The translations under genes were made by a program, and so were the position numbers. A stretch of DNA of 64,000 nucleotides from Oribacterium sp. NK2B42 (lineage in GTDB: Bacteria > Bacillota > Clostridia > Lachnospirales > Lachnospiraceae): NCBI RefSeq assembly GCF_000424445.1, contig NZ_AUJX01000004.1, positions 1 to 64,000 of the forward strand, given 5' to 3'. Below, in pieces: positions 1 through 64,000 of the stretch (position 1 is its first letter; each line of letters starts with the position of its first letter). The notes beneath the pieces were generated by a model. The model did no database searches, had not been told where the DNA came from, and saw only the letters and a list, made by a program, of their open reading frames with translations.

Positions 1-417
1 TCTATCCTTATGTGTAACTATGATAGTTTTGATTTTTTGTTCCATTACTTCTTCTAATAACTGATTCCATTTTTTACGGTTGTAATTTAGCCCACTTCCA
101 TAATCTTCAATACATTGGTCTACGATAATTCCTTTAGCATTACAGAACTGTCGTAAAAATGATACTTGATTCTGTAAATCATCCCTTTGATTTCTTGTAG
201 ACACTCTGGCATAAATAACAGTTTGGCGATTATCGTCCTCTGTATTTATACCCTTAAACTGAAGATATTGGTCATAAGTGTAATAACGCCTATCAGTTGG
301 AGTACGATTTGCTTTTAGAGTACCTTCCCTGTCCCAACGTTGTAACGTTTTGACGGAAACTCCTAATAATTCAGCAAAATCTTTTGGCTTGTAATTAGTA
401 ATATTAGAAGTGTTCAT
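1..417 (-). CDS. tnpA: IS607-family serine recombinase TnpA (partial, 3' end outside the window)
   Basis: The reading frame starts at an ATG at 417 behind a good ribosome binding site (GGAGGG) and runs off the window edge without a stop, giving 139 residues. Residues 10-35 form a MerR-like helix-turn-helix (FAELLGVSVKTLQRWDREG). This is followed by the resolvase start VIYARVSTRNQRDDLQNQ, whose ARVS serine is the expected catalytic nucleophile. A MerR-type DNA-binding head joined to a small serine recombinase is the hallmark of IS607-type transposases, which move a circular intermediate with little target specificity. A TnpB gene would be expected beyond the left edge. The family call is firm; whether the element is intact cannot be seen. 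Confidence 0.9.
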   Translation of the reverse strand, partial: MNTSNITNYKPKDFAELLGVSVKTLQRWDREGTLKANRTPTDRRYYTYDQYLQFKGINTEDDNRQTVIYARVSTRNQRDDLQNQVSFLRQFCNAKGIIVDQCIEDYGSGLNYNRKKWNQLLEEVMEQKIKTIIVTHKDR

Positions 418-717
418 AATAATGCCCTCCATGAGTATATTTAAACACATTTAATCACTAATGTCAGTGTTTCAAATTACTTAGAGATTTCTCCTATGTA
501 AAAGTAATTTTAGCCGTTTATTTCTGACATACAAAAGCAGATTTAATCAGCTCCTAAAAACCGAGCTATCGTACCAATATCTAATTACATATTTTTTAAA
601 ATAGTCTTCTTTATTAAAACAGTCTTTGTTTTTACATCGCACAACCCTAACACTTGGACCGTTCCCGGTCAATGAACTTTAATTAAAATTCAGTTAAATT
701 TCATAATCTGGAAGTGT
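418..717. other. Gene-free, AT-rich stretch beside the IS607 recombinase
   Basis: I see no convincing reading frame here. It should hold the promoter of the recombinase and one end of the IS607 element. IS607 elements lack terminal inverted repeats, so the boundary cannot be placed by eye. A short imperfect inverted repeat (GTTC CCGGTCAAT GAAC) lies at about 661-677. Confidence 0.4.
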
Positions 718-894
718 CTACTTTAAGTCCGGACTGTCTGAATATATTCCATTGGTGTCTATTTTTATTCCATCGCTGTCAATTCCGGTTCCATCAAAGG
801 GCAAAAATTGGCTAAAAAATGTCCTTGATTTTTGCACCGCTTTAATCAGAAGTTGATTGCGAAATGTATTTTTGTCAAAATTGTTATGTGTTTC
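718..894 (-). pseudogene. 3' remnant of an unrecognised gene with a 21-bp tandem repeat
   Basis: In one minus-strand frame a stop at 718-720 is preceded by about 60 open codons that begin right after a stop, so no start is present. The tail reads as three degenerate 7-residue units (DGTGIDS, DGIKIDT, NGIYSDS) behind FFSQFLP. I do not recognise the family. It looks like the last part of a gene truncated by the insertions and deletions around the IS607 element. It is listed because its tandem repeat resembles those inside jetA, jetD, truA and the kinase locus in this window. Confidence 0.3.
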
Positions 895-936
895 GCCGTA
901 TTTTTGTCATTTATTCGTTGTTTTGTGTTGTTTTTT

Positions 937-1124
937 TGAAGGTGGGGAAAACATATGTTGTCAGAAATGTTTTGAAAGAGCTTGGAAATAAGTACTATGA
1001 AGTTAACCTGAGCAAGGAAGCAAAAAGTGCCTATATAACTTTTTTGCTTCCTTTTAATGAAATGTGGGTAATGGCGCAAATGTGGCTCATAAAATGTGTA
1101 AATCTTACTGAATCAGGCTCATAA
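937..1124 (+). pseudogene. Fragment of an AAA-type ATPase (AAA_14/DUF4143-like)
   Basis: The plus-strand frame contains KVGKTYVVRNVLKEL and then NKYYEVNLSKE. This matches the spacing of a Walker A motif (usually RQVGKT) and the following strand in DUF4143-type ATPases, which are common in gut clostridia. There is no upstream start in frame with a ribosome binding site, the glycine-rich part before GKT is missing, and the frame stops within 60 codons. It is therefore at most a relic. The identification rests on a short motif and is tentative. Confidence 0.35.
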
Positions 1125-1177
1125 TATGCGATTTCATTATTTGGAGGGTTAATGATTGTATCACAGACGAAAATTCA

Positions 1178-2653
1178 TCAATGCAGTTCCCGTCTCATCC
1201 AGCTGATGATTTCCTGCTCCAATTTCAGGTTGTTTTCCAACATATAGCTTATAACATCTGTGTATTTGCCATAAGACAAGAGATTTTTCGCCTTTGTCCT
1301 GTCGTTTTCTTCAAGGGGCTTTCCGTAATCAGCATAGGTTTTTAGTTCATCAATTCCCATCCAAAGTGGGCTAATGTCTATGCCGGTTCCTCTTCGCAGG
1401 CTTTCGAGAATGTAAAAGCCGTCGGGATCGATATCTCCGAAATGGAGCCACTGCTTTTCGCATTCGTGATCCTGATATATTTTCTGAGGTTGCTTCTCCG
1501 TTTCTCGTTCCGCATTTTTTTTATGCAGTTGCTTCTCGGCTTCCTGATCATTGTTTATCTTATGAGAATTCTTATACCTCTCATCTTCCTGATCTTTGTA
1601 TATCTTCTGTAAAAGCTTCTGTTTTACCGTGTTATGGTATCCACTTAGATAAATATAGAAACTATCATTTCTCGCAGGCAATCTGTTGAAGGATGTGAGA
1701 TTTTCAACTGTTATAATCCTTTCACCATAGATTTTAATCCTTTTAAGCTTTCGTAGTGTCTCCGATGAAAGGGCCAGGGGGTGCTCACAACTCAAATGTA
1801 GTTTCTCGCCGTATCCTTCAAATCGCAGAGTTTCCGAAAGCCCCTGAGCATGCTCACAGTTTAGATGCATCTTTTCTCCGGAACCTTCAAACCACAGATC
1901 TCCATCGCCCTTCAGATAAACATAGGAGGGATTTGCAAAGACCTGATATTCTTCAAGGATTATTTGCTGTTTCTCCCGTTCGTCCTCTATCTCATCCCAG
2001 GTTTCATTCTCCCATCTTTTGTCATATCGGATCAAAAACCTGCACACCCGGGTGCGGTATTGCTTTTCAAATGTCTTGCTGTCAGACAGCACCATGATGG
2101 AAAGCTCCCGCTCCAGGATATCCTTTTCATTTGTCATTACAGCTTCTACCAGCTTAAGTACTTTGTCCGCTGTCTCCCGGTCAATGGAGCTGTGCCCGTC
2201 CAGAGATGCCTTTTTCCCGGATTCCAGGCGTTCCAGCTGCTCAGTCACAAAGATATCAATTATCGGGTGTGCGCCGAGCCAGCCTCTGTAGAATTCCTTT
2301 TCTGCCTCCCTGAGCTGATCTTTGCTTTCACTCCCGAGGACACTGTAGTAAAGAGGCATCGACTCGACATTGGCCTTGATGGACTGTATCTCTCCAGTCT
2401 TCCATGTGAGGGAAACAAGCTGCACCTCACCTGCCCCCGGAAAATGTTCCAGCTCTTCCATTTCCTGGTGAAAATTCCGTAGTTCCCCCGGGTCTGCAAA
2501 ATCGCTGTAGTACTCGCGGAAGACAGCATCCGGGCGGATAACAAATGACTGATTGACTTTATTTTCCCCGGAATAGGTTTTACTTCTTTCATATTTGTTC
2601 AGAAGAAGGCTCAGCACCTTCCTCTGATACTTCGTTAATTCTTTTTTCTGCAT
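1178..2653 (-). CDS. jetD: Wadjet defence protein JetD (DUF3322/DUF2220, topoisomerase-VI-like nuclease subunit)
   Basis: This 491-residue protein is the last gene of the Wadjet operon. The Toprim-like core of DUF2220 is visible near residue 410 (WLHFGDIDPDGFYILESL), with the acidic DxD expected to bind metal; the N-terminal half corresponds to DUF3322. In studied Wadjet systems JetD is the nuclease that cuts small circular DNA after the JetABC SMC-like motor has extruded it. The start chosen is the ATG at 2653, 7 bases after AAGG; a GTG lies one codon earlier. Two tandem-repeat tracts sit inside it: residues about 255-300 (FEGxGEKxHLxCEH, two copies) and residues about 350-400 (four 13-residue units ending KIYQDHECEKQ). 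The second tract lies just before the Toprim motif. The acidic motif is intact, so activity is plausible. Confidence 0.9.
   Translation of the reverse strand: MQKKELTKYQRKVLSLLLNKYERSKTYSGENKVNQSFVIRPDAVFREYYSDFADPGELRNFHQEMEELEHFPGAGEVQLVSLTWKTGEIQSIKANVESMPLYYSVLGSESKDQLREAEKEFYRGWLGAHPIIDIFVTEQLERLESGKKASLDGHSSIDRETADKVLKLVEAVMTNEKDILERELSIMVLSDSKTFEKQYRTRVCRFLIRYDKRWENETWDEIEDEREKQQIILEEYQVFANPSYVYLKGDGDLWFEGSGEKMHLNCEHAQGLSETLRFEGYGEKLHLSCEHPLALSSETLRKLKRIKIYGERIITVENLTSFNRLPARNDSFYIYLSGYHNTVKQKLLQKIYKDQEDERYKNSHKINNDQEAEKQLHKKNAERETEKQPQKIYQDHECEKQWLHFGDIDPDGFYILESLRRGTGIDISPLWMGIDELKTYADYGKPLEENDRTKAKNLLSYGKYTDVISYMLENNLKLEQEIISWMRRELH
1451..1609 (-). repeat. 39-bp degenerate tandem repeat inside jetD (four units)
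   Basis: Units begin at about 1451, 1490, 1529 and 1568. They encode KIYxDxExEKQ-type 13-mers, and the last unit (1568-1609) is slightly longer. The unit nearest the Toprim motif is probably the ancestral segment. All lengths are multiples of three. Confidence 0.75.
1752..1892 (-). repeat. Two-copy in-frame repeat (72 and 69 bp) inside jetD
   Basis: Copies at 1752-1823 and 1824-1892 encode FEGYGEKLHLSCEH and FEGSGEKMHLNCEH, each followed by a LSETLR-like tail. The copies differ at scattered positions, so the duplication is not very recent, and the frame has been kept. Confidence 0.75.
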
Positions 2654-2661
2654 CACGATAC

Positions 2662-2815
2662 CTTCACAAGTCCCTCAGCCACATGTGTATATCTTCCCGA
2701 CTCCACCAGACTCACCGCGGAATAAGATTTAAGTGCCATTTCTCACGACACCTTCACAAGCCCTTCAACCACATGAGTATACCGTCCCGACTCCACCAGG
2801 CTCACTGTGGAATGA
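2662..2815 (-). repeat. 87-bp offset duplication of the jetC 3' end
   Basis: The block 2749-2815 (end of jetC) is repeated at 2662-2727, between jetC and jetD. The downstream copy still reads VSLVESGRYTHV then EGLVKVS and a stop in the jetC frame. That stop overlaps the jetD start (TGATG), which suggests the original jetC ended there. The offset is exactly 29 codons. Confidence 0.85.
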
Positions 2816-5800
2816 ATATATGAGCCAATGCTTGCGATCTTCTCCGGCGGTGCCGCATAGATTATCTGAAAGTTATTTTCCTCAAAATACTGTACCATCT
2901 TCTCGATTCTTTCCTTTGATAATGCCGAGAATGCCTCGTCGATAAAGCCAAGCCGCATGCAGCATTTGTCCTTTGGATAACACTGGAGAAGTGAAGCTGC
3001 CAGAATGATAAAGTACGGTGTCTGCTTTTCTCCGTTGCTGGCAGAGCCCTGCTTCTGTGACAGCTCCGCCTGCATTTCCTCCTTGCCCTGGCGGCTGGTT
3101 ATCTCCATATCATAGGTGAAATAATTTCTGTAATCCGTGTACTCGGACTCATCTTCACTGTCAAGGATCAGGTCCATAAATTCCTTGATATCCCGTTCCA
3201 TTTCCTCATCGTTTCGAAGGGAATTCATGTAAACCTCCGGGTTATCCATGTAGGCATTGAGCTTTTCGGAAATCCGGAAAAATACCTGTCTGTCGGGCTT
3301 TTCCTTCATGATAAATTTATAGGTATCATTTCCGAATGGAATCTTCCTGAGTTCCCGGTTAATGTTTTCCATTTCCTCTTTTGCGGCGGTAATCTTTTCC
3401 CTGATCTCCGCCACGAAGTCATTCATGAAGGCGCTTTCCAGCTTGCCTTTCTGTTCCTGAAAGCTTTCCGAAGCTCTTTCGATCTGAACATTGGCAAGAT
3501 CCTGGTAAAGGCCGCGATAATACACGATAAATGCGGGACCTCTTCTGTTCATGTCTCCACCGGCGATACGGCAATAGGCTATCTGGATGTCCTCCATGTT
3601 TTTAACCAGAGTATTCTCAACTTCGTTTCTAAGCTCGTTAAGGCGCTTTTCTGTCACCACGATGGAATGTCCGTTTCTATCGCCGGACTTTTCGCGGTTT
3701 CTCTCCCTGAGCTTTTCATACTCGGACAGCATTTCTTTCTTCAGCTCAAAATGCTCACGCTCCAGCTCCAGGTACAGGTTTTCCGCAACCTTCAGCTTAC
3801 CTGAAAGCTCGAACTGGTTCTTTTCCTCGTGTGCAGTTTCATTTTTATTGATGCTAATGTCCTGAAGCGCCTTTTGTCTGATGCCGTCTGCAGTCTCAAC
3901 CGCTTTCTGCGCAGCCTCCTGCTCCTGAAGGATCGCCAGGAAGTCAGGGTTGTTCTTAAGGTCGCTGAGGGACTTTTCAAGCTCACGCTTTTTCTCTGAC
4001 TGTTCAGCATGGAGCAAAGGTGCATTCATCTTATAGTGGTCTTCGTTGAGATCAAGCTTTTCCAGTTCGTCCTTATGCTCCCTCAGGACTTTAAGCTCCT
4101 CTTCCTTATGCCCAAGCTCTTCCCGGAGCTGTTCCTCCTGTTTCTTCGCTTCCTTCAGCTGCAGTTTTACAGCGTCCTGGCCGAAATATATCTTTGTTTT
4201 TCGGATGTCCATGTTGGAAAATGCATAGCTCTTCGCAAGACCGCCGTCCTCCATGAGACCACCTTTAGGATAGTTATGAAGCTCTTCGAGATCTTTACAG
4301 AGATGTATTCCGTTCAAAAGGTAGTTCACATACCTTCTGGCGTAAACATTAGGCACAGTGAGAATACCGGCAGCGGACCCCTCCTGCGCCTCCGTATCCG
4401 GGAGCTTGTCGGTAATCACAACTGTGGCGGAGTAGTTTTTGGAATTGTGCAGTACCTCCATGGCACGGTGACAGTATTTCCCATCCACTATGATGAAAAA
4501 GCGTTTTCTGCCCAGGAAGGTTTCTATTGCTCTGCGCCATTTTGGCTCCTTCACTTCTGAAACAAGCTCGGCAAGGAAACGGACATCTGTATCGATTCCG
4601 TCTTCTGCAAATGCTTTCTTAATTTCTGCTTTGGCAGCCTCCGCTTCCTTTGGATAAGTCATCACATTGTTTTCGAGCTGACGAATGGTTTTCGCAAGTT
4701 CTATCTTCTCGTCCTGTAATGCTTTGACCGCGTCTCCGACATGAACAAGGTTCTCTGAAATCTTTTCTTTTTCTGCATTAAGCTGTGTTTTCAGCGAGAA
4801 AAAAACAGAAAGCTTCCGGTCCGCTGCAATCTTGGGGTCGGAAAATGCTGTTCCCACCCTTCTGTCTTCCTCATTAAGCTCCGGCAATGCCCAGTTAAGA
4901 AGTGCCACGATCTGCTCCTCAAGCTTTGCGAGGGTTGCTATATCCTTCTCGAGATCACTGAGATCCCGGCTCATATTCTCAATCTGATGCTCCAGTCCGC
5001 TAAGCTGTGACTGCATGTTCTGGAAGTCCTGGTTACTCCTGCAGATGGTGAGACGCTCGTTGGCTGCATTGTAATCACGGAGGGCGATTTCATACTTGGC
5101 TTCCAGATCCTTCAGCTGCTTCCTTAAAAAATCAGCTCTCCGGATACTCTCCTCCTGCTGCTCCCTTATATCCACGGTATCCTGATATCTGAACATCATC
5201 CTGCGGACATTATACCTGCGAAGCTTCTCTTCATATTCCTGCACAACCTTTTCAAGCTCTTCCAGCTTCTTTTTACCCTGGCTCAAACGCTCATAAAGGG
5301 CTTTTATCTCTTCGAATTTCTGCCTCTGCTCCTTGAGATTGGCAAGTGACTGAATGTTTCCGGCGTCAAAAACGCAGTCCTGGATGAACTTGTCAATATT
5401 GTTCTCCGGGTTGAATGCCATCATTTTCAGAATCTTCTGCCTGTAGGTATGTACATCAGAGCGGAGTCCCAGGGTTCGAAGCAATTGGCTTGTTCCTTCT
5501 TCTTTTCTTTTAAACTCGGAAGCCTTTATTAGCTTTCCGTGGACGCGGAGTTCGTTTTTGGGAGTCACATAAAGATGTCCGTCCTTAACCTCGCAGAAAT
5601 TCACATCCTCAATCCGGGCATCTCTTATGACAAACCAGTTCTGGAGCTTGCATTCCGAAGGATTGGGGGATTCCATCACCACACCGCAAAGCTGATACTG
5701 TTCGTCCACAGGGGACCAGAACTCCATGACTATATAGCTTATGACCGCATCCTTTCCGCGAAGATAACGGGTGTCTCCCTTACTTCTTGTGTCACCGCGC

Positions 5801-6027
5801 ACATATGCAAGAACGCTTCTGTCACGATCCTTTGCTGCAGTATTGAACTTGGTATTGCCGGTCAGGAGAAATGTCATGGCATCAAGGATTGTGGATTTAC
5901 CTGAACCATTGATACCGGTAATGAGAGTTGAGCCCTCAAGTCTTATGATCTCCCTCTGAAATCTTGACCAGTTTATGAGTAAAAGCCTGGAGGCGGTTTT
6001 TCTGTTTAGTAACATTTGTTCTTCCAT
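2743..6027 (-). CDS. jetC: Wadjet defence protein JetC (SMC/MukB-like ATPase)
   Basis: This is a 1094-residue SMC-like motor. The Walker A motif GINGSGKST is near residue 40. Long coiled coils flank a hinge-like globular part in the middle (around residues 480-640), and the C-terminus carries the signature SNGEKQ and the Walker B LGFIDEAF. In Wadjet systems JetC forms a MukBEF-like complex with JetA (kleisin, MukF-like) and JetB (MukE-like) that extrudes plasmid DNA and hands it to JetD. It starts at the ATG directly after the jetB stop, with GAGGAG upstream, so translation of the two is coupled. Its 3' end has been duplicated downstream. All ATPase motifs are intact. Confidence 0.93.
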   Translation of the reverse strand: MEEQMLLNRKTASRLLLINWSRFQREIIRLEGSTLITGINGSGKSTILDAMTFLLTGNTKFNTAAKDRDRSVLAYVRGDTRSKGDTRYLRGKDAVISYIVMEFWSPVDEQYQLCGVVMESPNPSECKLQNWFVIRDARIEDVNFCEVKDGHLYVTPKNELRVHGKLIKASEFKRKEEGTSQLLRTLGLRSDVHTYRQKILKMMAFNPENNIDKFIQDCVFDAGNIQSLANLKEQRQKFEEIKALYERLSQGKKKLEELEKVVQEYEEKLRRYNVRRMMFRYQDTVDIREQQEESIRRADFLRKQLKDLEAKYEIALRDYNAANERLTICRSNQDFQNMQSQLSGLEHQIENMSRDLSDLEKDIATLAKLEEQIVALLNWALPELNEEDRRVGTAFSDPKIAADRKLSVFFSLKTQLNAEKEKISENLVHVGDAVKALQDEKIELAKTIRQLENNVMTYPKEAEAAKAEIKKAFAEDGIDTDVRFLAELVSEVKEPKWRRAIETFLGRKRFFIIVDGKYCHRAMEVLHNSKNYSATVVITDKLPDTEAQEGSAAGILTVPNVYARRYVNYLLNGIHLCKDLEELHNYPKGGLMEDGGLAKSYAFSNMDIRKTKIYFGQDAVKLQLKEAKKQEEQLREELGHKEEELKVLREHKDELEKLDLNEDHYKMNAPLLHAEQSEKKRELEKSLSDLKNNPDFLAILQEQEAAQKAVETADGIRQKALQDISINKNETAHEEKNQFELSGKLKVAENLYLELEREHFELKKEMLSEYEKLRERNREKSGDRNGHSIVVTEKRLNELRNEVENTLVKNMEDIQIAYCRIAGGDMNRRGPAFIVYYRGLYQDLANVQIERASESFQEQKGKLESAFMNDFVAEIREKITAAKEEMENINRELRKIPFGNDTYKFIMKEKPDRQVFFRISEKLNAYMDNPEVYMNSLRNDEEMERDIKEFMDLILDSEDESEYTDYRNYFTYDMEITSRQGKEEMQAELSQKQGSASNGEKQTPYFIILAASLLQCYPKDKCCMRLGFIDEAFSALSKERIEKMVQYFEENNFQIIYAAPPEKIASIGSYIHSTVSLVESGRYTHVVEGLVKVS

Positions 6028-6029
6028 CC

Positions 6030-6686
6030 CTAAATCTCCTCATCCATATCTTCATCGTCCTCGCTGTTGAATCCTGATTTCCTCTGAAGCATTCTGTTCG
6101 TTGCATTTTTCAGGAACATCTCAAACTCGTCATCGTTCATGCAGTAAAGAAGCGACGGGAACAAAGCTATACGGCAATCCGGGTCTCCGACTTTTCCCAC
6201 AACATCCAGAAGGTTATATTTCTTAAAAAGCTTGAGACTATCGCTCATGGTAGTCTTATCGATGACATCCTTCACTCCGAATTTCTCCAGAGTGAAATTC
6301 AGATCCATTACCGATATAAATATCTTTCGTGACATGGTTCCCGAATGAATCTTGTCGTCATATATGGTCCAGATGGCACAAAGCAGCAGGCTGTCTACCT
6401 TTCTGAGCATCAGCCTGTTGGAGCCGACGCGCCCAAACTCGCCGCCTTCATCCAGGTTCCTAAGCATTATCACGCCGTTTTCTCTGTCGACAATGAGATC
6501 AAAACCGATATAGCCAAGGTACAGGCTCAGAGCCTCTCTTTGATTGGATACAAAATAATAGAGCTTTTTGCTGTCCTCGTCCTTATCCCGGACGATAAAG
6601 GTTGTCCTTAAAAGCCTCCTGGCAGCTCTCTGAAACTGATCCTTCTCACCGCCGGTAAACTCCTCCCAATATTCATGCATTTCCAT
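6030..6686 (-). CDS. jetB: Wadjet defence protein JetB (MukE-like subunit)
   Basis: This 218-residue protein lies between jetA and jetC. Its N-terminal pattern (FTGGEKDQFQRAARRLL, then a FIVRDKD strand) and the winged-helix-like middle (MSDSLKLFKKYNLLDVVG) match JetB-type proteins, and position and size agree. JetB is expected to bridge the JetA kleisin and DNA in the extrusion complex. The C-terminus is strongly acidic (EDDEDMDEE). The sequence looks more like the JetB of type II/III Wadjet (DUF6063-like) than DUF4194 of type I, but I cannot settle the subtype by eye. Only two bases separate it from jetC. Confidence 0.8.
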   Translation of the reverse strand: MEMHEYWEEFTGGEKDQFQRAARRLLRTTFIVRDKDEDSKKLYYFVSNQREALSLYLGYIGFDLIVDRENGVIMLRNLDEGGEFGRVGSNRLMLRKVDSLLLCAIWTIYDDKIHSGTMSRKIFISVMDLNFTLEKFGVKDVIDKTTMSDSLKLFKKYNLLDVVGKVGDPDCRIALFPSLLYCMNDDEFEMFLKNATNRMLQRKSGFNSEDDEDMDEEI

Positions 6687-6749
6687 TGCAGTTTTCCCTT
6701 CTACTTCCTTAATACGTGTTTTCAGCCCTTCATATCCGATAAACGGATG

Positions 6750-6839
6750 CCGGTCTGACTAGTTCACTTCTTTATTACTCATCTATAGGCACATGTTCTT
6801 CACCGCTCATCACTGACATGTGGATGCCTATCTGACCGG
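6750..6839 (-). repeat. Nested inverted repeats between jetA and jetB
   Basis: The outer arms CCGGTC (6750-6755) and GACCGG (6834-6839) enclose ATAGGC-ACATGT (6785-6796) and its partner ACATGT...GCCTAT (6816-6831). In jetA-jetB read-through mRNA this would fold into a branched hairpin. There is no U-tract on the minus strand, so it is not a normal terminator. Confidence 0.6.
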
Positions 6840-6847
6840 ACTAAACA

Positions 6848-8458
6848 TTAGCCCTTTTTCTTTATTGTGAACTTCCTGAGAACAAATTCGCCCTTGTCTT
6901 CATACTCCGGTTCCTGATCCATGATAATGTCATAGCCGTTCTGATCGCCATAGGCCGCTGCCGAAACTGCTGCCAGAACGTCTCTCCTGCTGCTGAGAGG
7001 CAGCTCATCACTTGTCATGGTTGTGCGTCCCTGAAGCTGCTGCTCGATATACTGCTTCATAAGTTCCCTGGCGTATGGATTGTAGGCTTCCCGCTCCTGC
7101 AGCATTCTGGCTCTTTCCCTGTCTTCTTCCGTCATTTCCTCATACAGGTCAACTGTGGCTTTTCGTATGGGCTGGGCCTTTCGAGGGTATCTCAGGGACT
7201 GGAGATCCATGAATTCCTGGGAATCCATGGCGAACAACAAGGTCATCTCTTCGGGGATTTCTTCCTTCATGCCGAGAGACTCCATCTCAGTTGCAATATA
7301 TTTCAAAACCTGCTCGACTTTTCCCCTGGCATCTGCTTCTTTATTCTGTATAAATCGTGCTCTTCCTATCGCTATGTCAAGGTAAAGGGTTATCTTATTT
7401 TTGATGTCTCTCAGGATCTCGTCATAATCCTGATTCAGAAAACGGTTTGTGTTGTCTATCAGGTCAATGACAAATTCTTCCGCTTCACCTTCATTGGACA
7501 GCTCCTCCTCATCAAAGCATCCTATTACAAGCAGCTCGAACAGCTCTTTATTGGTTCTTAGCTGCCTGAGCTTCTTATTGATGCTCTGCCTGTAAAGGTG
7601 AATGTTTGACTGCTTTGTAAGGCGGGCATATTCATGAATGAAATTTCCGGTGGAATATTCCAGAAGATTATTCGTCAGGCTTTCCAATGTTTCCTCATGC
7701 ACCATCTGCTCGATGTATTTCTTCATATAGGTAGAAAGTCGTTTTAAAGATTTCGCCAGGGCTTTGGCATTTCTGTAAACCGATTTCAACGCAAAGGCAT
7801 AGGGATTGTCCTGCCACTGTTCCTTATTATTAAGGGTATTATAGATATCAAAGATATAGCTTGCAAACTCAGCCTTTTCCGGACGTTTCAGGTTCATCAG
7901 GAATTCTGCAAGTAAGACGCCCTGTTCGGTCATGATTATCTGGCGTTCGTAGGTTACATCATCTATTTCTTCTTCAAGCCAGCCTATATTTGAGTCCAGG
8001 AACTTGTAAATGATTCGGCTTGCGATGTCGTTGGGGGACTGGTCATTTGGCTCCTGCTGCCTGGTTTTACCACGGCCTTTGGGTGTTGAGTTTAAAGTCT
8101 CACTTTGAGCCCTAAGCATTTCGGATGTTGTGTTTAAGGTTTTACTTTGAGCTTTAAACATTTCACTTCTGTTCTGTCTGGTGGTTTTCTCACGCCTTGA
8201 AGCATTATTCTCTTTAGGTTCAGCATCTTCGCTGTCGTCCAGTGCTTTTATATGGTTCTCCGCAATATAGATCGCTATGGCATCACGGATACGGTCTCTG
8301 GGTATACGGTAGGAAACTTCCCGTTCATATTCACGGAAGATAAGTTCCAGGCAGTCAGCGTAGATTTGATTATTACTGTTGCTGGCCAACAGATTAAAGA
8401 AGCCGTTAGGCAATTGATTGAATAGATTGTTAACTGTAGTCATTTTGCGAAACCTCAT
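6848..8458 (-). CDS. jetA: Wadjet defence protein JetA (MukF/kleisin-like subunit)
   Basis: This is the first gene of the operon: 536 residues, mostly helical, with an N-terminal winged-helix-like region (MTTVNNLFNQLPNGFFNLLASNS) and a C-terminal domain ending EFVLRKFTIKKKG. JetA is the kleisin-like subunit that closes the JetC ring. The start chosen is the ATG at 8458, eight bases after AGGAG; an in-frame ATG 18 bases upstream lacks this spacing. Residues about 97-124 are a two-copy 14-residue tandem repeat (EMFKAQSKTLNTTS / EMLRAQSETLNSTP) in a probable linker. The gene diverges from vapB, so the promoter should lie in 8459-8557. Subtype is uncertain. Confidence 0.8.
   Translation of the reverse strand: MRFRKMTTVNNLFNQLPNGFFNLLASNSNNQIYADCLELIFREYEREVSYRIPRDRIRDAIAIYIAENHIKALDDSEDAEPKENNASRREKTTRQNRSEMFKAQSKTLNTTSEMLRAQSETLNSTPKGRGKTRQQEPNDQSPNDIASRIIYKFLDSNIGWLEEEIDDVTYERQIIMTEQGVLLAEFLMNLKRPEKAEFASYIFDIYNTLNNKEQWQDNPYAFALKSVYRNAKALAKSLKRLSTYMKKYIEQMVHEETLESLTNNLLEYSTGNFIHEYARLTKQSNIHLYRQSINKKLRQLRTNKELFELLVIGCFDEEELSNEGEAEEFVIDLIDNTNRFLNQDYDEILRDIKNKITLYLDIAIGRARFIQNKEADARGKVEQVLKYIATEMESLGMKEEIPEEMTLLFAMDSQEFMDLQSLRYPRKAQPIRKATVDLYEEMTEEDRERARMLQEREAYNPYARELMKQYIEQQLQGRTTMTSDELPLSSRRDVLAAVSAAAYGDQNGYDIIMDQEPEYEDKGEFVLRKFTIKKKG
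8088..8171 (-). repeat. 42-bp two-copy tandem repeat inside jetA
   Basis: Units are 8088-8129 and 8130-8171, each 14 codons, sharing the core CTTTGAGC and flanks. The frame is kept and the copies have diverged at about a third of positions. Confidence 0.75.
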
Positions 8459-8557
8459 TTTTACTGCTCCTATCATAACAATTTTCTAACGGGTTATGAA
8501 TAGTAAAGCAGATTCGGGTTGCATTTTTTTGCACATAGATATGTGTATTCTCGTGTA

Positions 8558-8586
8558 TTGAAAAACAGAAATTAAAAATATACAAT
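8558..8586 (+). promoter_or_regulatory. Promoter of the vapBC operon
   Basis: TTGAAA (8558-8563), 17 bases, TACAAT (8581-8586), then a tandem CCCTACTT CCCTACTT just before the AGGAGG site of vapB. The repeat is a candidate operator for autoregulation by the AbrB-fold antitoxin. Confidence 0.7.
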
Positions 8587-8632
8587 ATATGTAGGATTTC
8601 CCTACTTCCCTACTTTTAGGAGGATTAATTAT

Positions 8633-8908
8633 ATGACAGATGCAAATTTTGTTAATGATGCGAGAGTAATGTCCAAAGGTCAGGTAACCATCCCAAAGAA
8701 TGTCAGAGAGGCATTAGGAATCAATACCGGAGACAGAGTGACATTTATTGTAGAAGGTAATAGTGTGCGCGTTGTGAATTCAGCAGTATATGCCCTGATG
8801 CGGCTTCAGGAACAAATGAAAGGTGAAGCTGCATTAACAGACTTCCAGTCAGAAGAAGAAATTGCTGAATGGATTACCAAGTCAAGGCGTGAGGAAAATC
8901 AGCAATGA
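8633..8908 (+). CDS. vapB: AbrB/SpoVT-fold antitoxin (VapB-type)
   Basis: This 91-residue protein has a swapped-hairpin AbrB DNA-binding domain at residues 10-48 (VMSKGQVTIPKNVREALG, then GDRVTFIVEGNSVRVVN). The C-terminal tail (FQSEEEIAEWITKSRREE) should bind and neutralise the toxin encoded next. The stop overlaps the ATG of the PIN gene by 4 bases, the typical coupling of antitoxin and toxin. It is one of very few plus-strand genes in the window, with its own promoter at 8558, and sits beside the Wadjet operon, which is typical of defence-rich accessory DNA. Confidence 0.92.
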   Translation: MTDANFVNDARVMSKGQVTIPKNVREALGINTGDRVTFIVEGNSVRVVNSAVYALMRLQEQMKGEAALTDFQSEEEIAEWITKSRREENQQ

Positions 8909-9309
8909 AAGTGATGATAGACACCAACATCTTTATTTCTGCTGCACTATTTCCTGAGGGACGTGCAGCAAAGGCACTTTACAAAGCCATGGTTGAACCT
9001 TATCAGCCTGTCACTTGCGACTACGTGGTAGATGAACTTCGTAGAAAGTTTCGTGAGAAATTCCCGAACAAAATGGTGGAATTAGAAGCATTCCTTTTTT
9101 CTGCATTACAAACTATCAAAGTGGTACAAACGCCTGAAAACATACTGGAAGATGAAAGTCTTATAAGAGACGAAAAGGATCGCCCTATTTTACGCGCTGC
9201 TCTTAACGAAGGAGCGGATCTGTTTCTTACCGGAGACAAAGACTTTCTTGAATCATCAGTTACTGATCCAAGAATAATCAGTGTCTCTACCTTTTTAGAT
9301 GGCAATTGA
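8905..9309 (+). CDS. vapC: PIN-domain toxin ribonuclease (VapC-type, PIN_3)
   Basis: This 134-residue PIN-domain protein begins MKVMIDTNIFISAALFP, giving the first catalytic aspartate (D6). A conserved glutamate follows (YVVDELRRKF), and the C-terminal acidic cluster is LFLTGDKDFLE. PIN toxins are metal-dependent RNases that cut tRNA or rRNA when the AbrB-type antitoxin is degraded. All expected acidic residues are visible, so it appears active. It is translationally coupled to the upstream antitoxin gene. The subfamily is the 'putative toxin-antitoxin system toxin component, PIN family' type rather than classical short VapC. Confidence 0.9.
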   Translation: MKVMIDTNIFISAALFPEGRAAKALYKAMVEPYQPVTCDYVVDELRRKFREKFPNKMVELEAFLFSALQTIKVVQTPENILEDESLIRDEKDRPILRAALNEGADLFLTGDKDFLESSVTDPRIISVSTFLDGN

Positions 9310-9337
9310 GAGAAAATCTTCTCCATAAATTAACGAC

Positions 9338-9496
9338 ATGGCTGATATCAGAAAAACAATAAATGTATCCGCAAAACTAACAAATGAACAGTTAAATATG
9401 CTGAAAGAGGCGGAAAAAACTGAATATGTATTCGATGAAGATAATCCTATTCTTTCAAAAGAGGAGCTTTCCCAATTCAAAAGGGAGTCAGATTAA
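9338..9496 (+). CDS. Small antitoxin-like protein (52 residues), unpaired
   Basis: The frame starts ATG at 9338 (MADIRKTINVSAKLTNEQL) and ends at 9496 (LSQFKRESD). The N-terminal strand-like segment followed by helices and an acidic tail resembles short ribbon-helix-helix antitoxins or the DUF-type partners of RelE toxins. No toxin follows it. It lies 28 bases after vapC and runs into the shared hairpin terminator, so it is probably the last gene of the vapBC transcript. There is no strong ribosome binding site at the usual distance, which lowers confidence. Confidence 0.5.
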   Translation: MADIRKTINVSAKLTNEQLNMLKEAEKTEYVFDEDNPILSKEELSQFKRESD

Positions 9497-9510
9497 TCCG
9501 ACTCCCTTTT
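9483..9510. terminator. Bidirectional hairpin terminator
   Basis: GGGAGTC-AGATTAATCC-GACTCCC, with TTTT on the plus side and AAAA (T on minus) on the other. It ends both the vapBC transcript and the convergent transcript of the gene at 9517. A near copy (GGAGTCGG ATTAGT CCGGCTCC) lies at 14007-14028 below the next small-protein gene. Confidence 0.75.
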
Positions 9511-9516
9511 ATGTTT

Positions 9517-10335
9517 TCACATCAACGTATTCATCATCATAATAGCTTGTTCTTCCGGTGTGGGTTCACGGTCAGGAAGGGATGACATCTTCTGCTTTGC
9601 CTCCGATAGAAGTGCCTTAACTTTTTCTACTTCTCTTTCGTCGCAGGCATTTTCTTCAAGTCCTGCTTCCACCTCCTGAAGATCCTGTTCAAGTAAGGCG
9701 ATGATTGCCTGCATGTCACCTCTGGTAGCAGCTGCTGCAATCTGTCTCCTTCGCTTTTGTTCGTTGACAGACACGGATTTACCGGTGGATTCCGTTGTGA
9801 CTTCTCCATCATCATCGATTTTTATCTTCATGCTTTGGAATCCTACTTCCCCCTGTTTTTCTTCAAGAGATTCATCTGCTGCCTTTAAATTTTTAAACAG
9901 AGACTGACGTTTGTCCGGATCCGTGAGACAATCTCTCAGATATTTTGATGGGATTTCCGCCATGCCCTGTTTTACAATGTTAAAGTTCTCATAAAGGTAT
10001 TTTGAAAGATCATCAACTGTATCAAATATCAGATCTTTAACTGTATCCGATGTCAGATCACCGACCGTGTCGAATGACGGATCTTTGTCCATATAAAATA
10101 TCGAATCGGATTTCGCATCATCTGCTTCCAGGTTTGCTTTTAAAGCTGTCCTTCCCTGTTCAGAAATCTCCAAGGTATCTTTCTGGTTTAGCAATACTTC
10201 AACTACTGACTCTCCGGATCTGTCTCCTATTTCTGTATCTCGTCTGATTCCGGAATTCTTTCCTCGTTTTATTATCTTTGGATTTACATTATTGCCGACA
10301 TATTTTCCATACGTATCGTTAATCTCTACGACCAT
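9517..10335 (-). CDS. Hydrophilic protein of kinase trio 1 (DUF6033-like N-terminus)
   Basis: This 272-residue protein has no signal peptide or membrane segment. Its start MVVEINDTYGKYVGNNV matches the start of the trio 2 protein (MAMDINGVYGNYAGAY), so the two share a family-defining N-terminal motif; function is unknown. Residues about 86-110 are three 8-residue repeats (DTVGDLTS, DTVKDLIF, DTVDDLSK). The C-terminal half is helical and charged, ending EEQAIMMMNTLM. It starts behind a strong GAAGGAGG site. A pair of LytTR-type direct repeats (10395-10426) sits just upstream of a TATTAT -10 box. It is probably the target, or the output, of the LytTR regulator encoded upstream of it. Confidence 0.65.
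   Translation of the reverse strand: MVVEINDTYGKYVGNNVNPKIIKRGKNSGIRRDTEIGDRSGESVVEVLLNQKDTLEISEQGRTALKANLEADDAKSDSIFYMDKDPSFDTVGDLTSDTVKDLIFDTVDDLSKYLYENFNIVKQGMAEIPSKYLRDCLTDPDKRQSLFKNLKAADESLEEKQGEVGFQSMKIKIDDDGEVTTESTGKSVSVNEQKRRRQIAAAATRGDMQAIIALLEQDLQEVEAGLEENACDEREVEKVKALLSEAKQKMSSLPDREPTPEEQAIMMMNTLM
10007..10078 (-). repeat. 24-bp three-copy tandem repeat inside the trio 1 protein gene
   Basis: Units 10007-10030, 10031-10054 and 10055-10078 share AGATC and TGTaTC cores and encode (F/S)DTVxDL 8-mers. Confidence 0.75.
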
Positions 10336-10394
10336 TTCAAACCTCCTTCATCTAATCTTTACTTCGGAGGTCAAAAACCAAATATAATACAATT

Positions 10395-10426
10395 GCAGTG
10401 AACACCACTTTTCTTGCAGTCAATTA
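10395..10426 (-). promoter_or_regulatory. LytTR-type direct-repeat operator in front of the trio 1 protein gene
   Basis: On the plus strand GCAGTGAACAC (10395) and GCAGTCAATTA (10416) start 21 bases apart with TTTTCT between them, and a TATTAT -10 box lies next to them on the minus strand. One-turn spacing of 21-22 bp is the usual geometry of LytTR (AgrA/ComE-type) sites. The same repeat occurs at 15031 and 17659. Confidence 0.65.
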
Positions 10427-10539
10427 CCTGATTTATTGTTTCCGGCCACGACTTAGGAAAATACTTCCGCCAATCCTGCATCCTATATTATTGAGGGAAT
10501 GACCGTCGTTCCAACTTCGAGCATCTCAGTCAACGGTCA

Positions 10540-12174
10540 CTACCTTGCGCACCTGGTATTCATCATAACCGTCAAAATAAACCTATGGCTTTCTCTTTCG
10601 CTTTTTATCTCAATGTCTATATCCCCCATATATTTTCTTGCGCATTTTTGGATATTTGACATACCAATCCCATGCAAATGTTTATCTGCTTTACTCGTCA
10701 CGGGAAGTCCGGTATCCTTATCAAAGGTCACCTGCCCGTCAAATACATTTTCAATCTCAATAAAGTACAGGGTTCCTTTCATATAGGACTTAAGAGAAAT
10801 TTCTCTTGCGCCCTCCACCTTCCGGCAAGCTTCAAAGGCATTGTCCAAGGCATTATCCAGAATGACTGCTATGTCGTAAATGTCTATACGTCCGGAGTTT
10901 GGAGCAACAAAACCTGCCTCTATTTGCCCGGAACCAGGCGTCACATAATCCGTCTTTATGTTCCCGAGGTCTGGTGCTACAAAATCTACTTCGAAGGTTA
11001 TTCCGCTCCTCTTCGCTTCCTGCATCCTTTGATATAGAATGATGTCCGTGATGGGATTTCCACTCTTTGATGAAAAATCCAGTTTATTTACTGAATCCTC
11101 AAGCTCGCCGATATACCCGTCAATCTCCGACATATCATTTCCAGTGTTCTTAACATACTGCATGATATTGTTCAGGTGATTCCTCATATCATGCTTCAGT
11201 CCCCGCAGATCAGAATATATATTTTCAACATCCTCGATTTCCCTGTGAAGCTGCTCCACCTGTTTTTCAAGGATGGCCTGCTTCCGTCTCTCCTCATTAC
11301 GTTCTATTAGGTACTGAAACAGCATCATGGCGGCAATGATAGAGCCAAGAAGCAGAAAACAAATGACTATGATCCATATGAGAACCTCCGGAACCTTGTC
11401 GTAAATCAGCAGAGATAATCTTTCATTAATTTTCAGTATTATTACCCGCAAAGTCATGGACACCCCAAGTCCGGTAATGCAGGGGAGTATCAAAAATACA
11501 CTCTCCCTAAGGCTTGGCTCATAGCCTTTGTGGATATATTTCCCGCTCAGGACTTTCAGATATGTAAACATTAGCCCCACATATATGGCTACGGAGACCA
11601 GGCTTTGAACGAAAAGATAGATGTTCAGAAACATATCCGCTTTCTCCATAGTTAAGTTTTCGGATTGGAGAACCATGCTCTCAAACATGCTCCAAGTGGC
11701 GTGGGAGATCAGGTAATAACCGACACTTCCGATATTTCTGATCAACTCTTTTCCGGCGGTAAAGCTTATGGCGGCAAACATCTGCCTTTTGAAATCTTGC
11801 TCAAAGAAGATGAGCTCAAGTATGCCCAGTAAAGCAAGATCCAGCATAGTTCGGAGCATGACTGTTTGGGTTTCTGCCAATTTATACAGTACAGCTTCTG
11901 ACGAAAGATATATGATTATCCAGAGAATAAGCATTAGCCTCCCGGAGTGTTTCGGTCTAAGAAGTCCCGAGCCCTTTAGTTCGTCATCTTCCGATGACGG
12001 AAGCTTTATGTTTTTGCTTATTACCTGTTTCATACCTGGAGCAGCCCGGAGCTCTCGGAAACGACAGTAAGCATTGTATCTCGGTTTCAAAAATGCAGCT
12101 CCGTATAGACTGCTGAAAATCGCATCTGCCACGTATATCGGAAGGGTTAGGGTGACAGTCAGAATATCAAACAT
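10540..12174 (-). CDS. GHKL histidine kinase of trio 1 (AgrC/ComD-like)
   Basis: This is a 544-residue membrane kinase. About six hydrophobic segments span residues 75-290, then a coiled coil, the phospho-acceptor box LRGLKHDMRNHLNN (near residue 330) and a GHKL ATPase domain with N-box DNALDNAFEACRK and G-box HLHGIGMSN. Kinases of this class pair with LytTR regulators and often sense peptides, but no pheromone precursor or AgrB-like protease is visible here. Its start overlaps the stop of the regulator by 8 bases. Just before the N-box there are three 12-residue units (DFVAPDLGNIKT, DYVTPGSGQIEA, GFVAPNSGRIDI), whereas the sister kinases at 15175 and 20429 have one. Catalytic motifs are intact. 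Confidence 0.88.
   Translation of the reverse strand: MFDILTVTLTLPIYVADAIFSSLYGAAFLKPRYNAYCRFRELRAAPGMKQVISKNIKLPSSEDDELKGSGLLRPKHSGRLMLILWIIIYLSSEAVLYKLAETQTVMLRTMLDLALLGILELIFFEQDFKRQMFAAISFTAGKELIRNIGSVGYYLISHATWSMFESMVLQSENLTMEKADMFLNIYLFVQSLVSVAIYVGLMFTYLKVLSGKYIHKGYEPSLRESVFLILPCITGLGVSMTLRVIILKINERLSLLIYDKVPEVLIWIIVICFLLLGSIIAAMMLFQYLIERNEERRKQAILEKQVEQLHREIEDVENIYSDLRGLKHDMRNHLNNIMQYVKNTGNDMSEIDGYIGELEDSVNKLDFSSKSGNPITDIILYQRMQEAKRSGITFEVDFVAPDLGNIKTDYVTPGSGQIEAGFVAPNSGRIDIYDIAVILDNALDNAFEACRKVEGAREISLKSYMKGTLYFIEIENVFDGQVTFDKDTGLPVTSKADKHLHGIGMSNIQKCARKYMGDIDIEIKSERESHRFILTVMMNTRCAR
10885..10992 (-). repeat. 36-bp three-copy tandem repeat inside the trio 1 kinase
   Basis: Units 10885-10920, 10921-10956 and 10957-10992 have exactly equal length and encode 12-mers of the form (D/G)(F/Y)VxPxxGxI. 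They lie immediately before the ATPase N-box strand. Confidence 0.85.
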
Positions 12175-12988
12175 TCACGATACCTCCGTTTTTGGCGTAG
12201 CGAAGATACGCTTTGACGAAATCCGTATACTTCTTTTCGGCAAGAATAATGCTTTCGCCGTTAAGCACCTGAATGTTGTTCATGGAATAGGCCGACACCT
12301 TTTCAAAGTTTACAAGATAGCACCTGTGGCACCTAAAGAAAGTATCACCCAATTCCTTTTCAAGATCGTACATTCTAGCATAGGTTTCTGCGAGTCCACT
12401 GTCTGTATGGAAAACCACCTTTCTGTCATTGCTTTCGATATACTGAATTTCGGAAAACAGGATTTTTTTCCTATTTTCCCCTTCTTTAATGATCACATAT
12501 TTATTTCTTTGTTCGTCAGAATACCGAGACTCTTTAAGCGCCCGTTGAAACACCTCCGAAAACTTGTTTTCCTTAATCGGCTTCACAAGATAATGAAAGG
12601 CATTTACATCGAAGGCTTCTTCCATATACTCTCTGTAGGCTGTAACGAATATAATTATGCTTTGGTTCCCATAGTTTGACTGTCTTGTGTGGATACAGTT
12701 CCCTGAATCTGCATGTCCTTCGCGGATACTTTTTCCCGAACCCCCCTGACTCTCTCGAATACTCCTTTCATGATCTTCCTGTCTCTCACGGATACGCTTC
12801 GCAAGCTCTATCCCGGATACATCTCCCATTTCAATATCAAGAAAATAAATATTGAAAAAATCTCCACAGGAAAGCAGTTCCTCGCTTCCCTTAAAGAAAC
12901 TGATTTTCGCATCTGCATATTGTTTCCTTATCAGATCAGCTAATTGGTTTCTGATATTTATGTCGTCATCACATACAGCTATATTCAT
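12167..12988 (-). CDS. LytTR response regulator of trio 1
   Basis: This 273-residue regulator has a receiver domain (MNIAVCDDDINIRNQLADL, phospho-acceptor in YFLDIEMGD, conserved lysine in YLVKPI) and a LytTR DNA-binding domain (YIESNDRKVVFH ... FFRCHRCYLVNFEKV). The start is the ATG at 12988 behind AAAGGA; the frame stays open upstream into the remains of a RelE/ParE-like toxin, but I take that as a separate, damaged gene. The receiver has about 40 extra residues between helix 3 and strand 4, made of four 11-residue units (IRERQEDHERS, IRESQGGSGKS and so on). This may disturb signalling, although the key residues are kept. It overlaps the kinase gene by 8 bases. Confidence 0.88.
   Translation of the reverse strand: MNIAVCDDDINIRNQLADLIRKQYADAKISFFKGSEELLSCGDFFNIYFLDIEMGDVSGIELAKRIRERQEDHERSIRESQGGSGKSIREGHADSGNCIHTRQSNYGNQSIIIFVTAYREYMEEAFDVNAFHYLVKPIKENKFSEVFQRALKESRYSDEQRNKYVIIKEGENRKKILFSEIQYIESNDRKVVFHTDSGLAETYARMYDLEKELGDTFFRCHRCYLVNFEKVSAYSMNNIQVLNGESIILAEKKYTDFVKAYLRYAKNGGIVNV
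12678..12809 (-). repeat. 33-bp four-copy tandem repeat inside the trio 1 receiver domain
   Basis: Units start at 12678, 12711, 12744 and 12777, each 33 bp. They encode degenerate 11-mers beginning IRE or IHT. Confidence 0.85.
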
Positions 12989-13333
12989 TTCCGAATTCCT
13001 TTCATAATAGAATGAACTATTATTATATAGCCATAATGTGTCCTGCTTTTCATTATTATGTAGTGAATTACGGGATTTTTGCTGTGAAATATTCGTTTGA
13101 ACAGAAAAGCCGCAGCTATCTGCTTGTACAGATAACTGCGGTTCTTTTAGCTTCTCGCTATCGGGTTCTTTAATGCTTCCCGCTACATTCTTCAAGCTTT
13201 TCTTAGTATCCCTAAAATCTGCCAGTACACTCTTAACTGCCTGGGGATTCCTCTTTACATCACGAAGATGTGCAACATATTTCCTTAAATCTTCTTCTGC
13301 ATCAGGAGTTACAATTATTTTGTACTGTTTCAC
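12989..13333 (-). pseudogene. Truncated RelE/ParE-family toxin, open into the response regulator
   Basis: The first 65 residues (MKQYKIIVTPDAEEDLRKYV ... LKNVAGSIKEPDSEKLKE) read as the N-terminal two thirds of a RelE/ParE-type toxin. After that the usual C-terminal strands (typically a HRYFMLYR-like strand) are replaced by unrelated sequence that includes a terminator hairpin at 13104-13142. The frame has no stop before the downstream regulator, so a toxin-regulator fusion is formally possible. The separate ribosome binding site of the regulator and the terminator argue against that. The ATG overlaps the antitoxin stop by 4 bases. Confidence 0.7.
13104..13142 (-). terminator. Rho-independent terminator inside the damaged toxin gene
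   Basis: On the minus strand: CCGCAGTTATCTG, loop TACAAG, CAGATAGCTGCGG, then CTTTTCTGTT. A similar hairpin lies at 22824-22858. Both stand between a TA or Abi relic and a LytTR regulator. Confidence 0.7.
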
Positions 13334-13587
13334 TGACCGTACTCCTTCATCAGGTCCTCTATTACATCATCTGCATCTCGTCCCTGACCTGCTTTTGCCT
13401 GTGTCAGTGAATGATCGATATGATTCCATAGCTCTTCTTCTGTTTTTATCCCTAATGGGCTATGCCATTTCTCCCGTGCGACTGTCAATTCCACAATAAC
13501 TGAGTGAATTGCCCTTAGTTGGCTCTCGTCTAATGATTTTAGCAAATCAACGGTATCATCGTATATTGACTGTGCTTGTAAAGTCAT
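13330..13587 (-). CDS. Antitoxin of a RelE/ParE-type pair
   Basis: This 85-residue acidic helical protein begins MTLQAQSIYDDTVDLLKSLD and ends IEDLMKEYGQ, with a long amphipathic middle. Position and 4-base overlap with the RelE/ParE-like gene mark it as the antitoxin. The start is the ATG at 13587, spaced 7 bases from GGGGGT, rather than an in-frame start 15 bases earlier. Because its toxin is truncated, the antitoxin may be a survivor without a current partner. No DNA-binding motif is obvious. Confidence 0.7.
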   Translation of the reverse strand: MTLQAQSIYDDTVDLLKSLDESQLRAIHSVIVELTVAREKWHSPLGIKTEEELWNHIDHSLTQAKAGQGRDADDVIEDLMKEYGQ

Positions 13588-14044
13588 ATCGAATACCCCC
13601 ATAACAAATAATAAGCACTATGATAAAAAGGGGATTTACCCCGGAACACAGAACACCTCGTCTGTTACTCTATATTGTAGCACCAGAGGCCTTTCCTGCT
13701 CAAGAAACCCAGCGTTATCAATTATTAAACTTTGCTAAACAAATGTTCACGATATCGATAAAAGGGATATGACTATACCGAAGCATTTAACCCCTTTTTA
13801 ACCCCATCCTTAGGATTGCGTGTTCACTATCAGCCATGAATATAGGCGATCTGTTAATCAGAATGTTGCATCTATGGTTATAAGACCTGATCTTGCATCC
13901 TGAATGACTACTTTGAAAAACTTCATCTAAGCATTGATTTTTTTATCATTTACTTTATGCTTGCAAATAGTAATTGGGGTATGCATTTGCGGATGCATAC
14001 TTGAAAGGAGTCGGATTAGTCCGGCTCCCTTCCTTTTTTAGCAT
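13588..14044. other. Gene-free spacer with a hairpin terminator
   Basis: I see no gene here. At 14007-14028 GGAGTCGG ATTAGT CCGGCTCC followed by CCTTCCTTTTTT resembles the bidirectional terminator at 9483. ATGCAT TTGCGG ATGCAT (13981-13998) is a small palindrome. A short GGGG-TAAAT-CCCC-TTTTT hairpin at about 13622-13646 lies in front of the antitoxin gene. Confidence 0.5.
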
Positions 14045-14848
14045 TTATAACTTCTTGTCAAAATTAAAACCAACCATATCATTCTTCAAGCCTTTTGCTG
14101 TTTCTCCGGAAAGAATATCCTTCGTGATATCATACATTTCAGATCCTTTGTACTTATCTCCCAGAATCTTCTTATTGGCACTATCTATCTTCTCTTTCAG
14201 AGCCGCCTTTTCTTCCCGTGCCGCTTTTAACTTTTCTTCCAAAGCCTCTTTTTGCTCTGCTTTTTCTTTTTTCTTTTCCGCAACCTTTTCTTCAGTTTTT
14301 TTCTTTTCTGCCTTTTGCTGCCGGAGTTTAGTTCCAAATTCATTCGGTGATGTTATCTTTGAACGTCTGTCATCATGCTTACTTATTGACCAGCAGCTAA
14401 TGCCTCCGTCCTTATCTATGGCCCATCCCCGGGCAACAAGCGTAGCACCACTTCCCTCTATTCTTTGTCGTGCTTGTTCATCCAGTGCCTGCATATTAGC
14501 AATTTCTTTTTCATATTGCTTTTCAAGCTCCGGATCATTCGCCATCTTCTTTAAAAATTCGGGAGAGATTGCCACATTGGTTGTTTTGTTGGAACCATAT
14601 CTCATTCCAGGCTGAAAATTCGCCGCGGCAAAAGAGTAGCCATCATATTTTTTACTGAGATATTTCAATTCATCCGCCGCTGTTTTCCTTATGTTGTTAG
14701 AACCATTTTCATTCTCAACGGATGATATCTGACCGGTTGACTTCCCGGATTTATTTACAACTTTCGAATTACTTGTTCGATTTGTATTCTTTTGATTGGT
14801 ATATGCTCCTGCGTAGTTACCATATACACCATTTATATCCATTGCCAT
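14045..14848 (-). CDS. Hydrophilic protein of kinase trio 2 (DUF6033-like)
   Basis: This 267-residue protein has no signal peptide or membrane span. The N-terminal motif MAMDINGVYGNYAGAY is shared with the trio 1 protein. A central globular part (residues about 70-160: FLKKMANDPELEKQYEKEI ... ARGWAIDKDGGISCWSISKH) is followed by a lysine/glutamate-rich coiled coil (residues 175-225). It resembles DUF6033-type proteins of gut clostridia as I recall them; no function is known. The start is the ATG after AAAGGAGGG, not an upstream in-frame ATG. A LytTR-type operator (15031-15062) lies upstream, so it is probably controlled by the regulator of its own trio. Confidence 0.7.
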   Translation of the reverse strand: MAMDINGVYGNYAGAYTNQKNTNRTSNSKVVNKSGKSTGQISSVENENGSNNIRKTAADELKYLSKKYDGYSFAAANFQPGMRYGSNKTTNVAISPEFLKKMANDPELEKQYEKEIANMQALDEQARQRIEGSGATLVARGWAIDKDGGISCWSISKHDDRRSKITSPNEFGTKLRQQKAEKKKTEEKVAEKKKEKAEQKEALEEKLKAAREEKAALKEKIDSANKKILGDKYKGSEMYDITKDILSGETAKGLKNDMVGFNFDKKL

Positions 14849-15030
14849 ATTCCTGCCCTCCTTTGCAGTGAACAACGTCCATTTGAAATCATGATTGTTT
14901 CAAACTAGGTCTTTGGAAAACCAAAAGCTATCAATCTTTAATCCTGACATCCTTTTCATATGATTATGAATTGATAGTTATACCTCTCTACTCTTTTCTT
15001 CGAACATCAGGGCCATATATTAACCCCAAT

Positions 15031-15062
15031 GAAGTGAACGGTAGATTTTCTGATGTAAATGG
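15031..15062 (-). promoter_or_regulatory. LytTR-type operator upstream of the trio 2 protein gene
   Basis: GAAGTGAACGG (15031) and GATGTAAATGG (15052) start 21 bases apart, with GATTTTCT between them, in the same pattern as at 17659. A hairpin at 15066-15105 (AGGCTA...TAGCCT) lies beside it, after the kinase stop. Confidence 0.7.
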
Positions 15063-15174
15063 TAAAGGCTACCACGAAATAATTTTCATCATTTCATGAT
15101 AGCCTATATTCCGCACGATCATTCGATTTTCTGTTGTTTACAGAAGTTCGCTTTAACCAAGGAAACGTTATTTA

Positions 15175-16551
15175 TCATTCCGGTATCATCAACATGGCAG
15201 TAAAAATCACACTGTCTTCTTTCTGCTCCAGTTGAATGGTTCCGTAGTATTTTTCTGTGATCCGTTTTATATTCTTAAGTCCGTATCCATGGCTTTCTAT
15301 ATCATCCTTTGAGGTTTCAGGCAGCCCTGTATCCGGATTCAAGGACAATTCTCCCGAAAAGGTATTCTTTACCTGTATCAGGTAAGCATTGTTGTTCTTC
15401 ATGGATTTTACTTCTATCGTAGAACCGGAGCATTCTTTTGATGCTCTGACAGCATTTGCCAAAGCATTGTTGAGTATTACAGCTATATCTATCGCTTCAA
15501 CCTTGCCAGTTGTGGGATAACGGAACTCTTCAATGAAACCGATACCTGATTCCTCGGCTTCGCGTCTCTTTTCAGAGATAACAATGTCCGTGACAGGATT
15601 GCCCGTTCCGGCATTAATATCCATAGCCGGAAAACCATCATGCCATTCTTTAAGATAGGTAACGGCCGAGGCATTATCCCCTTTTTCCAAAAGATTCCAC
15701 AAAACCATGATATGATCGTTGATATCATGCTTTATTCCGCGGATTTCAGCGTACAGCTTTTCAATCGAATGCACATGAACTGACAGTTCTTCCACCTGTT
15801 TTGATACAAGTGCGTTCTGCAGTTGATCGTCCCGTGACTGCTTTATCTTTTGATATGAGTAAATAACTGAGATAGTTGCCAGGAACGCAATAAATCCGAA
15901 TAGCCCACGCAGTCCGTCATATATAGGGTATCTGTCGGATACATGTTCTTTAACAGTATTAAAATATGCATCAGATAAAAATGAGAAGATCCAATATCCT
16001 GCAATTATTGCAACGTAGGGTGTCACAAACAGAATGAACTCACGCCATGACATATGTTCATTTTTTCTGTAATAGACTTTTTCAGATATTATGATTTCAA
16101 GATACCTGAGTACATTCTGAATAACATACAATAGCGTTACCGCGACATAATAGAGCACAAACTGCTGCATGCCATCGCTTACTTGTGGATTCATAAACGT
16201 TATCCTGCTAATGCCTTTCCATGGCAACAATGACATTTCACTGGATATCCACAGAAACATATATATGGTCAAAACCAGAAAGCATTTCTGTGTGATATTT
16301 TTCTTTTCAACAAGAATAGATATTGTTAAAACAGTTATCATCCCCAAAGGATATGCCGTAAGACCTGACATGGGGTATGGGATTAAATATATGATTAACA
16401 TGATTATGAAGTAGGCTATACCTATGATCACAGCCCCTGATTTCTTCCTCATGTATGGAATATAAAAACGCATCACAAGCAATGCACTTATAAATAGATT
16501 AGTGGTAACTACCGCAGTATCACCAATTGCTCTCATCATGTCTAACGCCAT
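15175..16551 (-). CDS. GHKL histidine kinase of trio 2
   Basis: This 458-residue kinase has about six membrane segments in residues 10-240, phospho-acceptor box IRGIKHDINDHIM, N-box NNALANAVRASKE and G-box HGYGLKNIK. It starts at the ATG at 16551 behind AAGGAG; the longer open frame upstream runs through a palindromic element and is unlikely to be translated. Before the N-box it has a single FRYPTTGKVEA segment, the unexpanded counterpart of the repeat in the trio 1 kinase. Unlike trios 1 and 3, a 283-base gap with palindromes separates it from its regulator. Confidence 0.87.
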   Translation of the reverse strand: MALDMMRAIGDTAVVTTNLFISALLVMRFYIPYMRKKSGAVIIGIAYFIIMLIIYLIPYPMSGLTAYPLGMITVLTISILVEKKNITQKCFLVLTIYMFLWISSEMSLLPWKGISRITFMNPQVSDGMQQFVLYYVAVTLLYVIQNVLRYLEIIISEKVYYRKNEHMSWREFILFVTPYVAIIAGYWIFSFLSDAYFNTVKEHVSDRYPIYDGLRGLFGFIAFLATISVIYSYQKIKQSRDDQLQNALVSKQVEELSVHVHSIEKLYAEIRGIKHDINDHIMVLWNLLEKGDNASAVTYLKEWHDGFPAMDINAGTGNPVTDIVISEKRREAEESGIGFIEEFRYPTTGKVEAIDIAVILNNALANAVRASKECSGSTIEVKSMKNNNAYLIQVKNTFSGELSLNPDTGLPETSKDDIESHGYGLKNIKRITEKYYGTIQLEQKEDSVIFTAMLMIPE

Positions 16552-16588
16552 GAATTGCTTCTCCTTAATGTATATACACATTTTGTGG

Positions 16589-16645
16589 AACATTTCAGCC
16601 GGTGGACCACTAACTCCGTCCCCTTGGTCCACTGGCTGAAATGTT
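16589..16645. repeat. Palindromic element with loop CTAACTCCGTCCCCT
   Basis: Arms of 21 bases (16589-16609 and 16625-16645, one mismatch) enclose the loop. The loop sequence ACTAACTCCGTCCCC recurs in both arms of the large palindrome at 60759-60853. It stands between regulator and kinase of trio 2. A second small hairpin, GCCGCC TTTGGT CGGCGGC, lies near 16693-16712. Confidence 0.8.
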
Positions 16646-16834
16646 ACTATTTGTCGATATTTCCGACACGTAATTCATATTAATACCCATTCCGCCGCCT
16701 TTGGTCGGCGGCACAAATAGTGATGAAAAGTATTTTTCACACTATCTCATTTATTTAGTCCCGATTTTAATTTATCATGACGCAATATAGTAGTTCCCGA
16801 TTCTATTTTATTTTTTAACTTCCGCATAGGTAGT

Positions 16835-17539
16835 TTAACAACATCTGCAATACTCCATATAGGCTCTGATAAATCCTTCATACTCCCTTCTTGCAATAGG
16901 AACATTATCTCCTCTGCACGTTATCAGTGTTGTCCTGTCATATCGCTCCACATACTTCATGTTTACAAGATATGATCTGTGTATACGATAGAAGCCACTT
17001 CCTACAAGGCTTTCAAGTGCCGATAACTGTCCATAGTATTCTATGTTTTCATCCTTCATATGAAGTATTGTTTTCCGGTCATACACCTCTGCATATACGA
17101 GCCTTGACAGATTTATGCGGATATGCGAGGTCCCTGACTGAATTTCAATATACTTGTCATGATTCCCCGACAAATCCCCGCATCGTTCCAGTTCTTTCAT
17201 GGCATCATCAAGTACTTCATTAAGCTTTTCATCTGCAAAAGGTTTCACAAGAAAATGAAATGGATGCAGATCAAATGAACTAAACACCTGACTTTCTTCA
17301 CCGGTTACAAAGATCAGTATCTTTCTCCAATCTCTGTCTCTCAATGTCTTTGCCACATCCATTCCGCTCATCTCAGGCATCCAGATATCAAGTAATAGAA
17401 TATCCGGGAGTTTATCGGCAGCCAATAGCTCTTCTCCGGAAGTGAATATAATAATCTCTGCCTCCGGACAGATTTTTGCAACTTTCTCAGCAAGTATGTC
17501 ACATATTCTTTTTTCATCATCACAAATAGCAATTCTCAT
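16835..17539 (-). CDS. LytTR response regulator of trio 2
   Basis: This 234-residue protein has a receiver domain with acidic pocket AICDDEKR, phospho-acceptor ILLLDIWMPEMSG and lysine LVKPF, and a C-terminal LytTR domain (VYDRKTILHMKDENIEYYG ... FYRIHRSYLVNMKYV). Length and motifs are normal, so it is a good reference for the swollen trio 1 regulator. It starts behind GGAG. The direct-repeat pair at 17659-17690 lies about 120 bases upstream and suggests autoregulation. Confidence 0.9.
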   Translation of the reverse strand: MRIAICDDEKRICDILAEKVAKICPEAEIIIFTSGEELLAADKLPDILLLDIWMPEMSGMDVAKTLRDRDWRKILIFVTGEESQVFSSFDLHPFHFLVKPFADEKLNEVLDDAMKELERCGDLSGNHDKYIEIQSGTSHIRINLSRLVYAEVYDRKTILHMKDENIEYYGQLSALESLVGSGFYRIHRSYLVNMKYVERYDRTTLITCRGDNVPIARREYEGFIRAYMEYCRCC

Positions 17540-17658
17540 GTCTGTCTCCGATCAACTCCGGCCGGCACAGATCAGACATCCTCCGGATATCTTACGCCCT
17601 CCCGAAAGCATACTATTTATATATTATCTACTATAAACCGATATAGTCATCTGCCAAT

Positions 17659-17690
17659 GTAGTAAATGGTTGATTTTCTGCAGTGAACGG
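17659..17690 (-). promoter_or_regulatory. LytTR-type operator upstream of the trio 2 regulator
   Basis: GTAGTAAATGG (17659) and GCAGTGAACGG (17680) start 21 bases apart with GATTTTCT between. The pattern matches 15031-15062 with the two half-sites in the opposite order. Confidence 0.7.
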
Positions 17691-17711
17691 TAAGTTCATT
17701 AATTTTCCCAA

Positions 17712-17747
17712 ATAAAAAACCCCGGAAACACATCAGTTTCCGGGGGT
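17712..17747 (-). terminator. Rho-independent terminator next to the distal rpsI-end repeat
   Basis: CCCCGGAAAC ACATCA GTTTCCGGGG with a run of A (T on the minus strand) at 17712-17719. It stands in the same position relative to the repeat as the rpsI terminator does at 23376-23411. Confidence 0.85.
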
Positions 17748-17791
17748 TGTGAATTCTTTTCGATTCTTCGAAGATTATCTCTTTGAGAACT
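17747..17791 (-). repeat. Distal copy of the rpsI 3' end (candidate attachment site)
   Basis: These 45 bases are identical to 23410-23454, which hold the last 17 bases of rpsI and the 28 bases after it. The coding part here has no gene attached. It is best explained as the far end of an element that inserted at rpsI. Confidence 0.75.
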
Positions 17792-17900
17792 ATTTCACTG
17801 CCCTAAATGCCTTGTTTTAGGCATTTACAGTATAAGTTGCTGTTTATCCTGCTGCGTACGGTAGAAAGCTCAGGGCTACTGTATGCGGTTGGTGGCAACT

Positions 17901-18806
17901 TTAAGTAATATTCTTCAAATTCTTTATATACATAAGTTCCCTATAGCTTTTGGGAAATCCTATAAGGTTAAGATCTATATCCTTCTCATATTTCTTTACT
18001 ATACGATTAAGCTTATCTCTAAATTGCTTTCTTTCATCATCAGAAGGTAACCTCTTAATCAGCATAAGTATATACGCAAACAGAGAATCATTCCTTATTG
18101 CCGGGTTATTCCTCAAAAAACTTTTATTGAACTTTACCGGAGGATTCATCGTAGAATTATACAAACGCACACCATGAGAACATTTATTTCTGAGCACAGA
18201 TAGGGCATGTAGGTGATTCTCAAGCGTTGCTGTGCTTATGCCAACCTCAGATGCTATAACATTCTTATCCGATAAATACAATGCATGATAGAACAGAGAA
18301 ACACTTGAACAGGTCATCAGCTCAAGTATAACCCATACCGGCATCTTATCAGCATATTTATTGAAATGGTGCTTAACTATTGCGCTGTCTTTATAATATG
18401 ACTTCTCTTTAGTGAAATTCTGCAATGTCTTTGTAATTCCAACTTTATCGTAATAGTTCTTCACATCATAATGCTGATCATATGGTGGTGTCTGACATTT
18501 TAGCTCCGCAAATTTATTTCCTATCAAATCTTTGTAGAAGAATTCAGCTTTTTCAATGTACTGCCTAAGCAATGATCTGATTTCTTCGTCAAAGCAATAA
18601 ACCGTGTAAATATCTTCAAAACGAATACCTTTAATCATCTCATGACTATCAGTTGACAGTCTATATTGCAACATATATCCCGAAAGTCTATAATAGCTGA
18701 CTTTCTGAAGTACATTTCTTGCAAATGCCTCATCAGATATTACTACTCCATGATCTTTTAGCTTTTTTATCTGTTCATCTATTGTGTATGGTTTCTTTAA
18801 ATCCAT
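17901..18806 (-). CDS. Abi_2 family (AbiF/AbiD-like) HEPN abortive-infection protein
   Basis: This 301-residue protein begins MDLKKPYTIDEQIKKLKDHG, the usual start of Abi_2 proteins, and carries the HEPN RNase motif RNKCSH (RxxxxH) near residue 225, with a second conserved block LIGFPKSYRELMY at the end. AbiF/AbiD proteins block phage infection, are treated as RNA-guarded toxins, and have been proposed as relatives of the Cas13 ancestor. The start is the ATG at 18806 behind GGAG; the longer frame upstream runs through a terminator hairpin. Directly upstream lies a short RNA with its own promoter and terminator (18823-18884). This resembles type III toxin-antitoxin loci, where an RNA antitoxin precedes the toxin and limits its transcription. 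Confidence 0.88.
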   Translation of the reverse strand: MDLKKPYTIDEQIKKLKDHGVVISDEAFARNVLQKVSYYRLSGYMLQYRLSTDSHEMIKGIRFEDIYTVYCFDEEIRSLLRQYIEKAEFFYKDLIGNKFAELKCQTPPYDQHYDVKNYYDKVGITKTLQNFTKEKSYYKDSAIVKHHFNKYADKMPVWVILELMTCSSVSLFYHALYLSDKNVIASEVGISTATLENHLHALSVLRNKCSHGVRLYNSTMNPPVKFNKSFLRNNPAIRNDSLFAYILMLIKRLPSDDERKQFRDKLNRIVKKYEKDIDLNLIGFPKSYRELMYIKNLKNIT

Positions 18807-18822
18807 ATATTCTCCATAAAGT

Positions 18823-18884
18823 AAAAAAGCCAAGCTCAACGCTCGGCTTGGTCCCAAGTGTTATTCGCACCTGGCAACTCTGTT
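18823..18884 (-). ncRNA. Short terminated RNA in front of the Abi_2 gene (candidate RNA antitoxin)
   Basis: A promoter is visible on the minus strand: TTGAAA (18913-18918, overlapping the stop of the gene at 18915), 16 bases, TATTAT (18891-18896). About 62 bases later a terminator AGCCGAGC GTTGA GCTTGGCT followed by TTTTTT (18823-18848) ends the RNA. Only 17 bases separate that from the Abi_2 start, so the toxin must be made by read-through. The decayed Abi_2 copy at 22936 has the same arrangement. Confidence 0.65.
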
Positions 18885-18914
18885 AAGGTTATAATACTAT
18901 ATTTTACTGTTTTT

Positions 18915-19460
18915 TCAAGCTCTATTTTCTATTCTTGACGATAACATCAAAGCACTTTGCGCTTTAACTTGCGCTTTATTTTGCGCTTTATCATAAGCAT
19001 AATTCAAATTCCATAAAGTAAGAAAGAAATTGTAACCATCAGTATAAAACTCAGGTTTTAAACTATCTGTATACCTTTCTTCAGATTCATATGCATCAAG
19101 AATCTTCTTAAACCCGCTTCCTCTTCTCTCCATTAAACGTAAGCGTCCAAATACATCCGCCAGTATTGGATTTCTAAGCTTAGAAGGAACATGTCTCAAG
19201 TCAAGTAATTGCACTTCCGAACCATCATACATTCCCCCAGGGTTGCTAATAACCATTCGATCATCATAAATATCAATCTGGCTATGTGCCCCTGTCTGTA
19301 GGTAGCTTCTATGAATAAGCGCATTAACTAACCCTTCTTCTACAGCTCGTTCAGGATAATCCGGTAATTCTATCCTTTGATCTTTGTCCTTTCTCCATCC
19401 TTTTTTTGAGTTTTTTCTCACGAAATCCATTGCATTATCAAATAGAGATAATACAATCAT
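18915..19460 (-). pseudogene. C-terminal part of an AlbA/RecG-like (HATPase_c_4) transcriptional regulator
   Basis: This 181-residue frame corresponds to the C-terminal half of 'ATP-binding/AlbA_2 domain' regulators: RIELPDYPERAVEEGLVNAL, then IHRSYLQTGAHSQIDIYDDR, and RRGSGFKKILDAYE. Such proteins are normally 400-500 residues with an AlbA_2 DNA-binding domain in front, which is missing here. The upstream DNA ends at the candidate attachment repeat at 19583. The tail is repetitive (KAQNKAQVKAQ), as is common in the family. It is probably a truncated relic, although a product could still be made. Confidence 0.75.
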
Positions 19461-19505
19461 TATTGCGCTTTACTAGCCAACTACTTAACAACATGAGGAC
19501 ATAAC

Positions 19506-19537
19506 AAAAACACCCGAGGGCAGTTGTCCTGAGGTGT
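19506..19537 (-). terminator. Terminator at the left end of the second rpsI-type element
   Basis: CACCCGAGGG CAGTTG TCCTGAGGTG with AAAAA (T on the minus strand) at 19506-19510. It lies about 45 bases beyond the repeat at 19583, roughly where a terminator follows the other two copies. Confidence 0.65.
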
Positions 19538-19582
19538 AATAAGTCGTATTTGATTGTCCAAAGACGTAATACGTTGTGAAAC

Positions 19583-19604
19583 GATTATCTCTTTGAGAAC
19601 TGAG
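19583..19604 (-). repeat. Middle copy of the rpsI 3' end core (candidate attachment site)
   Basis: These 22 bases are identical to 23436-23457 in rpsI. The sequence next to it (about 19620-19710) resembles the sequence next to the distal copy (about 17800-17890): an AGCCCTG block, a CAGG block and a TACTG block in the same order on the minus strand. This fits related element ends. Confidence 0.65.
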
Positions 19605-19760
19605 TGTATGGGGAAAAGCTTGAAATTACGCCATTTTCAGAAGTATTTGCTTATTCCCTGTTTCTTACCGAGAGCGACCCAGGGCTCCCGGTGACGGCAG
19701 GATTGTTATCTGTTTCATTAAATCCTGCTTGTTATTCTCAATATGTTGAAGGAATCCTCA

Positions 19761-20264
19761 TCATATCTTAACTGCATGTCTTTTTCTGTATTCTTCATTA
19801 TCCTTCCTTGAGAGTTCTGCATCTACCTGCTTTAGCTCTTTTTCAATTTTATCTCTCCGGGATTCATCAGCAGTACGTAATTCCTGCTCCAGGCTGGTTT
19901 TTTTAGCTTTCAGCTTTTCTATCTCTCTGTCTACCTTATCTGTACTTAAAGTTGTAGTCTCGCTAGTTTCTGTTTCTTTCGGCGCCTCTGGTGATTTTCC
20001 CGACTTTGGTGATCCAGCTTTATGATTTTCCGGCGATTCCGCCTTCTTATCATCCCCATTTTCCTTATCAGGTTTCATTGCATTTTTTGCATAATCCGAT
20101 GGAATATACTCATCATAATTCTTAGGATATTCCGCACCTGTAACTGGTTTATCCGGCTTTTCGTCATCTTTCTGATTTTCAGGTTTCACATCATCGGCCT
20201 TTTGTGCCCTGATATATCTCTCCTGTTCAGGTAGCGTGTTCATACCAACTGCATTAACCTTCAT
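19761..20264 (-). CDS. Hydrophilic protein of kinase trio 3
   Basis: This 167-residue, highly charged protein without signal peptide begins MKVNAVGMNTLPEQERYI and contains YPKNYDEYIPSDYAK and a C-terminal coiled coil (residues about 120-160). It does not share the INxxYGxY start of the other two trio proteins, so it is their positional counterpart rather than a clear homologue. The start is the ATG at 20264, eight bases after AGAGGTG; a GTG lies 9 bases upstream. A 26-bp-spaced direct repeat lies in its upstream region. Function unknown. Confidence 0.65.
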   Translation of the reverse strand: MKVNAVGMNTLPEQERYIRAQKADDVKPENQKDDEKPDKPVTGAEYPKNYDEYIPSDYAKNAMKPDKENGDDKKAESPENHKAGSPKSGKSPEAPKETETSETTTLSTDKVDREIEKLKAKKTSLEQELRTADESRRDKIEKELKQVDAELSRKDNEEYRKRHAVKI

Positions 20265-20321
20265 AGCATTCACACCTCTCTTTCAAGTTTCTGTGATATT
20301 CTCATTCATTTTCAACTTACC

Positions 20322-20356
20322 GAATATTTGTACTTCAAGCTCTCATAGAATATTTG
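20322..20356 (-). repeat. Direct repeat GAATATTTG, 26 bp apart, upstream of the trio 3 protein gene
   Basis: GAATATTTG occurs at 20322-20330 and 20348-20356, each followed by a TACTT-like block. It may be the operator of the trio 3 regulator. Its spacing and sequence differ from the 21-bp sites of trios 1 and 2. Confidence 0.4.
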
Positions 20357-20428
20357 ATACTTTAGGTCTCAATACTTACATCGGATTAATGATTACGCTA
20401 ATAACCCTTATGTAACGAAAGGTCAATT

Positions 20429-21946
20429 CTATGTATCAGAAGGACACCTTTTTTTAAGCATAACAGTTATCTTAAATTTATCTCCATCCTCCGTTATTCT
20501 CATAGTTCCATCATACCGCTCAGCTATATCAGCCACATTCTTAAGTCCTATTCCATGCCAAAAATCATCCGCATTTCTTTCTGTATGTGTCGATTTATCA
20601 AAGCCGTTTTCACAAACTATAAGGACAACATTTTCCTTATCCACAGTTTTTATACTAACATATTTTGAATCATCTGCTGATTCTTCTGCAGCTTTTAAAG
20701 CATTATCCAAAATATTGGATAACACTATGGATAAATCGTAGACCGCTATTCCCCAGGACTCATCAAAGGAAAAAACTGATGAAAACAAAACCCCTTTTTC
20801 CTTTGCCTTCCGGTATTTATCGTTTATGACAACATCTGTAACAGGATTTCCTGTAAAATATCTCATTTTCACAGATTGAATGGTATCATCTATTTCCGAG
20901 ATATATTGTTTCATATCTAAAATAAGTCCCTGTTCAGCAAGTCCCCTGATTGTGGTCAAATGATTGGCCATTTCATGGCGTGCCTTCCTGACTTGCTCGT
21001 AATATCGTTCGGTATCCTCCAACCTCCTTTGTATTGACTCCCTTTCTACGTTTCCGGCAAACACCATTTCACTCTTTTGTCGGTACTGGTTATATTGTTT
21101 CCAAATAATTACCGCACACAATTCCCCAAGGTACAAAAACAGTGCAATTGCCGGCAAAAGATACACCAGATAAGGATACATATCCAGCAATACAATGTCT
21201 CCTTCAGTAGTTTTAACTACTGCAATGCCGAGCATTATCTTTGTCAATATTATTCCGGCAATGTTCATTACGGACAGATAACAAAGCTCTGTAAAGCTCA
21301 TTTTTTCATATTGCTGTATACTTTTTATGAAAGGCAGTATTTCCCCAAAAAGCACGAGACAATATAATGCTTCTGCCACAAAGAAAAGAACCCCTATTGT
21401 TGATATAGGACTAATAGTTGAACCTCTTCCCGGTCCAGCACTCGTCATCACTCTTTTTATTAACTCATTCATAAATGAATTAACAAAAAACCATGAAAGA
21501 TATCGTAGGTTGAGATACAAAACAAGCGTAAAAATGGTTTCTTTTATATATTCTCTTTTATATACAAACATAAAGGATAATGCTATGCCTGATAAAATAA
21601 TGATTTCGAAAGGCCATCCGTCCTCATTCGTAAACCAGCGAGCTATTTCCATAAAGGAAATCAAAATAAATAGCTTAATAGGTGCATTAAAATTATTAAA
21701 TCTCGCTTTTAAAGAATTTTCATTATTTCCACAATCATTTTTATATTGCAAAGTTTTTACAGGGATATTCCCTGCAAAGGAGGGTTTTATCAACGATTCT
21801 GCACGAAAACTTCCTATATGGATACCATCGGAACACAATGGCACAAAGGTATTCCAAAGCATAACAAAAAAGAACGCCCTGCATATAATTCCAGTGATTT
21901 GTGACGCTGCATACAATAGATTTACTTTGACATCCGCACTCAGCAT
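20429..21946 (-). CDS. GHKL histidine kinase of trio 3
   Basis: This 505-residue kinase has about six membrane segments in residues 5-280, phospho-acceptor box VRKARHEMANHLTTIRG, N-box SNILDNALKAAEE and G-box HGIGLKNVAD. It overlaps the stop of its regulator by 7 bases and starts behind GGAGAG. Between the first and second membrane segments there is a long hydrophilic insert (residues about 40-85, rich in Asn) not seen in the other two kinases; it could be a sensor loop. Ligand unknown. Confidence 0.87.
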   Translation of the reverse strand: MLSADVKVNLLYAASQITGIICRAFFFVMLWNTFVPLCSDGIHIGSFRAESLIKPSFAGNIPVKTLQYKNDCGNNENSLKARFNNFNAPIKLFILISFMEIARWFTNEDGWPFEIIILSGIALSFMFVYKREYIKETIFTLVLYLNLRYLSWFFVNSFMNELIKRVMTSAGPGRGSTISPISTIGVLFFVAEALYCLVLFGEILPFIKSIQQYEKMSFTELCYLSVMNIAGIILTKIMLGIAVVKTTEGDIVLLDMYPYLVYLLPAIALFLYLGELCAVIIWKQYNQYRQKSEMVFAGNVERESIQRRLEDTERYYEQVRKARHEMANHLTTIRGLAEQGLILDMKQYISEIDDTIQSVKMRYFTGNPVTDVVINDKYRKAKEKGVLFSSVFSFDESWGIAVYDLSIVLSNILDNALKAAEESADDSKYVSIKTVDKENVVLIVCENGFDKSTHTERNADDFWHGIGLKNVADIAERYDGTMRITEDGDKFKITVMLKKRCPSDT

Positions 21947-22680
21947 ATTTCACTCTCCAAAAAGTCTGCATAACCGTCCACAAAATGTCTGCACTTATAT
22001 TTGGACAATGGAATGAGGTCACCACTGATCATTCTGATATCTTTCCTTGTATAATCTGAAATGTATCTCATATTAACAATAAAGCTTCTATGAACCAATA
22101 TAAATGTCTCATCAAGCTTACCCATGACATCCTCAAATTTTCCATATATCTCAACAACAGTTTTTACTAAATGAATGCTTAGTTTTCTTCCTATGCTTTC
22201 TATATAGACAATATCCGTTAAGTTAATTGTCTTCGTTGTACCGCTTGAATTCACTGTCAGAAATTTAAATTTCCGTTTTTCTGCTGTTTGTGAAACAGCT
22301 TTCTGTACCTGCTCAAACACAAACTTAAATTGCTTTTCTTCTATCGGTTTAACAATGAATTGGAATGCTCTCACGCCAAATGCTTCCGGCATACGCTCAG
22401 GTAATCCCGTAACAAAAATAATAAATGGTGTCTCAGAAGCTCCTCTGCCTTCTTCTATATGCTTTTTCTTTAGATCTTCCGCTACTTTCATTCCATCAGG
22501 CGAGCATTTTAAATCTATATCTAAGTATAAAACATCCAGATTTCCGCCCTGCTTATAATATCCGAGAACTTCTTCACCGGTCTGAAAATGATTTATGATG
22601 CTATACTCATCGTCAGTCCTTATATATCGTTCAATAAGATCTCTTGTATTCTTTTCATCATCACATATTCCTATAACCAT
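21940..22680 (-). CDS. LytTR response regulator of trio 3
   Basis: This 246-residue protein has a receiver with GICDDEKN, phospho-acceptor LYLDIDLKCSPDG and lysine FIVKPI, then a LytTR domain (VYIESIGRKLSIHLVK ... FILVHRSFIVNMRYI). The loop before strand 4 has a short insert (KHIEEGRGASE). Its ribosome binding site is weak. Upstream, GGTCACCTT (22736-22744) and AAGGTGACC (22780-22788) form an inverted repeat that could be an operator or leader hairpin. Confidence 0.88.
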   Translation of the reverse strand: MVIGICDDEKNTRDLIERYIRTDDEYSIINHFQTGEEVLGYYKQGGNLDVLYLDIDLKCSPDGMKVAEDLKKKHIEEGRGASETPFIIFVTGLPERMPEAFGVRAFQFIVKPIEEKQFKFVFEQVQKAVSQTAEKRKFKFLTVNSSGTTKTINLTDIVYIESIGRKLSIHLVKTVVEIYGKFEDVMGKLDETFILVHRSFIVNMRYISDYTRKDIRMISGDLIPLSKYKCRHFVDGYADFLESEIC

Positions 22681-22823
22681 AGTTTTGTACCGATATTAGC
22701 CTAAACTGTTACGAAGTACTTATTATAAAATGATTGGTCACCTTCTCTTTTCTTATATCGGCATAACAGTAAAGAAATTAAGGTGACCTCTGGTAGGTTT
22801 TATATAAGCTTACATATTTAAAA

Positions 22824-22858
22824 ACCGCAGCCACCTGCATTAACAGATTACCGCGGTT
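22824..22858 (-). terminator. Rho-independent terminator after the decayed Abi_2 gene
   Basis: On the minus strand: ACCGCGGTAATCTG, loop TTAATG, CAGGTGGCTGCGGT, then TTTT. It is related in sequence to the hairpin at 13104-13142. Confidence 0.75.
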
Positions 22859-22935
22859 CTATAATCGATATCATTTTAAACATTCAATACTTCGTCAATT
22901 GCTGTAATTGGTCATGCCTAACATACCAAATATTT

Positions 22936-23114
22936 TCAAGCTTGGGTCTGAGTCAACAACTCTTTCCAATTTTCAGGAAATCCCATTGTTTTCACTTCCA
23001 CTTTTTCATATTTATTTATTAAATCCTCTATTTTATTTACACAAAAAGTGATTTTAAGTTTTCAATTTGTTCATCTATCGTCATTGGCGGTTGATGCTGC
23101 TTAAGTTCACTCAT
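22936..23114 (-). pseudogene. Internally deleted Abi_2 (AbiF/AbiD-like) gene
   Basis: The start (ATG at 23114, behind GGGAGA) gives MSELKQHQPPMTIDEQIENL and then a stop. After a few bases the frame resumes as INKYEKVEVKTMGFPENWKE, LL and a stop at 22936. These match the two ends of the intact Abi_2 gene at 17901 (TIDEQIKKL and VKKYEKDIDLNLIGFPKSYR), with the roughly 240 residues between them lost, including the HEPN motif. The locus is therefore a dead toxin. Its upstream RNA keeps a good promoter and terminator. Confidence 0.8.
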
Positions 23115-23133
23115 TATTTTTCTCCCAAAAATT

Positions 23134-23182
23134 AAAAGACCCAACGTGGTCCGCATCGTTGAGAGGCGTGTTGGGTTCTGTC
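23134..23182 (-). ncRNA. Short terminated RNA upstream of the dead Abi_2 gene
   Basis: Promoter: TTGTAA (23212-23217), 17 bases, TATACT (23189-23194). The RNA of about 49 bases ends in ACCCAAC ... GTTGGGT followed by TTTT (23134-23176), just before the Abi_2 start. It is the same layout as at 18823-18884, and it has outlived its toxin. Confidence 0.6.
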
Positions 23183-23375
23183 ACTATCAGTATATTCCAA
23201 ATCTTATAAAATTACAATGAGAATCTCATCAAACGCAAATAATTAAGAATTAAGTTGTTAATAAAAAAAATCAGATTTGAAGCAAATACGAATTTTGCTT
23301 CTTACCTGCTTATTACTTGCTTATTACCGTCTAAAATTTCTTGATTTTCATACCATCCCACAGCGTTTCTGAGTA

Positions 23376-23411
23376 AAGAAAAACCCCAGAAACACGAGGT
23401 TTCTGAGGTTT
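23376..23411 (-). terminator. Terminator of the rplM-rpsI operon
   Basis: CCCCAGAAAC ACGA GGTTTCTGAGG with a run of A (T on the minus strand), 28 bases after the rpsI stop. Confidence 0.85.
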
Positions 23412-23435
23412 GTGAATTCTTTTCGATTCTTCGAA

Positions 23436-23457
23436 GATTATCTCTTTGAGAACTGAG
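23436..23457 (-). repeat. rpsI 3' end core, proximal copy of the candidate attachment site
   Basis: These 22 bases span the last codons and stop of rpsI and recur identically at 19583-19604; 19 of them recur at 17773-17791. Ribosomal gene 3' ends, rpsI among them, are known insertion sites of integrative elements in Firmicutes. Confidence 0.65.
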
Positions 23458-23830
23458 GAGCACGACGTGCGGACTTGAGACCGTACTTCTTTCTCTCTTT
23501 CATTCTCGGATCTCTTGTAAGAAGTCCTGCCTTCTTGAGAACAGGTCTGTACTCAGCATCCATCTCGCAAAGTGCTCTTGAGATACCGTGACGGATAGCA
23601 CCAGCCTGACCTGTAGTACCACCACCACATACATTAACAAGGATGTCAAGCTTGCCTACGTTCTGTGTAAGAACGAGTGGCTGGTTAACAATAAGCTTCA
23701 GTGTACCAAGACCGAAGTACTCGTCAAGGCTTCTCTTGTTGATTGTGATCTTTCCTGTACCAGGCATGATATAAACTCTTGCAACAGAAGACTTTCTTCT
23801 ACCTGTTCCGTAATTTCTGTTTGTTGCCAT
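23438..23830 (-). CDS. rpsI: 30S ribosomal protein S9
   Basis: This 130-residue protein begins [20 protein letters not shown] and ends RRAPQFSKR, the S9 tail that reaches the P-site tRNA. It lies 14 bases after rplM and is co-transcribed with it from the promoter at 24525. Its last codons and terminator region form the candidate insertion site described at 23436. Because the repeat restores the reading frame exactly, the protein is intact whatever has inserted downstream. The order ecfA-ecfT-truA-rplM-rpsI is the normal one in Firmicutes. Confidence 0.98.
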
Positions 23831-23844
23831 CTTGATATCCTCCC

Positions 23845-24279
23845 TTAGAATGTAAGCTCAACAGGCTTCTGTGCCTGGTGCTTGTGATCTGCGCCAGCGT
23901 ATACGAAAAGCTTCTTATACATCTGTCTGCCTAATGGTCCGTGAGGAAGCATACCCTTTACTGCATACTCGATAACCTTCTCAGGCTTCTTAGCCTTGAG
24001 ATCACGAAGAGTTGTCTCACGCATTGAACCAACATACTTTGAATGTGTGCGATAAATCTTCTGCTCAAGCTTCTTACCTGTTACGGTGATCTTGTCAGCA
24101 TTAACGATGATTACGTAATCTCCGCAATCAAGGAACGGTGTGTAAGTTGGCTTGTTCTTTCCGCGAAGAACCTTAGCAACCTCTGATGCAAGACGTCCAA
24201 GTGTCTTACCCTCTGCATCTACTACATACCACTTTCTGTCCTGTGCAATAGTAGAAGCTGTAGCTACGTATGAATTCAT
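23845..24279 (-). CDS. rplM: 50S ribosomal protein L13
   Basis: This 144-residue protein of normal length has the L13 core [20 protein letters not shown] and [21 protein letters not shown]13 is an early assembly protein of the large subunit. It is the first gene of the rplM-rpsI operon, with a GGAGG site and an unusually long leader (about 240 bases) behind a perfect consensus promoter. An L13-binding leader is known in related bacteria, so autoregulation is plausible. Confidence 0.98.
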
Positions 24280-24553
24280 AACAACCTCCTGTTATAAGGC
24301 TACTTACTCTGGTCTCTGTCCAAAACAGAACTTCTGTCGGCCGCCGCATCGGGTTAAATGCGAGGTTTCTTCTTAATTAAGAAGAACTTCTTTCGGCGCA
24401 AGTGGTCCACTCTGAGACTGATTTCAGTATTTAATGTAGCCCGGGCCGATGCTTTCGACCCTGCTGTGAATAGTTAACTGCCCATCTTCGAGCGCAATAT
24501 GCCTGTAAACGAACAGCAATACGTATTATATTTGCAATCCCTCAGGCTGTCAA
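24280..24553 (-). promoter_or_regulatory. Consensus promoter and long leader of rplM-rpsI
   Basis: TTGACA (24548-24553), exactly 17 bases, TATAAT (24525-24530): a perfect sigma-A promoter. The transcript should begin near 24518, leaving about 240 bases before rplM with several GC-rich hairpins. Rfam lists an L13 leader in Firmicutes; I cannot confirm a match by eye. Confidence 0.85.
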
Positions 24554-24589
24554 TACGGTTGACAGCATTTCGAAATATAAAATTAGTAT

Positions 24590-24628
24590 AAAAATAACAG
24601 TCCCCCTGGCCCACCGACTAAACTGTTA
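24590..24628 (-). terminator. Terminator of the HAD hydrolase transcript
   Basis: On the minus strand TAACAGT, a 20-base GC-rich loop, ACTGTTA, then TTTTTAT. It separates the hydrolase gene from the rplM promoter. Confidence 0.65.
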
Positions 24629-24643
24629 CGTATAAAATTGTTT

Positions 24644-25300
24644 TTAGTCCTTTTCCATAATTTCTATAATTTCTGCCAATGTCTCCGGCTCTTCATCCAG
24701 CAAATCCCTGACATCATCAAGCTCGCTCATGTCTTTGATTCCGAAAACCTTGCAGCCTGCGTCATATCCGGCATGGATACCGTTGGGGGCATCTTCCACT
24801 ACGATGCACTCCTCCGGCTTAAGTCCGATCCTCTCCGCGCACTGAAGATAGATGTCCGGTGCAGGCTTTCCGTGGGTTATCATTTCCCCCGAACAGATGT
24901 AATCAAACTTTTCGGTGTAACCGGTTTTATCAAGATAATGCATAACCACCGGCTTTAGTGAAGATGAGCCCAATGCTATCCTGTAGCCCTTCTGCATTAG
25001 CCAGTCAAAAAGCTCGTCCAGCCCGGGCTTCTTGGGGATATCATTATCGATAAAATACTGATCGATATATTTCTTTCTGTAGCCTCTTTCCTCCCAGTAG
25101 TCAAAGTCGGGGTTAACTTCATTGAACATCTTTCCGATGTTTTCCATGGAGGCTCCGCGCATCTTGTTGATCATCTCGTCGGTCATGGTATAGCCTCGCT
25201 CCTTCGATGCTACCTTCCAGAAATGGTGATAAACCTTTTCCGTGTCAAACATGGTGCCGTCCATGTCGAATATAAAACCCTTGATGTTGTTATATTTCAT
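24644..25300 (-). CDS. HAD-superfamily hydrolase (beta-phosphoglucomutase-like)
   Basis: This 218-residue protein has motif I FIFDMDGTMFDTE with the nucleophile and acid aspartates, a helical cap (residues 20-85), motif II GSSS, motif III lysine in HGKPAPDIY and motif IV VVEDAPNGIHAG. It belongs to the group that includes beta-phosphoglucomutases and small sugar-phosphate phosphatases; the substrate cannot be told from sequence. The start is the ATG at 25300 behind AGGAAGG, not the upstream frame start. It is inserted between truA and rplM, which are neighbours in most Firmicutes. Confidence 0.9.
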   Translation of the reverse strand: MKYNNIKGFIFDMDGTMFDTEKVYHHFWKVASKERGYTMTDEMINKMRGASMENIGKMFNEVNPDFDYWEERGYRKKYIDQYFIDNDIPKKPGLDELFDWLMQKGYRIALGSSSLKPVVMHYLDKTGYTEKFDYICSGEMITHGKPAPDIYLQCAERIGLKPEECIVVEDAPNGIHAGYDAGCKVFGIKDMSELDDVRDLLDEEPETLAEIIEIMEKD

Positions 25301-25349
25301 GACTTTTTCCTTCCTGAACAAATGTCAGCCTTTTCATGATTTAGCTTCA

Positions 25350-26468
25350 TCAATACCTGAGTTCCACCAGACATAATCCCTTTGCCGGCACCGTCGGGCC
25401 TGCTTTGGTCCTGTCTTTTTCTTCAAGGATGTTCATGATGTCCTCAGGTTCTCTCTTGCCGTTTCCCACCTGCAGCAGAGTTCCGACAATAATACGAATC
25501 ATATGATACAGAAATCCGTTTCCTCTGATCCTGAAGGTGATAAGACTCGCATCTTCTTCCCGGACCTTTCTCGAAACCTTGGATAAGTTCACGTCAATCC
25601 GAACCTGTCTCGAGACGTTGGGTAACTCTACAGCTTCACAGATCTTTTCTTGGTTGTTGACCAAATCCGGGTTTTCAAATTCCCCTGAGCAGTTGGCTGA
25701 ATCTACAGCTTCACAGATCTGTTCCTGGTTGCTGAACAAATCCGAGGTCTCAAATTCCCCTGAGCTGTTGGCTGAATCTACAGCTTCCGGACTCTTTCTT
25801 CCCCTATCAGAAAAGATTTCAATGCTGTAAATCTCTCTTACCGCATCTCCCCCGTGTTCAAAGACCTGACTGTCCGGATTCACAAAGCTTGTAAAATCAT
25901 GAACTCCGCAGAGATACTCCGCAGCCTGCTGCATTTTTTCAATGTCTAAGGCATAGGTGAAGTTATAGGCATAAAGCCTTCCCATCGGCGAAGGGATAGG
26001 AGAATTGTCCACTTTGTATTCGTATACCTTTTCATGGGGCTCGAATCTCGGATTAAACTCCGCCGGCACTTCCTCTGCTTTAACCACTCTTATGTCTTCC
26101 GGCAGAAAACTGTTGATAGCAGAGGGGAAGTTCTCCGTAGGGATGGTGGAGTCTGTGTCAAATACGGCAACATTACCCATAGCATGCACTCCGCTGTCCG
26201 TGCGGCTTGCGCCTATAAGCTGAATGCTGTCGTCCTCCGGTGAATTTCCTTCCCCCTGGGAAAGCATACCGGAGGCAGAAGAAGGGTCTTTACCTGAGCT
26301 CCGCCTCAGCAAATTCCCTATTCCCAATGTGAGCATCCCCTGAATAGTAGGCTTATCACCTTCGGGCTTTTCCTTCGTAGGATTCTGGATCTGCCAGCCT
26401 TTGTAACCGGTCCCGTCATATGCGATTGTTAATTTGATACGTCGTTTCATGCTAAATTGAAAACTCAC
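25350..26468 (-). CDS. truA: tRNA pseudouridine(38-40) synthase TruA with expanded loops
   Basis: TruA converts uridines 38-40 of the tRNA anticodon arm to pseudouridine. The catalytic aspartate is seen in GASRTDSGVHAMG, and the family blocks IAYDGTGYKGWQ, YLCGVHDFTSF and FLYHMIRIIVGTLL are all present. The protein is 372 residues against the usual 245-270. The excess lies in two places: about 25 residues after the first helix (residues about 55-85), and about 75 residues (about 225-300) made of a 25-residue tandem repeat plus a 13-residue pair (VSRQVR / VSRKVR). Both are surface loops in the family. The start may be GTG 26468 or ATG 26450; neither has ideal spacing. Synteny with ecfT supports the call. 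Confidence 0.95.
   Translation of the reverse strand: MSFQFSMKRRIKLTIAYDGTGYKGWQIQNPTKEKPEGDKPTIQGMLTLGIGNLLRRSSGKDPSSASGMLSQGEGNSPEDDSIQLIGASRTDSGVHAMGNVAVFDTDSTIPTENFPSAINSFLPEDIRVVKAEEVPAEFNPRFEPHEKVYEYKVDNSPIPSPMGRLYAYNFTYALDIEKMQQAAEYLCGVHDFTSFVNPDSQVFEHGGDAVREIYSIEIFSDRGRKSPEAVDSANSSGEFETSDLFSNQEQICEAVDSANCSGEFENPDLVNNQEKICEAVELPNVSRQVRIDVNLSKVSRKVREEDASLITFRIRGNGFLYHMIRIIVGTLLQVGNGKREPEDIMNILEEKDRTKAGPTVPAKGLCLVELRY
25627..25791 (-). repeat. 75-bp tandem repeat inside truA
   Basis: TCTACAGC recurs at 25627, 25702 and 25777, exactly 75 bases apart. Two full units and a partial third encode EAVDSANxSGEFExxDL-type 25-mers. A separate 39-bp pair lies at about 25549-25626. Confidence 0.9.
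26242..26339 (-). repeat. 69-bp offset repeat in the 5' part of truA
   Basis: The block at 26242-26270 is similar to 26311-26339, an offset of 23 codons, and accounts for the extra residues between the first helix and the catalytic motif (GMLTLGIGN and GMLSQGEGN). Confidence 0.65.
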
Positions 26469-26609
26469 TCATCCTTAAAAACCAATAACTCACTCTCTTA
26501 TTCCAATCTTCTTTGATTTTTTCATCCTGAAGCCACGAACCCAAAGCTTTTTTAACTTATTCGAATACCGGTAATGATCAAACCATCTATTCCGATTACG
26601 GTTATATAA

Positions 26610-26637
26610 TAAAAACCCGGCTCTGATCAAATCAGAG
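26610..26637 (-). terminator. Hairpin at the end of ecfT
   Basis: CTCTGAT TTG ATCAGAG overlaps the ecfT stop and is followed after CCGGG by TTTTTAT on the minus strand. It may end the ecfAT transcript or pass some transcription on to truA. Confidence 0.45.
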
Positions 26638-27433
26638 TAACAAATCTCGATCCTACCGCCCCCGCGAAATACAGAAACATCAGGAAGTATGCAATTCTGT
26701 CTCTTCCCTCATATTTCAGAGGCTTCATCTTGGTTCTGCCCTCGCCGCCGCGGTAGCATCTTGCTTCCATGGCCATGGCGAGATCATTGGCTCTTCTGAA
26801 GGCTCCGATGAAAAGCGGTACCAGAATAGGAACCATGGCTTTTGCACGCTGAATGATGTTTCCCGATTCGAAATCCGCACCTCTTGCCTGCTGAGCCTTC
26901 ATGATCTTGTCGGTTTCTTCTATAAGAATAGGAATAAATCTGAGTGCAATGGACATCATCATTGAAATCTCATGCACAGGCACGCCTATCTTCTTGAAGC
27001 CCCGGAGGCCCTTTTCCATTCCGTCTGTAAGCTGGTTGGGCGTTGTTGTGAGGGTCATAAGTGATGAACCCATAACAAGGAGGATCAGTCTTATACCCAT
27101 TTTCAGGGCGATGGTCAGACCTTCCTTTGAAATTTTCAGTATTCCAAGCTGGAAGAGCGGCTCTCCAGGTGTCAGAAACAGATTGAAGCTCACGGAAATG
27201 AGAAGCAGGATCAGGATGTTCTTAAGTCCCTTTGTCATGAACTTGAAGGGAACATTGCTTAGTTTAATGAGTATTCCCAGCACCACAGCTGCCACCGCAT
27301 ACATTGTCCAGCTGTCCACCACAAAGAGAGCAATCAGGAATACCAGTGTTCCCAGCAGCTTGACTCGAGGATCAAGTCTATGGATAACAGAGTCAACAGG
27401 ATAATATTGTCCCAAAGTTATTTCTCTGATCAT
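26627..27433 (-). CDS. ecfT: Energy-coupling factor transporter transmembrane protein EcfT
   Basis: This 268-residue membrane protein has about five to six transmembrane segments. The EcfT signature with its short Ala-Arg-Gly coupling motif is at KIMKAQQARGADFESG, and a second motif is at LAMAMEARCYRGGEGRT. EcfT links the ATPase pair to exchangeable vitamin-binding S components. Its start overlaps the stop of the ATPase gene by 4 bases (ATGA), so the two are translated together. No S component is encoded nearby, as expected for a shared group II ECF module. Confidence 0.96.
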   Translation of the reverse strand: MIREITLGQYYPVDSVIHRLDPRVKLLGTLVFLIALFVVDSWTMYAVAAVVLGILIKLSNVPFKFMTKGLKNILILLLISVSFNLFLTPGEPLFQLGILKISKEGLTIALKMGIRLILLVMGSSLMTLTTTPNQLTDGMEKGLRGFKKIGVPVHEISMMMSIALRFIPILIEETDKIMKAQQARGADFESGNIIQRAKAMVPILVPLFIGAFRRANDLAMAMEARCYRGGEGRTKMKPLKYEGRDRIAYFLMFLYFAGAVGSRFVTLI

Positions 27434-29442
27434 CTTTCTGCCTCCTTTCCGGAAGCATCGTTTTTATTCGATTTAATTGATTCATTATATCGTTTCCATA
27501 GATCAATGATACAGTCCGCCATTTCTGACACAGTATCCGGACGATCTTCAAAGCGAATGCCTACGTCCTTTAAATCATGAATAAGATATGTCATCTGCGG
27601 AGCGCCCAGTCCCATGCCTTCCAGCTCCTTATATCTCTTGAATATTTCCTCAGGTGTTCCCGCCATCTTAAGCTCACCGTGATCCAGAACGATGACCTGG
27701 TCAGTGTATCTCGCCACGTCATCCATGGAGTGTGAAACCAGAATGATGGTCATGCCCACCTTATCATGAAGCTCCCTTATCTGCTTGAAAAGATCATCTC
27801 TTCCGGCAGGGTCGAGTCCCGCAGTAGGCTCATCCAGAATCAGAACTTCCGGATGCATAGCCAGAACTCCCGCTATGGCAACTCTTCTCTTCTGACCGCC
27901 GCTCAGTTCAAAGGGCGATTTTTTCCAGAATTTGCTGTCAAGCCCCACCATCTTAAGGGCTTCTTCCGCTCTCTTTCTGGCTTCATCCTCACTGAGCCCC
28001 TGATTTTTCGGTCCAAACATTACGTCAGTTATAACATCAACTTCAAAAAGCTGATACTCGGGGTACTGAAAAACCAGTCCGATCTTGAATCTGAGCTGCT
28101 TCATGTTGAAGTTGGTATCATAAATATTGATAAATCCTGTACCCTGACCTGATTCATTCGAGTCATTGAGGGAGGTTCCCTTTAAGGTGTCGGCATTAGC
28201 CCCATCCTTTTTCTCTTCATTACCGGAATTTTCGGGGTTGTTTTTCACATTTGAAACAGGCTCGGAGCCTTTATATACGTTTTTAGAATTATTGCCGGTT
28301 TTTATGAGGTCAGCATTGTCCCTGAAGTTTACCTCTATCACGCCCTCTGTGGCCTTCAACAGCCCGTTGAGATGCTGTGTTAATGTTGACTTGCCGGAAC
28401 CTGTGTGGCCGATAAAACCAACTATGGAACCCCGCTGAACATCGAAGGACACATCCTTAAGGGCATAACTCTCCATGGCCGTCCCCTTTTGATATACATG
28501 ATCCAGGTGACGGACTCTGATTACAGGGTCTGTTATATCTATATGAAGGGGCTTACGTTTTACGAAGTTTGGCTCAAAATCCACCTGCTTCGGCAGGCAC
28601 TTCTGAAGGCAGCTGACAAGCTCTTTTCTGGTAAGAACCGAATCCGGTACCGGCATTCCGGCCTTCTGTAATTTCCAGGCAAGCTCGGTGACCTCCGGCA
28701 CATCCATGCGGATAGCCTTAAGCTCTTCAACATTCTTGAACACCTCTTTTGGGGTGCCGTCCATTACGATTTTGCCCTGGTTCATGACGATGATTCTGTC
28801 TGCATCCACCGTTTCTTCCATATAGTGGGTGATCAGTATGATTGTCACTCCCTGAGTTTTGTTGAGCTCTTTTATGGTTCTGATTACTTCCGCACGTCCT
28901 GTGGGGTCCAGCATGGCTGTGGGCTCATCAAGCACTATGGTTTTCGGGATCATTGCCATAGTTCCGGCTATTGCCACTCTTTGCTTCTGCCCGCCGCTGA
29001 GTCTGTTGGGTGATTTCATCCTGTAGGCTGTCATTCCCACCGCCTCAAGGGCAGTATTTACCCTTTTCCAGATTTCCTCTGTGGGAATTCCGATGTTTTC
29101 AGGTCCGAAACCTACGTCCTCTTCCACCACCGAGGCAATGATCTGGTTATCGGGATTCTGGAAAACCATTCCGGTCTCTTTTCTGATATCCCAAAGCTCC
29201 TGTTCATTTCTTGTATCTTTAGAGCTGACTAAAAGTGTACCCTCAGACGGCAGATTCAGTCCATTGATGAGTTTTGCCAATGTTGACTTGCCGGAACCGT
29301 TGTGGCCCAGAACACACACAAAATCTCCTGCATCAATGGAAACATTAACCCCGTCAAGGGCTCTGGTACTTTCCACAACCTTATCATTTTCATCGGTTCG
29401 TATGTAGTTATAAACCAGATTGATCGCTTCAATGATTTTCAA
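27430..29442 (-). CDS. ecfA1-ecfA2: Single-chain EcfA1-EcfA2 ATPase of the ECF transporter
   Basis: Two complete ABC ATPases are joined in one 670-residue chain. Domain 1 has Walker A GHNGSGKST, signature LSGGQKQR and Walker B TIVLDEPTA. Domain 2 has GHTGSGKST, LSGGQKRR and LILDEPTAGLD. In most Firmicutes ecfA1 and ecfA2 are two overlapping genes of about 280 codons; here no stop separates them (linker residues about 285-305). In domain 2 an Asn-rich insert of about 55 residues (NSKNVYKGSEP ... DSNESGQGT) splits the strand before the Q-loop VFQYPEYQLF. The start is uncertain; I favour TTG at 29442 behind GGGTGA, although an open frame continues to 29487. Promoter at 29511-29539. Confidence 0.9.
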   Translation of the reverse strand: MKIIEAINLVYNYIRTDENDKVVESTRALDGVNVSIDAGDFVCVLGHNGSGKSTLAKLINGLNLPSEGTLLVSSKDTRNEQELWDIRKETGMVFQNPDNQIIASVVEEDVGFGPENIGIPTEEIWKRVNTALEAVGMTAYRMKSPNRLSGGQKQRVAIAGTMAMIPKTIVLDEPTAMLDPTGRAEVIRTIKELNKTQGVTIILITHYMEETVDADRIIVMNQGKIVMDGTPKEVFKNVEELKAIRMDVPEVTELAWKLQKAGMPVPDSVLTRKELVSCLQKCLPKQVDFEPNFVKRKPLHIDITDPVIRVRHLDHVYQKGTAMESYALKDVSFDVQRGSIVGFIGHTGSGKSTLTQHLNGLLKATEGVIEVNFRDNADLIKTGNNSKNVYKGSEPVSNVKNNPENSGNEEKKDGANADTLKGTSLNDSNESGQGTGFINIYDTNFNMKQLRFKIGLVFQYPEYQLFEVDVITDVMFGPKNQGLSEDEARKRAEEALKMVGLDSKFWKKSPFELSGGQKRRVAIAGVLAMHPEVLILDEPTAGLDPAGRDDLFKQIRELHDKVGMTIILVSHSMDDVARYTDQVIVLDHGELKMAGTPEEIFKRYKELEGMGLGAPQMTYLIHDLKDVGIRFEDRPDTVSEMADCIIDLWKRYNESIKSNKNDASGKEAER

Positions 29443-29510
29443 TTTATTCACCCAGACTTGTTGACCGATAGCAGTCAACCATTTCAAAAAATATAGTTTT
29501 CAGCGAGTTT

Positions 29511-29539
29511 AGTATATTAAAAATAGGCATAAAATACAA
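29511..29539 (-). promoter_or_regulatory. Promoter of ecfA-ecfT
   Basis: TTGTAT (29534-29539), 17 bases, TATACT (29511-29516). Its -35 box overlaps the edge of the terminator hairpin ATGGCAG ... CTGCCAT (29539-29564) of the upstream cell-wall protein gene. Confidence 0.65.
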
Positions 29540-29581
29540 TGGCAGACCGTAAATGGCCTGCCATTAATACATTAATATAAA

Positions 29582-31108
29582 TTAGTGAATCCAATGTCCG
29601 TCGTCGGCTAACTGGTAGCTTCCAAGTACAGTGGTGCCTCTTGCCATCTGGCCGTAGTCATTGTCACTTGCACTCTTCTGAGGATAGAAATAATAGTACT
29701 GCTCATTTTCATATCCGTCCTTGATCATAACCCAGCCTGTTACCATCCTGCCTTCTGCATCAAAGAAATAGCTCTTTTCACCGATGGTTACCAGGTTGTT
29801 TCTGTACATAAGACCATAGTTCTCTCCGGTCTGAGGATTGAAGTAGTACCAGGCATTGTTTATCTTAACCCATCCGGTCTTCATGTCTCCGTTTGGTGAA
29901 AGGTAATAGGTCCTGTAGTCATCTTTGTTATAGAAGCCTGTGACCATCCTGCCTTCAGAATCAAATCTGTAGTAGGTATTTTTCCAGATGAGCCAATCAT
30001 TTGCAACCAGCGTGCCCTGAGAGGTCTTGAAATACCAGTTATTTCCTTGTTTGTACCAGGAGCCTGTGGTATAAGTACTGCCTGAAGAATTGTACGTATT
30101 TACAGCATTATTTACCACTTCTGTGCTGTGCCCCGGTAATGTCGTCATCTGGCCTGTTGATGAGTTATAAACTGTAAATACGGCACCGGAATTGTTATAA
30201 TCATAATTTCCGTTCTGGACAGAAGTTGACAGATTACCAATGTTGTTGCTGTATCCTGCCACACCGGTAGTTGCATTGACATAATTTGAACCAGTATTTG
30301 AATTTAATATATAAGTTGAATTCGGATACTGGCCTGTTCCGTCAGATACCTGCTCCTGTGAGATGTTAAGGAATTCCGAAGCAATCTTTTCAGACTCTTT
30401 TCCACTTGAAAGTTGAGCGTTAGTATAAGGAACCGTAGCCACTTCAAAGTAATATGCTGCAACTCTTGTCATATAAGGATACAGATTTATACTGGTCTGA
30501 TCCGTTATAATAGAGGTTACTTTTGTACTGTCCCTATATACATTAACTCTATAATATCCCGAAGATATAGAAGGAGGTGTCCAGGTTGCTTTACCCAATA
30601 CATAGGAACTCCAAACCGGAGCTGTTGGTGCATCATAAGTTCCTTTTATACCGTTAAGGGAGATTATAACTCTCAAACCGTAGTTTCCTTCGAGTCTTGC
30701 CGAAACAAAAGATCCGCCGGTTATATGTACATTAGAGCTGTCATAGGTTCCACTGAAATAATAATATGTATAATTATCATTGTTACGTTCTTTTTCGTTT
30801 GCAGTGAGATATATTTCAACATAAGGAGTCATGGAAACACCATAGGCACTGTCCCCGTACCAGGCAACATTGTCAATATCATACTCTCCATTATCCGGTA
30901 CCGTAAAATCATTCTCCGATATTGAGGGTAATCCTGAGGAAGAAGTATCATATTCACTATGTCTGAGATAATCTTCAACTTTTATTCTGACACTCGTAAT
31001 TCTGACATTACGATCCTTTGCCGATATCAAAAAAGCAAAATTCATGATAAATATGGTTGCGATCAAAACAGCACACAAACTTTTCTTTACCATACTTTTA
31101 TATTTCAT
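29582..31108 (-). CDS. Secreted protein with C-terminal cell-wall (choline-binding-type) repeats
   Basis: This 508-residue protein has a signal peptide (positively charged MKYKSMVKKSLC, then VLIATIFIMNFAFLISA). The N-terminal and middle parts (residues 30-360) are Ser/Thr/Tyr/Asn-rich and beta-like. From about residue 370 there are at least six aromatic repeats of the CW_binding type (WYKQGNNWYFKT, TGWVKINNAWYYF, TGWVMIKDGYE). Such repeats anchor proteins to wall polymers. The start is the ATG at 31108; longer upstream frame ignored. It is inserted between rplQ and ecfA, which are usually adjacent. No enzymatic domain recognised. Confidence 0.85.
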   Translation of the reverse strand: MKYKSMVKKSLCAVLIATIFIMNFAFLISAKDRNVRITSVRIKVEDYLRHSEYDTSSSGLPSISENDFTVPDNGEYDIDNVAWYGDSAYGVSMTPYVEIYLTANEKERNNDNYTYYYFSGTYDSSNVHITGGSFVSARLEGNYGLRVIISLNGIKGTYDAPTAPVWSSYVLGKATWTPPSISSGYYRVNVYRDSTKVTSIITDQTSINLYPYMTRVAAYYFEVATVPYTNAQLSSGKESEKIASEFLNISQEQVSDGTGQYPNSTYILNSNTGSNYVNATTGVAGYSNNIGNLSTSVQNGNYDYNNSGAVFTVYNSSTGQMTTLPGHSTEVVNNAVNTYNSSGSTYTTGSWYKQGNNWYFKTSQGTLVANDWLIWKNTYYRFDSEGRMVTGFYNKDDYRTYYLSPNGDMKTGWVKINNAWYYFNPQTGENYGLMYRNNLVTIGEKSYFFDAEGRMVTGWVMIKDGYENEQYYYFYPQKSASDNDYGQMARGTTVLGSYQLADDGHWIH

Positions 31109-31239
31109 ACCCACTCCACTCATTTCGGGAATAGTCCCCTCCAAAAAAATATAGAATTCTACACGCTAAGTATACCATTTAAAATTAAATATACTTATTA
31201 CGTTTATATAACAATCAAGAGGCTTATTTTCACACAATA

Positions 31240-31281
31240 CCATCAGGGACGGTTCTCGCCGGACAGAACTGTCCCCGATGG
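31240..31281. repeat. REP-like palindrome
   Basis: CCATCAGGGACGGTTCT (31240-31256), an 8-base loop, AGAACTGTCCCCGATGG (31265-31281), with two mismatches. It shares the GGGACGG/CCGTCCC theme with the palindromes at 16589 and 60759. Confidence 0.7.
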
Positions 31282-31293
31282 ACAATAAAGCAC

Positions 31294-31326
31294 AAAAAAA
31301 GAATCGTCAGAAGACGATTCTTTTTT
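31294..31326 (-). terminator. Bidirectional terminator of the alpha operon
   Basis: AAAAAAAGAATCGTC AGAA GACGATTCTTTTTT, 28 bases after the rplQ stop. It has U-tracts on both strands. Confidence 0.9.
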
Positions 31327-31353
31327 ATATCAATTATTATTTAATCTGAAAGA

Positions 31354-31890
31354 TTATACCAGCTCAAGGAGAACTTCCATAGCTGCGTCACCCTTTCTGA
31401 GACCAACCTTAACGATACGTGTATAACCACCGTTACGTGTAGCATACTTTGCACCGTACTCGTCGAAAAGCTTTGCAGCAAGATCAACCTTCTTTGTGTT
31501 CTTCTTCTGTCCTGCCTTCTCCTTAGGTACCTCAGTTACAGGGTAAAGGTATGCAAGGATCTGACGACGAGCAGCAAGTCTTGAAGGCTTATCCTTCTTG
31601 ATTGTCTTCTCTACTTCGTCATAAACTGTAACCTTCTTACCGTCAACAACTTCCTTAACGCGCTTTCCGTCAGCATCCTTACGAGCAACCTTAGCCTTAA
31701 CAGTAACTTCCTCGAAGTTATCCTTCTCCTTTACTGCAAGAGCGATAAGCTTCTCAGCCTGCTTACGTACTTCCTTAGCACGTGCCTCTGTTGTAAAAAT
31801 TCTTCCATTGTGGAAAAGAGATGTTGTAAGAGCACGAAGCATAGCCTGTCTCTGTCTTGACTCTCTTCCTAACTTTCTGTACTTTGCCAT
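31354..31890 (-). CDS. rplQ: 50S ribosomal protein L17 (enlarged form)
   Basis: Last gene of the alpha operon. The start MAKYRKLGRESRQRQAMLRA and the end YTRIVKVGLRKGDAAMEVL are canonical. At 178 residues it is about 50-60 longer than the standard protein. The extra lysine-rich segment (residues about 60-115, VARKDADGKRVKEVV ...) sits in the loop before SRLAARRQILAYL. Many Lachnospiraceae have such an insert, so it is a lineage trait rather than damage. A terminator follows. Confidence 0.97.
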   Translation of the reverse strand: MAKYRKLGRESRQRQAMLRALTTSLFHNGRIFTTEARAKEVRKQAEKLIALAVKEKDNFEEVTVKAKVARKDADGKRVKEVVDGKKVTVYDEVEKTIKKDKPSRLAARRQILAYLYPVTEVPKEKAGQKKNTKKVDLAAKLFDEYGAKYATRNGGYTRIVKVGLRKGDAAMEVLLELV

Positions 31891-31981
31891 TTTATATTTC
31901 CTCCACCGTGCTTTTTAGTCTTACCGGTAAATTCATCTCAGCATCTGTGGCCTTTCACAGAGCTCATACAATAAGAGAAGA

Positions 31982-32935
31982 TTACTCTTCTCTTATTGTA
32001 AGGCTAAGATTTAATTCCTTAAGTTTTTGTAATACTTCCTCAAGAGACTTACGACCAAGGTTTCTAACCTTCATCATATCCTCAGGAGTCTTTGAGCAAA
32101 GCTCCTGAACAGTATTGATTCCTGCTCTCTTAAGGCAGTTATAGGAACGAACTGAAAGCTCAAGTTCGTCAATATTCATCTCGAGCACTTTTTCCTTCTC
32201 ATCGTCAGGCTTCTCAACCATAACCTCAGCTGTCTGAGCATCCTGAGAAAGCTCTACGAAGAATGATAAATGCTCTGAAAGGAACTTAGCTGCATCAGAT
32301 ACAGCATCGTCCGGACTCATTGTTCCGTTGGTAAATACGTCAAGTGTAAGCTTGTCGTAATCGGTCATATTGCCTACACGGGTATTGTTGATTGACATAT
32401 TTACACGCTCAACAGGTGTATAGATAGCATCAACATCTATCACTCCTGTTGGAAGATCATTTGTCTTTGTTCTATCGGCACCTACATAGCCTCTGCCCGA
32501 AGTAACTGTGATTTCCATCTCAAAATTCGCAGTACCATCTGTGGTTGCAATCTTCTGATCCGGATTGAGAATCTCGATACCTTCTGTAAGCTGTATGTCA
32601 GATGCAGTAGCTACACCTTCACCATCAAAGTTAAGATATAAGATCTTCGGGTCATCGGAGGACGATGTGTTCTTAATTTCAAGACTCTTAAGGTTCATGA
32701 TAACCTCAGTCAGGGTATCCTTGACACCTGGAATAGTATCACTTTCCTTATCGGCACCAATGATTTTAACCTGAGATACCGCAGTACCAGGTAATGCAGA
32801 AAGCATAATTCGTTTCAAAGCATTGCCCAGAGTTGTTCCGTAACCTCTTTCCAAAGGTTCGCAAACAAATCTGCCGTACTTCTTATCATCTGAAATCTCA
32901 ACAATCTCAATGTTTGGTTTCTCAAAATCGAACAT
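31982..32935 (-). CDS. rpoA: DNA-directed RNA polymerase subunit alpha
   Basis: This 317-residue protein starts [20 protein letters not shown], with N-terminal dimerisation domain motif [20 protein letters not shown]. The C-terminal domain ([20 protein letters not shown], then [16 protein letters not shown]) binds UP elements and activators. The length is typical. It lies between rpsD and rplQ as in most Firmicutes, with 26 bases to rpsD and a GGAGG site. Confidence 0.99.
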
Positions 32936-32961
32936 GCAATGCCTCCTTTATTGCAGGCTAA

Positions 32962-33555
32962 TTATTTTGAATACAACTCGACGATAAGCATCTCGTTTAC
33001 AGGAACATCGATTTCCTCTCTTGAAGGAAGCTGCTTTACAGTAGCCTTAAGATTTTCCTGATCAGCATCAAGCCAAGCCGGTACTAAACGACCGTTTGTA
33101 ACCTCAAGGATATCCTTGAATCTCTGAAGAGACTTCTTGTTCTCCTTAACAGCTACAACATCGCCGGCTGATACAAGGTATGAAGGTATATTTACAACCT
33201 TGCCGTTAACAGTGATAAGTCTGTGTCCAACAACCTGACGTGCCTCACGACGAGTACGTGCAAGACCCATTCTGAAGATTACGTTATCAAGGCGAGACTC
33301 AAGGAGAACCATAAGGTTTGTACCTGTCTGTCCCTTCATCTTGTTTGCCTTAGCATAGTAATTTCTGAAAGGCTTCTCAAGAACGCCATAGATGAACTTA
33401 GCCTTCTGCTTCTCACGGAGCTGAGTGCCATACTCTGACATCTTACGACGAGCATTTCTAAGCTGTCTGTTAGACTTCTTATCAATTCCTAAAAATACAG
33501 GGTCAAGTCCAAGTGACCTGCATCTTTTAAGTACGGGAGTTTTATCAACTGCCAT
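32962..33555 (-). CDS. rpsD: 30S ribosomal protein S4
   Basis: This 197-residue protein is a primary 16S rRNA binder and translational regulator in many bacteria. Motifs: RQLRNARRKMSEYGTQLREK, and the S4 RNA-binding domain at residues about 88-150 (LESRLDNVIFRMGLARTRRE, then ARQVVGHRLITVNG). The N-terminal zinc-binding cysteines of some S4 proteins are absent (C- form). The 143-base gap to rpsK contains short hairpins and could be the place for S4 control, but this is a guess. Confidence 0.98.
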   Translation of the reverse strand: MAVDKTPVLKRCRSLGLDPVFLGIDKKSNRQLRNARRKMSEYGTQLREKQKAKFIYGVLEKPFRNYYAKANKMKGQTGTNLMVLLESRLDNVIFRMGLARTRREARQVVGHRLITVNGKVVNIPSYLVSAGDVVAVKENKKSLQRFKDILEVTNGRLVPAWLDADQENLKATVKQLPSREEIDVPVNEMLIVELYSK

Positions 33556-33698
33556 AATTCTTTCTCCTTATTAATATCATCTAAAATCAAGTGATACGTC
33601 CTTTACATCCGTAGACTTCTTCGGACAGATCTGCCGCTATTTTATACATACTGCGGCCTATGTCTTTTAAGTTTTGCCTAAAGATAATCCAAAAAAGA

Positions 33699-34088
33699 TT
33701 ATACTCTCCTGCGCTTTGGTGGACGGCATCCGTTATGTGGAACCGGTGTTACATCCTTGATAGATGTTACCTCAAGACCATTAGCCTGAAGTGCACGAAT
33801 AGCTGCCTCACGTCCTGATCCTGGTCCCTTTACGCTAACATCCACATACTTTAAGCCGTGTACTAAAGCTGCCTTAACAGCAGTTTCAGCAGCCATCTGA
33901 GCTGCATATGGAGTAGATTTTCTTGAACCTTTGAATCCAAGACCACCGGCACTTGCCCATGAAAGAGCGTTACCTTCTGCATCTGTCAGTGTAACGATAG
34001 TGTTGTTGAAAGATGCCTGAATATGTGCCTGTCCGCGTTCAACGTTTTTCTTTACGCGCTTCTTTGTTACTCTCTTACCTGAAGCCAT
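33699..34088 (-). CDS. rpsK: 30S ribosomal protein S11
   Basis: This 129-residue protein of the small-subunit platform has blocks [31 protein letters not shown] and the C-terminal [17 protein letters not shown], all canonical. It lies in the alpha operon between rpsM and rpsD. The gaps on both sides (135 and 143 bases) are larger than usual for this cluster. Confidence 0.99.
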
Positions 34089-34223
34089 ATTAAAACTAAC
34101 CTACTTTCCTTTACTAGTCTTCCTGTATTTAAAACATGAAGATCACAATAGTTACTTCTGATTTTCATCAGATTTGGATCATTTCTGATCCGGACTTGTT
34201 TTTACCTACAAGCTGAAGCAAAA

Positions 34224-34592
34224 TTACTTCTTCTTGTTAGCTACAGTCTTACGTGGTCCCTTACGTGTTCTGGCATTGGTCTTTGTCTTCTGACCTCTAA
34301 CCGGAAGTCCCTTTCTGTGACGGATTCCGCGGAAGCAGCCAATCTCCTGAAGTCTCTTGATGTCAAGAGCAACTGCTCTTCTGAGATCACCTTCCACTGT
34401 CTGGTTCTCTGCAATATAGTTTGCGAGTACCTTTACTTCGTCGTCAGTGAGATCCTTAACACGTGTGTCAGGGTTAACGCCTGTTGCCTTGAGAATCTTA
34501 TCAGCTGAAGACTGTCCGATACCATAAATATATGTCAGACCAATCTCAATACGCTTCTCTCTAGGTAAATCGACACCTGCAATACGAGCCAT
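34224..34592 (-). CDS. rpsM: 30S ribosomal protein S13
   Basis: This 122-residue protein contacts the large subunit and P-site tRNA. It begins [20 protein letters not shown] and ends in the basic tail [20 protein letters not shown]. Its start is 21 bases after rpmJ with GGAGGAAAC upstream. Normal length. Confidence 0.99.
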
Positions 34593-34613
34593 TTTTGTTT
34601 CCTCCTGTTAAAA

Positions 34614-34727
34614 TTAACCTTGTCTCTGCTTGTGCTTAGGGTTTTCGCAGATAATTCTGATAGAGCCTTTACGCTTAATGACTTTGCATTTCTCGCAGAT
34701 AGGCTTTACTGATGATCTTACCTTCAT
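34614..34727 (-). CDS. rpmJ: 50S ribosomal protein L36 (zinc form)
   Basis: A 37-residue frame from the ATG at 34727 reads [20 protein letters not shown] and ends [11 protein letters not shown]. The CxxC...C...H zinc ligands are all present, so this is the zinc-dependent form. It lies between infA and rpsM, the standard place, with a GGGGAA site. Confidence 0.97.
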
Positions 34728-34842
34728 AGTAATTCCCCTTTCTAATAACGAATTCGAACAAAGTTGCCGTATTATTCTAACAAAAGCCTCTTTAATTGTA
34801 AAGTGCTTTTTTAATTTAATTGTAAGAATTACTTATACAGCT

Positions 34843-35061
34843 TTATTTGTCTCTCCAGATGATCCTGCCCTTTGAAAGGTCATATGGTGATAACTCAATT
34901 GTTACCTTGTCACCCGGAAGAATTCTAATGTAATTCATACGAAGCTTTCCGGAAATGTGTGCAAGTACCTGATGACCATTCTCAAGTTCTACCTGGAACA
35001 TTGCATTCGGAAGTTTTTCAATTACTTTACCAGTAATCTCAATTACATCTGATTTTGACAT
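34843..35061 (-). CDS. infA: Translation initiation factor IF-1
   Basis: This 72-residue S1-like OB-fold protein begins [20 protein letters not shown] and ends [16 protein letters not shown], which is diagnostic. It binds the ribosomal A site during initiation. It follows map by 37 bases and precedes rpmJ. Confidence 0.99.
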
Positions 35062-35098
35062 TCAGTTCTCCTCTTCATTATTTAATAATTTCTTCTTA

Positions 35099-35851
35099 TC
35101 AATTAACCAGACTTAGGATCTCAGGTCCATTCTCTGTAATAAGAATCGTATTTTCATAGTGGCATGAAAGGCTTCCGTCATCCGGAATAACCGACCAGCC
35201 ATTCGAGCCTGTATGCACTTCCGGTGAACCCAGTGTTATCATGGGCTCTACTGCAAGTACCATACCTGCACATAACTTTGGTCCTTTTCTATGGAGATCA
35301 TAGTTTGGAACCTCGGGATCCATATGTATCTCACTTCCGATGCCGTGTCCACAATAATCTGTTATGACTCCGCACCCCTGTGATTCAACGTAATTCCCGA
35401 TGGTGGAACAGATATCATTTAAATGATTTCCTTCCACCGCCTGCTCTGCACCCTTCCAGAATGCATCGTAGCAGACCTTCATAATTTTCTTCGCATCATC
35501 GGAAACATTACCCACTGCCCAGGTTCTGGTTGCATCTGAATTGTAACCGTGAAAACTTGTGCAGGTATCAATGGAAACAATATCGCCTTCTTTGAGAATG
35601 CGGCGTCTGTCCGGAATGCCATGAATTACTTCTTCATTTACGGAAATGCAGCAACATCCGGGGAAATCATACAGACCCTTCATGCTTGGGAAACCTCCAA
35701 GCTTACGCATGATCTTTTCTGCATACTCGTCAAGCTCTCCGGTGCTTATGCCGGGCTTAATCTTCTCTCCGACTCTGTTATGCATTTCGCCGAGAATCTT
35801 TCCGGCTTCTCTCATCAATTCTATTTCTCGTTTTGATTTGATTTCTATCAT
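35099..35851 (-). CDS. map: Methionine aminopeptidase, type I
   Basis: This 250-residue enzyme removes the N-terminal methionine from new proteins. The metal ligands are visible in VSIDTCTSFHGYNSDATRTW, TDYCGHGIGSEIHMDPEVPN and VLAVEPMITL. There is no N-terminal zinc-finger extension. It is downstream of adk, as usual in Firmicutes. Confidence 0.98.
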   Translation of the reverse strand: MIEIKSKREIELMREAGKILGEMHNRVGEKIKPGISTGELDEYAEKIMRKLGGFPSMKGLYDFPGCCCISVNEEVIHGIPDRRRILKEGDIVSIDTCTSFHGYNSDATRTWAVGNVSDDAKKIMKVCYDAFWKGAEQAVEGNHLNDICSTIGNYVESQGCGVITDYCGHGIGSEIHMDPEVPNYDLHRKGPKLCAGMVLAVEPMITLGSPEVHTGSNGWSVIPDDGSLSCHYENTILITENGPEILSLVN

Positions 35852-35902
35852 TTAATACTTCTTTCCGACTCAAACTTAGAAACTTATGATCTATCAAAAA
35901 CA

Positions 35903-36550
35903 TTATTTGTTCTCAAGAACCTTAACTACATCGTTAAATACTTCCTGAAGCTCTTTGGTACCGTCAACCTCACAGAAAACGCCTTCATTCTTATAATAAG
36001 AAATAAGTGGCTCAGTCTGCTTATGGTAAACATTTAAACGATCCTGAACAGTCTCAGGTTTATCATCTGAACGGATGATAAGTTCGCTTCCGCACTTATC
36101 GCAAATGTTTTCCTTCTGAGGAGCTGCATATACGATATGATAGGTTGCACCGCATTTAGGGCAGGCTCTTCTTCCTGACATACGTGTAAGAATTGCTTCA
36201 TCAGGTACATTTATATCCAGAGCAAAATCGATCTTGTCTCCCTTATCGGCAAGTGCCTTTGTAAGACTTTCTGCCTGAGGGATGGTACGTGGGAAGCCAT
36301 CAAGTACATAGCCATCCTTGCAATCATCCTCGGCAATTCTGTCTAAAAGCATACCGATAGTAACTTCATCAGGAACCAGCTGTCCCTTGTCCATATATGA
36401 CTTAGCTTTCATACCGAGTTCAGTTCCGCCTTTAATATTGGCTCTGAAAATGTCTCCGGTTGAAATATGAGGAATGCCAAACTTATCTGCGATTTTAATT
36501 GCCTGTGTGCCTTTGCCCGCACCGGGCGCTCCTAACATAACGATCTTCAT
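35903..36550 (-). CDS. adk: Adenylate kinase (zinc form)
   Basis: This 215-residue enzyme interconverts ATP, AMP and ADP. The P-loop is [10 protein letters not shown], the lid is [16 protein letters not shown] with a second Cys pair ([10 protein letters not shown]) making a four-cysteine zinc site, and the LDGFPRT and [11 protein letters not shown] motifs are present. The start is the ATG at 36550 behind GGAGG; an upstream in-frame ATG would add 8 residues that the family lacks. A promoter of its own is likely at 36606-36634. Confidence 0.98.
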
Positions 36551-36605
36551 ATGAGGCCTCCATATAATATACATGTTAACGTAAATGTCTTCAAATACGT
36601 TTATT

Positions 36606-36634
36606 GTATAACGAGTAAACGCATTTTAGTTCAA
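36606..36634 (-). promoter_or_regulatory. Candidate internal promoter in front of adk
   Basis: TTGAAC (36629-36634), 17 bases, TTATAC (36606-36611). It lies in the 167-base gap after secY, which also holds the inverted repeat GTAAACGC ... GCGTTTAC (36615-36660) and a GCCTCC ... GGAGGC hairpin (36677-36707) that has no U-tract on the minus strand. Confidence 0.55.
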
Positions 36635-36717
36635 TGAGATCAACATTTAATGGCGTTTACGAGTATAAACACTTTTAGCCTCCCCGGAAAATAGTCCTGA
36701 GGAGGCTTTTGTTATGA

Positions 36718-38058
36718 TCAGTCGTTTAAAAATCCCTTGTAATTTCTTACAACCATCTGTGATTCAATAGCCTTAAGTGTCTCAAGCACAACTCCGATTA
36801 TGATGATAAGCGAAGTACCCGCAAAAGATATACGACCCACATTGAATACTCCCGAAACAAAGATCGGAACTATTGCAACGATTGCAAGGCCGGTTGCACC
36901 GATAAAAATGATATATTTAAGAATATTATCAAGATAATCGCTGGTAGGCTTACCCGGACGAATACCCGGAATAAATCCACCCTGCTTCTTCATGTTATTT
37001 GCCACTTCCAAAGGATTGAAAGAAATGGAAGTGTAGAAATAAGCGAAGAAATACAGAAGTGCAATATAAACTATCAAACCAATGCTGTAGATAGGCGCAT
37101 CAGGATTACACCATGAACCGGAATTAAGGCCCATAAGGATCTTGCCCCATACTGTGCCGTAATCTACCTTCAGAACCTGTCCGATAACAACAGGCATGGT
37201 CATAAGTGAACTTGCAAAGATAACCGGCATAACGCTGGCCGTATTTACCTTAAGAGGAATTGATGAAGACTGACCTCCTACAAGACCTCTGCCCTGTACT
37301 CTACGGCTGTACTGAACCGGAATCTTACGTTCAGCATCAGTCAAAACGACTGTAAAAGCTACAAGAGCAATGATGCATGCAGCAATAATGATAGCTGCTA
37401 CAACCATTGTCGCAACATTTTTCCCCTGTATGAATCTAACATACAAAGTCTGAAAATCAGTAGGAATAGATGAAAGGATATTAAAAAGAAGAACCAGTGA
37501 AATACCGTTACCGATTCCCTTATCAGTTATCTGTTCACCAATCCACATGAGAAGTGCAGATCCTGTTGTCATTGTAATTACCGCAATAGCAACATCTGCA
37601 ATCTTTCTCAACATGCTCGCATCAGCGTAACCGATGAGAAGCCCCTGTCCACCGAATCCTACGGCCATCGCAGTTGACTCAATAAGAGCAAGTCCGATAG
37701 TCACATATCTTGTGTACTCAGTGAGCTTCTTTCTTCCCTCTTCACCATCCTTCTGTAACTCTTCAAGTGCAGGAATTGCAACTGTGAGGAGCTGGATGAT
37801 GATGGATGAAGTAATATACGGTGTGATTGACAATGCGAAGACCGACAGCTGCTCGAAAGAGCCACCGGTCATCGTATTAAACCAACCAAATGCATCATTA
37901 TCAGCCATGCTTTTGAAAAGCTCGGCAAAATATCCTGAGTTTACACCCGGAATAGGAAGATTCGATCCAAACCTAATTACTACGAGCATAAGGAAAACGA
38001 ATAAAAGTCTATCTCTTAAATCCTTTACCTTAAATGCATTTAGTATTGATTTGAACAT
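36718..38058 (-). CDS. secY: Protein translocase subunit SecY
   Basis: This 446-residue protein forms the export channel with ten transmembrane helices. Motifs: RFGSNLPIPGVNSGYF at the start, FALSITPYITSSIIIQLL, and the cytoplasmic loop RRVQGRGLVGGQSSSIPLK. The length is typical of clostridia. It overlaps the rplO stop by one base at 38058. Confidence 0.99.
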   Translation of the reverse strand: MFKSILNAFKVKDLRDRLLFVFLMLVVIRFGSNLPIPGVNSGYFAELFKSMADNDAFGWFNTMTGGSFEQLSVFALSITPYITSSIIIQLLTVAIPALEELQKDGEEGRKKLTEYTRYVTIGLALIESTAMAVGFGGQGLLIGYADASMLRKIADVAIAVITMTTGSALLMWIGEQITDKGIGNGISLVLLFNILSSIPTDFQTLYVRFIQGKNVATMVVAAIIIAACIIALVAFTVVLTDAERKIPVQYSRRVQGRGLVGGQSSSIPLKVNTASVMPVIFASSLMTMPVVIGQVLKVDYGTVWGKILMGLNSGSWCNPDAPIYSIGLIVYIALLYFFAYFYTSISFNPLEVANNMKKQGGFIPGIRPGKPTSDYLDNILKYIIFIGATGLAIVAIVPIFVSGVFNVGRISFAGTSLIIIIGVVLETLKAIESQMVVRNYKGFLND

Positions 38059-38501
38059 TAGATTACCTCACAGGTTCCGCCTAAAGCTTCAATCTTTTCC
38101 TTTGCTGATGCAGAGAAAGCTGTTAACTTAACATTGAGCTTCTTTGTAAGTTCACCATTTCCAAGAACCTTAACACCATCGTTAATCTTCTTAATGATTC
38201 CCTTGTTAAGAAGAGCCTCAATTGTAACTTCCTCACCATCGTTGAACTTTGTCTCAAGAACAGAAAGGTTGATTCCTGTGATAACCTTAGAGTTAGGATC
38301 CTTGAATCCTCTCTTAGGAATACGTCTGAATAAAGGCATCTGACCACCTTCGAATCCTGGTCTTGGTGCTCCTGATCTTGCCTTCTGACCCTTATGGCCC
38401 TTACCGGCTGTCTTGCCATTTCCTGAACCATGGCCACGGCCACGTCTGAAATTCTTTGACTGCTTAGCGCCGTCAGCCGGCTTTAAATTAGCTAACTCCA
38501 T
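38058..38501 (-). CDS. rplO: 50S ribosomal protein L15
   Basis: This 147-residue protein has the glycine/basic N-terminus [20 protein letters not shown] and the block [19 protein letters not shown]. It is a late assembly protein of the large subunit. It sits between rpmD and secY in the spc operon, the standard order. Confidence 0.99.
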
Positions 38502-38512
38502 TGTATGCCTCC

Positions 38513-38698
38513 TTAGATTTCTTCAACTTTTACAAGATGGTTAACTCTCTGAATCATACCTCTTGTAGCGCCATTGTCCTGAAGCTCTACTGTCTGACGA
38601 ATCTTACGAAGACCAAGAGCCTGAACGGTTGCTCTCTGCTTAGGGATAGCACCGATTGGAGACTTTACAAGTGTAATCTTTAACTTCTTATCTGCCAT
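38513..38698 (-). CDS. rpmD: 50S ribosomal protein L30
   Basis: This 61-residue protein begins [20 protein letters not shown] and ends [14 protein letters not shown]. The start is the ATG at 38698, eight bases after GGGAGGG; the longer frame would add seven unrelated residues. It lies between rpsE and rplO. Confidence 0.97.
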
Positions 38699-38715
38699 TA
38701 CTTTACCCTCCCTGA

Positions 38716-39225
38716 TCAACCTGTGATCTCAGCTACAGTTTTACCGCGAAGTGCAGCAAACTCCTCAGGTGTCTTCATTGAAGTAAGACCTGTGATTGTA
38801 GCAAGAACGACATTTGTCTTATTGTTTGAACCTAAAGACTTTGTACGGATATTTCTGATACCGGCAAGCTCAAGAACTGAACGTGCAGGACCACCAGCGA
38901 TGATACCGGTTCCTTCAGGTGCCTTCTTAAGAAGTACTGTTGCACTTCCAAACTTACCTACATAATCATGTGGTACAGACTTCTCTTCTGTTACAGGAAT
39001 TGTAACGATAGACTTGCAAGCAGCCTCACGTGCCTTACGGATAGCCTCAGGAACCTCAACTGCCTTACCGATACCACAACCTACATGGCCATTGCCATCT
39101 CCAACTACTACGAGAGCTGAGAATCTAACGGTACGACCACCCTTTACAGTTTTCGCAACACGCTTGATGGCAACGACGTTGTCGTTTAATTCTAACTGAT
39201 TTGCATCAATTCTTTCACGCTTCAT
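38716..39225 (-). CDS. rpsE: 30S ribosomal protein S5
   Basis: This 169-residue protein is important for decoding fidelity. It has the S5 N-terminal RNA-binding domain ([36 protein letters not shown]) and the C-terminal domain with [19 protein letters not shown]. Normal length and position after rplR. Confidence 0.99.
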
Positions 39226-39245
39226 CTTGCTTGTTCTCCTCTCGA

Positions 39246-39608
39246 TTAGAATTCAAGGCCGGCTTCTCTGGCAGCATCTGCAAGAGCCTGAACCTTACCG
39301 TGATAAAGGAAACCACCTCTGTCAAATACAACAGTCTTAATTCCCTTAGCCATAGCCTTCTCAGCAATTGCCTTACCAACATACTGAGCAGCCTCAATGT
39401 TATTTGTAATTTCTAACTTTGCATCCTTATCAAGTGTTGAAGCAGCGCAAAGAGTGTTGCCTGCAACATCATCGATAACCTGTGCATACATGTGCTTGTC
39501 AGATCTGAATACAGAAAGACGTGGTCTCTCTGGAGTACCAGATAAACGGTTTCTAAGTCTCTGGTGCTTCTTCTGGCGAAGTTCAGCCTTATTTCTCTTA
39601 CTTACCAT
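39246..39608 (-). CDS. rplR: 50S ribosomal protein L18
   Basis: This 120-residue protein binds 5S rRNA. Blocks: [35 protein letters not shown] and the C-terminal [20 protein letters not shown] followed by AREAGLEF. It follows rplF by 16 bases. Confidence 0.99.
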
Positions 39609-39624
39609 TTCACTTTCCTCCTAA

Positions 39625-40167
39625 TTATTTCTTACCAGTCTTACCAACCTTACGTCTGATAACCTCTGCAGCATACTTGATACCCTTGCCCTTATATGGC
39701 TCCGGTCCTCTCTTGCTGCGGATCTCAGCTGCGTACTGACCAACTTTCTCCTTGTCAATACCCTTTACGAAGATTGTGTTTGTACCCTCGAGAACTGTCT
39801 CAACGCCCTCAGGATCTTCCATAGTTACAGGATGAGAATAGCCAAGTGTAAGTGTAAGAGTCTTACCCTGCTTAGCTGCTCTGTAACCAACACCGTTGAT
39901 CTCGAGCTTCTTCTCAAATCCGTTAGTAACACCGTCTACCATGTTCTGGAGAAGTGCTCTTGTAAGTCCGTGAAGGGACTTCTCTTTCTTATTATCATTA
40001 GGTCTCTTAACAACAACTTCACCGTTGTTCTGCTCAAGAGTAAGCTCTCTAGCGAATGCCTTCTCAAGAGTTCCCTTAGGTCCCTTAACGGTTACGAGGT
40101 TGTTGTCCTTGATCTCAACAGTAACGCCTGCTGGGATAACTACCGGTAATTTTCCGATACGTGACAT
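39625..40167 (-). CDS. rplF: 50S ribosomal protein L6
   Basis: This 180-residue protein has two L6 domains. Motifs: [18 protein letters not shown] at the start and [20 protein letters not shown] near the end, the diagnostic L6 signature. It lies near the factor-binding site of the ribosome. Preceded by rpsH with about 90 bases between. Confidence 0.99.
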
Positions 40168-40260
40168 ACTATGTCTCCTCTCTCTTAAATTCTCTGTTAT
40201 TAAACAGTTTTCAGATGTTTACAGTTACTTGCTTTGATGCTCTTTTATCTGAATGGTCAA

Positions 40261-40662
40261 TTACCATACAAATGCAAGAACTTCTCCGCCAACGCCCTTT
40301 GCTCTTGCTTCACGATCGGTCATGATGCCCTGATTTGTAGAAACAATTGCAATACCAAGTCCGCCAAGAACAGATGGCATATTCTCCTTGCCAGCGTATA
40401 CACGAAGACCTGGCTTGGAAATTCTACGAATGCCGCTGATGATCTTTTCGTTCTTTGTAGCGCCGTACTTAAGAGTTACCTTGATGTCCTTAAACTTACC
40501 GCCATCAACCAGCTCATACTTCTTGATGTAACCTTCATTTACAAGGATGTCAGCGATAGCTACTTTCATCTTTGATGATGGGATGGTTACTGTGTCATGC
40601 TTTGCAGTATTTGCGTTACGAATTCTTGTAAGCATATCTGCGATTGGATCACTCATACTCAT
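40261..40662 (-). CDS. rpsH: 30S ribosomal protein S8
   Basis: This 133-residue protein begins [20 protein letters not shown] and ends [16 protein letters not shown]8 binds the central domain of 16S rRNA and, in Escherichia coli, represses the spc operon. Here it is the first gene after an unusual 339-base gap that carries its own promoter and structured leader (40663-40874), so this part of the operon can be transcribed separately. Confidence 0.99.
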
Positions 40663-40874
40663 TTTTACGGATATCCTTTCTCAAATAGTATTAAAATAAT
40701 TTTGTTATATATCCGGAATAAATCCGGACAAAGCAAATGCCACGTCTCCAGGGTGTTCTCACTCGGTCAGTCCATCCTATCATAAAGATATGATGCTTAA
40801 CCAAATGGTACTGTGTGAACAGTACTTCCTGTGGCGCAACATTTACATTATAACCATTTCTTTCCGGGTTTCAA
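40663..40874 (-). promoter_or_regulatory. Internal promoter and structured leader in front of rpsH
   Basis: TTGAAA (40869-40874), 16 bases, TATAAT (40847-40852). The -35 box lies inside a perfect palindrome CCGGGTT TC AACCCGG (40864-40879), a possible operator. The leader of about 180 bases can form GTACTG TTCACA CAGTAC, ATCATA TCTT TATGAT and TCCGGA TTTAT TCCGGA hairpins before the rpsH ribosome binding site. The rpsN-rpsH gap is usually only a few tens of bases. Confidence 0.75.
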
Positions 40875-41001
40875 CCCGGTCTGGCGTATCTTTTAGAAAT
40901 ATTTTTGTATTTCTTTGAATACAATCCAGAAATTATCACCTTTGACAACATTTTGGAATTCTCCAAAACATTGCCATCGGCTCTAAATTGAAGTTAAGGA
41001 C

Positions 41002-41187
41002 TTACCAAGAAGCCTTCTTAACTCCTGGAATCTCACCCTTGTATGCTAACTCACGGAAGCAGATACGGCAGATGCCATACTTCTTGAGTACACTGTGTGG
41101 TCTTCCGCAGATCTTGCATCTTGTGTAAGCTCTTGTTGAGAACTTAGGTGCCTTCTGCTGCTTTAACTTCATTGATAACTTAGCCAT
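41002..41187 (-). CDS. rpsN: 30S ribosomal protein S14, type Z
   Basis: This 61-residue zinc-binding form has two CxxC pairs ([12 protein letters not shown] and [12 protein letters not shown]). It ends [10 protein letters not shown], the canonical end. It follows rplE by 12 bases and is the last gene before the unusual 339-base gap. Zinc-independent paralogues, if any, would be elsewhere. Confidence 0.98.
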
Positions 41188-41199
41188 ATTTCCCTCCGA

Positions 41200-41739
41200 T
41201 TACTTTGCGAACGGCATGTTGAAAAGTCTGAGAAGTTCTCTAGCCTCTTCGTCAGTCTTAGCTGTTGTTACGAAGATAACGTCCATACCTCTAACCTTGT
41301 CAACCTTATCGAACTCGATCTCAGGGAAAATGAGCTGCTCCTTGAGTCCAAGTGCATAGTTTCCTCTGCCATCAAATGCATTAGGATTTACGCCTCTGAA
41401 GTCTCTTACTCGAGGAAGCGCAAGATTGATAAGTCTGTCAGCAAACTCATACATCTTCTCACCACGAAGAGTAACCTTGCATCCGATAGCCTGACCCTCT
41501 CTGATCTTGAAGTTTGCGACTGACTTCTTTGCTTTAGTTGTTACAGCGTGCTGTCCTGTAATGATCTCAAGATCACGAACTGCGCTGTCGAGAACCTTGG
41601 AATTTTCCTTAGCTTCTCCAACTCCCATGTTGATAACGATCTTATCAAGCTTAGGAATCTCGTTTACATTCTTGTAACCGAACTTCTTAGCCATAGCATC
41701 CTTGATCTCGCTATTGTAAAGATCCTTTAATCTAGCCAT
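41200..41739 (-). CDS. rplE: 50S ribosomal protein L5
   Basis: This 179-residue 5S-rRNA-binding protein has blocks [38 protein letters not shown] and the C-terminal [19 protein letters not shown]. Position between rplX and rpsN is standard. Confidence 0.99.
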
Positions 41740-41759
41740 TTTGAAATTCCTCCTTTCTC

Positions 41760-42065
41760 TTAGTCGATAACCTTACCAGTTTTCTTAGCAACTCTTACCT
41801 TCTTGCCGTCCTTGATCTCGAAGCCAACACGTGTAGGCTGTCCATCAACTACAAGCATAACGTTAGAAGCGTCGATAGCTGCTTCCTTGTGAAGGATACC
41901 ACCCTGAGGATTTCCCTGAGATGGCTTCTGGTGCTTGGTTACCATATTGCAGCCTTCAACGACTACCTTGTTGGTTGCGGGGTCAAAAGAAAGTACCTTG
42001 CCCTGCTTGCCATTGTCCTTACCGGCAATGATCTGTACCATATCGTCTTTCTTAATTCTACGCAT
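41760..42065 (-). CDS. rplX: 50S ribosomal protein L24
   Basis: This 101-residue KOW-domain protein starts large-subunit assembly. [20 protein letters not shown] and [20 protein letters not shown] are typical. It follows rplN by 12 bases and is preceded by GGAGG. Confidence 0.99.
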
Positions 42066-42077
42066 CTGGTAACCTCC

Positions 42078-42446
42078 TTACAGTACTTCCGGAGCGAGTG
42101 AAACGATCTTCATGTAACCATGATCACGAAGCTCTCTAGCTACCGGTCCAAAAATACGAGTTCCCTTTGGTGTTCCATCGTCCTTGAGAATAACAGCTGC
42201 ATTCTCATCGAACTTGATGTAGCTACCATCTTTACGGCGAATGTCGTCTACTGTTCTAACAACAACAGCCTTAACAACATCACCCTTCTTTACCTGTCCG
42301 CCAGGGATTGCATCCTTAACAGATGCTACGATTATATCTCCGACTGCAGCATATCTTCTGGTTGAGCCACCCATAACGCGGATGCAAAGGAGTTCTCTTG
42401 CACCTGTGTTATCAGCAACTCTAAGTCTTGTTTCCTGCTGAATCAT
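42078..42446 (-). CDS. rplN: 50S ribosomal protein L14
   Basis: This 122-residue protein begins [20 protein letters not shown] and ends [20 protein letters not shown]14 takes part in a subunit bridge and is the silencing-factor binding site. Normal length. Confidence 0.99.
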
Positions 42447-42470
42447 ATAATGCTCCTTCCTTGCTCCTGA

Positions 42471-42725
42471 TTACTTAGCCTTCTCGATGATCTCTGTCAG
42501 TCTCCATCTCTTGGTCTTTGACAGTGGTCTTGTAGCCATAACCTTAACTGTATCGCCTACACCAGCCTCGTTGTTCTCGTCATGAGCGTAGATCTTAACA
42601 GTTCTCTTAACGATCTTTCCGATTACCGGGTGCTTAACGTGATCTTCGATAGCGATAACGATGGTCTTGTCCATCTTTGCACTAACGACCTTACCGGTAC
42701 GTGTCTTTCTAAGATTTCTCTCCAT
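42471..42725 (-). CDS. rpsQ: 30S ribosomal protein S17
   Basis: This 84-residue OB-fold protein begins [20 protein letters not shown] and continues [20 protein letters not shown]. The start is the ATG at 42725 behind AAAGGAG; the longer frame overlapping rpmC lacks a site. Binds the 5' domain of 16S rRNA. Confidence 0.98.
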
Positions 42726-42742
42726 TGTTGTGCTCTCCTTTC

Positions 42743-42946
42743 TCACGCTTTAGCTTTCTCTGTGATAACTGTCTGAATACGCGCGATGTTCTTACGAACC
42801 TCTGTTATTCTTGCTGTATTATCAAGCTGATTTGTAGCGTTCTGGAATCTCAGGTTAAAGAGTTCCTTCTTGGCTGAAACAAGGTCAGCATTAAGCTGCT
42901 CTGTTGACTTTGCCTTTAACTCATCTAAGTAGGTTTTCTTCTTCAT
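42743..42946 (-). CDS. rpmC: 50S ribosomal protein L29
   Basis: This 67-residue helical hairpin protein begins [18 protein letters not shown] and contains [18 protein letters not shown], the L29 signature. It overlaps the end of rplP (TAATG), so the two are translated in a coupled way. L29 lies at the polypeptide exit and helps dock trigger factor and SRP. Confidence 0.98.
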
Positions 42947-43374
42947 TAGTTATCACCGCCTTCCAGTTCGGCCTTGGAAACGATCTTGCAATTGCAAGGA
43001 AGCTTGTGTGACGCAAGTCTAAGAGCCTCTCTTGCAGTCTCCTCAGGTACGCCAGCGATTTCGAACATTACTCTACCTGGCTTAACTACTGCTACCCAAT
43101 ATTCTACAGCACCCTTTCCGGAACCCATTCTGACTCCGAGAGGCTTAGCTGTGATTGGCTTGTCAGGGAAGATCTTGATCCAAACCTGACCACCACGCTT
43201 AATGTATCTTGTAAGAGCAACTCTGGCTGCCTCGATCTGGTTTGATTTGATCCAGCAAGGCTCAGTAGCGATGATACCATACTCACCATAAGCAATCTTG
43301 TTGCCTCTGGTTGCTTTGCCCTTCATGTTTCCACGAATCTGCTTACGATACTTCGTTCTCTTTGGCATTAACAT
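42946..43374 (-). CDS. rplP: 50S ribosomal protein L16
   Basis: This 142-residue protein begins [20 protein letters not shown], typical for clostridia, with [19 protein letters not shown] and [21 protein letters not shown]16 organises the A-site region. It follows rpsC by two bases. Confidence 0.99.
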
Positions 43375-43376
43375 AA

Positions 43377-44039
43377 TTACTTATCGCTCCCTTCCTTGTT
43401 TTTCTTGGCAGGAAGAACCTCTCCCTTGTAAACCCAAACCTTAACACCGAGCTTACCATAAGTTGTGTCTGCCTCTGCAAAACCATAGTCGATGTCAGCT
43501 CTTAAAGTCTGAAGAGGAATAGTTCCCTCAGAATAGAACTCACGACGAGCGATATCAGCACCGCCGAGACGTCCACCAACTGATGCCTTGATACCAAGAA
43601 CACCAGACTTCATGGTTCTCTGCATAGCCTGCTTCATAGCTCTTCTGAAAGATACACGGTTCTCAAGTGACTGAGCGATGTTCTCTGCAACAAGCTGAGC
43701 ATCACGGTCAGGTCTCTTGATCTCCTTGATATCGATGTTTACATTCTTTGATGTAAGCTTCTGAACGTCTTTTCTAACCTTCTCGATCTCTGCGCCGCCC
43801 TTACCGATTACGAAACCAGGCTTTGCTGTAAAGATAACTACACGAACCTTGTCGTTTGCAGCTCTCTCGATCTCGATCTTGGAAACACCTGCAGAATAAA
43901 GTCTCTTCTTCAGGAATTTTCTGATATTGTAGTCCTCAACAAGTGTATCGCCAAAGTTCTTCTTGTCAGCATACCACTTGGAATCCCAATCTTTAATAAC
44001 GCCGACTCTTATGCCGTGCGGATTGACTTTCTGTCCCAT
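43377..44039 (-). CDS. rpsC: 30S ribosomal protein S3
   Basis: This 220-residue protein has a KH domain ([20 protein letters not shown]) and the C-terminal domain with [20 protein letters not shown]. It starts [21 protein letters not shown]3 lines the mRNA entry channel. It follows rplV by 14 bases. Confidence 0.99.
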
Positions 44040-44053
44040 TTATATGCCTCCTT

Positions 44054-44443
44054 TTACTTTCTCTCGTCCAAAACTACTGTAATGTGTGAGTTTCTCTTTA
44101 AAATTCTGTAAGCTCTGCCCTGTGCTCTTGGATGAATTCTCTTCATTGTAGGAGCTGCACCTGCATAGCACTCAGCAACATAAAGATTGTCTCTGTTCAT
44201 GTTGTTGTTATTCTCTGCATTGGCTGCTGCAGACTCAAGAAGCTTCTTAACTAATGTAGAAGCATATCTGGGGTTGTACGAAACAATACCGAGTGCTTCT
44301 TCGAGATTCTTGCCTCTGATGGCATCAAGAACGAAGCATGCCTTCTGAACTGATACTCTTGCATATGAAAGAGTAGCTGAAGGTCTCTTTACAGTATTTG
44401 CATTTCTCTCTCTCTTAATCTGAGATCTATGACCTTTTGACAT
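44054..44443 (-). CDS. rplV: 50S ribosomal protein L22
   Basis: This 129-residue protein has the block RVSVQKACFVLDAIRGKNLE and the C-terminal RIHPRAQGRAYRILKRNSHI, whose extended loop lines the exit tunnel and is a site of macrolide resistance. The N-terminus (about 15 residues) is slightly extended compared with shorter L22 forms. Confidence 0.99.
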   Translation of the reverse strand: MSKGHRSQIKRERNANTVKRPSATLSYARVSVQKACFVLDAIRGKNLEEALGIVSYNPRYASTLVKKLLESAAANAENNNNMNRDNLYVAECYAGAAPTMKRIHPRAQGRAYRILKRNSHITVVLDERK

Positions 44444-44478
44444 TGTTAAAATGTCCTCCTTTCAAATATGCGCGAGAT

Positions 44479-44751
44479 TTAAGCTCTCTTCTCGTTACCG
44501 CTGTGGCCGTGGAAAGTTCTTGTTACAACGAACTCACCAAGCTTATGACCAACCATGTCCTCTGTTACATATACAGGAACGTGCTTTCTTCCATCATGTA
44601 CCGCAATCGTGTGACCAACAAAAGATGGGAAGATTGTGGAACGACGAGACCAAGTCTTGATAACTGACTTGTTTCCGGAAGCGTTCATTGCATCAACTGC
44701 CTTCTTAAGTGAAGCATCGATGAATGGTCCTTTTTTAATTGAACGTGCCAT
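44479..44751 (-). CDS. rpsS: 30S ribosomal protein S19
   Basis: This 90-residue protein begins [20 protein letters not shown], contains [20 protein letters not shown] and ends in the usual [16 protein letters not shown]. It forms a complex with S13 in the head of the small subunit. Confidence 0.99.
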
Positions 44752-44770
44752 ATTTTTCTCTCCTCCTCAA

Positions 44771-45616
44771 TTATTTGATGGCTCTACCATCGCGTCTTCT
44801 GATAATAAGCTTATTAGAAGCCTTCTTCTTGTTACGTGTCTTAAGTCCAAGTGCCGGCTTGCCCCAAGGAGTGCAAGGACCCGGTCTTCCGACTGGAGCT
44901 CTTCCTTCTCCACCACCGTGAGGGTGATCGTTAGGGTTCATAACAGAACCACGAACTGTTGGACGCCATCCCATGTGTCTCTTTCTTCCGGCCTTACCGA
45001 TATTGATGAGGTTGTGATCTCCGTTACCTACAACACCGATTGTTGCACGGCACTCGATAGGAACCATTCTCATCTCGCCTGAAGGAAGTCTGAGTGTTGC
45101 ATACTTTCCTTCTTTTGCCATAAGCTGAGCAGCGTTTCCTGCTGAACGCACCATACGTGCGCCCTTACCGGGAAGAAGCTCGATAGCGTGTACGTTTGTA
45201 CCTACAGGGATCTTTGAAAGAGGAAGGCAGTTACCTACTCTTGCCTCAGCATCAGGACCGCTCATAACCTTCATGCCGTCTGTAAGACCGTTAGGAGCAA
45301 GGATATATGCCTTTGTTCCATCAGCATAGGCGATAAGAGCGATGTTTGCTGTTCTGTTAGGATCATACTCGATTCCGATTACCTTTGCAGGGATACCATC
45401 CTTGCTGTTTCTCTTGAAATCAATGATTCTGTATTTCTGTCTGTTTCCGCCACCCTGATGACGAACAGTGATCTTACCTTGATTGTTTCTGCCGGCATTT
45501 TCCTTAACTGTTGAAAGAAGTGATCTCTCAGGAGTCTTCTTTGTGATCTCGGAAAAGTCTGAACCGGTCATGTTTCTTCTCGAAGGTGTATAAGGTTTAT
45601 ATGTCTTTATACCCAT
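44771..45616 (-). CDS. rplB: 50S ribosomal protein L2
   Basis: This 281-residue protein near the peptidyl transferase centre has [40 protein letters not shown] and the conserved C-terminal [19 protein letters not shown] with the functional histidine. Normal length and position after rplW. Confidence 0.99.
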
Positions 45617-45692
45617 GACTTGTTTTCTCCTTTTATAATGTCACGTATAATAGAGAATTTTTCACGTGACTGTGTCTAATTGTTAATCCTTA

Positions 45693-45992
45693 TCAAAGGC
45701 CCTTGAAAATCTCGATTTCCTTTGAATCTTCTGTAAGTGTAACGATAGCCTTCTTTGTCTTGGCTGTCTTACCGAACTTGAGGCCTCTTCTCTTTGTCTT
45801 GCCGTCAGCGTTCATTGTGTTAACTGCCTTAACCTTTGTTCCTTCGAACATCTTCTCAACGGCTTCCTTAACCTGAGTCTTAGTTACAAGTGGATTAACA
45901 AGGAATGTATACTTCTTGGATGCCATCTCGCCCATTGACTTCTCTGTGATAACCGGGCGAAGAATAACGTCATAATACTTAATGTCTGCCAT
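45693..45992 (-). CDS. rplW: 50S ribosomal protein L23
   Basis: This 99-residue exit-tunnel protein has [20 protein letters not shown] and [18 protein letters not shown]. It overlaps the end of rplD by one base, indicating coupled translation. Docking site for trigger factor. Confidence 0.99.
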
Positions 45993-46612
45993 TATGCGTA
46001 TACCTCCTGAATCTTTTCAACAGCTGCCTTTGTAGCAACTACTGTCTGATACTTAAGAACGTCATAAACATTGAGCTCGTTTACGCCGGCTGTCTTAACG
46101 TCCTGGATATTTCTTGCTGAAAGAATAACATTCTTGTCATTTGAATCAAGAAGAACGAATGCCTTGTTTACCTTGAAGGCATCAAGCATAGCCTGGAAGT
46201 TCTTTGTCTTAATCTCTGCAAGCTTGATATCGTCAACAATGATAAGCTTGTTCTCAGCTACTGCGTTGGAAAGTGCAGACTTAAGAGCTGCTCTCTTTTC
46301 CTTCTTGTTCATTGTTGTTGTATAGTCACGTGGTGTAGGTGCGAATACTACTCCGCCGCCCTTCCACTGCGGTGCTCTGATAGAACCCTGTCTTGCATGT
46401 CCTGTGCCCTTCTGTCTCCAAGGCTTTCTTCCGCCTCCTGAAACTTCAGAACGAGTTAATGCTTTCTGTGTGCCCTGACGCTTGTTAGCAAGCTGAGCAA
46501 CAACTGCGAGGTGAAGAAGGTGCTCGTTAACCTCAACTCCGAAAACGGAATCATTGAGATCCATCTTGCCAACTTCCTTACCCTGCATATCAAATACTGA
46601 TACGTTAGCCAT
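45992..46612 (-). CDS. rplD: 50S ribosomal protein L4
   Basis: This 206-residue protein has the long loop [20 protein letters not shown] that reaches into the exit tunnel. L4 is the autogenous repressor of the S10 operon in Escherichia coli; the long S10 leader here leaves room for similar control, but that has not been shown for this lineage. Confidence 0.99.
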
Positions 46613-46637
46613 CTATATGTTCCTCCTTTCTTTCGTC

Positions 46638-47267
46638 TCAGGCCTTTACTGCTTCTTTAACAGTAATAAGTGCCTTCTTAGGTCCCGGTACAGCTCCCTT
46701 GATAAGAAGCAGGTTGTTCTCTGCATCAACCTTAACGATTGTAAGGTTCTGTGTTGTAACCTTTACAGCACCCATGTGTGAAGGCATTGCCTTACCAGGA
46801 AGTACTCTTGAAGGTGTTGCAGATGTACCGTTAGAACCCTGGTGACGGTGGAACTTGGAACCGTGACCCATAGGTCCTCTGTGCTGACCATACTTTCTGA
46901 TAGCTGACTCGAATCCCTTACCCTTTGAAATAGCGGTAACGTCTACCTTGTCACCCTCAGCAAAGATGTCTGCCTTAATCTCATCTTTTACATTGTAGTT
47001 CTCAGCATCCTCAAATCTGAACTCTCTGAGGAATCTCTTGCAGGAAACGCCAGCCTTATCGAACTGACCCTTCTGTGGCTTGTTGACAAGCTTCTCTCTC
47101 TTGTCCTGGAAGCCTACCTGTACTGCTGCGTAACCGTCATTCTCTACTGTCTTAACCTGTGTTACAACACAAGGACCAGCCTGAAGTACAGTTACTGGAA
47201 TCAACACGCCATCTTCGTTCCAGATCTGTGTCATTCCTACTTTTGTCGCTAAAATAGCTTTCTTCAT
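46638..47267 (-). CDS. rplC: 50S ribosomal protein L3
   Basis: This 209-residue protein begins [20 protein letters not shown] and has the central block [20 protein letters not shown] that reaches the peptidyl transferase centre. Standard place after rpsJ. Confidence 0.99.
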
Positions 47268-47319
47268 TGTTTCTCCTTTCTACAGCGGAGCCCGATGTCT
47301 CAGACTCATTCTAGAATCA

Positions 47320-47637
47320 TTACTTGTTCTTCATTTTGATATCAACGTAAACGCCTGCAGGCATCTCGAGTCTCTGAAGAGCATCCATTGTCTTCTGGTT
47401 AGGACTGATTACGTCGATAAGTCTCTTGTGAGTTCTCTGCTCGAACTGCTCACGTGAATCCTTGTACTTATGTACAGCACGAAGGATAGTAACAACTTCC
47501 TTCTTTGTAGGAAGTGGTACCGGTCCGGAAACCTGTGAACCTGTCTTCTTGCAGTTCTCCACAATCTTTGCAGCTGATTCGTCCACAAGTGTGTGGTCAT
47601 AAGCCTTGAGTGTGATTCTCATTACTTGACTTGCCAT
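47320..47637 (-). CDS. rpsJ: 30S ribosomal protein S10
   Basis: This 105-residue protein is the first gene of the S10 operon and also a transcription antitermination factor with NusB. It has [40 protein letters not shown] and [12 protein letters not shown]. The start is the ATG at 47637 behind GGAGGCGAC; a later ATG (MRITLKAYD) is possible. Confidence 0.98.
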
Positions 47638-47996
47638 AAAAAAAGTCGCCTCCTATCGGTTATTTGACGATAAGTCGGTGACTGTACATTAACTGCATGC
47701 GAAACAATCGTGAGATGAAAGTTTCTCTGCATCAAAATCCATTTGCTGTGTAATGGATTAAATTGTAGTACAGTGACCTGCCGTCAGTTTCTAAACTAGA
47801 CATTCGCTCCATGAAGTTCTCTTATATGCCTTATACTTGGTTGCCGTATCAGCTCTCAGGCGGAACCCGCAGGTTCACTGGATCTTTTCAGATAATGCTG
47901 TACGGATCTTGGCTTTCGTCCATATAAGCAATCTTCATTTCATCGCTATCATGTCACAGCGAATACTAAGATAACACACGCTTTTCTATAATTCAA
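47638..47996 (-). promoter_or_regulatory. S10 operon promoter and long leader
   Basis: TTGAAT (47991-47996), 17 bases, TATCTT (47968-47973). Transcription should start near 47961, giving a leader of about 320 bases. It contains GAACC CGCA GGTTC (about 47866-47879) and a possible long-range pairing of CTGTAC with GTACAG around 47684-47775. The rest of the 656-base gap up to 48293 holds no gene that I recognise. Confidence 0.65.
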
Positions 47997-48238
47997 GCGG
48001 TAATTTCGAAAAAATGTATAAAATCCGATACATTTCCACTGAGCCGTGCGTATCTTTATTAATGTACCGCCGGCAGGTTCACACCCTGCCGTGCGTGTCA
48101 TATATTAACACCGGTGTTCTCTATTTGCAACTATTTTTTTGTTTTCTTTGTTTTTATCTCGTAACATTTATACCCCATCGGTCGGAGCATGAATGGTCAG
48201 TCAGTCGGCTAAACTGTCACTTTCAAATCGCGAATATA

Positions 48239-48272
48239 TCAAAAAAGAAACCCGGGATCACAACCGGGTTTC
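48239..48272 (-). terminator. Terminator of the cell-wall protein gene at 48294
   Basis: GAAACCCGG GATCACAA CCGGGTTTC with TTTTTT on the minus strand, 22 bases after the stop. Confidence 0.9.
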
Positions 48273-48293
48273 TTCTTAAATATAATGTTTATT

Positions 48294-49547
48294 TTAATCT
48301 ATATCATCAATGTCAGGTGAAGTTGCTTCCAATACCGCAAAGCTTCCTTCGATATTTTGCTTAAGGGTTCCGTCTCCGTTAGTTGAAACCTTGTTGCCGT
48401 CTGAATCCTTGAGGTTCTTCTTGTTCTTCTGAACAGAACCGCTGGTTGATATTACGTAATCCTTTCCTTCAACGTTGCAGACCATATACTTGCTGTCGGA
48501 ATCTGCACACTGAAGCTTACCGTTGTAGTAGAGGTAACCGTCCTTTACGCCTGTATATCCTCTTCCGTTTGTCTGTGCATAGAAGGTGATACGGTCGCCA
48601 TCAGCCTCTGTCATGGAGAATCTTCCGGTCTTTACAGAACAGTCAGACTTGCTTGATCCGCAATAGTAATAGTGAGTAGTGCTGTCATTTTCTGTACATC
48701 CGAGCTGCATTCCGTATACCGGATTTCCTTTTTCATTAAACAGATATCTCTTGTTGTTTACTGTACAAACCTGATAAGCATTGCTGTTTCCTGCCGCAAC
48801 ATATCCTGACGGCTTGAAGTAGAAATACTCAACGTCTCCTGTTGCGAGATCCTTATCGAAGGAGCCTGAACCAGATGACTCAAGAGGACCTACTGTTGTG
48901 TACCAGGTTCCGGATATCTGCTGTCCCTGCTTGAAGTTTCCGTCTGTCTTTTCAGCAAAGAACATGTAGCCTGCGATCTCAGGTGATGTATCCTTAACCT
49001 TGGCCCAGCCAAGCTGCATAACACCATTCTCATCAAAACCGTACTTTATACCGTTTATGGTCTTTACGGTAACATTCTCACCTTCAGCAAAATACTTCTG
49101 TGCATTACTTGTGTTAAAGAAGAACCATGCATAGGAGCCTGCGGAAAAATTCGCATTATCCGAATAGTAATATGCGAAATCATCAGGAATAGGAATATAC
49201 TTCCAGCCTGTCACTGCGGCACCTGAGTTAGGATCACAATAATACTTGTACTCATCGATCCATCCGGTCTGCATAACACCGTTTTCATCGAAATAATACT
49301 TATTGCCGTTTACTGTCTGCCAGCCACCCTTACGTAAGGTTCCGTCCTGTGTAGCGTAATACCATATAACAGATCCGCCGTCATTGGCCTTTATCCAAGA
49401 ATTGGTAACAACATTTCCTGTATCCTGAACATATACCTGATCGCCTTTTGCGTTTGTTGTCCAGCCTGCAGCCATAACATGGATGGCAGAAATCGCGGCC
49501 AACACTCCGGTCGTCAATGCAAGTTTTGCAATTTTTCTTCTTAACAT
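48294..49547 (-). CDS. Secreted cell-wall-binding repeat protein
   Basis: This 417-residue protein has a signal peptide (MLRRKIAKLALTTGVLAAIS, cleavage after HVMAAG). Nearly all of the mature part consists of aromatic wall-binding repeats of the CW_binding type: WYYATQDGTLRKGGWQTV, KYYFDENGVMQTGWIDEYK, IKYGFDENGVMQLGWAKV. The start is the ATG at 49547 behind AGGAGGGTG; the longer frame is ignored. No catalytic domain is present, so it is probably a wall-attached surface protein. It resembles the protein at 29582 only in the repeats. Confidence 0.88.
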   Translation of the reverse strand: MLRRKIAKLALTTGVLAAISAIHVMAAGWTTNAKGDQVYVQDTGNVVTNSWIKANDGGSVIWYYATQDGTLRKGGWQTVNGNKYYFDENGVMQTGWIDEYKYYCDPNSGAAVTGWKYIPIPDDFAYYYSDNANFSAGSYAWFFFNTSNAQKYFAEGENVTVKTINGIKYGFDENGVMQLGWAKVKDTSPEIAGYMFFAEKTDGNFKQGQQISGTWYTTVGPLESSGSGSFDKDLATGDVEYFYFKPSGYVAAGNSNAYQVCTVNNKRYLFNEKGNPVYGMQLGCTENDSTTHYYYCGSSKSDCSVKTGRFSMTEADGDRITFYAQTNGRGYTGVKDGYLYYNGKLQCADSDSKYMVCNVEGKDYVISTSGSVQKNKKNLKDSDGNKVSTNGDGTLKQNIEGSFAVLEATSPDIDDID

Positions 49548-49753
49548 ATAACACCCTCCTGATGATCCTCCGAAAGCTGTCTCTTTCAGAGTCATCACTC
49601 TCAAAAACCTGTCTTCTCCACAAGTTATCTTTTCTTGATTTAATAATAGCTTTCAGGGATATTAATTGCAATTTATATTCCATTAATAATCGGCGTGATT
49701 TAATTACGATTATCTTACATCAACAGGTTCCGGGAAGTGCGCATTTACAATAA

Positions 49754-50761
49754 TTATTTCGTATTTCTGACCCACCTGCCTGAGCACCCGCAGGGAAGCA
49801 CCAGTCCGTTTTCGGTCACCGGAAGTCCTACTTCTTCAGAATGTATCTCTCCGCCGAATTTATTTTTAATGATAACTCCCAGCATATAGCTCATAACCGC
49901 AGGCTGAAGTCCGGTGGTGTATGAATTTATAAGGAAGAAAAGGCTCTTGTCGGTAAGAAGCCTGGAAGATAACTCTATAAGCTGATAAACCGCATCCTCT
50001 ATCTTCCATATCTCGCCCTTAGGTCCTCTTCCGTAGGATGGGGGGTCCATAATGATGGCGTCATATTTATTGCCGCGGCGGATTTCTCTTTCAACGAACT
50101 TTGTACAGTCATCAACAAGCCATCTGATGGGGGCCTGTGAGAGTCCCGAGGCATCGGCATTCTCCTTTGCCCACTGAACCATACCCTTTGAGGCATCCAC
50201 ATGGGTAACATGTGCGCCTGCTGCGGCTGCTGCCAATGTTGCTCCCCCTGTGTAGGCAAAGAGATTTAACACCTTTACAGGCTCTTCCGATCCCTGGGCC
50301 TTACGTCTGTTGACTTCACCGAGGATCTCATTGGAAAACCAGTCCCAGTTTGCCGCCTGCTCCGGGAAAAGTCCCGTATGCTTGAAGGCAAAGGGCTTTA
50401 AGTGGAAGGTTAATGTTCTGCTCTTTTCCGGCAGCTTTTCAAGATTTTCATACACCGGTGCCACCGGTCTGTAGGTTTCTTTATTCTTCTCATCAAAATT
50501 TGAAGGGCGCGCTGCGGTTCCTCCCAATACATAGGAGATCTTCCACTGCTTCGGGAGATCAAAGAACTCCCATTCTCCGCCGCCTCTTTCGGAACGATGA
50601 TAGTGCCCATTCAGCTTCTTCCAGTTCGGATTTTTAAAGGGGGTATGCCAGATTACCTGGGGATCGGGTCTCCGAAGGATATACTTACCCCATCTCTCCA
50701 GCTTATCTCCGGAACTTGTATCTATAACTTCATAATCTTTCCAATGATCCGCAATAAACAT
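49754..50761 (-). CDS. Class I SAM-dependent rRNA methyltransferase (RlmI/RlmK-like)
   Basis: This 335-residue protein has the SAM-binding motif LNLFAYTGGATLAAAAAGA, the acidic motif HVDASKGMVQWAKENA and the catalytic IIMDPPSYGRGPKGEIWK, all typical of RlmI-type 23S rRNA cytosine methyltransferases. The N-terminal PUA domain of RlmI is not apparent; instead residues 1-130 form a different lead-in (ADHWKDYEVIDTSSGDKLER). The exact target base is unknown. The start is the ATG at 50761, eight bases after GGAGGT. It lies directly downstream of the acyltransferase gene, so the two are co-transcribed. Confidence 0.88.
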   Translation of the reverse strand: MFIADHWKDYEVIDTSSGDKLERWGKYILRRPDPQVIWHTPFKNPNWKKLNGHYHRSERGGGEWEFFDLPKQWKISYVLGGTAARPSNFDEKNKETYRPVAPVYENLEKLPEKSRTLTFHLKPFAFKHTGLFPEQAANWDWFSNEILGEVNRRKAQGSEEPVKVLNLFAYTGGATLAAAAAGAHVTHVDASKGMVQWAKENADASGLSQAPIRWLVDDCTKFVEREIRRGNKYDAIIMDPPSYGRGPKGEIWKIEDAVYQLIELSSRLLTDKSLFFLINSYTTGLQPAVMSYMLGVIIKNKFGGEIHSEEVGLPVTENGLVLPCGCSGRWVRNTK

Positions 50762-50763
50762 TA

Positions 50764-51957
50764 TCATCTACCTCCACTGAATATCTTCCATATAAAAGGA
50801 GTTTTCCTCCTGAGCATTTTTTTCATCATGTAAGCGGCCGAAACGCAAATGACCGGTGTTACGAGATACATAAGGAGCCTTAAAGCCTGCTCCTCTTTTC
50901 TATGGTAACCAGCGTTCATGTACTCTAACATATATATACCGATTCTGGCAATCGGATAATGTATGGCATATAAAAAGAAGCTGTTCTTCATGAAATCCTT
51001 TGCCGTGGGAAGCCTGAGTGGCAGTATAAACCAGATTCCATAGCAGAGAAGGAGTCTCCGGACCACATTTATCAGCACCTGTCCGCCCGAAGACAGGATG
51101 AGGACAAGCCAATGCTTAGGCCACCGGGATATCAGTACCCCCATCATCTTCGATATCTCACCACCGACATATAAATACTGAAGAATCCCCATTTTATGAA
51201 AATCCACCGGTGCTATAACAAACATCTGCATCCCTACTGTGGTGAAAACCTGGGTGAGCCATGAAGCTGTGATCAAACCCAGTCCGCAGATCTTCTTTCC
51301 TGTGCTCTGGGTCTCAAAGCTTTCTTTAAACCATCTTGCGGTAAGGGCTCCGAAAAAAAAGTAGTACAGGGCATCTTCATTTATCAATGGGAAGTCCACT
51401 CCGTTTACTACCAAAATGGTATATAAAAGCATTGAACCAAAGGTCAGGATTCTGTTTCTTAATAAAATAAAGAACAGTGGTACAAGTACCGTCAGCAATA
51501 TAAGCTGAAAGACATACCAGAACACCGGATTGCAGCTGTATTCAGCCACAGCTCTGTGGAGCCCTGTCAGACTAAACCTTTCCTTCCCCAGAAGCACATA
51601 TATTATATAGTAGAAAATATTCCATGCACCGTAGGGTATCACAAGTGACATGAAGCGTTTTTTCCATTTATTTCCTATATCCTTAAGGTCTTTGAGTCCC
51701 CTGAAAAACAGATAGCCGGAAACCAGGAAAAATCCCGGTACTGCTGCCTGGCCCACAGCATTGGACAAAAAATTCTCAACATGAGCCGGGATTCCCGTCA
51801 GGCCCGAAAGATCAATGTTGTTATAATCTGCCGACTGGATCATGGTGAGGAGTATAGTGTTATCGTCAGCAAAATTTACCGAATGGATAAGCACTACAAG
51901 GATACCCATTATGAATGTATATATGTAAACTTTATTAGAAAAGTAGGTTTTTTCCAA
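50764..51957 (-). CDS. Membrane acyltransferase, acyltransferase_3 family
   Basis: This 397-residue membrane protein has about ten hydrophobic segments, beginning FSNKVYIYTFIMGILVVLIH with the conserved histidine and including GQAAVPGFFLVSGYLFFRGL, typical of acyltransferase_3 (OafA/WecH-like) proteins that acetylate surface sugars. The substrate cannot be told. It starts at a TTG behind GAGGAG. It forms a unit with the methyltransferase gene. Confidence 0.85.
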   Translation of the reverse strand: MEKTYFSNKVYIYTFIMGILVVLIHSVNFADDNTILLTMIQSADYNNIDLSGLTGIPAHVENFLSNAVGQAAVPGFFLVSGYLFFRGLKDLKDIGNKWKKRFMSLVIPYGAWNIFYYIIYVLLGKERFSLTGLHRAVAEYSCNPVFWYVFQLILLTVLVPLFFILLRNRILTFGSMLLYTILVVNGVDFPLINEDALYYFFFGALTARWFKESFETQSTGKKICGLGLITASWLTQVFTTVGMQMFVIAPVDFHKMGILQYLYVGGEISKMMGVLISRWPKHWLVLILSSGGQVLINVVRRLLLCYGIWFILPLRLPTAKDFMKNSFFLYAIHYPIARIGIYMLEYMNAGYHRKEEQALRLLMYLVTPVICVSAAYMMKKMLRRKTPFIWKIFSGGR

Positions 51958-52111
51958 GATTTCTCCTCTATTAACGTGCTTTTGGGAGCTTTAATATCTG
52001 ACATACAGATGCAGATCCAATCGGCTCCTTGTTATAGAAAGCATCACAGTGAATTGTTACAGACCATTCAAATCCGCCTGGCTCCCGGGATTAAAGATAG
52101 TTGATAGTACT

Positions 52112-52140
52112 AAAAAGGGCCGCCCGGGAATGGGCGACCC
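52112..52140 (-). terminator. Terminator of prs
   Basis: On the minus strand GGGTCGCCC ATTCC CGGGCGGCCC (arms pair with one bulge), then TTTTTAG, 69 bases after the prs stop. Confidence 0.85.
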
Positions 52141-52208
52141 TTCATTACTACCGTTAAAGTAAACTAACGAATCATCTGATGCAGGAAATATCAATATTAA
52201 CCATCAGA

Positions 52209-53423
52209 TCAGAGGGGGAGCTCCATCTGCTTATTCACACCTGCACGATGCTCTTTATATGCTGCAACCTTCTGATTGATTCTTGTTGAAGTGTCAAGAA
52301 TCGTTGATATGGACATATCATGATTGAGGCTGTCAATGATAAGCGCGATATACTTTGCCCTATCTACACTGTGATACCATGGCTTTGTGAGAAGCTCAGG
52401 CTGCTGATAAATAAGGTTTGTAGTATAAACACCGTTTAAAGTGCCGCTTGCATAGGCCTGATCAAACTTATTGAAGCCTGAGGTAAAGAGTCCGAAGGTA
52501 CAGCATGCAAATACACGCTTTGCCTTTCTCTCTTTAAGCTCCTTGGCTGTATCGATCAATGATTCACCGGAGGAGATCATATCATCTATGATGAATACGT
52601 CCTTGCCTTCAACATTGGTACCAAGGAACTCGTGGGCAACTATCGGATTACGTCCGTTAACTACCTGTGCGTAATCACGGCGCTTATAGAACATACCCAT
52701 GTCGATTCCCAGAACATTGGCATAGTAGATAGCTCTGCTCATTCCGCCTTCATCCGGGGAAATGATCATCATATGATCCTTGTCGATATCAAGATCATCT
52801 ATACTGTTAAGTATGGATTTTATAAACTGGTAAGAGCAGGAAATGTTATCGAAGCTGTCTCTGGGGATAGCATTCATTACTCTTGGATCATGTGCATCGA
52901 AGGTCAGGAAGTTCTCAACTCCCATCTCATGGAGCTCCTGGAGCATGATAGCACAATCAAGGGATTCACGTCCGTTACGCTTATGCTGACGTGACTCATA
53001 CATAAACGGCATGATAACATTGATCCTCTTTGCCTTTCCTGTGGTGGCAGCTATCACTCTCTTGAGATCCGCATAATGATCGTCCGGTGACATATGGTTT
53101 ACCTGACCGAAAAGACTGTAGGTCTGAGAAAAATTCATAACATCTACCATAAGGTAAAGGTCAACACCTCTGACAGTCTCCAAAACATTGGCTTTCCCCT
53201 CTCCTGAGCCAAATCTAGAAACCTTTGACTTAACAATGTAACTATCCTTCTGATATCCGCTGAAAGCAATGGTTTCCTTATGCTCACTCTCACGCTGTCC
53301 ACGCCATCTTGATAAGTAGCCATCAACAGCCTTTCCAAGTGGCATGATGGAATCAAGCGGCATAAGTGCAAGCGGACCAACAGGAATACGCTCAATAAAC
53401 TCTGAAGTTCTGGAATCTGGCAT
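52209..53423 (-). CDS. prs: Ribose-phosphate pyrophosphokinase (PRPP synthase), long variant
   Basis: This enzyme makes PRPP from ribose 5-phosphate and ATP for nucleotide, histidine and tryptophan synthesis. The PRPP-binding loop is VFIIDDMISSGESLIDTA, and the flexible-loop region and FDAHDPRV block (histidine near the active site) are present. At 404 residues it is about 85 longer than the classical enzyme. The extra residues are mostly at the N-terminus and in the middle (EGKANVLETVRGVDLYLMVD context). This long form is common in Lachnospiraceae. It starts behind GGAGGAG. Confidence 0.93.
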   Translation of the reverse strand: MPDSRTSEFIERIPVGPLALMPLDSIMPLGKAVDGYLSRWRGQRESEHKETIAFSGYQKDSYIVKSKVSRFGSGEGKANVLETVRGVDLYLMVDVMNFSQTYSLFGQVNHMSPDDHYADLKRVIAATTGKAKRINVIMPFMYESRQHKRNGRESLDCAIMLQELHEMGVENFLTFDAHDPRVMNAIPRDSFDNISCSYQFIKSILNSIDDLDIDKDHMMIISPDEGGMSRAIYYANVLGIDMGMFYKRRDYAQVVNGRNPIVAHEFLGTNVEGKDVFIIDDMISSGESLIDTAKELKERKAKRVFACCTFGLFTSGFNKFDQAYASGTLNGVYTTNLIYQQPELLTKPWYHSVDRAKYIALIIDSLNHDMSISTILDTSTRINQKVAAYKEHRAGVNKQMELPL

Positions 53424-53587
53424 TTCTTTTCTCCTCCTAATGAGAACTGTCCCTTAACAAACCTTCAAAAACATGCAAACATTGTTCATATTAACACATG
53501 TCTTTAATATATGTCGGCAAATTATGGATTTTTATACATAACCCCACACATAAACATTAGATAAATTACTTCATGTATCAAAAGCTG

Positions 53588-54556
53588 TCAATACAGTCTT
53601 TGGTCATTACCGTACAGCGGGATGATCAAATAGTCGGAAATTATGCGGGAAGATACCCTTTCCGAGTACGAATCCCTTATGGTATTGAGGCTAAGATTGG
53701 TAGAAATGATGACAGATTTACGAAAAACCATGCGATGATTTAGTACATAAAACAGTTTTGAAGATGTATAGCTGTTATTTAGTTCTGTACCAAGATCATC
53801 TATGACCAGAAGGTCGCAATTGAGGATTGCTTCCTGCATATCCTGCTGCTCCTCATCATCACCCTTCATAGCTTTGGAAAAGCTGTCGAAAAGATCCGTG
53901 CTTGTCAGATATATCACTGAATGGAAGCTGTCCATAAGGGCTTTTGCCACACAGTTTATAAGGAAGGTCTTTCCGGTTCCGGTATTTCCCGTAAACATCA
54001 GGTTTCCATGGTTTTTATCGAAATCCTCCACCCACTGAAGAAGAAGCTTTCTGTTCTCGGCCATATATTCCCGGTTGGTTTTTCCGTCAGCAAGGATAGG
54101 AACTCTGTCGTCATATCTGTTAAGATCGAAATAGTCAAAATTCTGGGTTTTTACTATCTGATCTATATTGGACTGCTGATAGAGATATTTCATCTGCATC
54201 TCTATAAAACAGTGACACTTCTTACCGTTTATAAATCCTGTATCCTTACAGTCAGGACAAAAATACTGCATTTCCAGATAGTCTGCCGGGTAACCATTCT
54301 TTACAAGCACTTCCTTTTTACGGTTTGACGCATCGCTTATGAGAGATTTCAAAACAGCGATTTTTTCTTTCTGACCGTCTCTCATAAGATGGAAGGTCTT
54401 TATAGACTCCGAACGTACAAAATCTTCCAGAGTCTTAAGCTCCGGAAGTTTTTCGTACGCTGTCTTTCGGCGGTTTTCGAGCTTTCTGTTGTTTTCCATC
54501 CGCCGATCGTCATAAACCCGCATTATTTTGTTGTACTGTGCATTAGTTAGTGACAT
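53588..54556 (-). CDS. dnaC: DnaC/DnaI-like helicase loader ATPase
   Basis: This 322-residue AAA+ protein has an N-terminal zinc-like cluster (YFCPDCKDTGFINGKKCHCF), Walker A FTGNTGTGKTFLINCVAKAL and Walker B LLVIDDLGTELNNSY, plus the sensor region VIISTNLSLN. Such proteins load the replicative helicase at oriC or at restart sites. It overlaps the DnaD-like gene by 14 bases, a classic pairing of primosome genes in Firmicutes. Confidence 0.92.
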   Translation of the reverse strand: MSLTNAQYNKIMRVYDDRRMENNRKLENRRKTAYEKLPELKTLEDFVRSESIKTFHLMRDGQKEKIAVLKSLISDASNRKKEVLVKNGYPADYLEMQYFCPDCKDTGFINGKKCHCFIEMQMKYLYQQSNIDQIVKTQNFDYFDLNRYDDRVPILADGKTNREYMAENRKLLLQWVEDFDKNHGNLMFTGNTGTGKTFLINCVAKALMDSFHSVIYLTSTDLFDSFSKAMKGDDEEQQDMQEAILNCDLLVIDDLGTELNNSYTSSKLFYVLNHRMVFRKSVIISTNLSLNTIRDSYSERVSSRIISDYLIIPLYGNDQRLY

Positions 54557-55340
54557 TCTTCATCCTGTTTAGTGTTCTTAAGTTTACTATGCTATCGTAA
54601 TCAATCTCTCGCTGCTCAAGATTGATAAATTTGTTTGATTTTCCGGAAGCTTTTGATGCAGATCCGGATACCTTTTTCTTGTTCTTACCGTCCTCTATGG
54701 ATTTTACAAGTTCTGTTGCCTGTGTGACCGTAACAACACCCTGCTCATGCCAGTTTATGGCAACTGCCTGCATATACTGATATGTGGTCTTTTTGGCACT
54801 TGCACAATACTCTATAAGAAATTCTATAACATCTGAAGACATCTTCAGCTCTTTGTACATAAACTTCAGAGCTCCAACCTGGCGAACGCTCGGCAGTGTA
54901 GGAAGCATCTGTCTCGCAAAATATAAGATGCTGTTGAACTCTTCATCAGTCTCTACATCATCAACCGTGCCCTGAAGAGTCTCCATCTTTTCTTCAGCTT
55001 CCAAAAAATCTTCCTCGGTTATGGAAGCCTTTTTCGCTTTCTTTCTTCTGACAACTTTATGCTCTGCCTCGTCCTCCCGTTCCTGATCCTGAAGTGATCC
55101 TGAAGAACTTTCAAATACGCCCTGCTTTTCCCAATATCTCAACGCACGCTCAATATCCTTATCGGTGAGATTCAGAGCATCTGCAGCCTGCTCCTTTGAG
55201 AACTGCTCTCCTCTGTGTCTAAGCATAAACAAATAAACTTTTATGTAATCTCCGTTTGCAGTTCCAAGATACTTATCCAGAAAATCATCCGATATGCATG
55301 TTACATGAACTGCAAGATTATCTACTATACTCGTGCCCAT
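54543..55340 (-). CDS. dnaD: DnaD-domain primosome protein
   Basis: This 265-residue protein has an N-terminal winged helix (residues 10-75: YIKVYLFMLRHRGEQFSKEQ), an acidic/basic linker, and the DnaD domain (PSVRQVGALKFMYKELKMSS ... YQYMQAVAINWHEQG, the C-terminal YxxxIxxxW-like motif). DnaD acts with DnaB and DnaI to load the helicase. The start is the ATG at 55340, seven bases after GGGGGT. Upstream lies a cluster of DnaA boxes. Confidence 0.93.
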   Translation of the reverse strand: MGTSIVDNLAVHVTCISDDFLDKYLGTANGDYIKVYLFMLRHRGEQFSKEQAADALNLTDKDIERALRYWEKQGVFESSSGSLQDQEREDEAEHKVVRRKKAKKASITEEDFLEAEEKMETLQGTVDDVETDEEFNSILYFARQMLPTLPSVRQVGALKFMYKELKMSSDVIEFLIEYCASAKKTTYQYMQAVAINWHEQGVVTVTQATELVKSIEDGKNKKKVSGSASKASGKSNKFINLEQREIDYDSIVNLRTLNRMKNVTN

Positions 55341-55481
55341 CTCATTAACCCCCAAATGTAAATGAAGAGTATTATGGATCTGATAATGCAGCCATCTTCC
55401 CTACTGCCCGGCTGCGATCTCACGTTTCTCCCCTTCGGTGAACTGATATTAGCATACTAAAATTAGTGCTTCAATAAGCCT

Positions 55482-55705
55482 AGTCCACAACTTTATCCAC
55501 CAAAATTGTCCACATTGGTGTGGATAATGTGCACTACTGAATTGTCAAGTATCCACTTATTTTTTTATTTTGTTTATAACCTCTCTCCAATGTGCAAAAT
55601 TCGAGGCTTTTCAAATGTCAATCCCCCAAAAAGATGTATTTATTAAATACAATCAGGGTTTATCCACAATTTGGCGGTGGATTTCCATTGATTCGTGTGG
55701 AGTAA
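55482..55705. promoter_or_regulatory. Cluster of DnaA boxes in an AT-rich gap upstream of dnaD
   Basis: Perfect boxes: TGTGGATAA (55519-55527) and TTATCCACA (55660-55668). One-mismatch boxes: TTATCCACC (55493) and TTGTCCACA (55506). Weaker sites lie at 55481, 55549 and about 55696. Very AT-rich DNA follows (55555-55620 and 55700-55825). It may control dnaD-dnaC, or be an origin-like region. Confidence 0.7.
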
Positions 55706-55821
55706 AAATTATTTTTATTTTCAAAATCGCTTATTTTGACTTCTGAACGGTCATTTTTATATTAAATTTTAAGCATTTTTACTATTTTATAATTGATTTT
55801 GATGTAATTATAGTTGATATT

Positions 55822-55854
55822 AAAAAAGACCCGTGCCGGTACCGGCACAGGTCT
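55822..55854 (-). terminator. Terminator of murC
   Basis: AGACCTGTGCCGG TACCGGCACGGGTCT followed by TTTTT on the minus strand, a strong hairpin just after the murC stop. Confidence 0.9.
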
Positions 55855-55868
55855 TCATTATTATACTA

Positions 55869-57269
55869 TCACTTCTCTATAACAGCACCGGGCAGCTTCA
55901 GGAGGTCTTCTCCAACCTCATAGATATTGCCGGCACCCATGGTTATGAGAACATCTCCCTCCTTAACTTTTTCAAGGAGGAATTTCTCAATGTCCTGAAA
56001 TTCCGGGATGTAATAAACATTGGTGTTCTGCTCAAGCATATGCTTTCTGAGATCATCAGAACTTATGCCTATGGTATTCTTCTCTCTTGCCGCGTAAATG
56101 TCAGCAAGCACTATCTCGTCCGCCTGGCTGAGAGCTCCGGCAAAATCATCAAGTAATGCCGCAGTTCTGCTGTAGGTGTGAGGCTGGAAGGCGATCCAGA
56201 GTTTTCTGTGAGGATATTTCTTGGCTGCCTCTATGGTTGCCGCTATCTCCTGAGGATGATGAGCATAGTCATCGATTATTGTGAAACCGTTGACTGTTCC
56301 CTTTTTCTGGAAGCGGCGGTCTGTACCTGTGAAGCGCTTAAGACCTTTTAAGATCGCATCCATTTCGATACCAAGCTCCCGGCATACCGCAATGGCTGCC
56401 ATTGAGTTATAGATATTGTGCTCTCCTGTAACTCCAAGCTCCACCTTTGCAATCTCTTCTCCCTTATAGAATAAGGTATAAGTAGGATGAGCAAGCTTGT
56501 CATAGCTTATGAAGTTGGCTGTATAGTCGGAACTCTTGTCATGTCCGTAGGTGATGCATTTACACTTGAGTCCCTCGGTAAAATAATCAAAATGCTTAAT
56601 ATCAGAGTTTATAACCAGAAGTCCGTCCTCAGGAAGCTTTTCGGCAAAGAGCCTGAAGCTGTGTCTGATGTCATCTATGTCCTTGAAGAAGTCGAGATGG
56701 TCTGCTTCAACATTGAGAATGATCTCAATAGTCGGGAAGAAGGAAAGGAAGGAGTTTGTATACTCACAGGCCTCCACAACGAAGGTATCCTGTCCTCCGA
56801 CTCTGATGTTGCCGCCTATATCCTTGAGGATGCCGCCTACAGTTACGGTAGGATCCACGTCTGCCTCCAGAAGTATCTCGGTTATCATGGAAGTTGTTGT
56901 GGTCTTTCCATGGGTTCCGGAGATGTTGATGGCCTGCTTGTAATTACGCATGAGTTCGCCTAGAAGCTGGGCTCTTGTGAGCATGGGTATCCCTGCCTCT
57001 ACGGCTGCCGCAAACTCAGGATTATCCGGATGAATGGCAGCTGTATAAACTACAACATCGATATCCTTTGTTATGTTCTCGGCTTTCTGCGGATAATTGA
57101 CTACAGCGCCTTCTGATACAAGCTTCTTTGTAAGCTCTGATTCCTTGCTGTCAGATCCGGAAATTGTAAAATGCCTTGAAAGCAGAATCTCCGCAAGACC
57201 GCTCATGGAGATACCGCCTATTCCTATAAAGTGTACATGTACAGGTTTGTCAAATTTTATCTGATACAT
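55869..57269 (-). CDS. murC: UDP-N-acetylmuramate--L-alanine ligase
   Basis: This 466-residue cytoplasmic enzyme adds the first amino acid of the peptidoglycan stem peptide. The Rossmann start HFIGIGGISMSGLAEILL, ATP loop NISGTHGKTTTTSMITEILL and YAHHPQEIAATIEAAK are all diagnostic. Normal length, single gene, own terminator, AGAAGG before the start. Confidence 0.98.
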   Translation of the reverse strand: MYQIKFDKPVHVHFIGIGGISMSGLAEILLSRHFTISGSDSKESELTKKLVSEGAVVNYPQKAENITKDIDVVVYTAAIHPDNPEFAAAVEAGIPMLTRAQLLGELMRNYKQAINISGTHGKTTTTSMITEILLEADVDPTVTVGGILKDIGGNIRVGGQDTFVVEACEYTNSFLSFFPTIEIILNVEADHLDFFKDIDDIRHSFRLFAEKLPEDGLLVINSDIKHFDYFTEGLKCKCITYGHDKSSDYTANFISYDKLAHPTYTLFYKGEEIAKVELGVTGEHNIYNSMAAIAVCRELGIEMDAILKGLKRFTGTDRRFQKKGTVNGFTIIDDYAHHPQEIAATIEAAKKYPHRKLWIAFQPHTYSRTAALLDDFAGALSQADEIVLADIYAAREKNTIGISSDDLRKHMLEQNTNVYYIPEFQDIEKFLLEKVKEGDVLITMGAGNIYEVGEDLLKLPGAVIEK

Positions 57270-57494
57270 TTAAATACCTTCTTATCTAAAGCGTAAGGGG
57301 ACAATGCCTTTTACGCTGTCATACGTGTCCGATTTAACTCAGAGATTATATCATCGTGTCAATTATAACGCAAGTGAGGCCGTCCGAAACGGTGAGCATC
57401 CAATTAATATTGAAAAAAATCTGTCTTAACGTGAATCGGACGGAGCCTGATGAACTTTTTACAGCCTTGGTGCCCTACGTTCCGTGTTTAAATA

Positions 57495-60188
57495 TCACTC
57501 ATTAGTTTTCGGTATCTCCAGCCTTGTGCCAATGCGGATTCCCGGGGCAGAGTCATTGAGATGCTCTTTCCGCACGGTATTTACCACTCTGTCCACATCA
57601 TCCTTTAGGTTCCGGGCGCTGAGGAGCACTGCCCCCGCTCCCCAGGTTATGACCTGAACCACCTTGTCGGAGGTTGCAACGGTAACCGAATACTGCTTCT
57701 TAAGCTCATGAGTCTCTTCCTCTATATATTCGTCGGCGGTCATGGCTTCTCTTGTGAATACCACATAGATATTGTGATACTTAGTCTGTTCCACCTGATG
57801 TCCCTGCACCCGGTAAGCATCGAAAACAACTATTACTTCCTTTCCGGTGTAGCCGGCATAGTTTGACAGTATATCCTGAAGCTTGCCTCTCGCGGCGTCA
57901 AGATTTGACCGGGCGAGTTCATTAAGCTCATCCCAGGCAAATATGATGTTGTAGCCGTCCACCAGAAGATATTCCTTTTTCTTTTCCGGAGCCTTCAGGT
58001 CTCTACGGTTTGCTGCCTTGTTTTCTTCCTTCTCTTTGGCTCTTATGGTGCGGGCGCTGGAGATATTAACCTCCTTCGCACGGTTCTTGATGGGTCCGAA
58101 GGTCCTTACGAATATATCCTCAAGCTCCTGATCCCCGATGTAGTGTCCGCCGGTTTTATATTTTTTGTCGTCCGACTTTGCTTCGGCACTTCTCTGAAGC
58201 TTCGCAACATCCGCTTCGAAATCTCTCTTCTCAACTTCACCCTCAAGCTTCAAAGGTGACTCCACATGCATGTAGCTTTCCACCTGGTCGAAGGGCACTA
58301 TGAAACCGGAGCCGTGGGCGCAGAACACAGATGAGCTTGGATTCAGAATGTCTTCCTCCGGGTTATAGCCTCTCTTCTGTATAACTTCTTCCGCATTATG
58401 GCATCTGTCATAGCCGCTGAAGCGAAGGAAAAGATGGCCTCTTCCTTTGGTATAGACCATAACCTCTTTGTGATAATCCCTCATGGCCGAAACCGGAGCC
58501 GTGCCCGTGATGATTGAAGTATCACCGTTTATCTCCGGGGGATCAAAATGTCCGTTCATATTGGAAAGATCCGTCATGGCTCTGCCCACATATTCCTGGG
58601 GAAGCTCCAGCGTAAAGGCATAGTAGGGTTCCAGAAGGACATTGACCGCCTTCATAAGTCCCTGTCTCACTGCTCTGTAGGTAGCCTCTCTGAAATCTCC
58701 GCCCTCGGTGTGCTTAAGGTGAGCCTTTCCGGCAACCAGCGTAAATCTAATGTCTGTTACCGGACTTCCCGTGAGCACTCCCGCATGTTCCTTTTCCCGG
58801 AGATGGGTCAGCACAAGTCTCTGCCAGTTGATGGCCAGGTCATCTGTTTTGCAGTCAGATCTGAACTTGAGACCGCTTCCCCTGGGAAGAGGCTCCATCA
58901 GTATGTGAACTTCGGCATAATGTCTCAGCGGCTCAAAGTGTCCGACTCCCTCCACCGCATCGTCTATTGTTTCAAGATAAAGTATCCTGCTTTCTCCAAA
59001 CAGGAGCTCAACTCCCAGGCGCTCCTTCACAACTTTTTTAATGATCTCTATCTGCACCTCACCCATGAGATGAACGTGTATTTCCTTGAGATTCTTGTCC
59101 CAGCTGATATGAAGCTCGGGAAATTCGTCTGCCAGTGTGTCAAGCTTTCTGTATAATTCAAGGTCATCCACATCAGGGGATTCCACCTTATAGTCCAGCA
59201 CCGGCTTTAGTGATGGATCCTTTCCCTTGGGTTCACATCCCACAGAGTCCCCGGTCTTAAGCCCCGAGATTCCGAGAAGTGTGCATACCATGCCTGCCTC
59301 CGCGGTGTCTGCATTAACATACTTCTCCCCGCTGTAGATACGGATCTCCGAAACCTTTTCTCCGGGCAGGAGCTCGTCTCTTACTTTTATTTCTCCTCCG
59401 GTTATCTTTATATAGGTAAGTCGTCTGTCGGAATCATCCTTTGCGATCTTGAAAACCTTGCCTCCGAAGACGCTTGGGTACATGGGAATCTCCGTAAAGG
59501 TATGGATGCCTTCGAGAAATTCCTTCACTCCGAAATTCTTAAGGGCGGAACCGAAATATACCGGGAAAAGCTTTCTGTCCCAGATCAGGTTCCTTACATC
59601 CTTTGGATCCAGCTCACTCTTTTCCAGATACTTTTCCATGATCCGGTCATCGCACATGGCAATGTTTTCCTTCAGCTCCTCCGACATGGAATACTTTCCG
59701 GCCTCCGTGAAATCCACTGCGGCCGCTCCGAAATGCTTTTTCAGATCCTCAAGAAGCTTATCCTTGTCGGTTCCCGGCTGATCCATTTTGTTCACAAAGA
59801 TAAAGACCGGAACGCCGTATCTTTGAAGAAGCTTCCACAAGGTCTCTGTATGTCCCTGAACTCCGTCGGCACCATTAACTACAAGTATGGCATAGTCAAG
59901 GACAGAAAGGGTCTTCTCCATTTCCGCCGAAAAATCCACATGGCCCGGAGTATCCAGAAGGGATACCGATATATCCTTAAGGTCGAAGGTTGCCATCTTT
60001 GAAAAGATGGTGATGCCCCTTTCCTTTTCCATATCGTCGGTATCCAGATAAGCATTGCCGTTATCAACCCGGCCAAGGGCTCTGATCTTTCCGCACTCGT
60101 AAAGGATACTTTCGGACAATGTCGTCTTTCCGGCATCTACATGCGCCAGAATTCCTATTACCAGATGTTTTTTTTGCTGTTTTTCCAA
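57495..60188 (-). CDS. TetM-like ribosome-protection GTPase fused to a YacP/Rae1 NYN nuclease domain
   Basis: Residues 1 to about 660 are an EF-G/TetM-type translational GTPase: GILAHVDAGKTTLSESIL, LLDTPGHVDFSAEMEKTLSV, VFIFVNKMDQPG, with domains II-V. A linker of about 80 charged residues follows. Residues about 735-885 form a NYN (PIN-like) domain (YLLVDGYNIIFAWDELNELA, VIVVFDAYRVQG, TVATSDKVVQVITWGAGA) like YacP/Rae1, a ribosome-associated A-site endonuclease in Bacillus subtilis. The fusion suggests a GTPase that brings an RNase to the ribosomal A site. True tetracycline resistance is not implied. Start: TTG at 60188, seven bases after GGAGGG; the frame opens to 60209. It follows the shikimate kinase gene closely. 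Confidence 0.9.
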   Translation of the reverse strand: MEKQQKKHLVIGILAHVDAGKTTLSESILYECGKIRALGRVDNGNAYLDTDDMEKERGITIFSKMATFDLKDISVSLLDTPGHVDFSAEMEKTLSVLDYAILVVNGADGVQGHTETLWKLLQRYGVPVFIFVNKMDQPGTDKDKLLEDLKKHFGAAAVDFTEAGKYSMSEELKENIAMCDDRIMEKYLEKSELDPKDVRNLIWDRKLFPVYFGSALKNFGVKEFLEGIHTFTEIPMYPSVFGGKVFKIAKDDSDRRLTYIKITGGEIKVRDELLPGEKVSEIRIYSGEKYVNADTAEAGMVCTLLGISGLKTGDSVGCEPKGKDPSLKPVLDYKVESPDVDDLELYRKLDTLADEFPELHISWDKNLKEIHVHLMGEVQIEIIKKVVKERLGVELLFGESRILYLETIDDAVEGVGHFEPLRHYAEVHILMEPLPRGSGLKFRSDCKTDDLAINWQRLVLTHLREKEHAGVLTGSPVTDIRFTLVAGKAHLKHTEGGDFREATYRAVRQGLMKAVNVLLEPYYAFTLELPQEYVGRAMTDLSNMNGHFDPPEINGDTSIITGTAPVSAMRDYHKEVMVYTKGRGHLFLRFSGYDRCHNAEEVIQKRGYNPEEDILNPSSSVFCAHGSGFIVPFDQVESYMHVESPLKLEGEVEKRDFEADVAKLQRSAEAKSDDKKYKTGGHYIGDQELEDIFVRTFGPIKNRAKEVNISSARTIRAKEKEENKAANRRDLKAPEKKKEYLLVDGYNIIFAWDELNELARSNLDAARGKLQDILSNYAGYTGKEVIVVFDAYRVQGHQVEQTKYHNIYVVFTREAMTADEYIEEETHELKKQYSVTVATSDKVVQVITWGAGAVLLSARNLKDDVDRVVNTVRKEHLNDSAPGIRIGTRLEIPKTNE

Positions 60189-60219
60189 AAGCTGACCCTC
60201 CGTCGTCACATGAACTTCG

Positions 60220-60729
60220 TTATATGTTCTTTTCGATCTGTTCTGTCCAGTTCTTTATTTCCCGGACTATCTCCGCAGGGGTCTTGCCCTTCTCATCAAT
60301 GATGACATCTGCATACTTTTCATAAAGCGGTGCCCTCTCATCGAATAAATCCCTGAGGGTGAAGCCTTCCGGCATGGCAACTCCGCGGTCCGTAACATCT
60401 CCTATCCTCTGCTCCATATCTTCACAGGAAATCTTGAGATACACTATCTTACTTATTTCCTTAAGATGCTTCATAGCTTCCTCTTCATAGCAGATAGAGC
60501 CCCCCGGTGCGATAATGGTGTTTTGTACATCTATGGAGGATGCGATATCACCTTCCACCTTCAGAAATCCGTCCTGACCGGCTTCCGCAATAATGTCTTT
60601 CAATTTCTTTCCGGTTTTTTCCTGGATCATAATGTCTACGTCCAGAAATCCCATGGCTGCCAGCTTTGCAAGCATAACTCCTATGGTTGATTTGCCACAG
60701 GAGGGCATTCCGATCATGGTAATATTCAT
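60220..60729 (-). CDS. aroK: Shikimate kinase
   Basis: This 169-residue kinase phosphorylates shikimate in chorismate synthesis. P-loop GMPSCGKSTIGVML, shikimate-binding GFLDVDIMIQEK, glycine-rich IAPGGSICY and DERAPLYEKYADVIID fit the family. It starts behind GAGGAG and is probably co-transcribed with the GTPase-nuclease gene. Other aro genes are not near. Confidence 0.88.
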   Translation of the reverse strand: MNITMIGMPSCGKSTIGVMLAKLAAMGFLDVDIMIQEKTGKKLKDIIAEAGQDGFLKVEGDIASSIDVQNTIIAPGGSICYEEEAMKHLKEISKIVYLKISCEDMEQRIGDVTDRGVAMPEGFTLRDLFDERAPLYEKYADVIIDEKGKTPAEIVREIKNWTEQIEKNI

Positions 60730-60758
60730 TGCTATATTCTCCTCTTTTTGAGAATTTT

Positions 60759-60853
60759 AAAGTTCAGCGGCGGACCATGGGGACGGAGTTAGTGGTTCAT
60801 TTTTTGACAAAATGAACCACTAACTCCGTCCCCATGGTCCATCGCTGAACTTT
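60759..60853. repeat. Large near-perfect palindrome (45-base arms)
   Basis: Arms 60759-60803 and 60809-60853 have only two mismatches around the loop TTGAC. Both carry GGGGACGGAGTTAGTGGTTC or its complement; part of this motif forms the loop of the palindrome at 16589. Confidence 0.9.
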
Positions 60854-60857
60854 ACTG

Positions 60858-60884
60858 AAAAACCCTGCGCTCAGGGCACAGGGT
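60858..60884 (-). terminator. Terminator of the pyrophosphatase gene
   Basis: ACCCTG TGCCCTGAGCG CAGGGT followed by TTTTC on the minus strand, 15 bases after the stop. Confidence 0.85.
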
Positions 60885-60898
60885 CATAATTCATAATA

Positions 60899-62617
60899 TC
60901 AAAGCTGTTCTGCAAATAATGTAAGTGCCGGTACCAGCTGTTTCTTTCTGGAAACAACTCCCGGAAGAACCACAGACCAGGAATCGTCTGACTTATCGTT
61001 CTTATTCTTACCCGGTCTTCTTTCCGGTGTATAGCCGAAGGCATTCTCCACAAGCTGTCCTGCTCCCGTGCCAACCGCAAGAAGATCTGTACTCTTGTCA
61101 AGGATATTGGTGAGCATGATGAAACTCATGTCAAGCTTTTCAGCTTTAAGAGCATTGATTGCAAATTCCTCAAGTCCGTCCTTGAACTGATCAAGCTCTT
61201 CCTTATTAAGACTGGTAACCTGACTTACACCAAATTCAACCTTTCCCGCTGAGAAATGCTTGAAATCCTGATAGAAGATCTCCTGAATGGTCTTGCCCTT
61301 CAGGTTGGATCCTGCAGAGAACATGGAGAAGGCATACTTCTCAATGTCAACTCCGGCAATCTTTGCAAGCTCTCTTCCTGTCTGTTCGTCAAGGGGAGTG
61401 CAGGTAGGTGATCTGAAAAGGAGAGTATCGGAAATGATTGCCGACATAAGAAGACCTGCAGTCTGCTTGTCGATTTCAATGTTATTCTCCTTATACATCT
61501 GAGTGATGATGGTTGAACAGCATCCCAGAGGCTGGTTTCTGAAATAAACCGGTGTCATGGTCTGAACCGTTGCGATCTTGTGGTGGTCGATGATCTCCAG
61601 AATGTCTGCCGCCTCGATGCCTTCAACAGCCTGTCCCGGTTCATTGTGGTCAACAAGGATAACCTGCTTTCCGCGATTTCCGAGGAGGTTTCTGCGGGAT
61701 ACCATACCGAGATAATTTCCGTCCTTTGAAAGGATAGGGAAGTCACGATGTCTCTTGGAAGCCATGATCTCTCTCAGCTCATCCACGAAATCATCTTCTG
61801 TAAAGGTTATCAGATTGTCTTTTGTCATAAAGTAGCTTATAGGCATTGACTGGTTGATAAGTCTTGCCGCGGTATAGGCATCATAGCTTGTTACCATGAT
61901 GATCATGCCGTTTGCTTCGGCCAGGCTCTTTATGGTGGGGGAAACATTGGCACCCTCACAGATGATGATACAGTCTGCTCCGTTATCCATGGCTGAAAGC
62001 TGGTTCTCCGCACGGTTTCCGAGGATAACGATATCGTGCTTTTCTATATAGTAGGACATCATCTCGGGATTTGCGGCTGCGATGATAACCTTGCCCTTTT
62101 CACAGCATCTTGAAACATCACCGGTTACAGTGGTTGCTTCCAGGGTGTCTTCTATATTGGAAAACTTTGTGTGAGCTTTTGAGATAATATGGCTGTCGTA
62201 TACATTGAAATAAGATTTCGCGATGTCTCCGATGGTTATGACACCCTCAAGGGAATTCCTGGAGGTAACAACGGGAAGTGTTACGACATTTCCCTCGTTC
62301 ATCATGGTCCAGGCTTTTTTCAGGGACATATCCCTGGTTACTCCCGGGGTCTTACGGTACTCGATATCCGTCACCTGTGTTTTAACGGTTGTTATGAGTC
62401 TCGGCTTCTCAACCTTGAAATGATCAAGGACAAACTGAGTCTCTCTCGAAGGCTCACCTGCTCTGCAGGGGACATATTTCTCTGTTTTTGTGATCTTGTT
62501 TTTTAATCTTGCATAGGCAATGGCCGCACAGATGGAATCCGTATCCGGGTTTCTGTGGCCGGTAACCAGAACTTCACGTTCTGTATTATGTGGAATATTT
62601 CTCTTTCCCTTAGTCAT
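60899..62617 (-). CDS. ppaC: Family II (Mn-dependent) inorganic pyrophosphatase with CBS-DRTGG insert
   Basis: This 572-residue DHH-fold enzyme hydrolyses pyrophosphate. The metal-binding motifs VTGHRNPDTDSICAAIAYAR, LVDHNEPGQAVEG and IIDHHKIATVQT are intact, and the DHHA2 substrate domain is C-terminal. Residues about 70-300 hold two CBS domains flanking a DRTGG domain, the regulatory insert of CBS-pyrophosphatases, inhibited by AMP/ADP and activated by diadenosine polyphosphates in studied cases. It starts behind GGGAGGG. Confidence 0.95.
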   Translation of the reverse strand: MTKGKRNIPHNTEREVLVTGHRNPDTDSICAAIAYARLKNKITKTEKYVPCRAGEPSRETQFVLDHFKVEKPRLITTVKTQVTDIEYRKTPGVTRDMSLKKAWTMMNEGNVVTLPVVTSRNSLEGVITIGDIAKSYFNVYDSHIISKAHTKFSNIEDTLEATTVTGDVSRCCEKGKVIIAAANPEMMSYYIEKHDIVILGNRAENQLSAMDNGADCIIICEGANVSPTIKSLAEANGMIIMVTSYDAYTAARLINQSMPISYFMTKDNLITFTEDDFVDELREIMASKRHRDFPILSKDGNYLGMVSRRNLLGNRGKQVILVDHNEPGQAVEGIEAADILEIIDHHKIATVQTMTPVYFRNQPLGCCSTIITQMYKENNIEIDKQTAGLLMSAIISDTLLFRSPTCTPLDEQTGRELAKIAGVDIEKYAFSMFSAGSNLKGKTIQEIFYQDFKHFSAGKVEFGVSQVTSLNKEELDQFKDGLEEFAINALKAEKLDMSFIMLTNILDKSTDLLAVGTGAGQLVENAFGYTPERRPGKNKNDKSDDSWSVVLPGVVSRKKQLVPALTLFAEQL

Positions 62618-63022
62618 GTACCCTCCCGATTTATTGATTCAAAATGATTTTTGTTATTTTTTCATATGTAAATCATAAATATAATGTTGTATACAGGATT
62701 TTTTAATAAATGTTCATAAATTATTCATAATTCAATACTATATTTCTAGTCATAAACATGAAGTTTGTTTTTATGTTTCTTTTAACATTGGTTGATTTTC
62801 CAAATTAGATTTTTCATAATTACCCCGGTTAGGCGAGAGCCTGCCGGGGTCTCCTCATTTAAGAGCTCAGCACGCTGTTTTCATCAGCATACCTTCTCAT
62901 GTATAAACCCTGTATCTTGATAAGAAAGCACCGATTATACCGGCACCCTCTGAAAATGTTTTTATCAAACCATAGCCAAAAAGGCAATGGTTTGACATAA
63001 ACTTATGTGATTGTACTTAACA
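62618..63022. other. Gene-free spacer with leader hairpin of ppaC and a weak terminator of the PBP gene
   Basis: AT-rich from 62640 to 62820. A stable hairpin CCCCGG TTAGGC GAGA GCCTG CCGGGG lies at 62823-62849. AAACCATAGCC AAAAA GGCAATGGTTT (62967-62993) follows the PBP gene and may end its transcript, although the U-tract is poor. No reading frame recognised. Confidence 0.55.
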
Positions 63023-64000
63023 TTAGCCAAAGACAGGTACGGGAGCATCCGGGAAGGTTTCCGAAGCTGAGGGTTCAACATAATACGCAGTGGCGTTTGT
63101 CTCATCGAGATGCTCAAGTGACTCCTGAAGATCCTTTATCCTGGTTTTTTCCGATTCCTCCCGGGACTCTTCTTCCTCAGCATATTCGCCATATAAAGGA
63201 AGCTTTCTTGCTCTCTTGATAGCATTCTGCAGCTCCTTTGCGTACATGGAGGCTTCTTCATAAGTATTGCAATACTGAAGTCTCATTATAGTTTCTGTTA
63301 TGAGGTTTTCCGTATTTTCATCCCTGTATTCAAGCTCTTCAAGTTCTGTAAGGGCGCTTAGGAATGACTCTTTATTGATGCGCTTTTCTTCCTCTGATCT
63401 TGAGCTCTCAGCCTCACTTTCGGCTCTCTGCTGCTCTCTGCTGGATTCTTCTTCACTTTGCTGAAGTGCACGTTCTATAACCTGCTCCCAGCTTTCCTCT
63501 ATCTCATCAAAATATGGCTTTCTGGTTTCCAGTCTCTTGAGAAGCTCTGCGCGTTTTTCATTATCATCGAGAGAATCAACCAAAGGCTTCACTTCTTCAT
63601 AGTATTTACGGGCTGTGAGTACATCATCAACGGTATTGGCCACAAGCCTCTCGTAATTTTCTACCAATGTCTCTGCCTCTTCATAGTTCCTCAGCTGTTC
63701 CTTTTCGTGAAGAGCCTGCTGTGCTCTCACTTCCGCTGTTGTGGAAACATAATCAGTAATTCCATTTTCATTTACTTTCAGATCTACGGTTGCGGGCTGT
63801 GTCCAGTCTGCAGGTTCAAGTCCCTCGTGAAGAACATTCATGGCATTTTGCCAGATTCGTCCCGCGTAGGTGGATCCGTATACTCCCGGCATGGCCCTCG
63901 GAGTGTCGTAACCTACCCAGACTGCCATAGTGTAGTATCTCGTGTATCCGCAGAACCATGTATCCTTTGATTCATTGGTGGTACCGGTCTTTCCTGCAGC
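63023..64000 (-). CDS. Class A penicillin-binding protein (3' part; gene continues beyond the window)
   Basis: The frame is open to the right edge and begins there with AAGKTGTTNESKDTWFCGYT, the KTG box of the transpeptidase domain, followed by MAVWVGYDTPRAMPG and the end of the domain at about residue 60 of the visible part. The remaining 260 residues are an unusual Glu/Arg/Ser-rich, probably coiled-coil tail (SEEESSREQQRAESEAESSR ...) ending SASETFPDAPVPVFG. The protein is a PBP1A-like peptidoglycan glycosyltransferase/transpeptidase; the other domains and the start lie outside. The ATG at 63928 is internal and not a real start. Confidence 0.9.
   Translation of the reverse strand, partial: AAGKTGTTNESKDTWFCGYTRYYTMAVWVGYDTPRAMPGVYGSTYAGRIWQNAMNVLHEGLEPADWTQPATVDLKVNENGITDYVSTTAEVRAQQALHEKEQLRNYEEAETLVENYERLVANTVDDVLTARKYYEEVKPLVDSLDDNEKRAELLKRLETRKPYFDEIEESWEQVIERALQQSEEESSREQQRAESEAESSRSEEEKRINKESFLSALTELEELEYRDENTENLITETIMRLQYCNTYEEASMYAKELQNAIKRARKLPLYGEYAEEEESREESEKTRIKDLQESLEHLDETNATAYYVEPSASETFPDAPVPVFG

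Follow-up and report, generated by a model that had tools for sequence, protein, structure and literature searches.

In-frame tandem repeats in the loops of unrelated Oribacterium proteins, and a possible lineage-level insertion bias

Introduction

Several unrelated genes in the first 64,000 nucleotides of contig NZ_AUJX01000004.1 from Oribacterium sp. NK2B42 (genome G000; this stretch is designated here as the window) carry short tandem repeats within their coding regions. Do these repeats reflect an ordinary process whose products happen to lie together, or a tendency of the lineage to enlarge its proteins? The affected genes include the Wadjet genes jetA and jetD, a histidine kinase and its response regulator, and the housekeeping gene truA.

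Results

Detection of repeats in the window

The repeats and inserts are listed below; all are on the minus strand.

1451..1594, minus: jetD, 13-aa (39 bp) repeat block, residues 355-402, which splits the JetD_C domain match in two
1763..1897, minus: jetD, 23-aa (69 bp) unit in two copies, residues 254-298, common to the sister species (G012)
2653..2813, minus: 3' end of jetC and start of jetD, 71-nt repeat spaced 90 bp (ungapped period scan)
8078..8164, minus: jetA, 14-aa (42 bp) unit in two copies inside a loop insert (Tandem Repeats Finder and protein level)
10007..10060, minus: ORF 9517-10335, 8-aa (24 bp) unit (Tandem Repeats Finder, protein level and orthologues)
10867..10992, minus: GHKL histidine kinase 10540-12174, 12-aa (36 bp) unit in three copies (protein-level scan and orthologues)
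12665..12799, minus: LytTR response regulator 12167-13333, 11-aa (33 bp) unit in four copies, where the receiver-domain match breaks off
25560..25676, minus: truA, weak 13-aa (39 bp) repeat at the C-terminal end of loop 2 (protein level)
25612..25787, minus: truA loop 2, 25-aa (75 bp) unit in two copies and a partial third, between strands 210-222 and 308-317
26220..26300, minus: truA loop 1 insert, residues about 57-83, present only in G000 and G012 among 30 aligned sequences

Tandem Repeats Finder (score at least 40) recovered the predicted units of truA (75 bp, 25627-25787) and jetA (42 bp, 8084-8164) and the 24-bp unit at 10007-10060. The ungapped period scan added spacings of 45 bp (1534-1609) and 69 bp (1782-1898) in jetD and of 90 bp at 2653-2813. 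It gave 6 matches at a score of at least 14 in the real window, while 40 window shuffles gave 0.15 matches per shuffle at that score, 0.025 at 15.5 or more, and 0 at 18 or more. At the protein level, units were recognized in jetD (23 and 13 aa), jetA (14 aa), ORF 9517-10335 (8 aa), the kinase (12 aa), the regulator (11 aa) and truA (25 aa, with 13 and 23 aa weakly). Five window proteins, JetD, JetA, the kinase, the regulator and TruA, reached a composition-corrected z of at least 4. ORF 9517-10335 stayed below z 4 and is supported by its DNA repeat and its orthologues. Adjacent similar copies in the window genes thus exceed chance, and the repeats are confirmed as real. No window protein past 26.5 kb reached z 4. 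Tandem Repeats Finder at the same threshold also reported a 24-bp row in a DUF6033 gene (14207-14252) and further rows with units of 10-21 bp.

The original prediction was correct in that each gene has its own unit (8-25 aa, distinct from gene to gene), and its units in jetD, jetA, the kinase, the regulator and truA were found at the protein level. Some periods needed revision. The 39-bp unit of jetD stands, and the longer one, given as about 72 bp, is 69 bp. The jetC/jetD border had been described as an in-frame repeat of 87 bp; its spacing is 90 bp, and the copy at 2653-2723 sits 3' of the jetC stop codon, so that the border repeat is not in-frame coding sequence. The sister species has three copies there, spaced 92 bp. 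For truA, the 75-bp unit was recovered, the 39-bp unit is weak, and the 69-bp unit is marginal (shuffle p 0.02).

Repeats and inserts in loops

Most family homologues lack the loops in which the repeats lie. An ordinary conserved repeat domain was rejected as their explanation, since the homologues aligned for TruA (30 sequences), JetD (18) and JetA (2) do not carry the segments in conserved form. Residues 357-395 and 259-282 of JetD are each without counterpart in three quarters or more of the 18 family JetDs, and the loop insert of JetA is absent from both aligned JetAs of G014 (n=2). The JetA of G012 has a loop of similar length whose sequence is unrelated to that of G000.

TruA shows that a housekeeping enzyme is among the affected proteins, as had been claimed; the protein reaches z 4 and its loops carry inserts relative to homologues. 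In the predicted model, 200 of 372 residues have pLDDT of at least 90, and residues 68-77 and 237-287, both between strands, fall below 50. Among the best 80 of 185 matches, 73 TruAs are from outside the genus; 68 of these are 244-281 aa long, and the remaining 5 are longer at the C-terminus. A family-wide search matched truA in 118 of 120 genomes, and these open-frame lengths were excluded from the estimates of insert size.

The flanks of the loops are strongly conserved and the loops weakly so. For truA, dN/dS is 0.024/0.566 in the flank and 0.335/0.738 in the loops; for jetA, 0.014/0.414 in the flank and 0.64/1.05 in the loop. In both genes the loop ratio is below 1. The repeat copies diverge under weaker selection than the orthologous flanks in truA, jetA and the kinase, with few substitutions: 0.107/0.151 in the two 75-bp copies of truA (ratio 0.7 versus 0.04 in the flank, resting on 8 substitutions), 0.202/0.794 in jetA (0.25 versus 0.03), and 0.52/0.94 in the kinase (0.55 versus 0.12). 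The low dS between the truA copies, from the same 8 substitutions, suggests that this duplication is later than the split from G012. The copies in jetA, the kinase and jetD are older and somewhat constrained. In jetD, dN between copies is 0.27 with dS beyond estimation, so the ratio is not estimable. Under biphasic repeat evolution (Persi et al., 2016) each copy would later be conserved between species; the jetD units persist in both G000 and G012, but the dS of the jetD flank between these two is only 0.16.

Copy number among related species

Orthologues of the kinase, the regulator and ORF 9517-10335 differ by whole units. The kinase has 3 copies in G000, 2 in G013 and G005, and 1 in G012 and G004; the regulator, whose true start is probably near 12985, has 4 in G000, 2 in G012, and 1 in G004, G005 and G013. 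The predicted change of copy number between relatives is thus observed as 1/2/3 and 1/2/4 copies. ORF 9517-10335 is 24 aa longer in G000 than in four other species, each with one copy. The protein-level scan did not find such a 12-aa unit in the window's other two GHKL kinases. An assembly artefact was judged unlikely from the divergence of the copies and the different copy numbers in other genomes.

Dispersal of the units

Rickettsia palindromic elements are in-frame insertions found in many unrelated genes. The Oribacterium repeats resemble them in being in-frame insertions in several unrelated genes, and this alone favours a spreading element; unlike them, they share no one sequence. In a whole-genome search, the truA unit and the 69-bp unit of jetD each occurred in a single place, and eight repeat segments had no place beyond their own in 549 kb of G000. 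As the original prediction held, no spreading element is involved for the units tested, where this explanation is refuted, and its probability is negligible.

Reading frame and repeat density

Periods divisible by three account for 19 of 20 coding repeats in G000 and for 4 of 13 non-coding ones, matches lying only partly in genes being excluded. The predicted filtering by reading frame is thus supported; the jetC/jetD border duplication, which is not in frame, has a spacing of 92 bp in the sister. The filter is not special to G000: such periods prevail in the coding repeats of all groups sampled (family 34/34, rest of the genus 12/14, sister 8/8, truA-neighbourhood set 16/19).

The suggested density comparison with other Lachnospiraceae did not clearly set G000 apart. 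The samples are not random, that of G000 being contig C3 and other contig starts and that of the family mostly contig 1 per genome. G000 has 20 coding repeats in its 549-kb sample, or 4.2 per 100 kb of coding DNA, and the family sample has 34 in 1128 kb (3.3 per 100 kb; ratio 1.27, p 0.39). Neither the rest-of-genus sample (14 in 656 kb, 2.5 per 100 kb, p 0.12) nor the sister (8 in 286 kb, 3.2 per 100 kb, p 0.56) differs clearly; the truA set alone does (19 in 1153 kb, 1.9 per 100 kb, ratio 2.26, p 0.015). Non-coding density is 17.1 per 100 kb in G000 versus 12.7 in the family sample.

Proteins with repeats are about twofold more frequent in G000 (28/427) than in the family (29/919). Without the window the fraction is 23/369 (nominal p 0.018; p 0.047 versus 17/523 in the genus), and in the sister it is low (3/223). 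Repeats interrupting a domain were called by hand and not blind, with the kinase and a GNAT protein excluded as borderline. They were found in 5/427 proteins of G000 (JetD, JetA, the regulator, TruA and HydF) and in 0/919 of the family; the rest of the genus contributed 2/523, one in an RsmF-type methyltransferase and one in an EF-G-like GTPase. Pfam covered 28/28 repeat proteins of G000, 29/29 of the family and 12/17 of the genus; those of the truA set (34) and the sister (3) were left without Pfam.

Insertion balance

Between orthologues, segments extra in G000 outnumber those missing: 19:3 versus G013, 17:8 versus G006, 8:1 versus G005, 10:1 versus G004 and 11:5 versus G012. G012 shows the same excess (19:3 versus G013, 17:5 versus G006), and pairs among the other species have small counts near balance. 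These pair counts share branches and genes and are not independent. Outside the window, the counts for G000 are 9:3 versus G013 (p 0.15), 11:7 versus G006 and 3:4 versus G012, and the extra segments there are repeat-like in only 1/9, 1/11 and 0/3 cases, respectively; inside it, 6 of the 8 segments extra relative to G012 are. Repeat-like insertions also occur elsewhere (G013 2/3 versus G012; G006 1/8 versus G000). The genome-wide tendency that had been proposed finds partial support in the insertion excess shared by G000 and its sister; DNA repeat density, which is not clearly raised, and the few repeat-derived insertions outside the window do not favour it.

Polarity of the 19 segments of G000 versus G013 was read as 5 gains, 1 loss in G013 and 5 ambiguous cases, with 8 lacking an outgroup; for the 19 of G012, it was 5 gains, 3 losses in G013, 2 ambiguous and 9 lacking an outgroup. 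Against a pooled family reference, insertions of at least 10 aa numbered 0 in the few (23) usable G000 proteins, where truA was presumably split by BLAST, 2 in 20 G012 proteins (both truA) and 9 in 591 proteins of the truA set. Two enzymes encoded on contigs other than that of the window differ in length among G013, G012 and G000: a TPP enzyme (734/791/873 aa) and a zinc-type dehydrogenase (404/444/424 aa), the G000 values being open-frame lengths. All changed genes fall where 4-fold divergence is 0.19-0.30, and none where it is 0.04-0.06. Older divergence alone was rejected as the cause of the cluster, as repeat-derived change is scarce in other parts with values of 0.18-0.37.

Discussion

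The repeats are probably the product of ordinary in-frame tandem duplication tolerated in loops, possibly with an insertion bias at the level of the lineage. Ordinary slippage, or exchange between short homologies, would produce tandem duplicates of 24-75 bp segments encoding exposed loops, and only frame-keeping events in permissive loops would survive. Weakly constrained, the new copies would drift apart around a folded core that remains conserved, and because of this divergence older insertions may no longer resemble repeats, having decayed into plain inserts. In the lineage of G000 and its sister, gains would outnumber losses, and loops of several unrelated proteins would have grown as a result. 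A lineage-specific process is partly supported. The broader form, in which one Oribacterium clade is under a persistent insertion bias and in-frame duplications inflate disordered loops of TruA, HydF, the TPP enzyme, the dehydrogenase, and defence and signalling proteins, is a tentative proposal.

Coding-loop repeats might instead occur at ordinary density across Lachnospiraceae, with several gathered in the window by chance. The near-family density of coding repeats in G000 agrees with this, as do the rarity of repeat-like insertions outside the window and the strict domain-interrupting repeats, which without the window are 1/369 versus 2/1442 (p 0.5). Such a chance cluster is nevertheless less likely in view of the 4/58 in the window versus 3/1811 elsewhere (p 3e-5; post hoc and hand classified), the insertion asymmetry of G000 and G012, and the differing lengths of two enzymes encoded on other contigs. 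A heritable mutator state, with altered replication or repair raising the rate of short tandem duplication in the clade, would account for the insertion excess in both sisters and the roughly twofold level of repeat proteins in G000. It is unlikely, as DNA repeat density shows no clear rise in coding or in non-coding sequence and the sister has few repeat proteins (3/223).

Longer loops could also be adaptive and alter partner or target specificity, for example between the kinase and the regulator, both expanded in G000, or among Wadjet subunits, where the sisters are strongly different in the JetA loop and at one place in JetD. Similar growth in TruA, the TPP enzyme and the dehydrogenase, loop dN/dS below 1 in truA and jetA, and the low pLDDT of the TruA segments, which would be expected for disorder, make this very unlikely. 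Under the preferred reading of tolerated in-frame duplication, the process itself looks ordinary; what may be unusual is an apparent predominance of gains over losses of such pieces in this lineage.

Related phenomena are known. Plasmodium enzymes have low-complexity loop inserts, a lineage-wide swelling with simple asparagine or lysine runs. Oribacterium is similar in that loops of housekeeping enzymes seem to swell across a lineage, but it is bacterial, has moderate G+C, and uses units of 8-25 aa instead of such runs. Bacterial variable-number tandem repeats and contingency loci change copy number by units and switch on and off by frame. Copy number in Oribacterium likewise shifts by units between relatives, whereas its copies are diverged and in frame, so no frame-based switching results. 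Intragenic protein repeats, at least as outlined by Persi, Wolf and Koonin (2016, PMC5120217), arise as tandem copies inside a gene, which relaxed selection then allows to diverge, as here; compared with that outline, the present units sit in enzyme and signalling-protein loops within a single bacterial genus, in 2-4 diverged copies whose numbers shift between sister species. A literature search of partial coverage found no earlier description of the Oribacterium case.

The related species offer a natural series (1, 2, 3 and 4 copies) for the birth, frame filtering and decay of repeats in conserved proteins. If the insertion bias is genome-wide, Oribacterium would offer a bacterial setting in which to ask why protein loops are allowed to grow in some lineages, and if it is clade-wide, a bacterial counterpart of the loop swelling in some eukaryotic parasites.

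Tandem repeats in the window

The genome of Oribacterium sp. NK2B42 (G000) is 3.79 Mb, and the first 64 kb of its contig C3 form the window. This stretch includes a Wadjet operon (JetA, a DUF4194/MksE-like protein, the SMC-like JetC, and JetD; 1178-8476), a GHKL kinase/LytTR regulator pair, presumably agr-like, adjoining a small hydrophilic protein gene (ORF 9517-10335), further two-component genes, and L13, S9, HAD, truA and CbiQ genes. Of 17 genomes in the genus, 4 have JetA, G000 counted, and in genome G007 a stretch of 40 aa is identical to the C-terminus of JetD. Upstream of its likely start, near 12985, the LytTR regulator frame (12167-13333) stays open for about 116 codons, and this extra N-terminus is probably untranslated.

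The search covered all ten repeats of the original prediction. The strong ones were detected by DNA-level tools and the rest by a protein-level scan, while shuffled sequence seldom yields comparable matches. The truA 69-bp unit is marginal. The jetD repeat described as about 72 bp has a unit of 69 bp. The jetC/jetD border carries a repeat spaced 90 bp instead of the proposed in-frame 87 bp, and because the jetC end recurs behind the jetC stop codon, the duplication is not in frame in both copies. The border of the sister genome G012 holds three copies with a spacing of 92 bp, which is what a frame filter would permit where the frame is irrelevant.

JetD residues 259-282 and 357-395 are unmatched in at least three quarters of the 18 JetDs compared from the family, and the JetA insert is absent from both aligned JetAs of genome G014. 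The G012 JetD has a repeat-like 33-aa insert at a site without an insert in G000. The regulator's repeat starts where its receiver-domain match stops, at position 70 of the 111-position profile.

TruA is 372 aa in G000 and 342 aa in G012; lengths of 244-281 aa account for 68 of 73 proteins from outside the genus (part of the best 80 of 185), and the remaining 5 extend further at the C-terminus. Both inserts fall between conserved strands. The structure model (mean pLDDT 79) is confident in the core, with pLDDT below 50 at residues 68-77 and 237-287. The second loop carries extra residues in a few sequences of other genera too, and is therefore a permissive site. The loop period is 25 aa in G000 and 13 aa in G012.

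Copy number and age

Unit-wise copy-number change between relatives, as expected from the prediction, was seen for the kinase, the regulator and ORF 9517. Six genomes of the genus have a close form of the kinase, and all six also have ORF 9517, one of them only in part. The 12-aa kinase unit is single in G012 and G004, double in G013 and G005, and triple in G000; the 11-aa regulator unit has one copy in G004, G005 and G013, two in G012, and four in G000. The ORF 9517 unit is single in four species, and G000 has 24 aa more. The kinase and hydrophilic protein genes (9517-12174) are about 82-94% identical to other species, versus 62-78% for TruAs, and were probably exchanged between species.

Between G000 and G012, dN and dS are 0.024 and 0.566 in truA flanks versus 0.335 and 0.738 in its loops, and 0.014 and 0.414 in jetA flanks versus 0.64 and 1.05 in its loop. 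These values indicate strong constraint on the cores and weak constraint on the loops. Copy-to-copy dN/dS pairs are 0.107/0.151 (truA 75-bp), 0.202/0.794 (jetA) and 0.52/0.94 (kinase); for the jetD 69-bp copies dN is 0.27 and dS is beyond estimate. Such divergence indicates that the truA duplication postdates the G000/G012 split, and the jetA and jetD duplications look older.

Window positions 31351-48140 are 97.6-98.4% identical to G012 (4-fold divergence 0.04-0.06), versus about 85-92% on both sides, which looks like recent recombination between the two species. A 77-bp segment (17715-17791) has two further matches in sister contig C42, and sister contigs matching the window end near 18.9-19.0 kb, beside a 12-bp x3 repeat.

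Repeat density

Coding DNA repeats and repeat proteins by genome set
Set; repeats (per 100 kb coding); repeat proteins
G000; 20 in 549 kb (4.2); 28/427
Sister G012; 8 in 286 kb (3.2); 3/223
Rest of genus; 14 in 656 kb (2.5); 17/523
Family sample; 34 in 1128 kb (3.3); 29/919
truA-neighbourhood set; 19 in 1153 kb (1.9); 34/1121

The proposed genome-wide, lineage-specific tendency was borne out in part. With the window left out, repeat proteins are still in excess (23/369 versus the family, nominal p 0.018), but DNA density is not clearly above that of the family, genus or sister; only the truA-neighbourhood set differs from G000 (p 0.015). In every group scanned, Pfam matches and visual inspection place many of the flagged proteins among known repeat domains, coiled coils or linkers. 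Hand-classified domain-breaking repeats number 5/427 in G000 (four in the window, and HydF), at least 2/523 in the genus and 0/919 in the family. By the same hand classification they number 4/58 in the window versus 3/1811 elsewhere (post hoc), and without the window 1/369 versus 2/1442 (p 0.5); the window is therefore a cluster, with no clear difference in the remainder of the genome.

Repeats inside enzymes were also observed in two other species of the genus, G016 and G001 (L186:7584-9080, L192:10673-13459): an RsmF-type rRNA methyltransferase contains a 23-aa unit, and an EF-G-like protein has a 10-aa unit within its GTPase domain. A similar 63-bp unit is arrayed at two G000 sites, L113:3394-3697 and L130:6718-6950, the latter outside called genes; perhaps they are a dispersed repeat family.

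Gains and losses

Extra segments (6 aa or more) in reciprocal-best pairs, as query:partner (pairs); counts share branches
Partner; G000; G012
G013; 19:3 (81); 19:3 (80)
G006; 17:8 (34); 17:5 (26)
G005; 8:1 (17); 4:3 (17)
G004; 10:1 (15); 4:1 (15)
G011; 1:0 (11); 1:0 (11)
G012; 11:5 (170); -

Extra segments lie mostly on the G000 and G012 side; the ten pairings among other species, small at 10-20 gene pairs each, gave 0:0 to 4:2. Outside the window, the G000 counts are 9:3 against G013, 11:7 against G006 and 3:4 against G012, with one, one and none of the G000 segments repeat-like. G013 and G006 also hold repeat-like extra segments. Polarity is clear for few segments, and some are losses in G013. 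The pooled family comparison found no insertions in 23 G000 proteins.

Two genes on non-C3 contigs of G000 are not an unbiased sample, because they were picked for a G012/G013 difference. The TPP enzyme is 734 aa in G013, 791 in G012 and 873 in G000 (open frame), and a reading of 381 bases shows its G000 insert to be hydrophilic with no clear repeat. The zinc-type dehydrogenase is 404, 444 and 424 aa, respectively, and the G012 protein has a visibly repetitive 51-aa insert.

A real process, recent in part, thus acts on these window genes. Tandem duplication that keeps the frame and is tolerated in loops is an already known process; a lineage-level insertion bias is possible.
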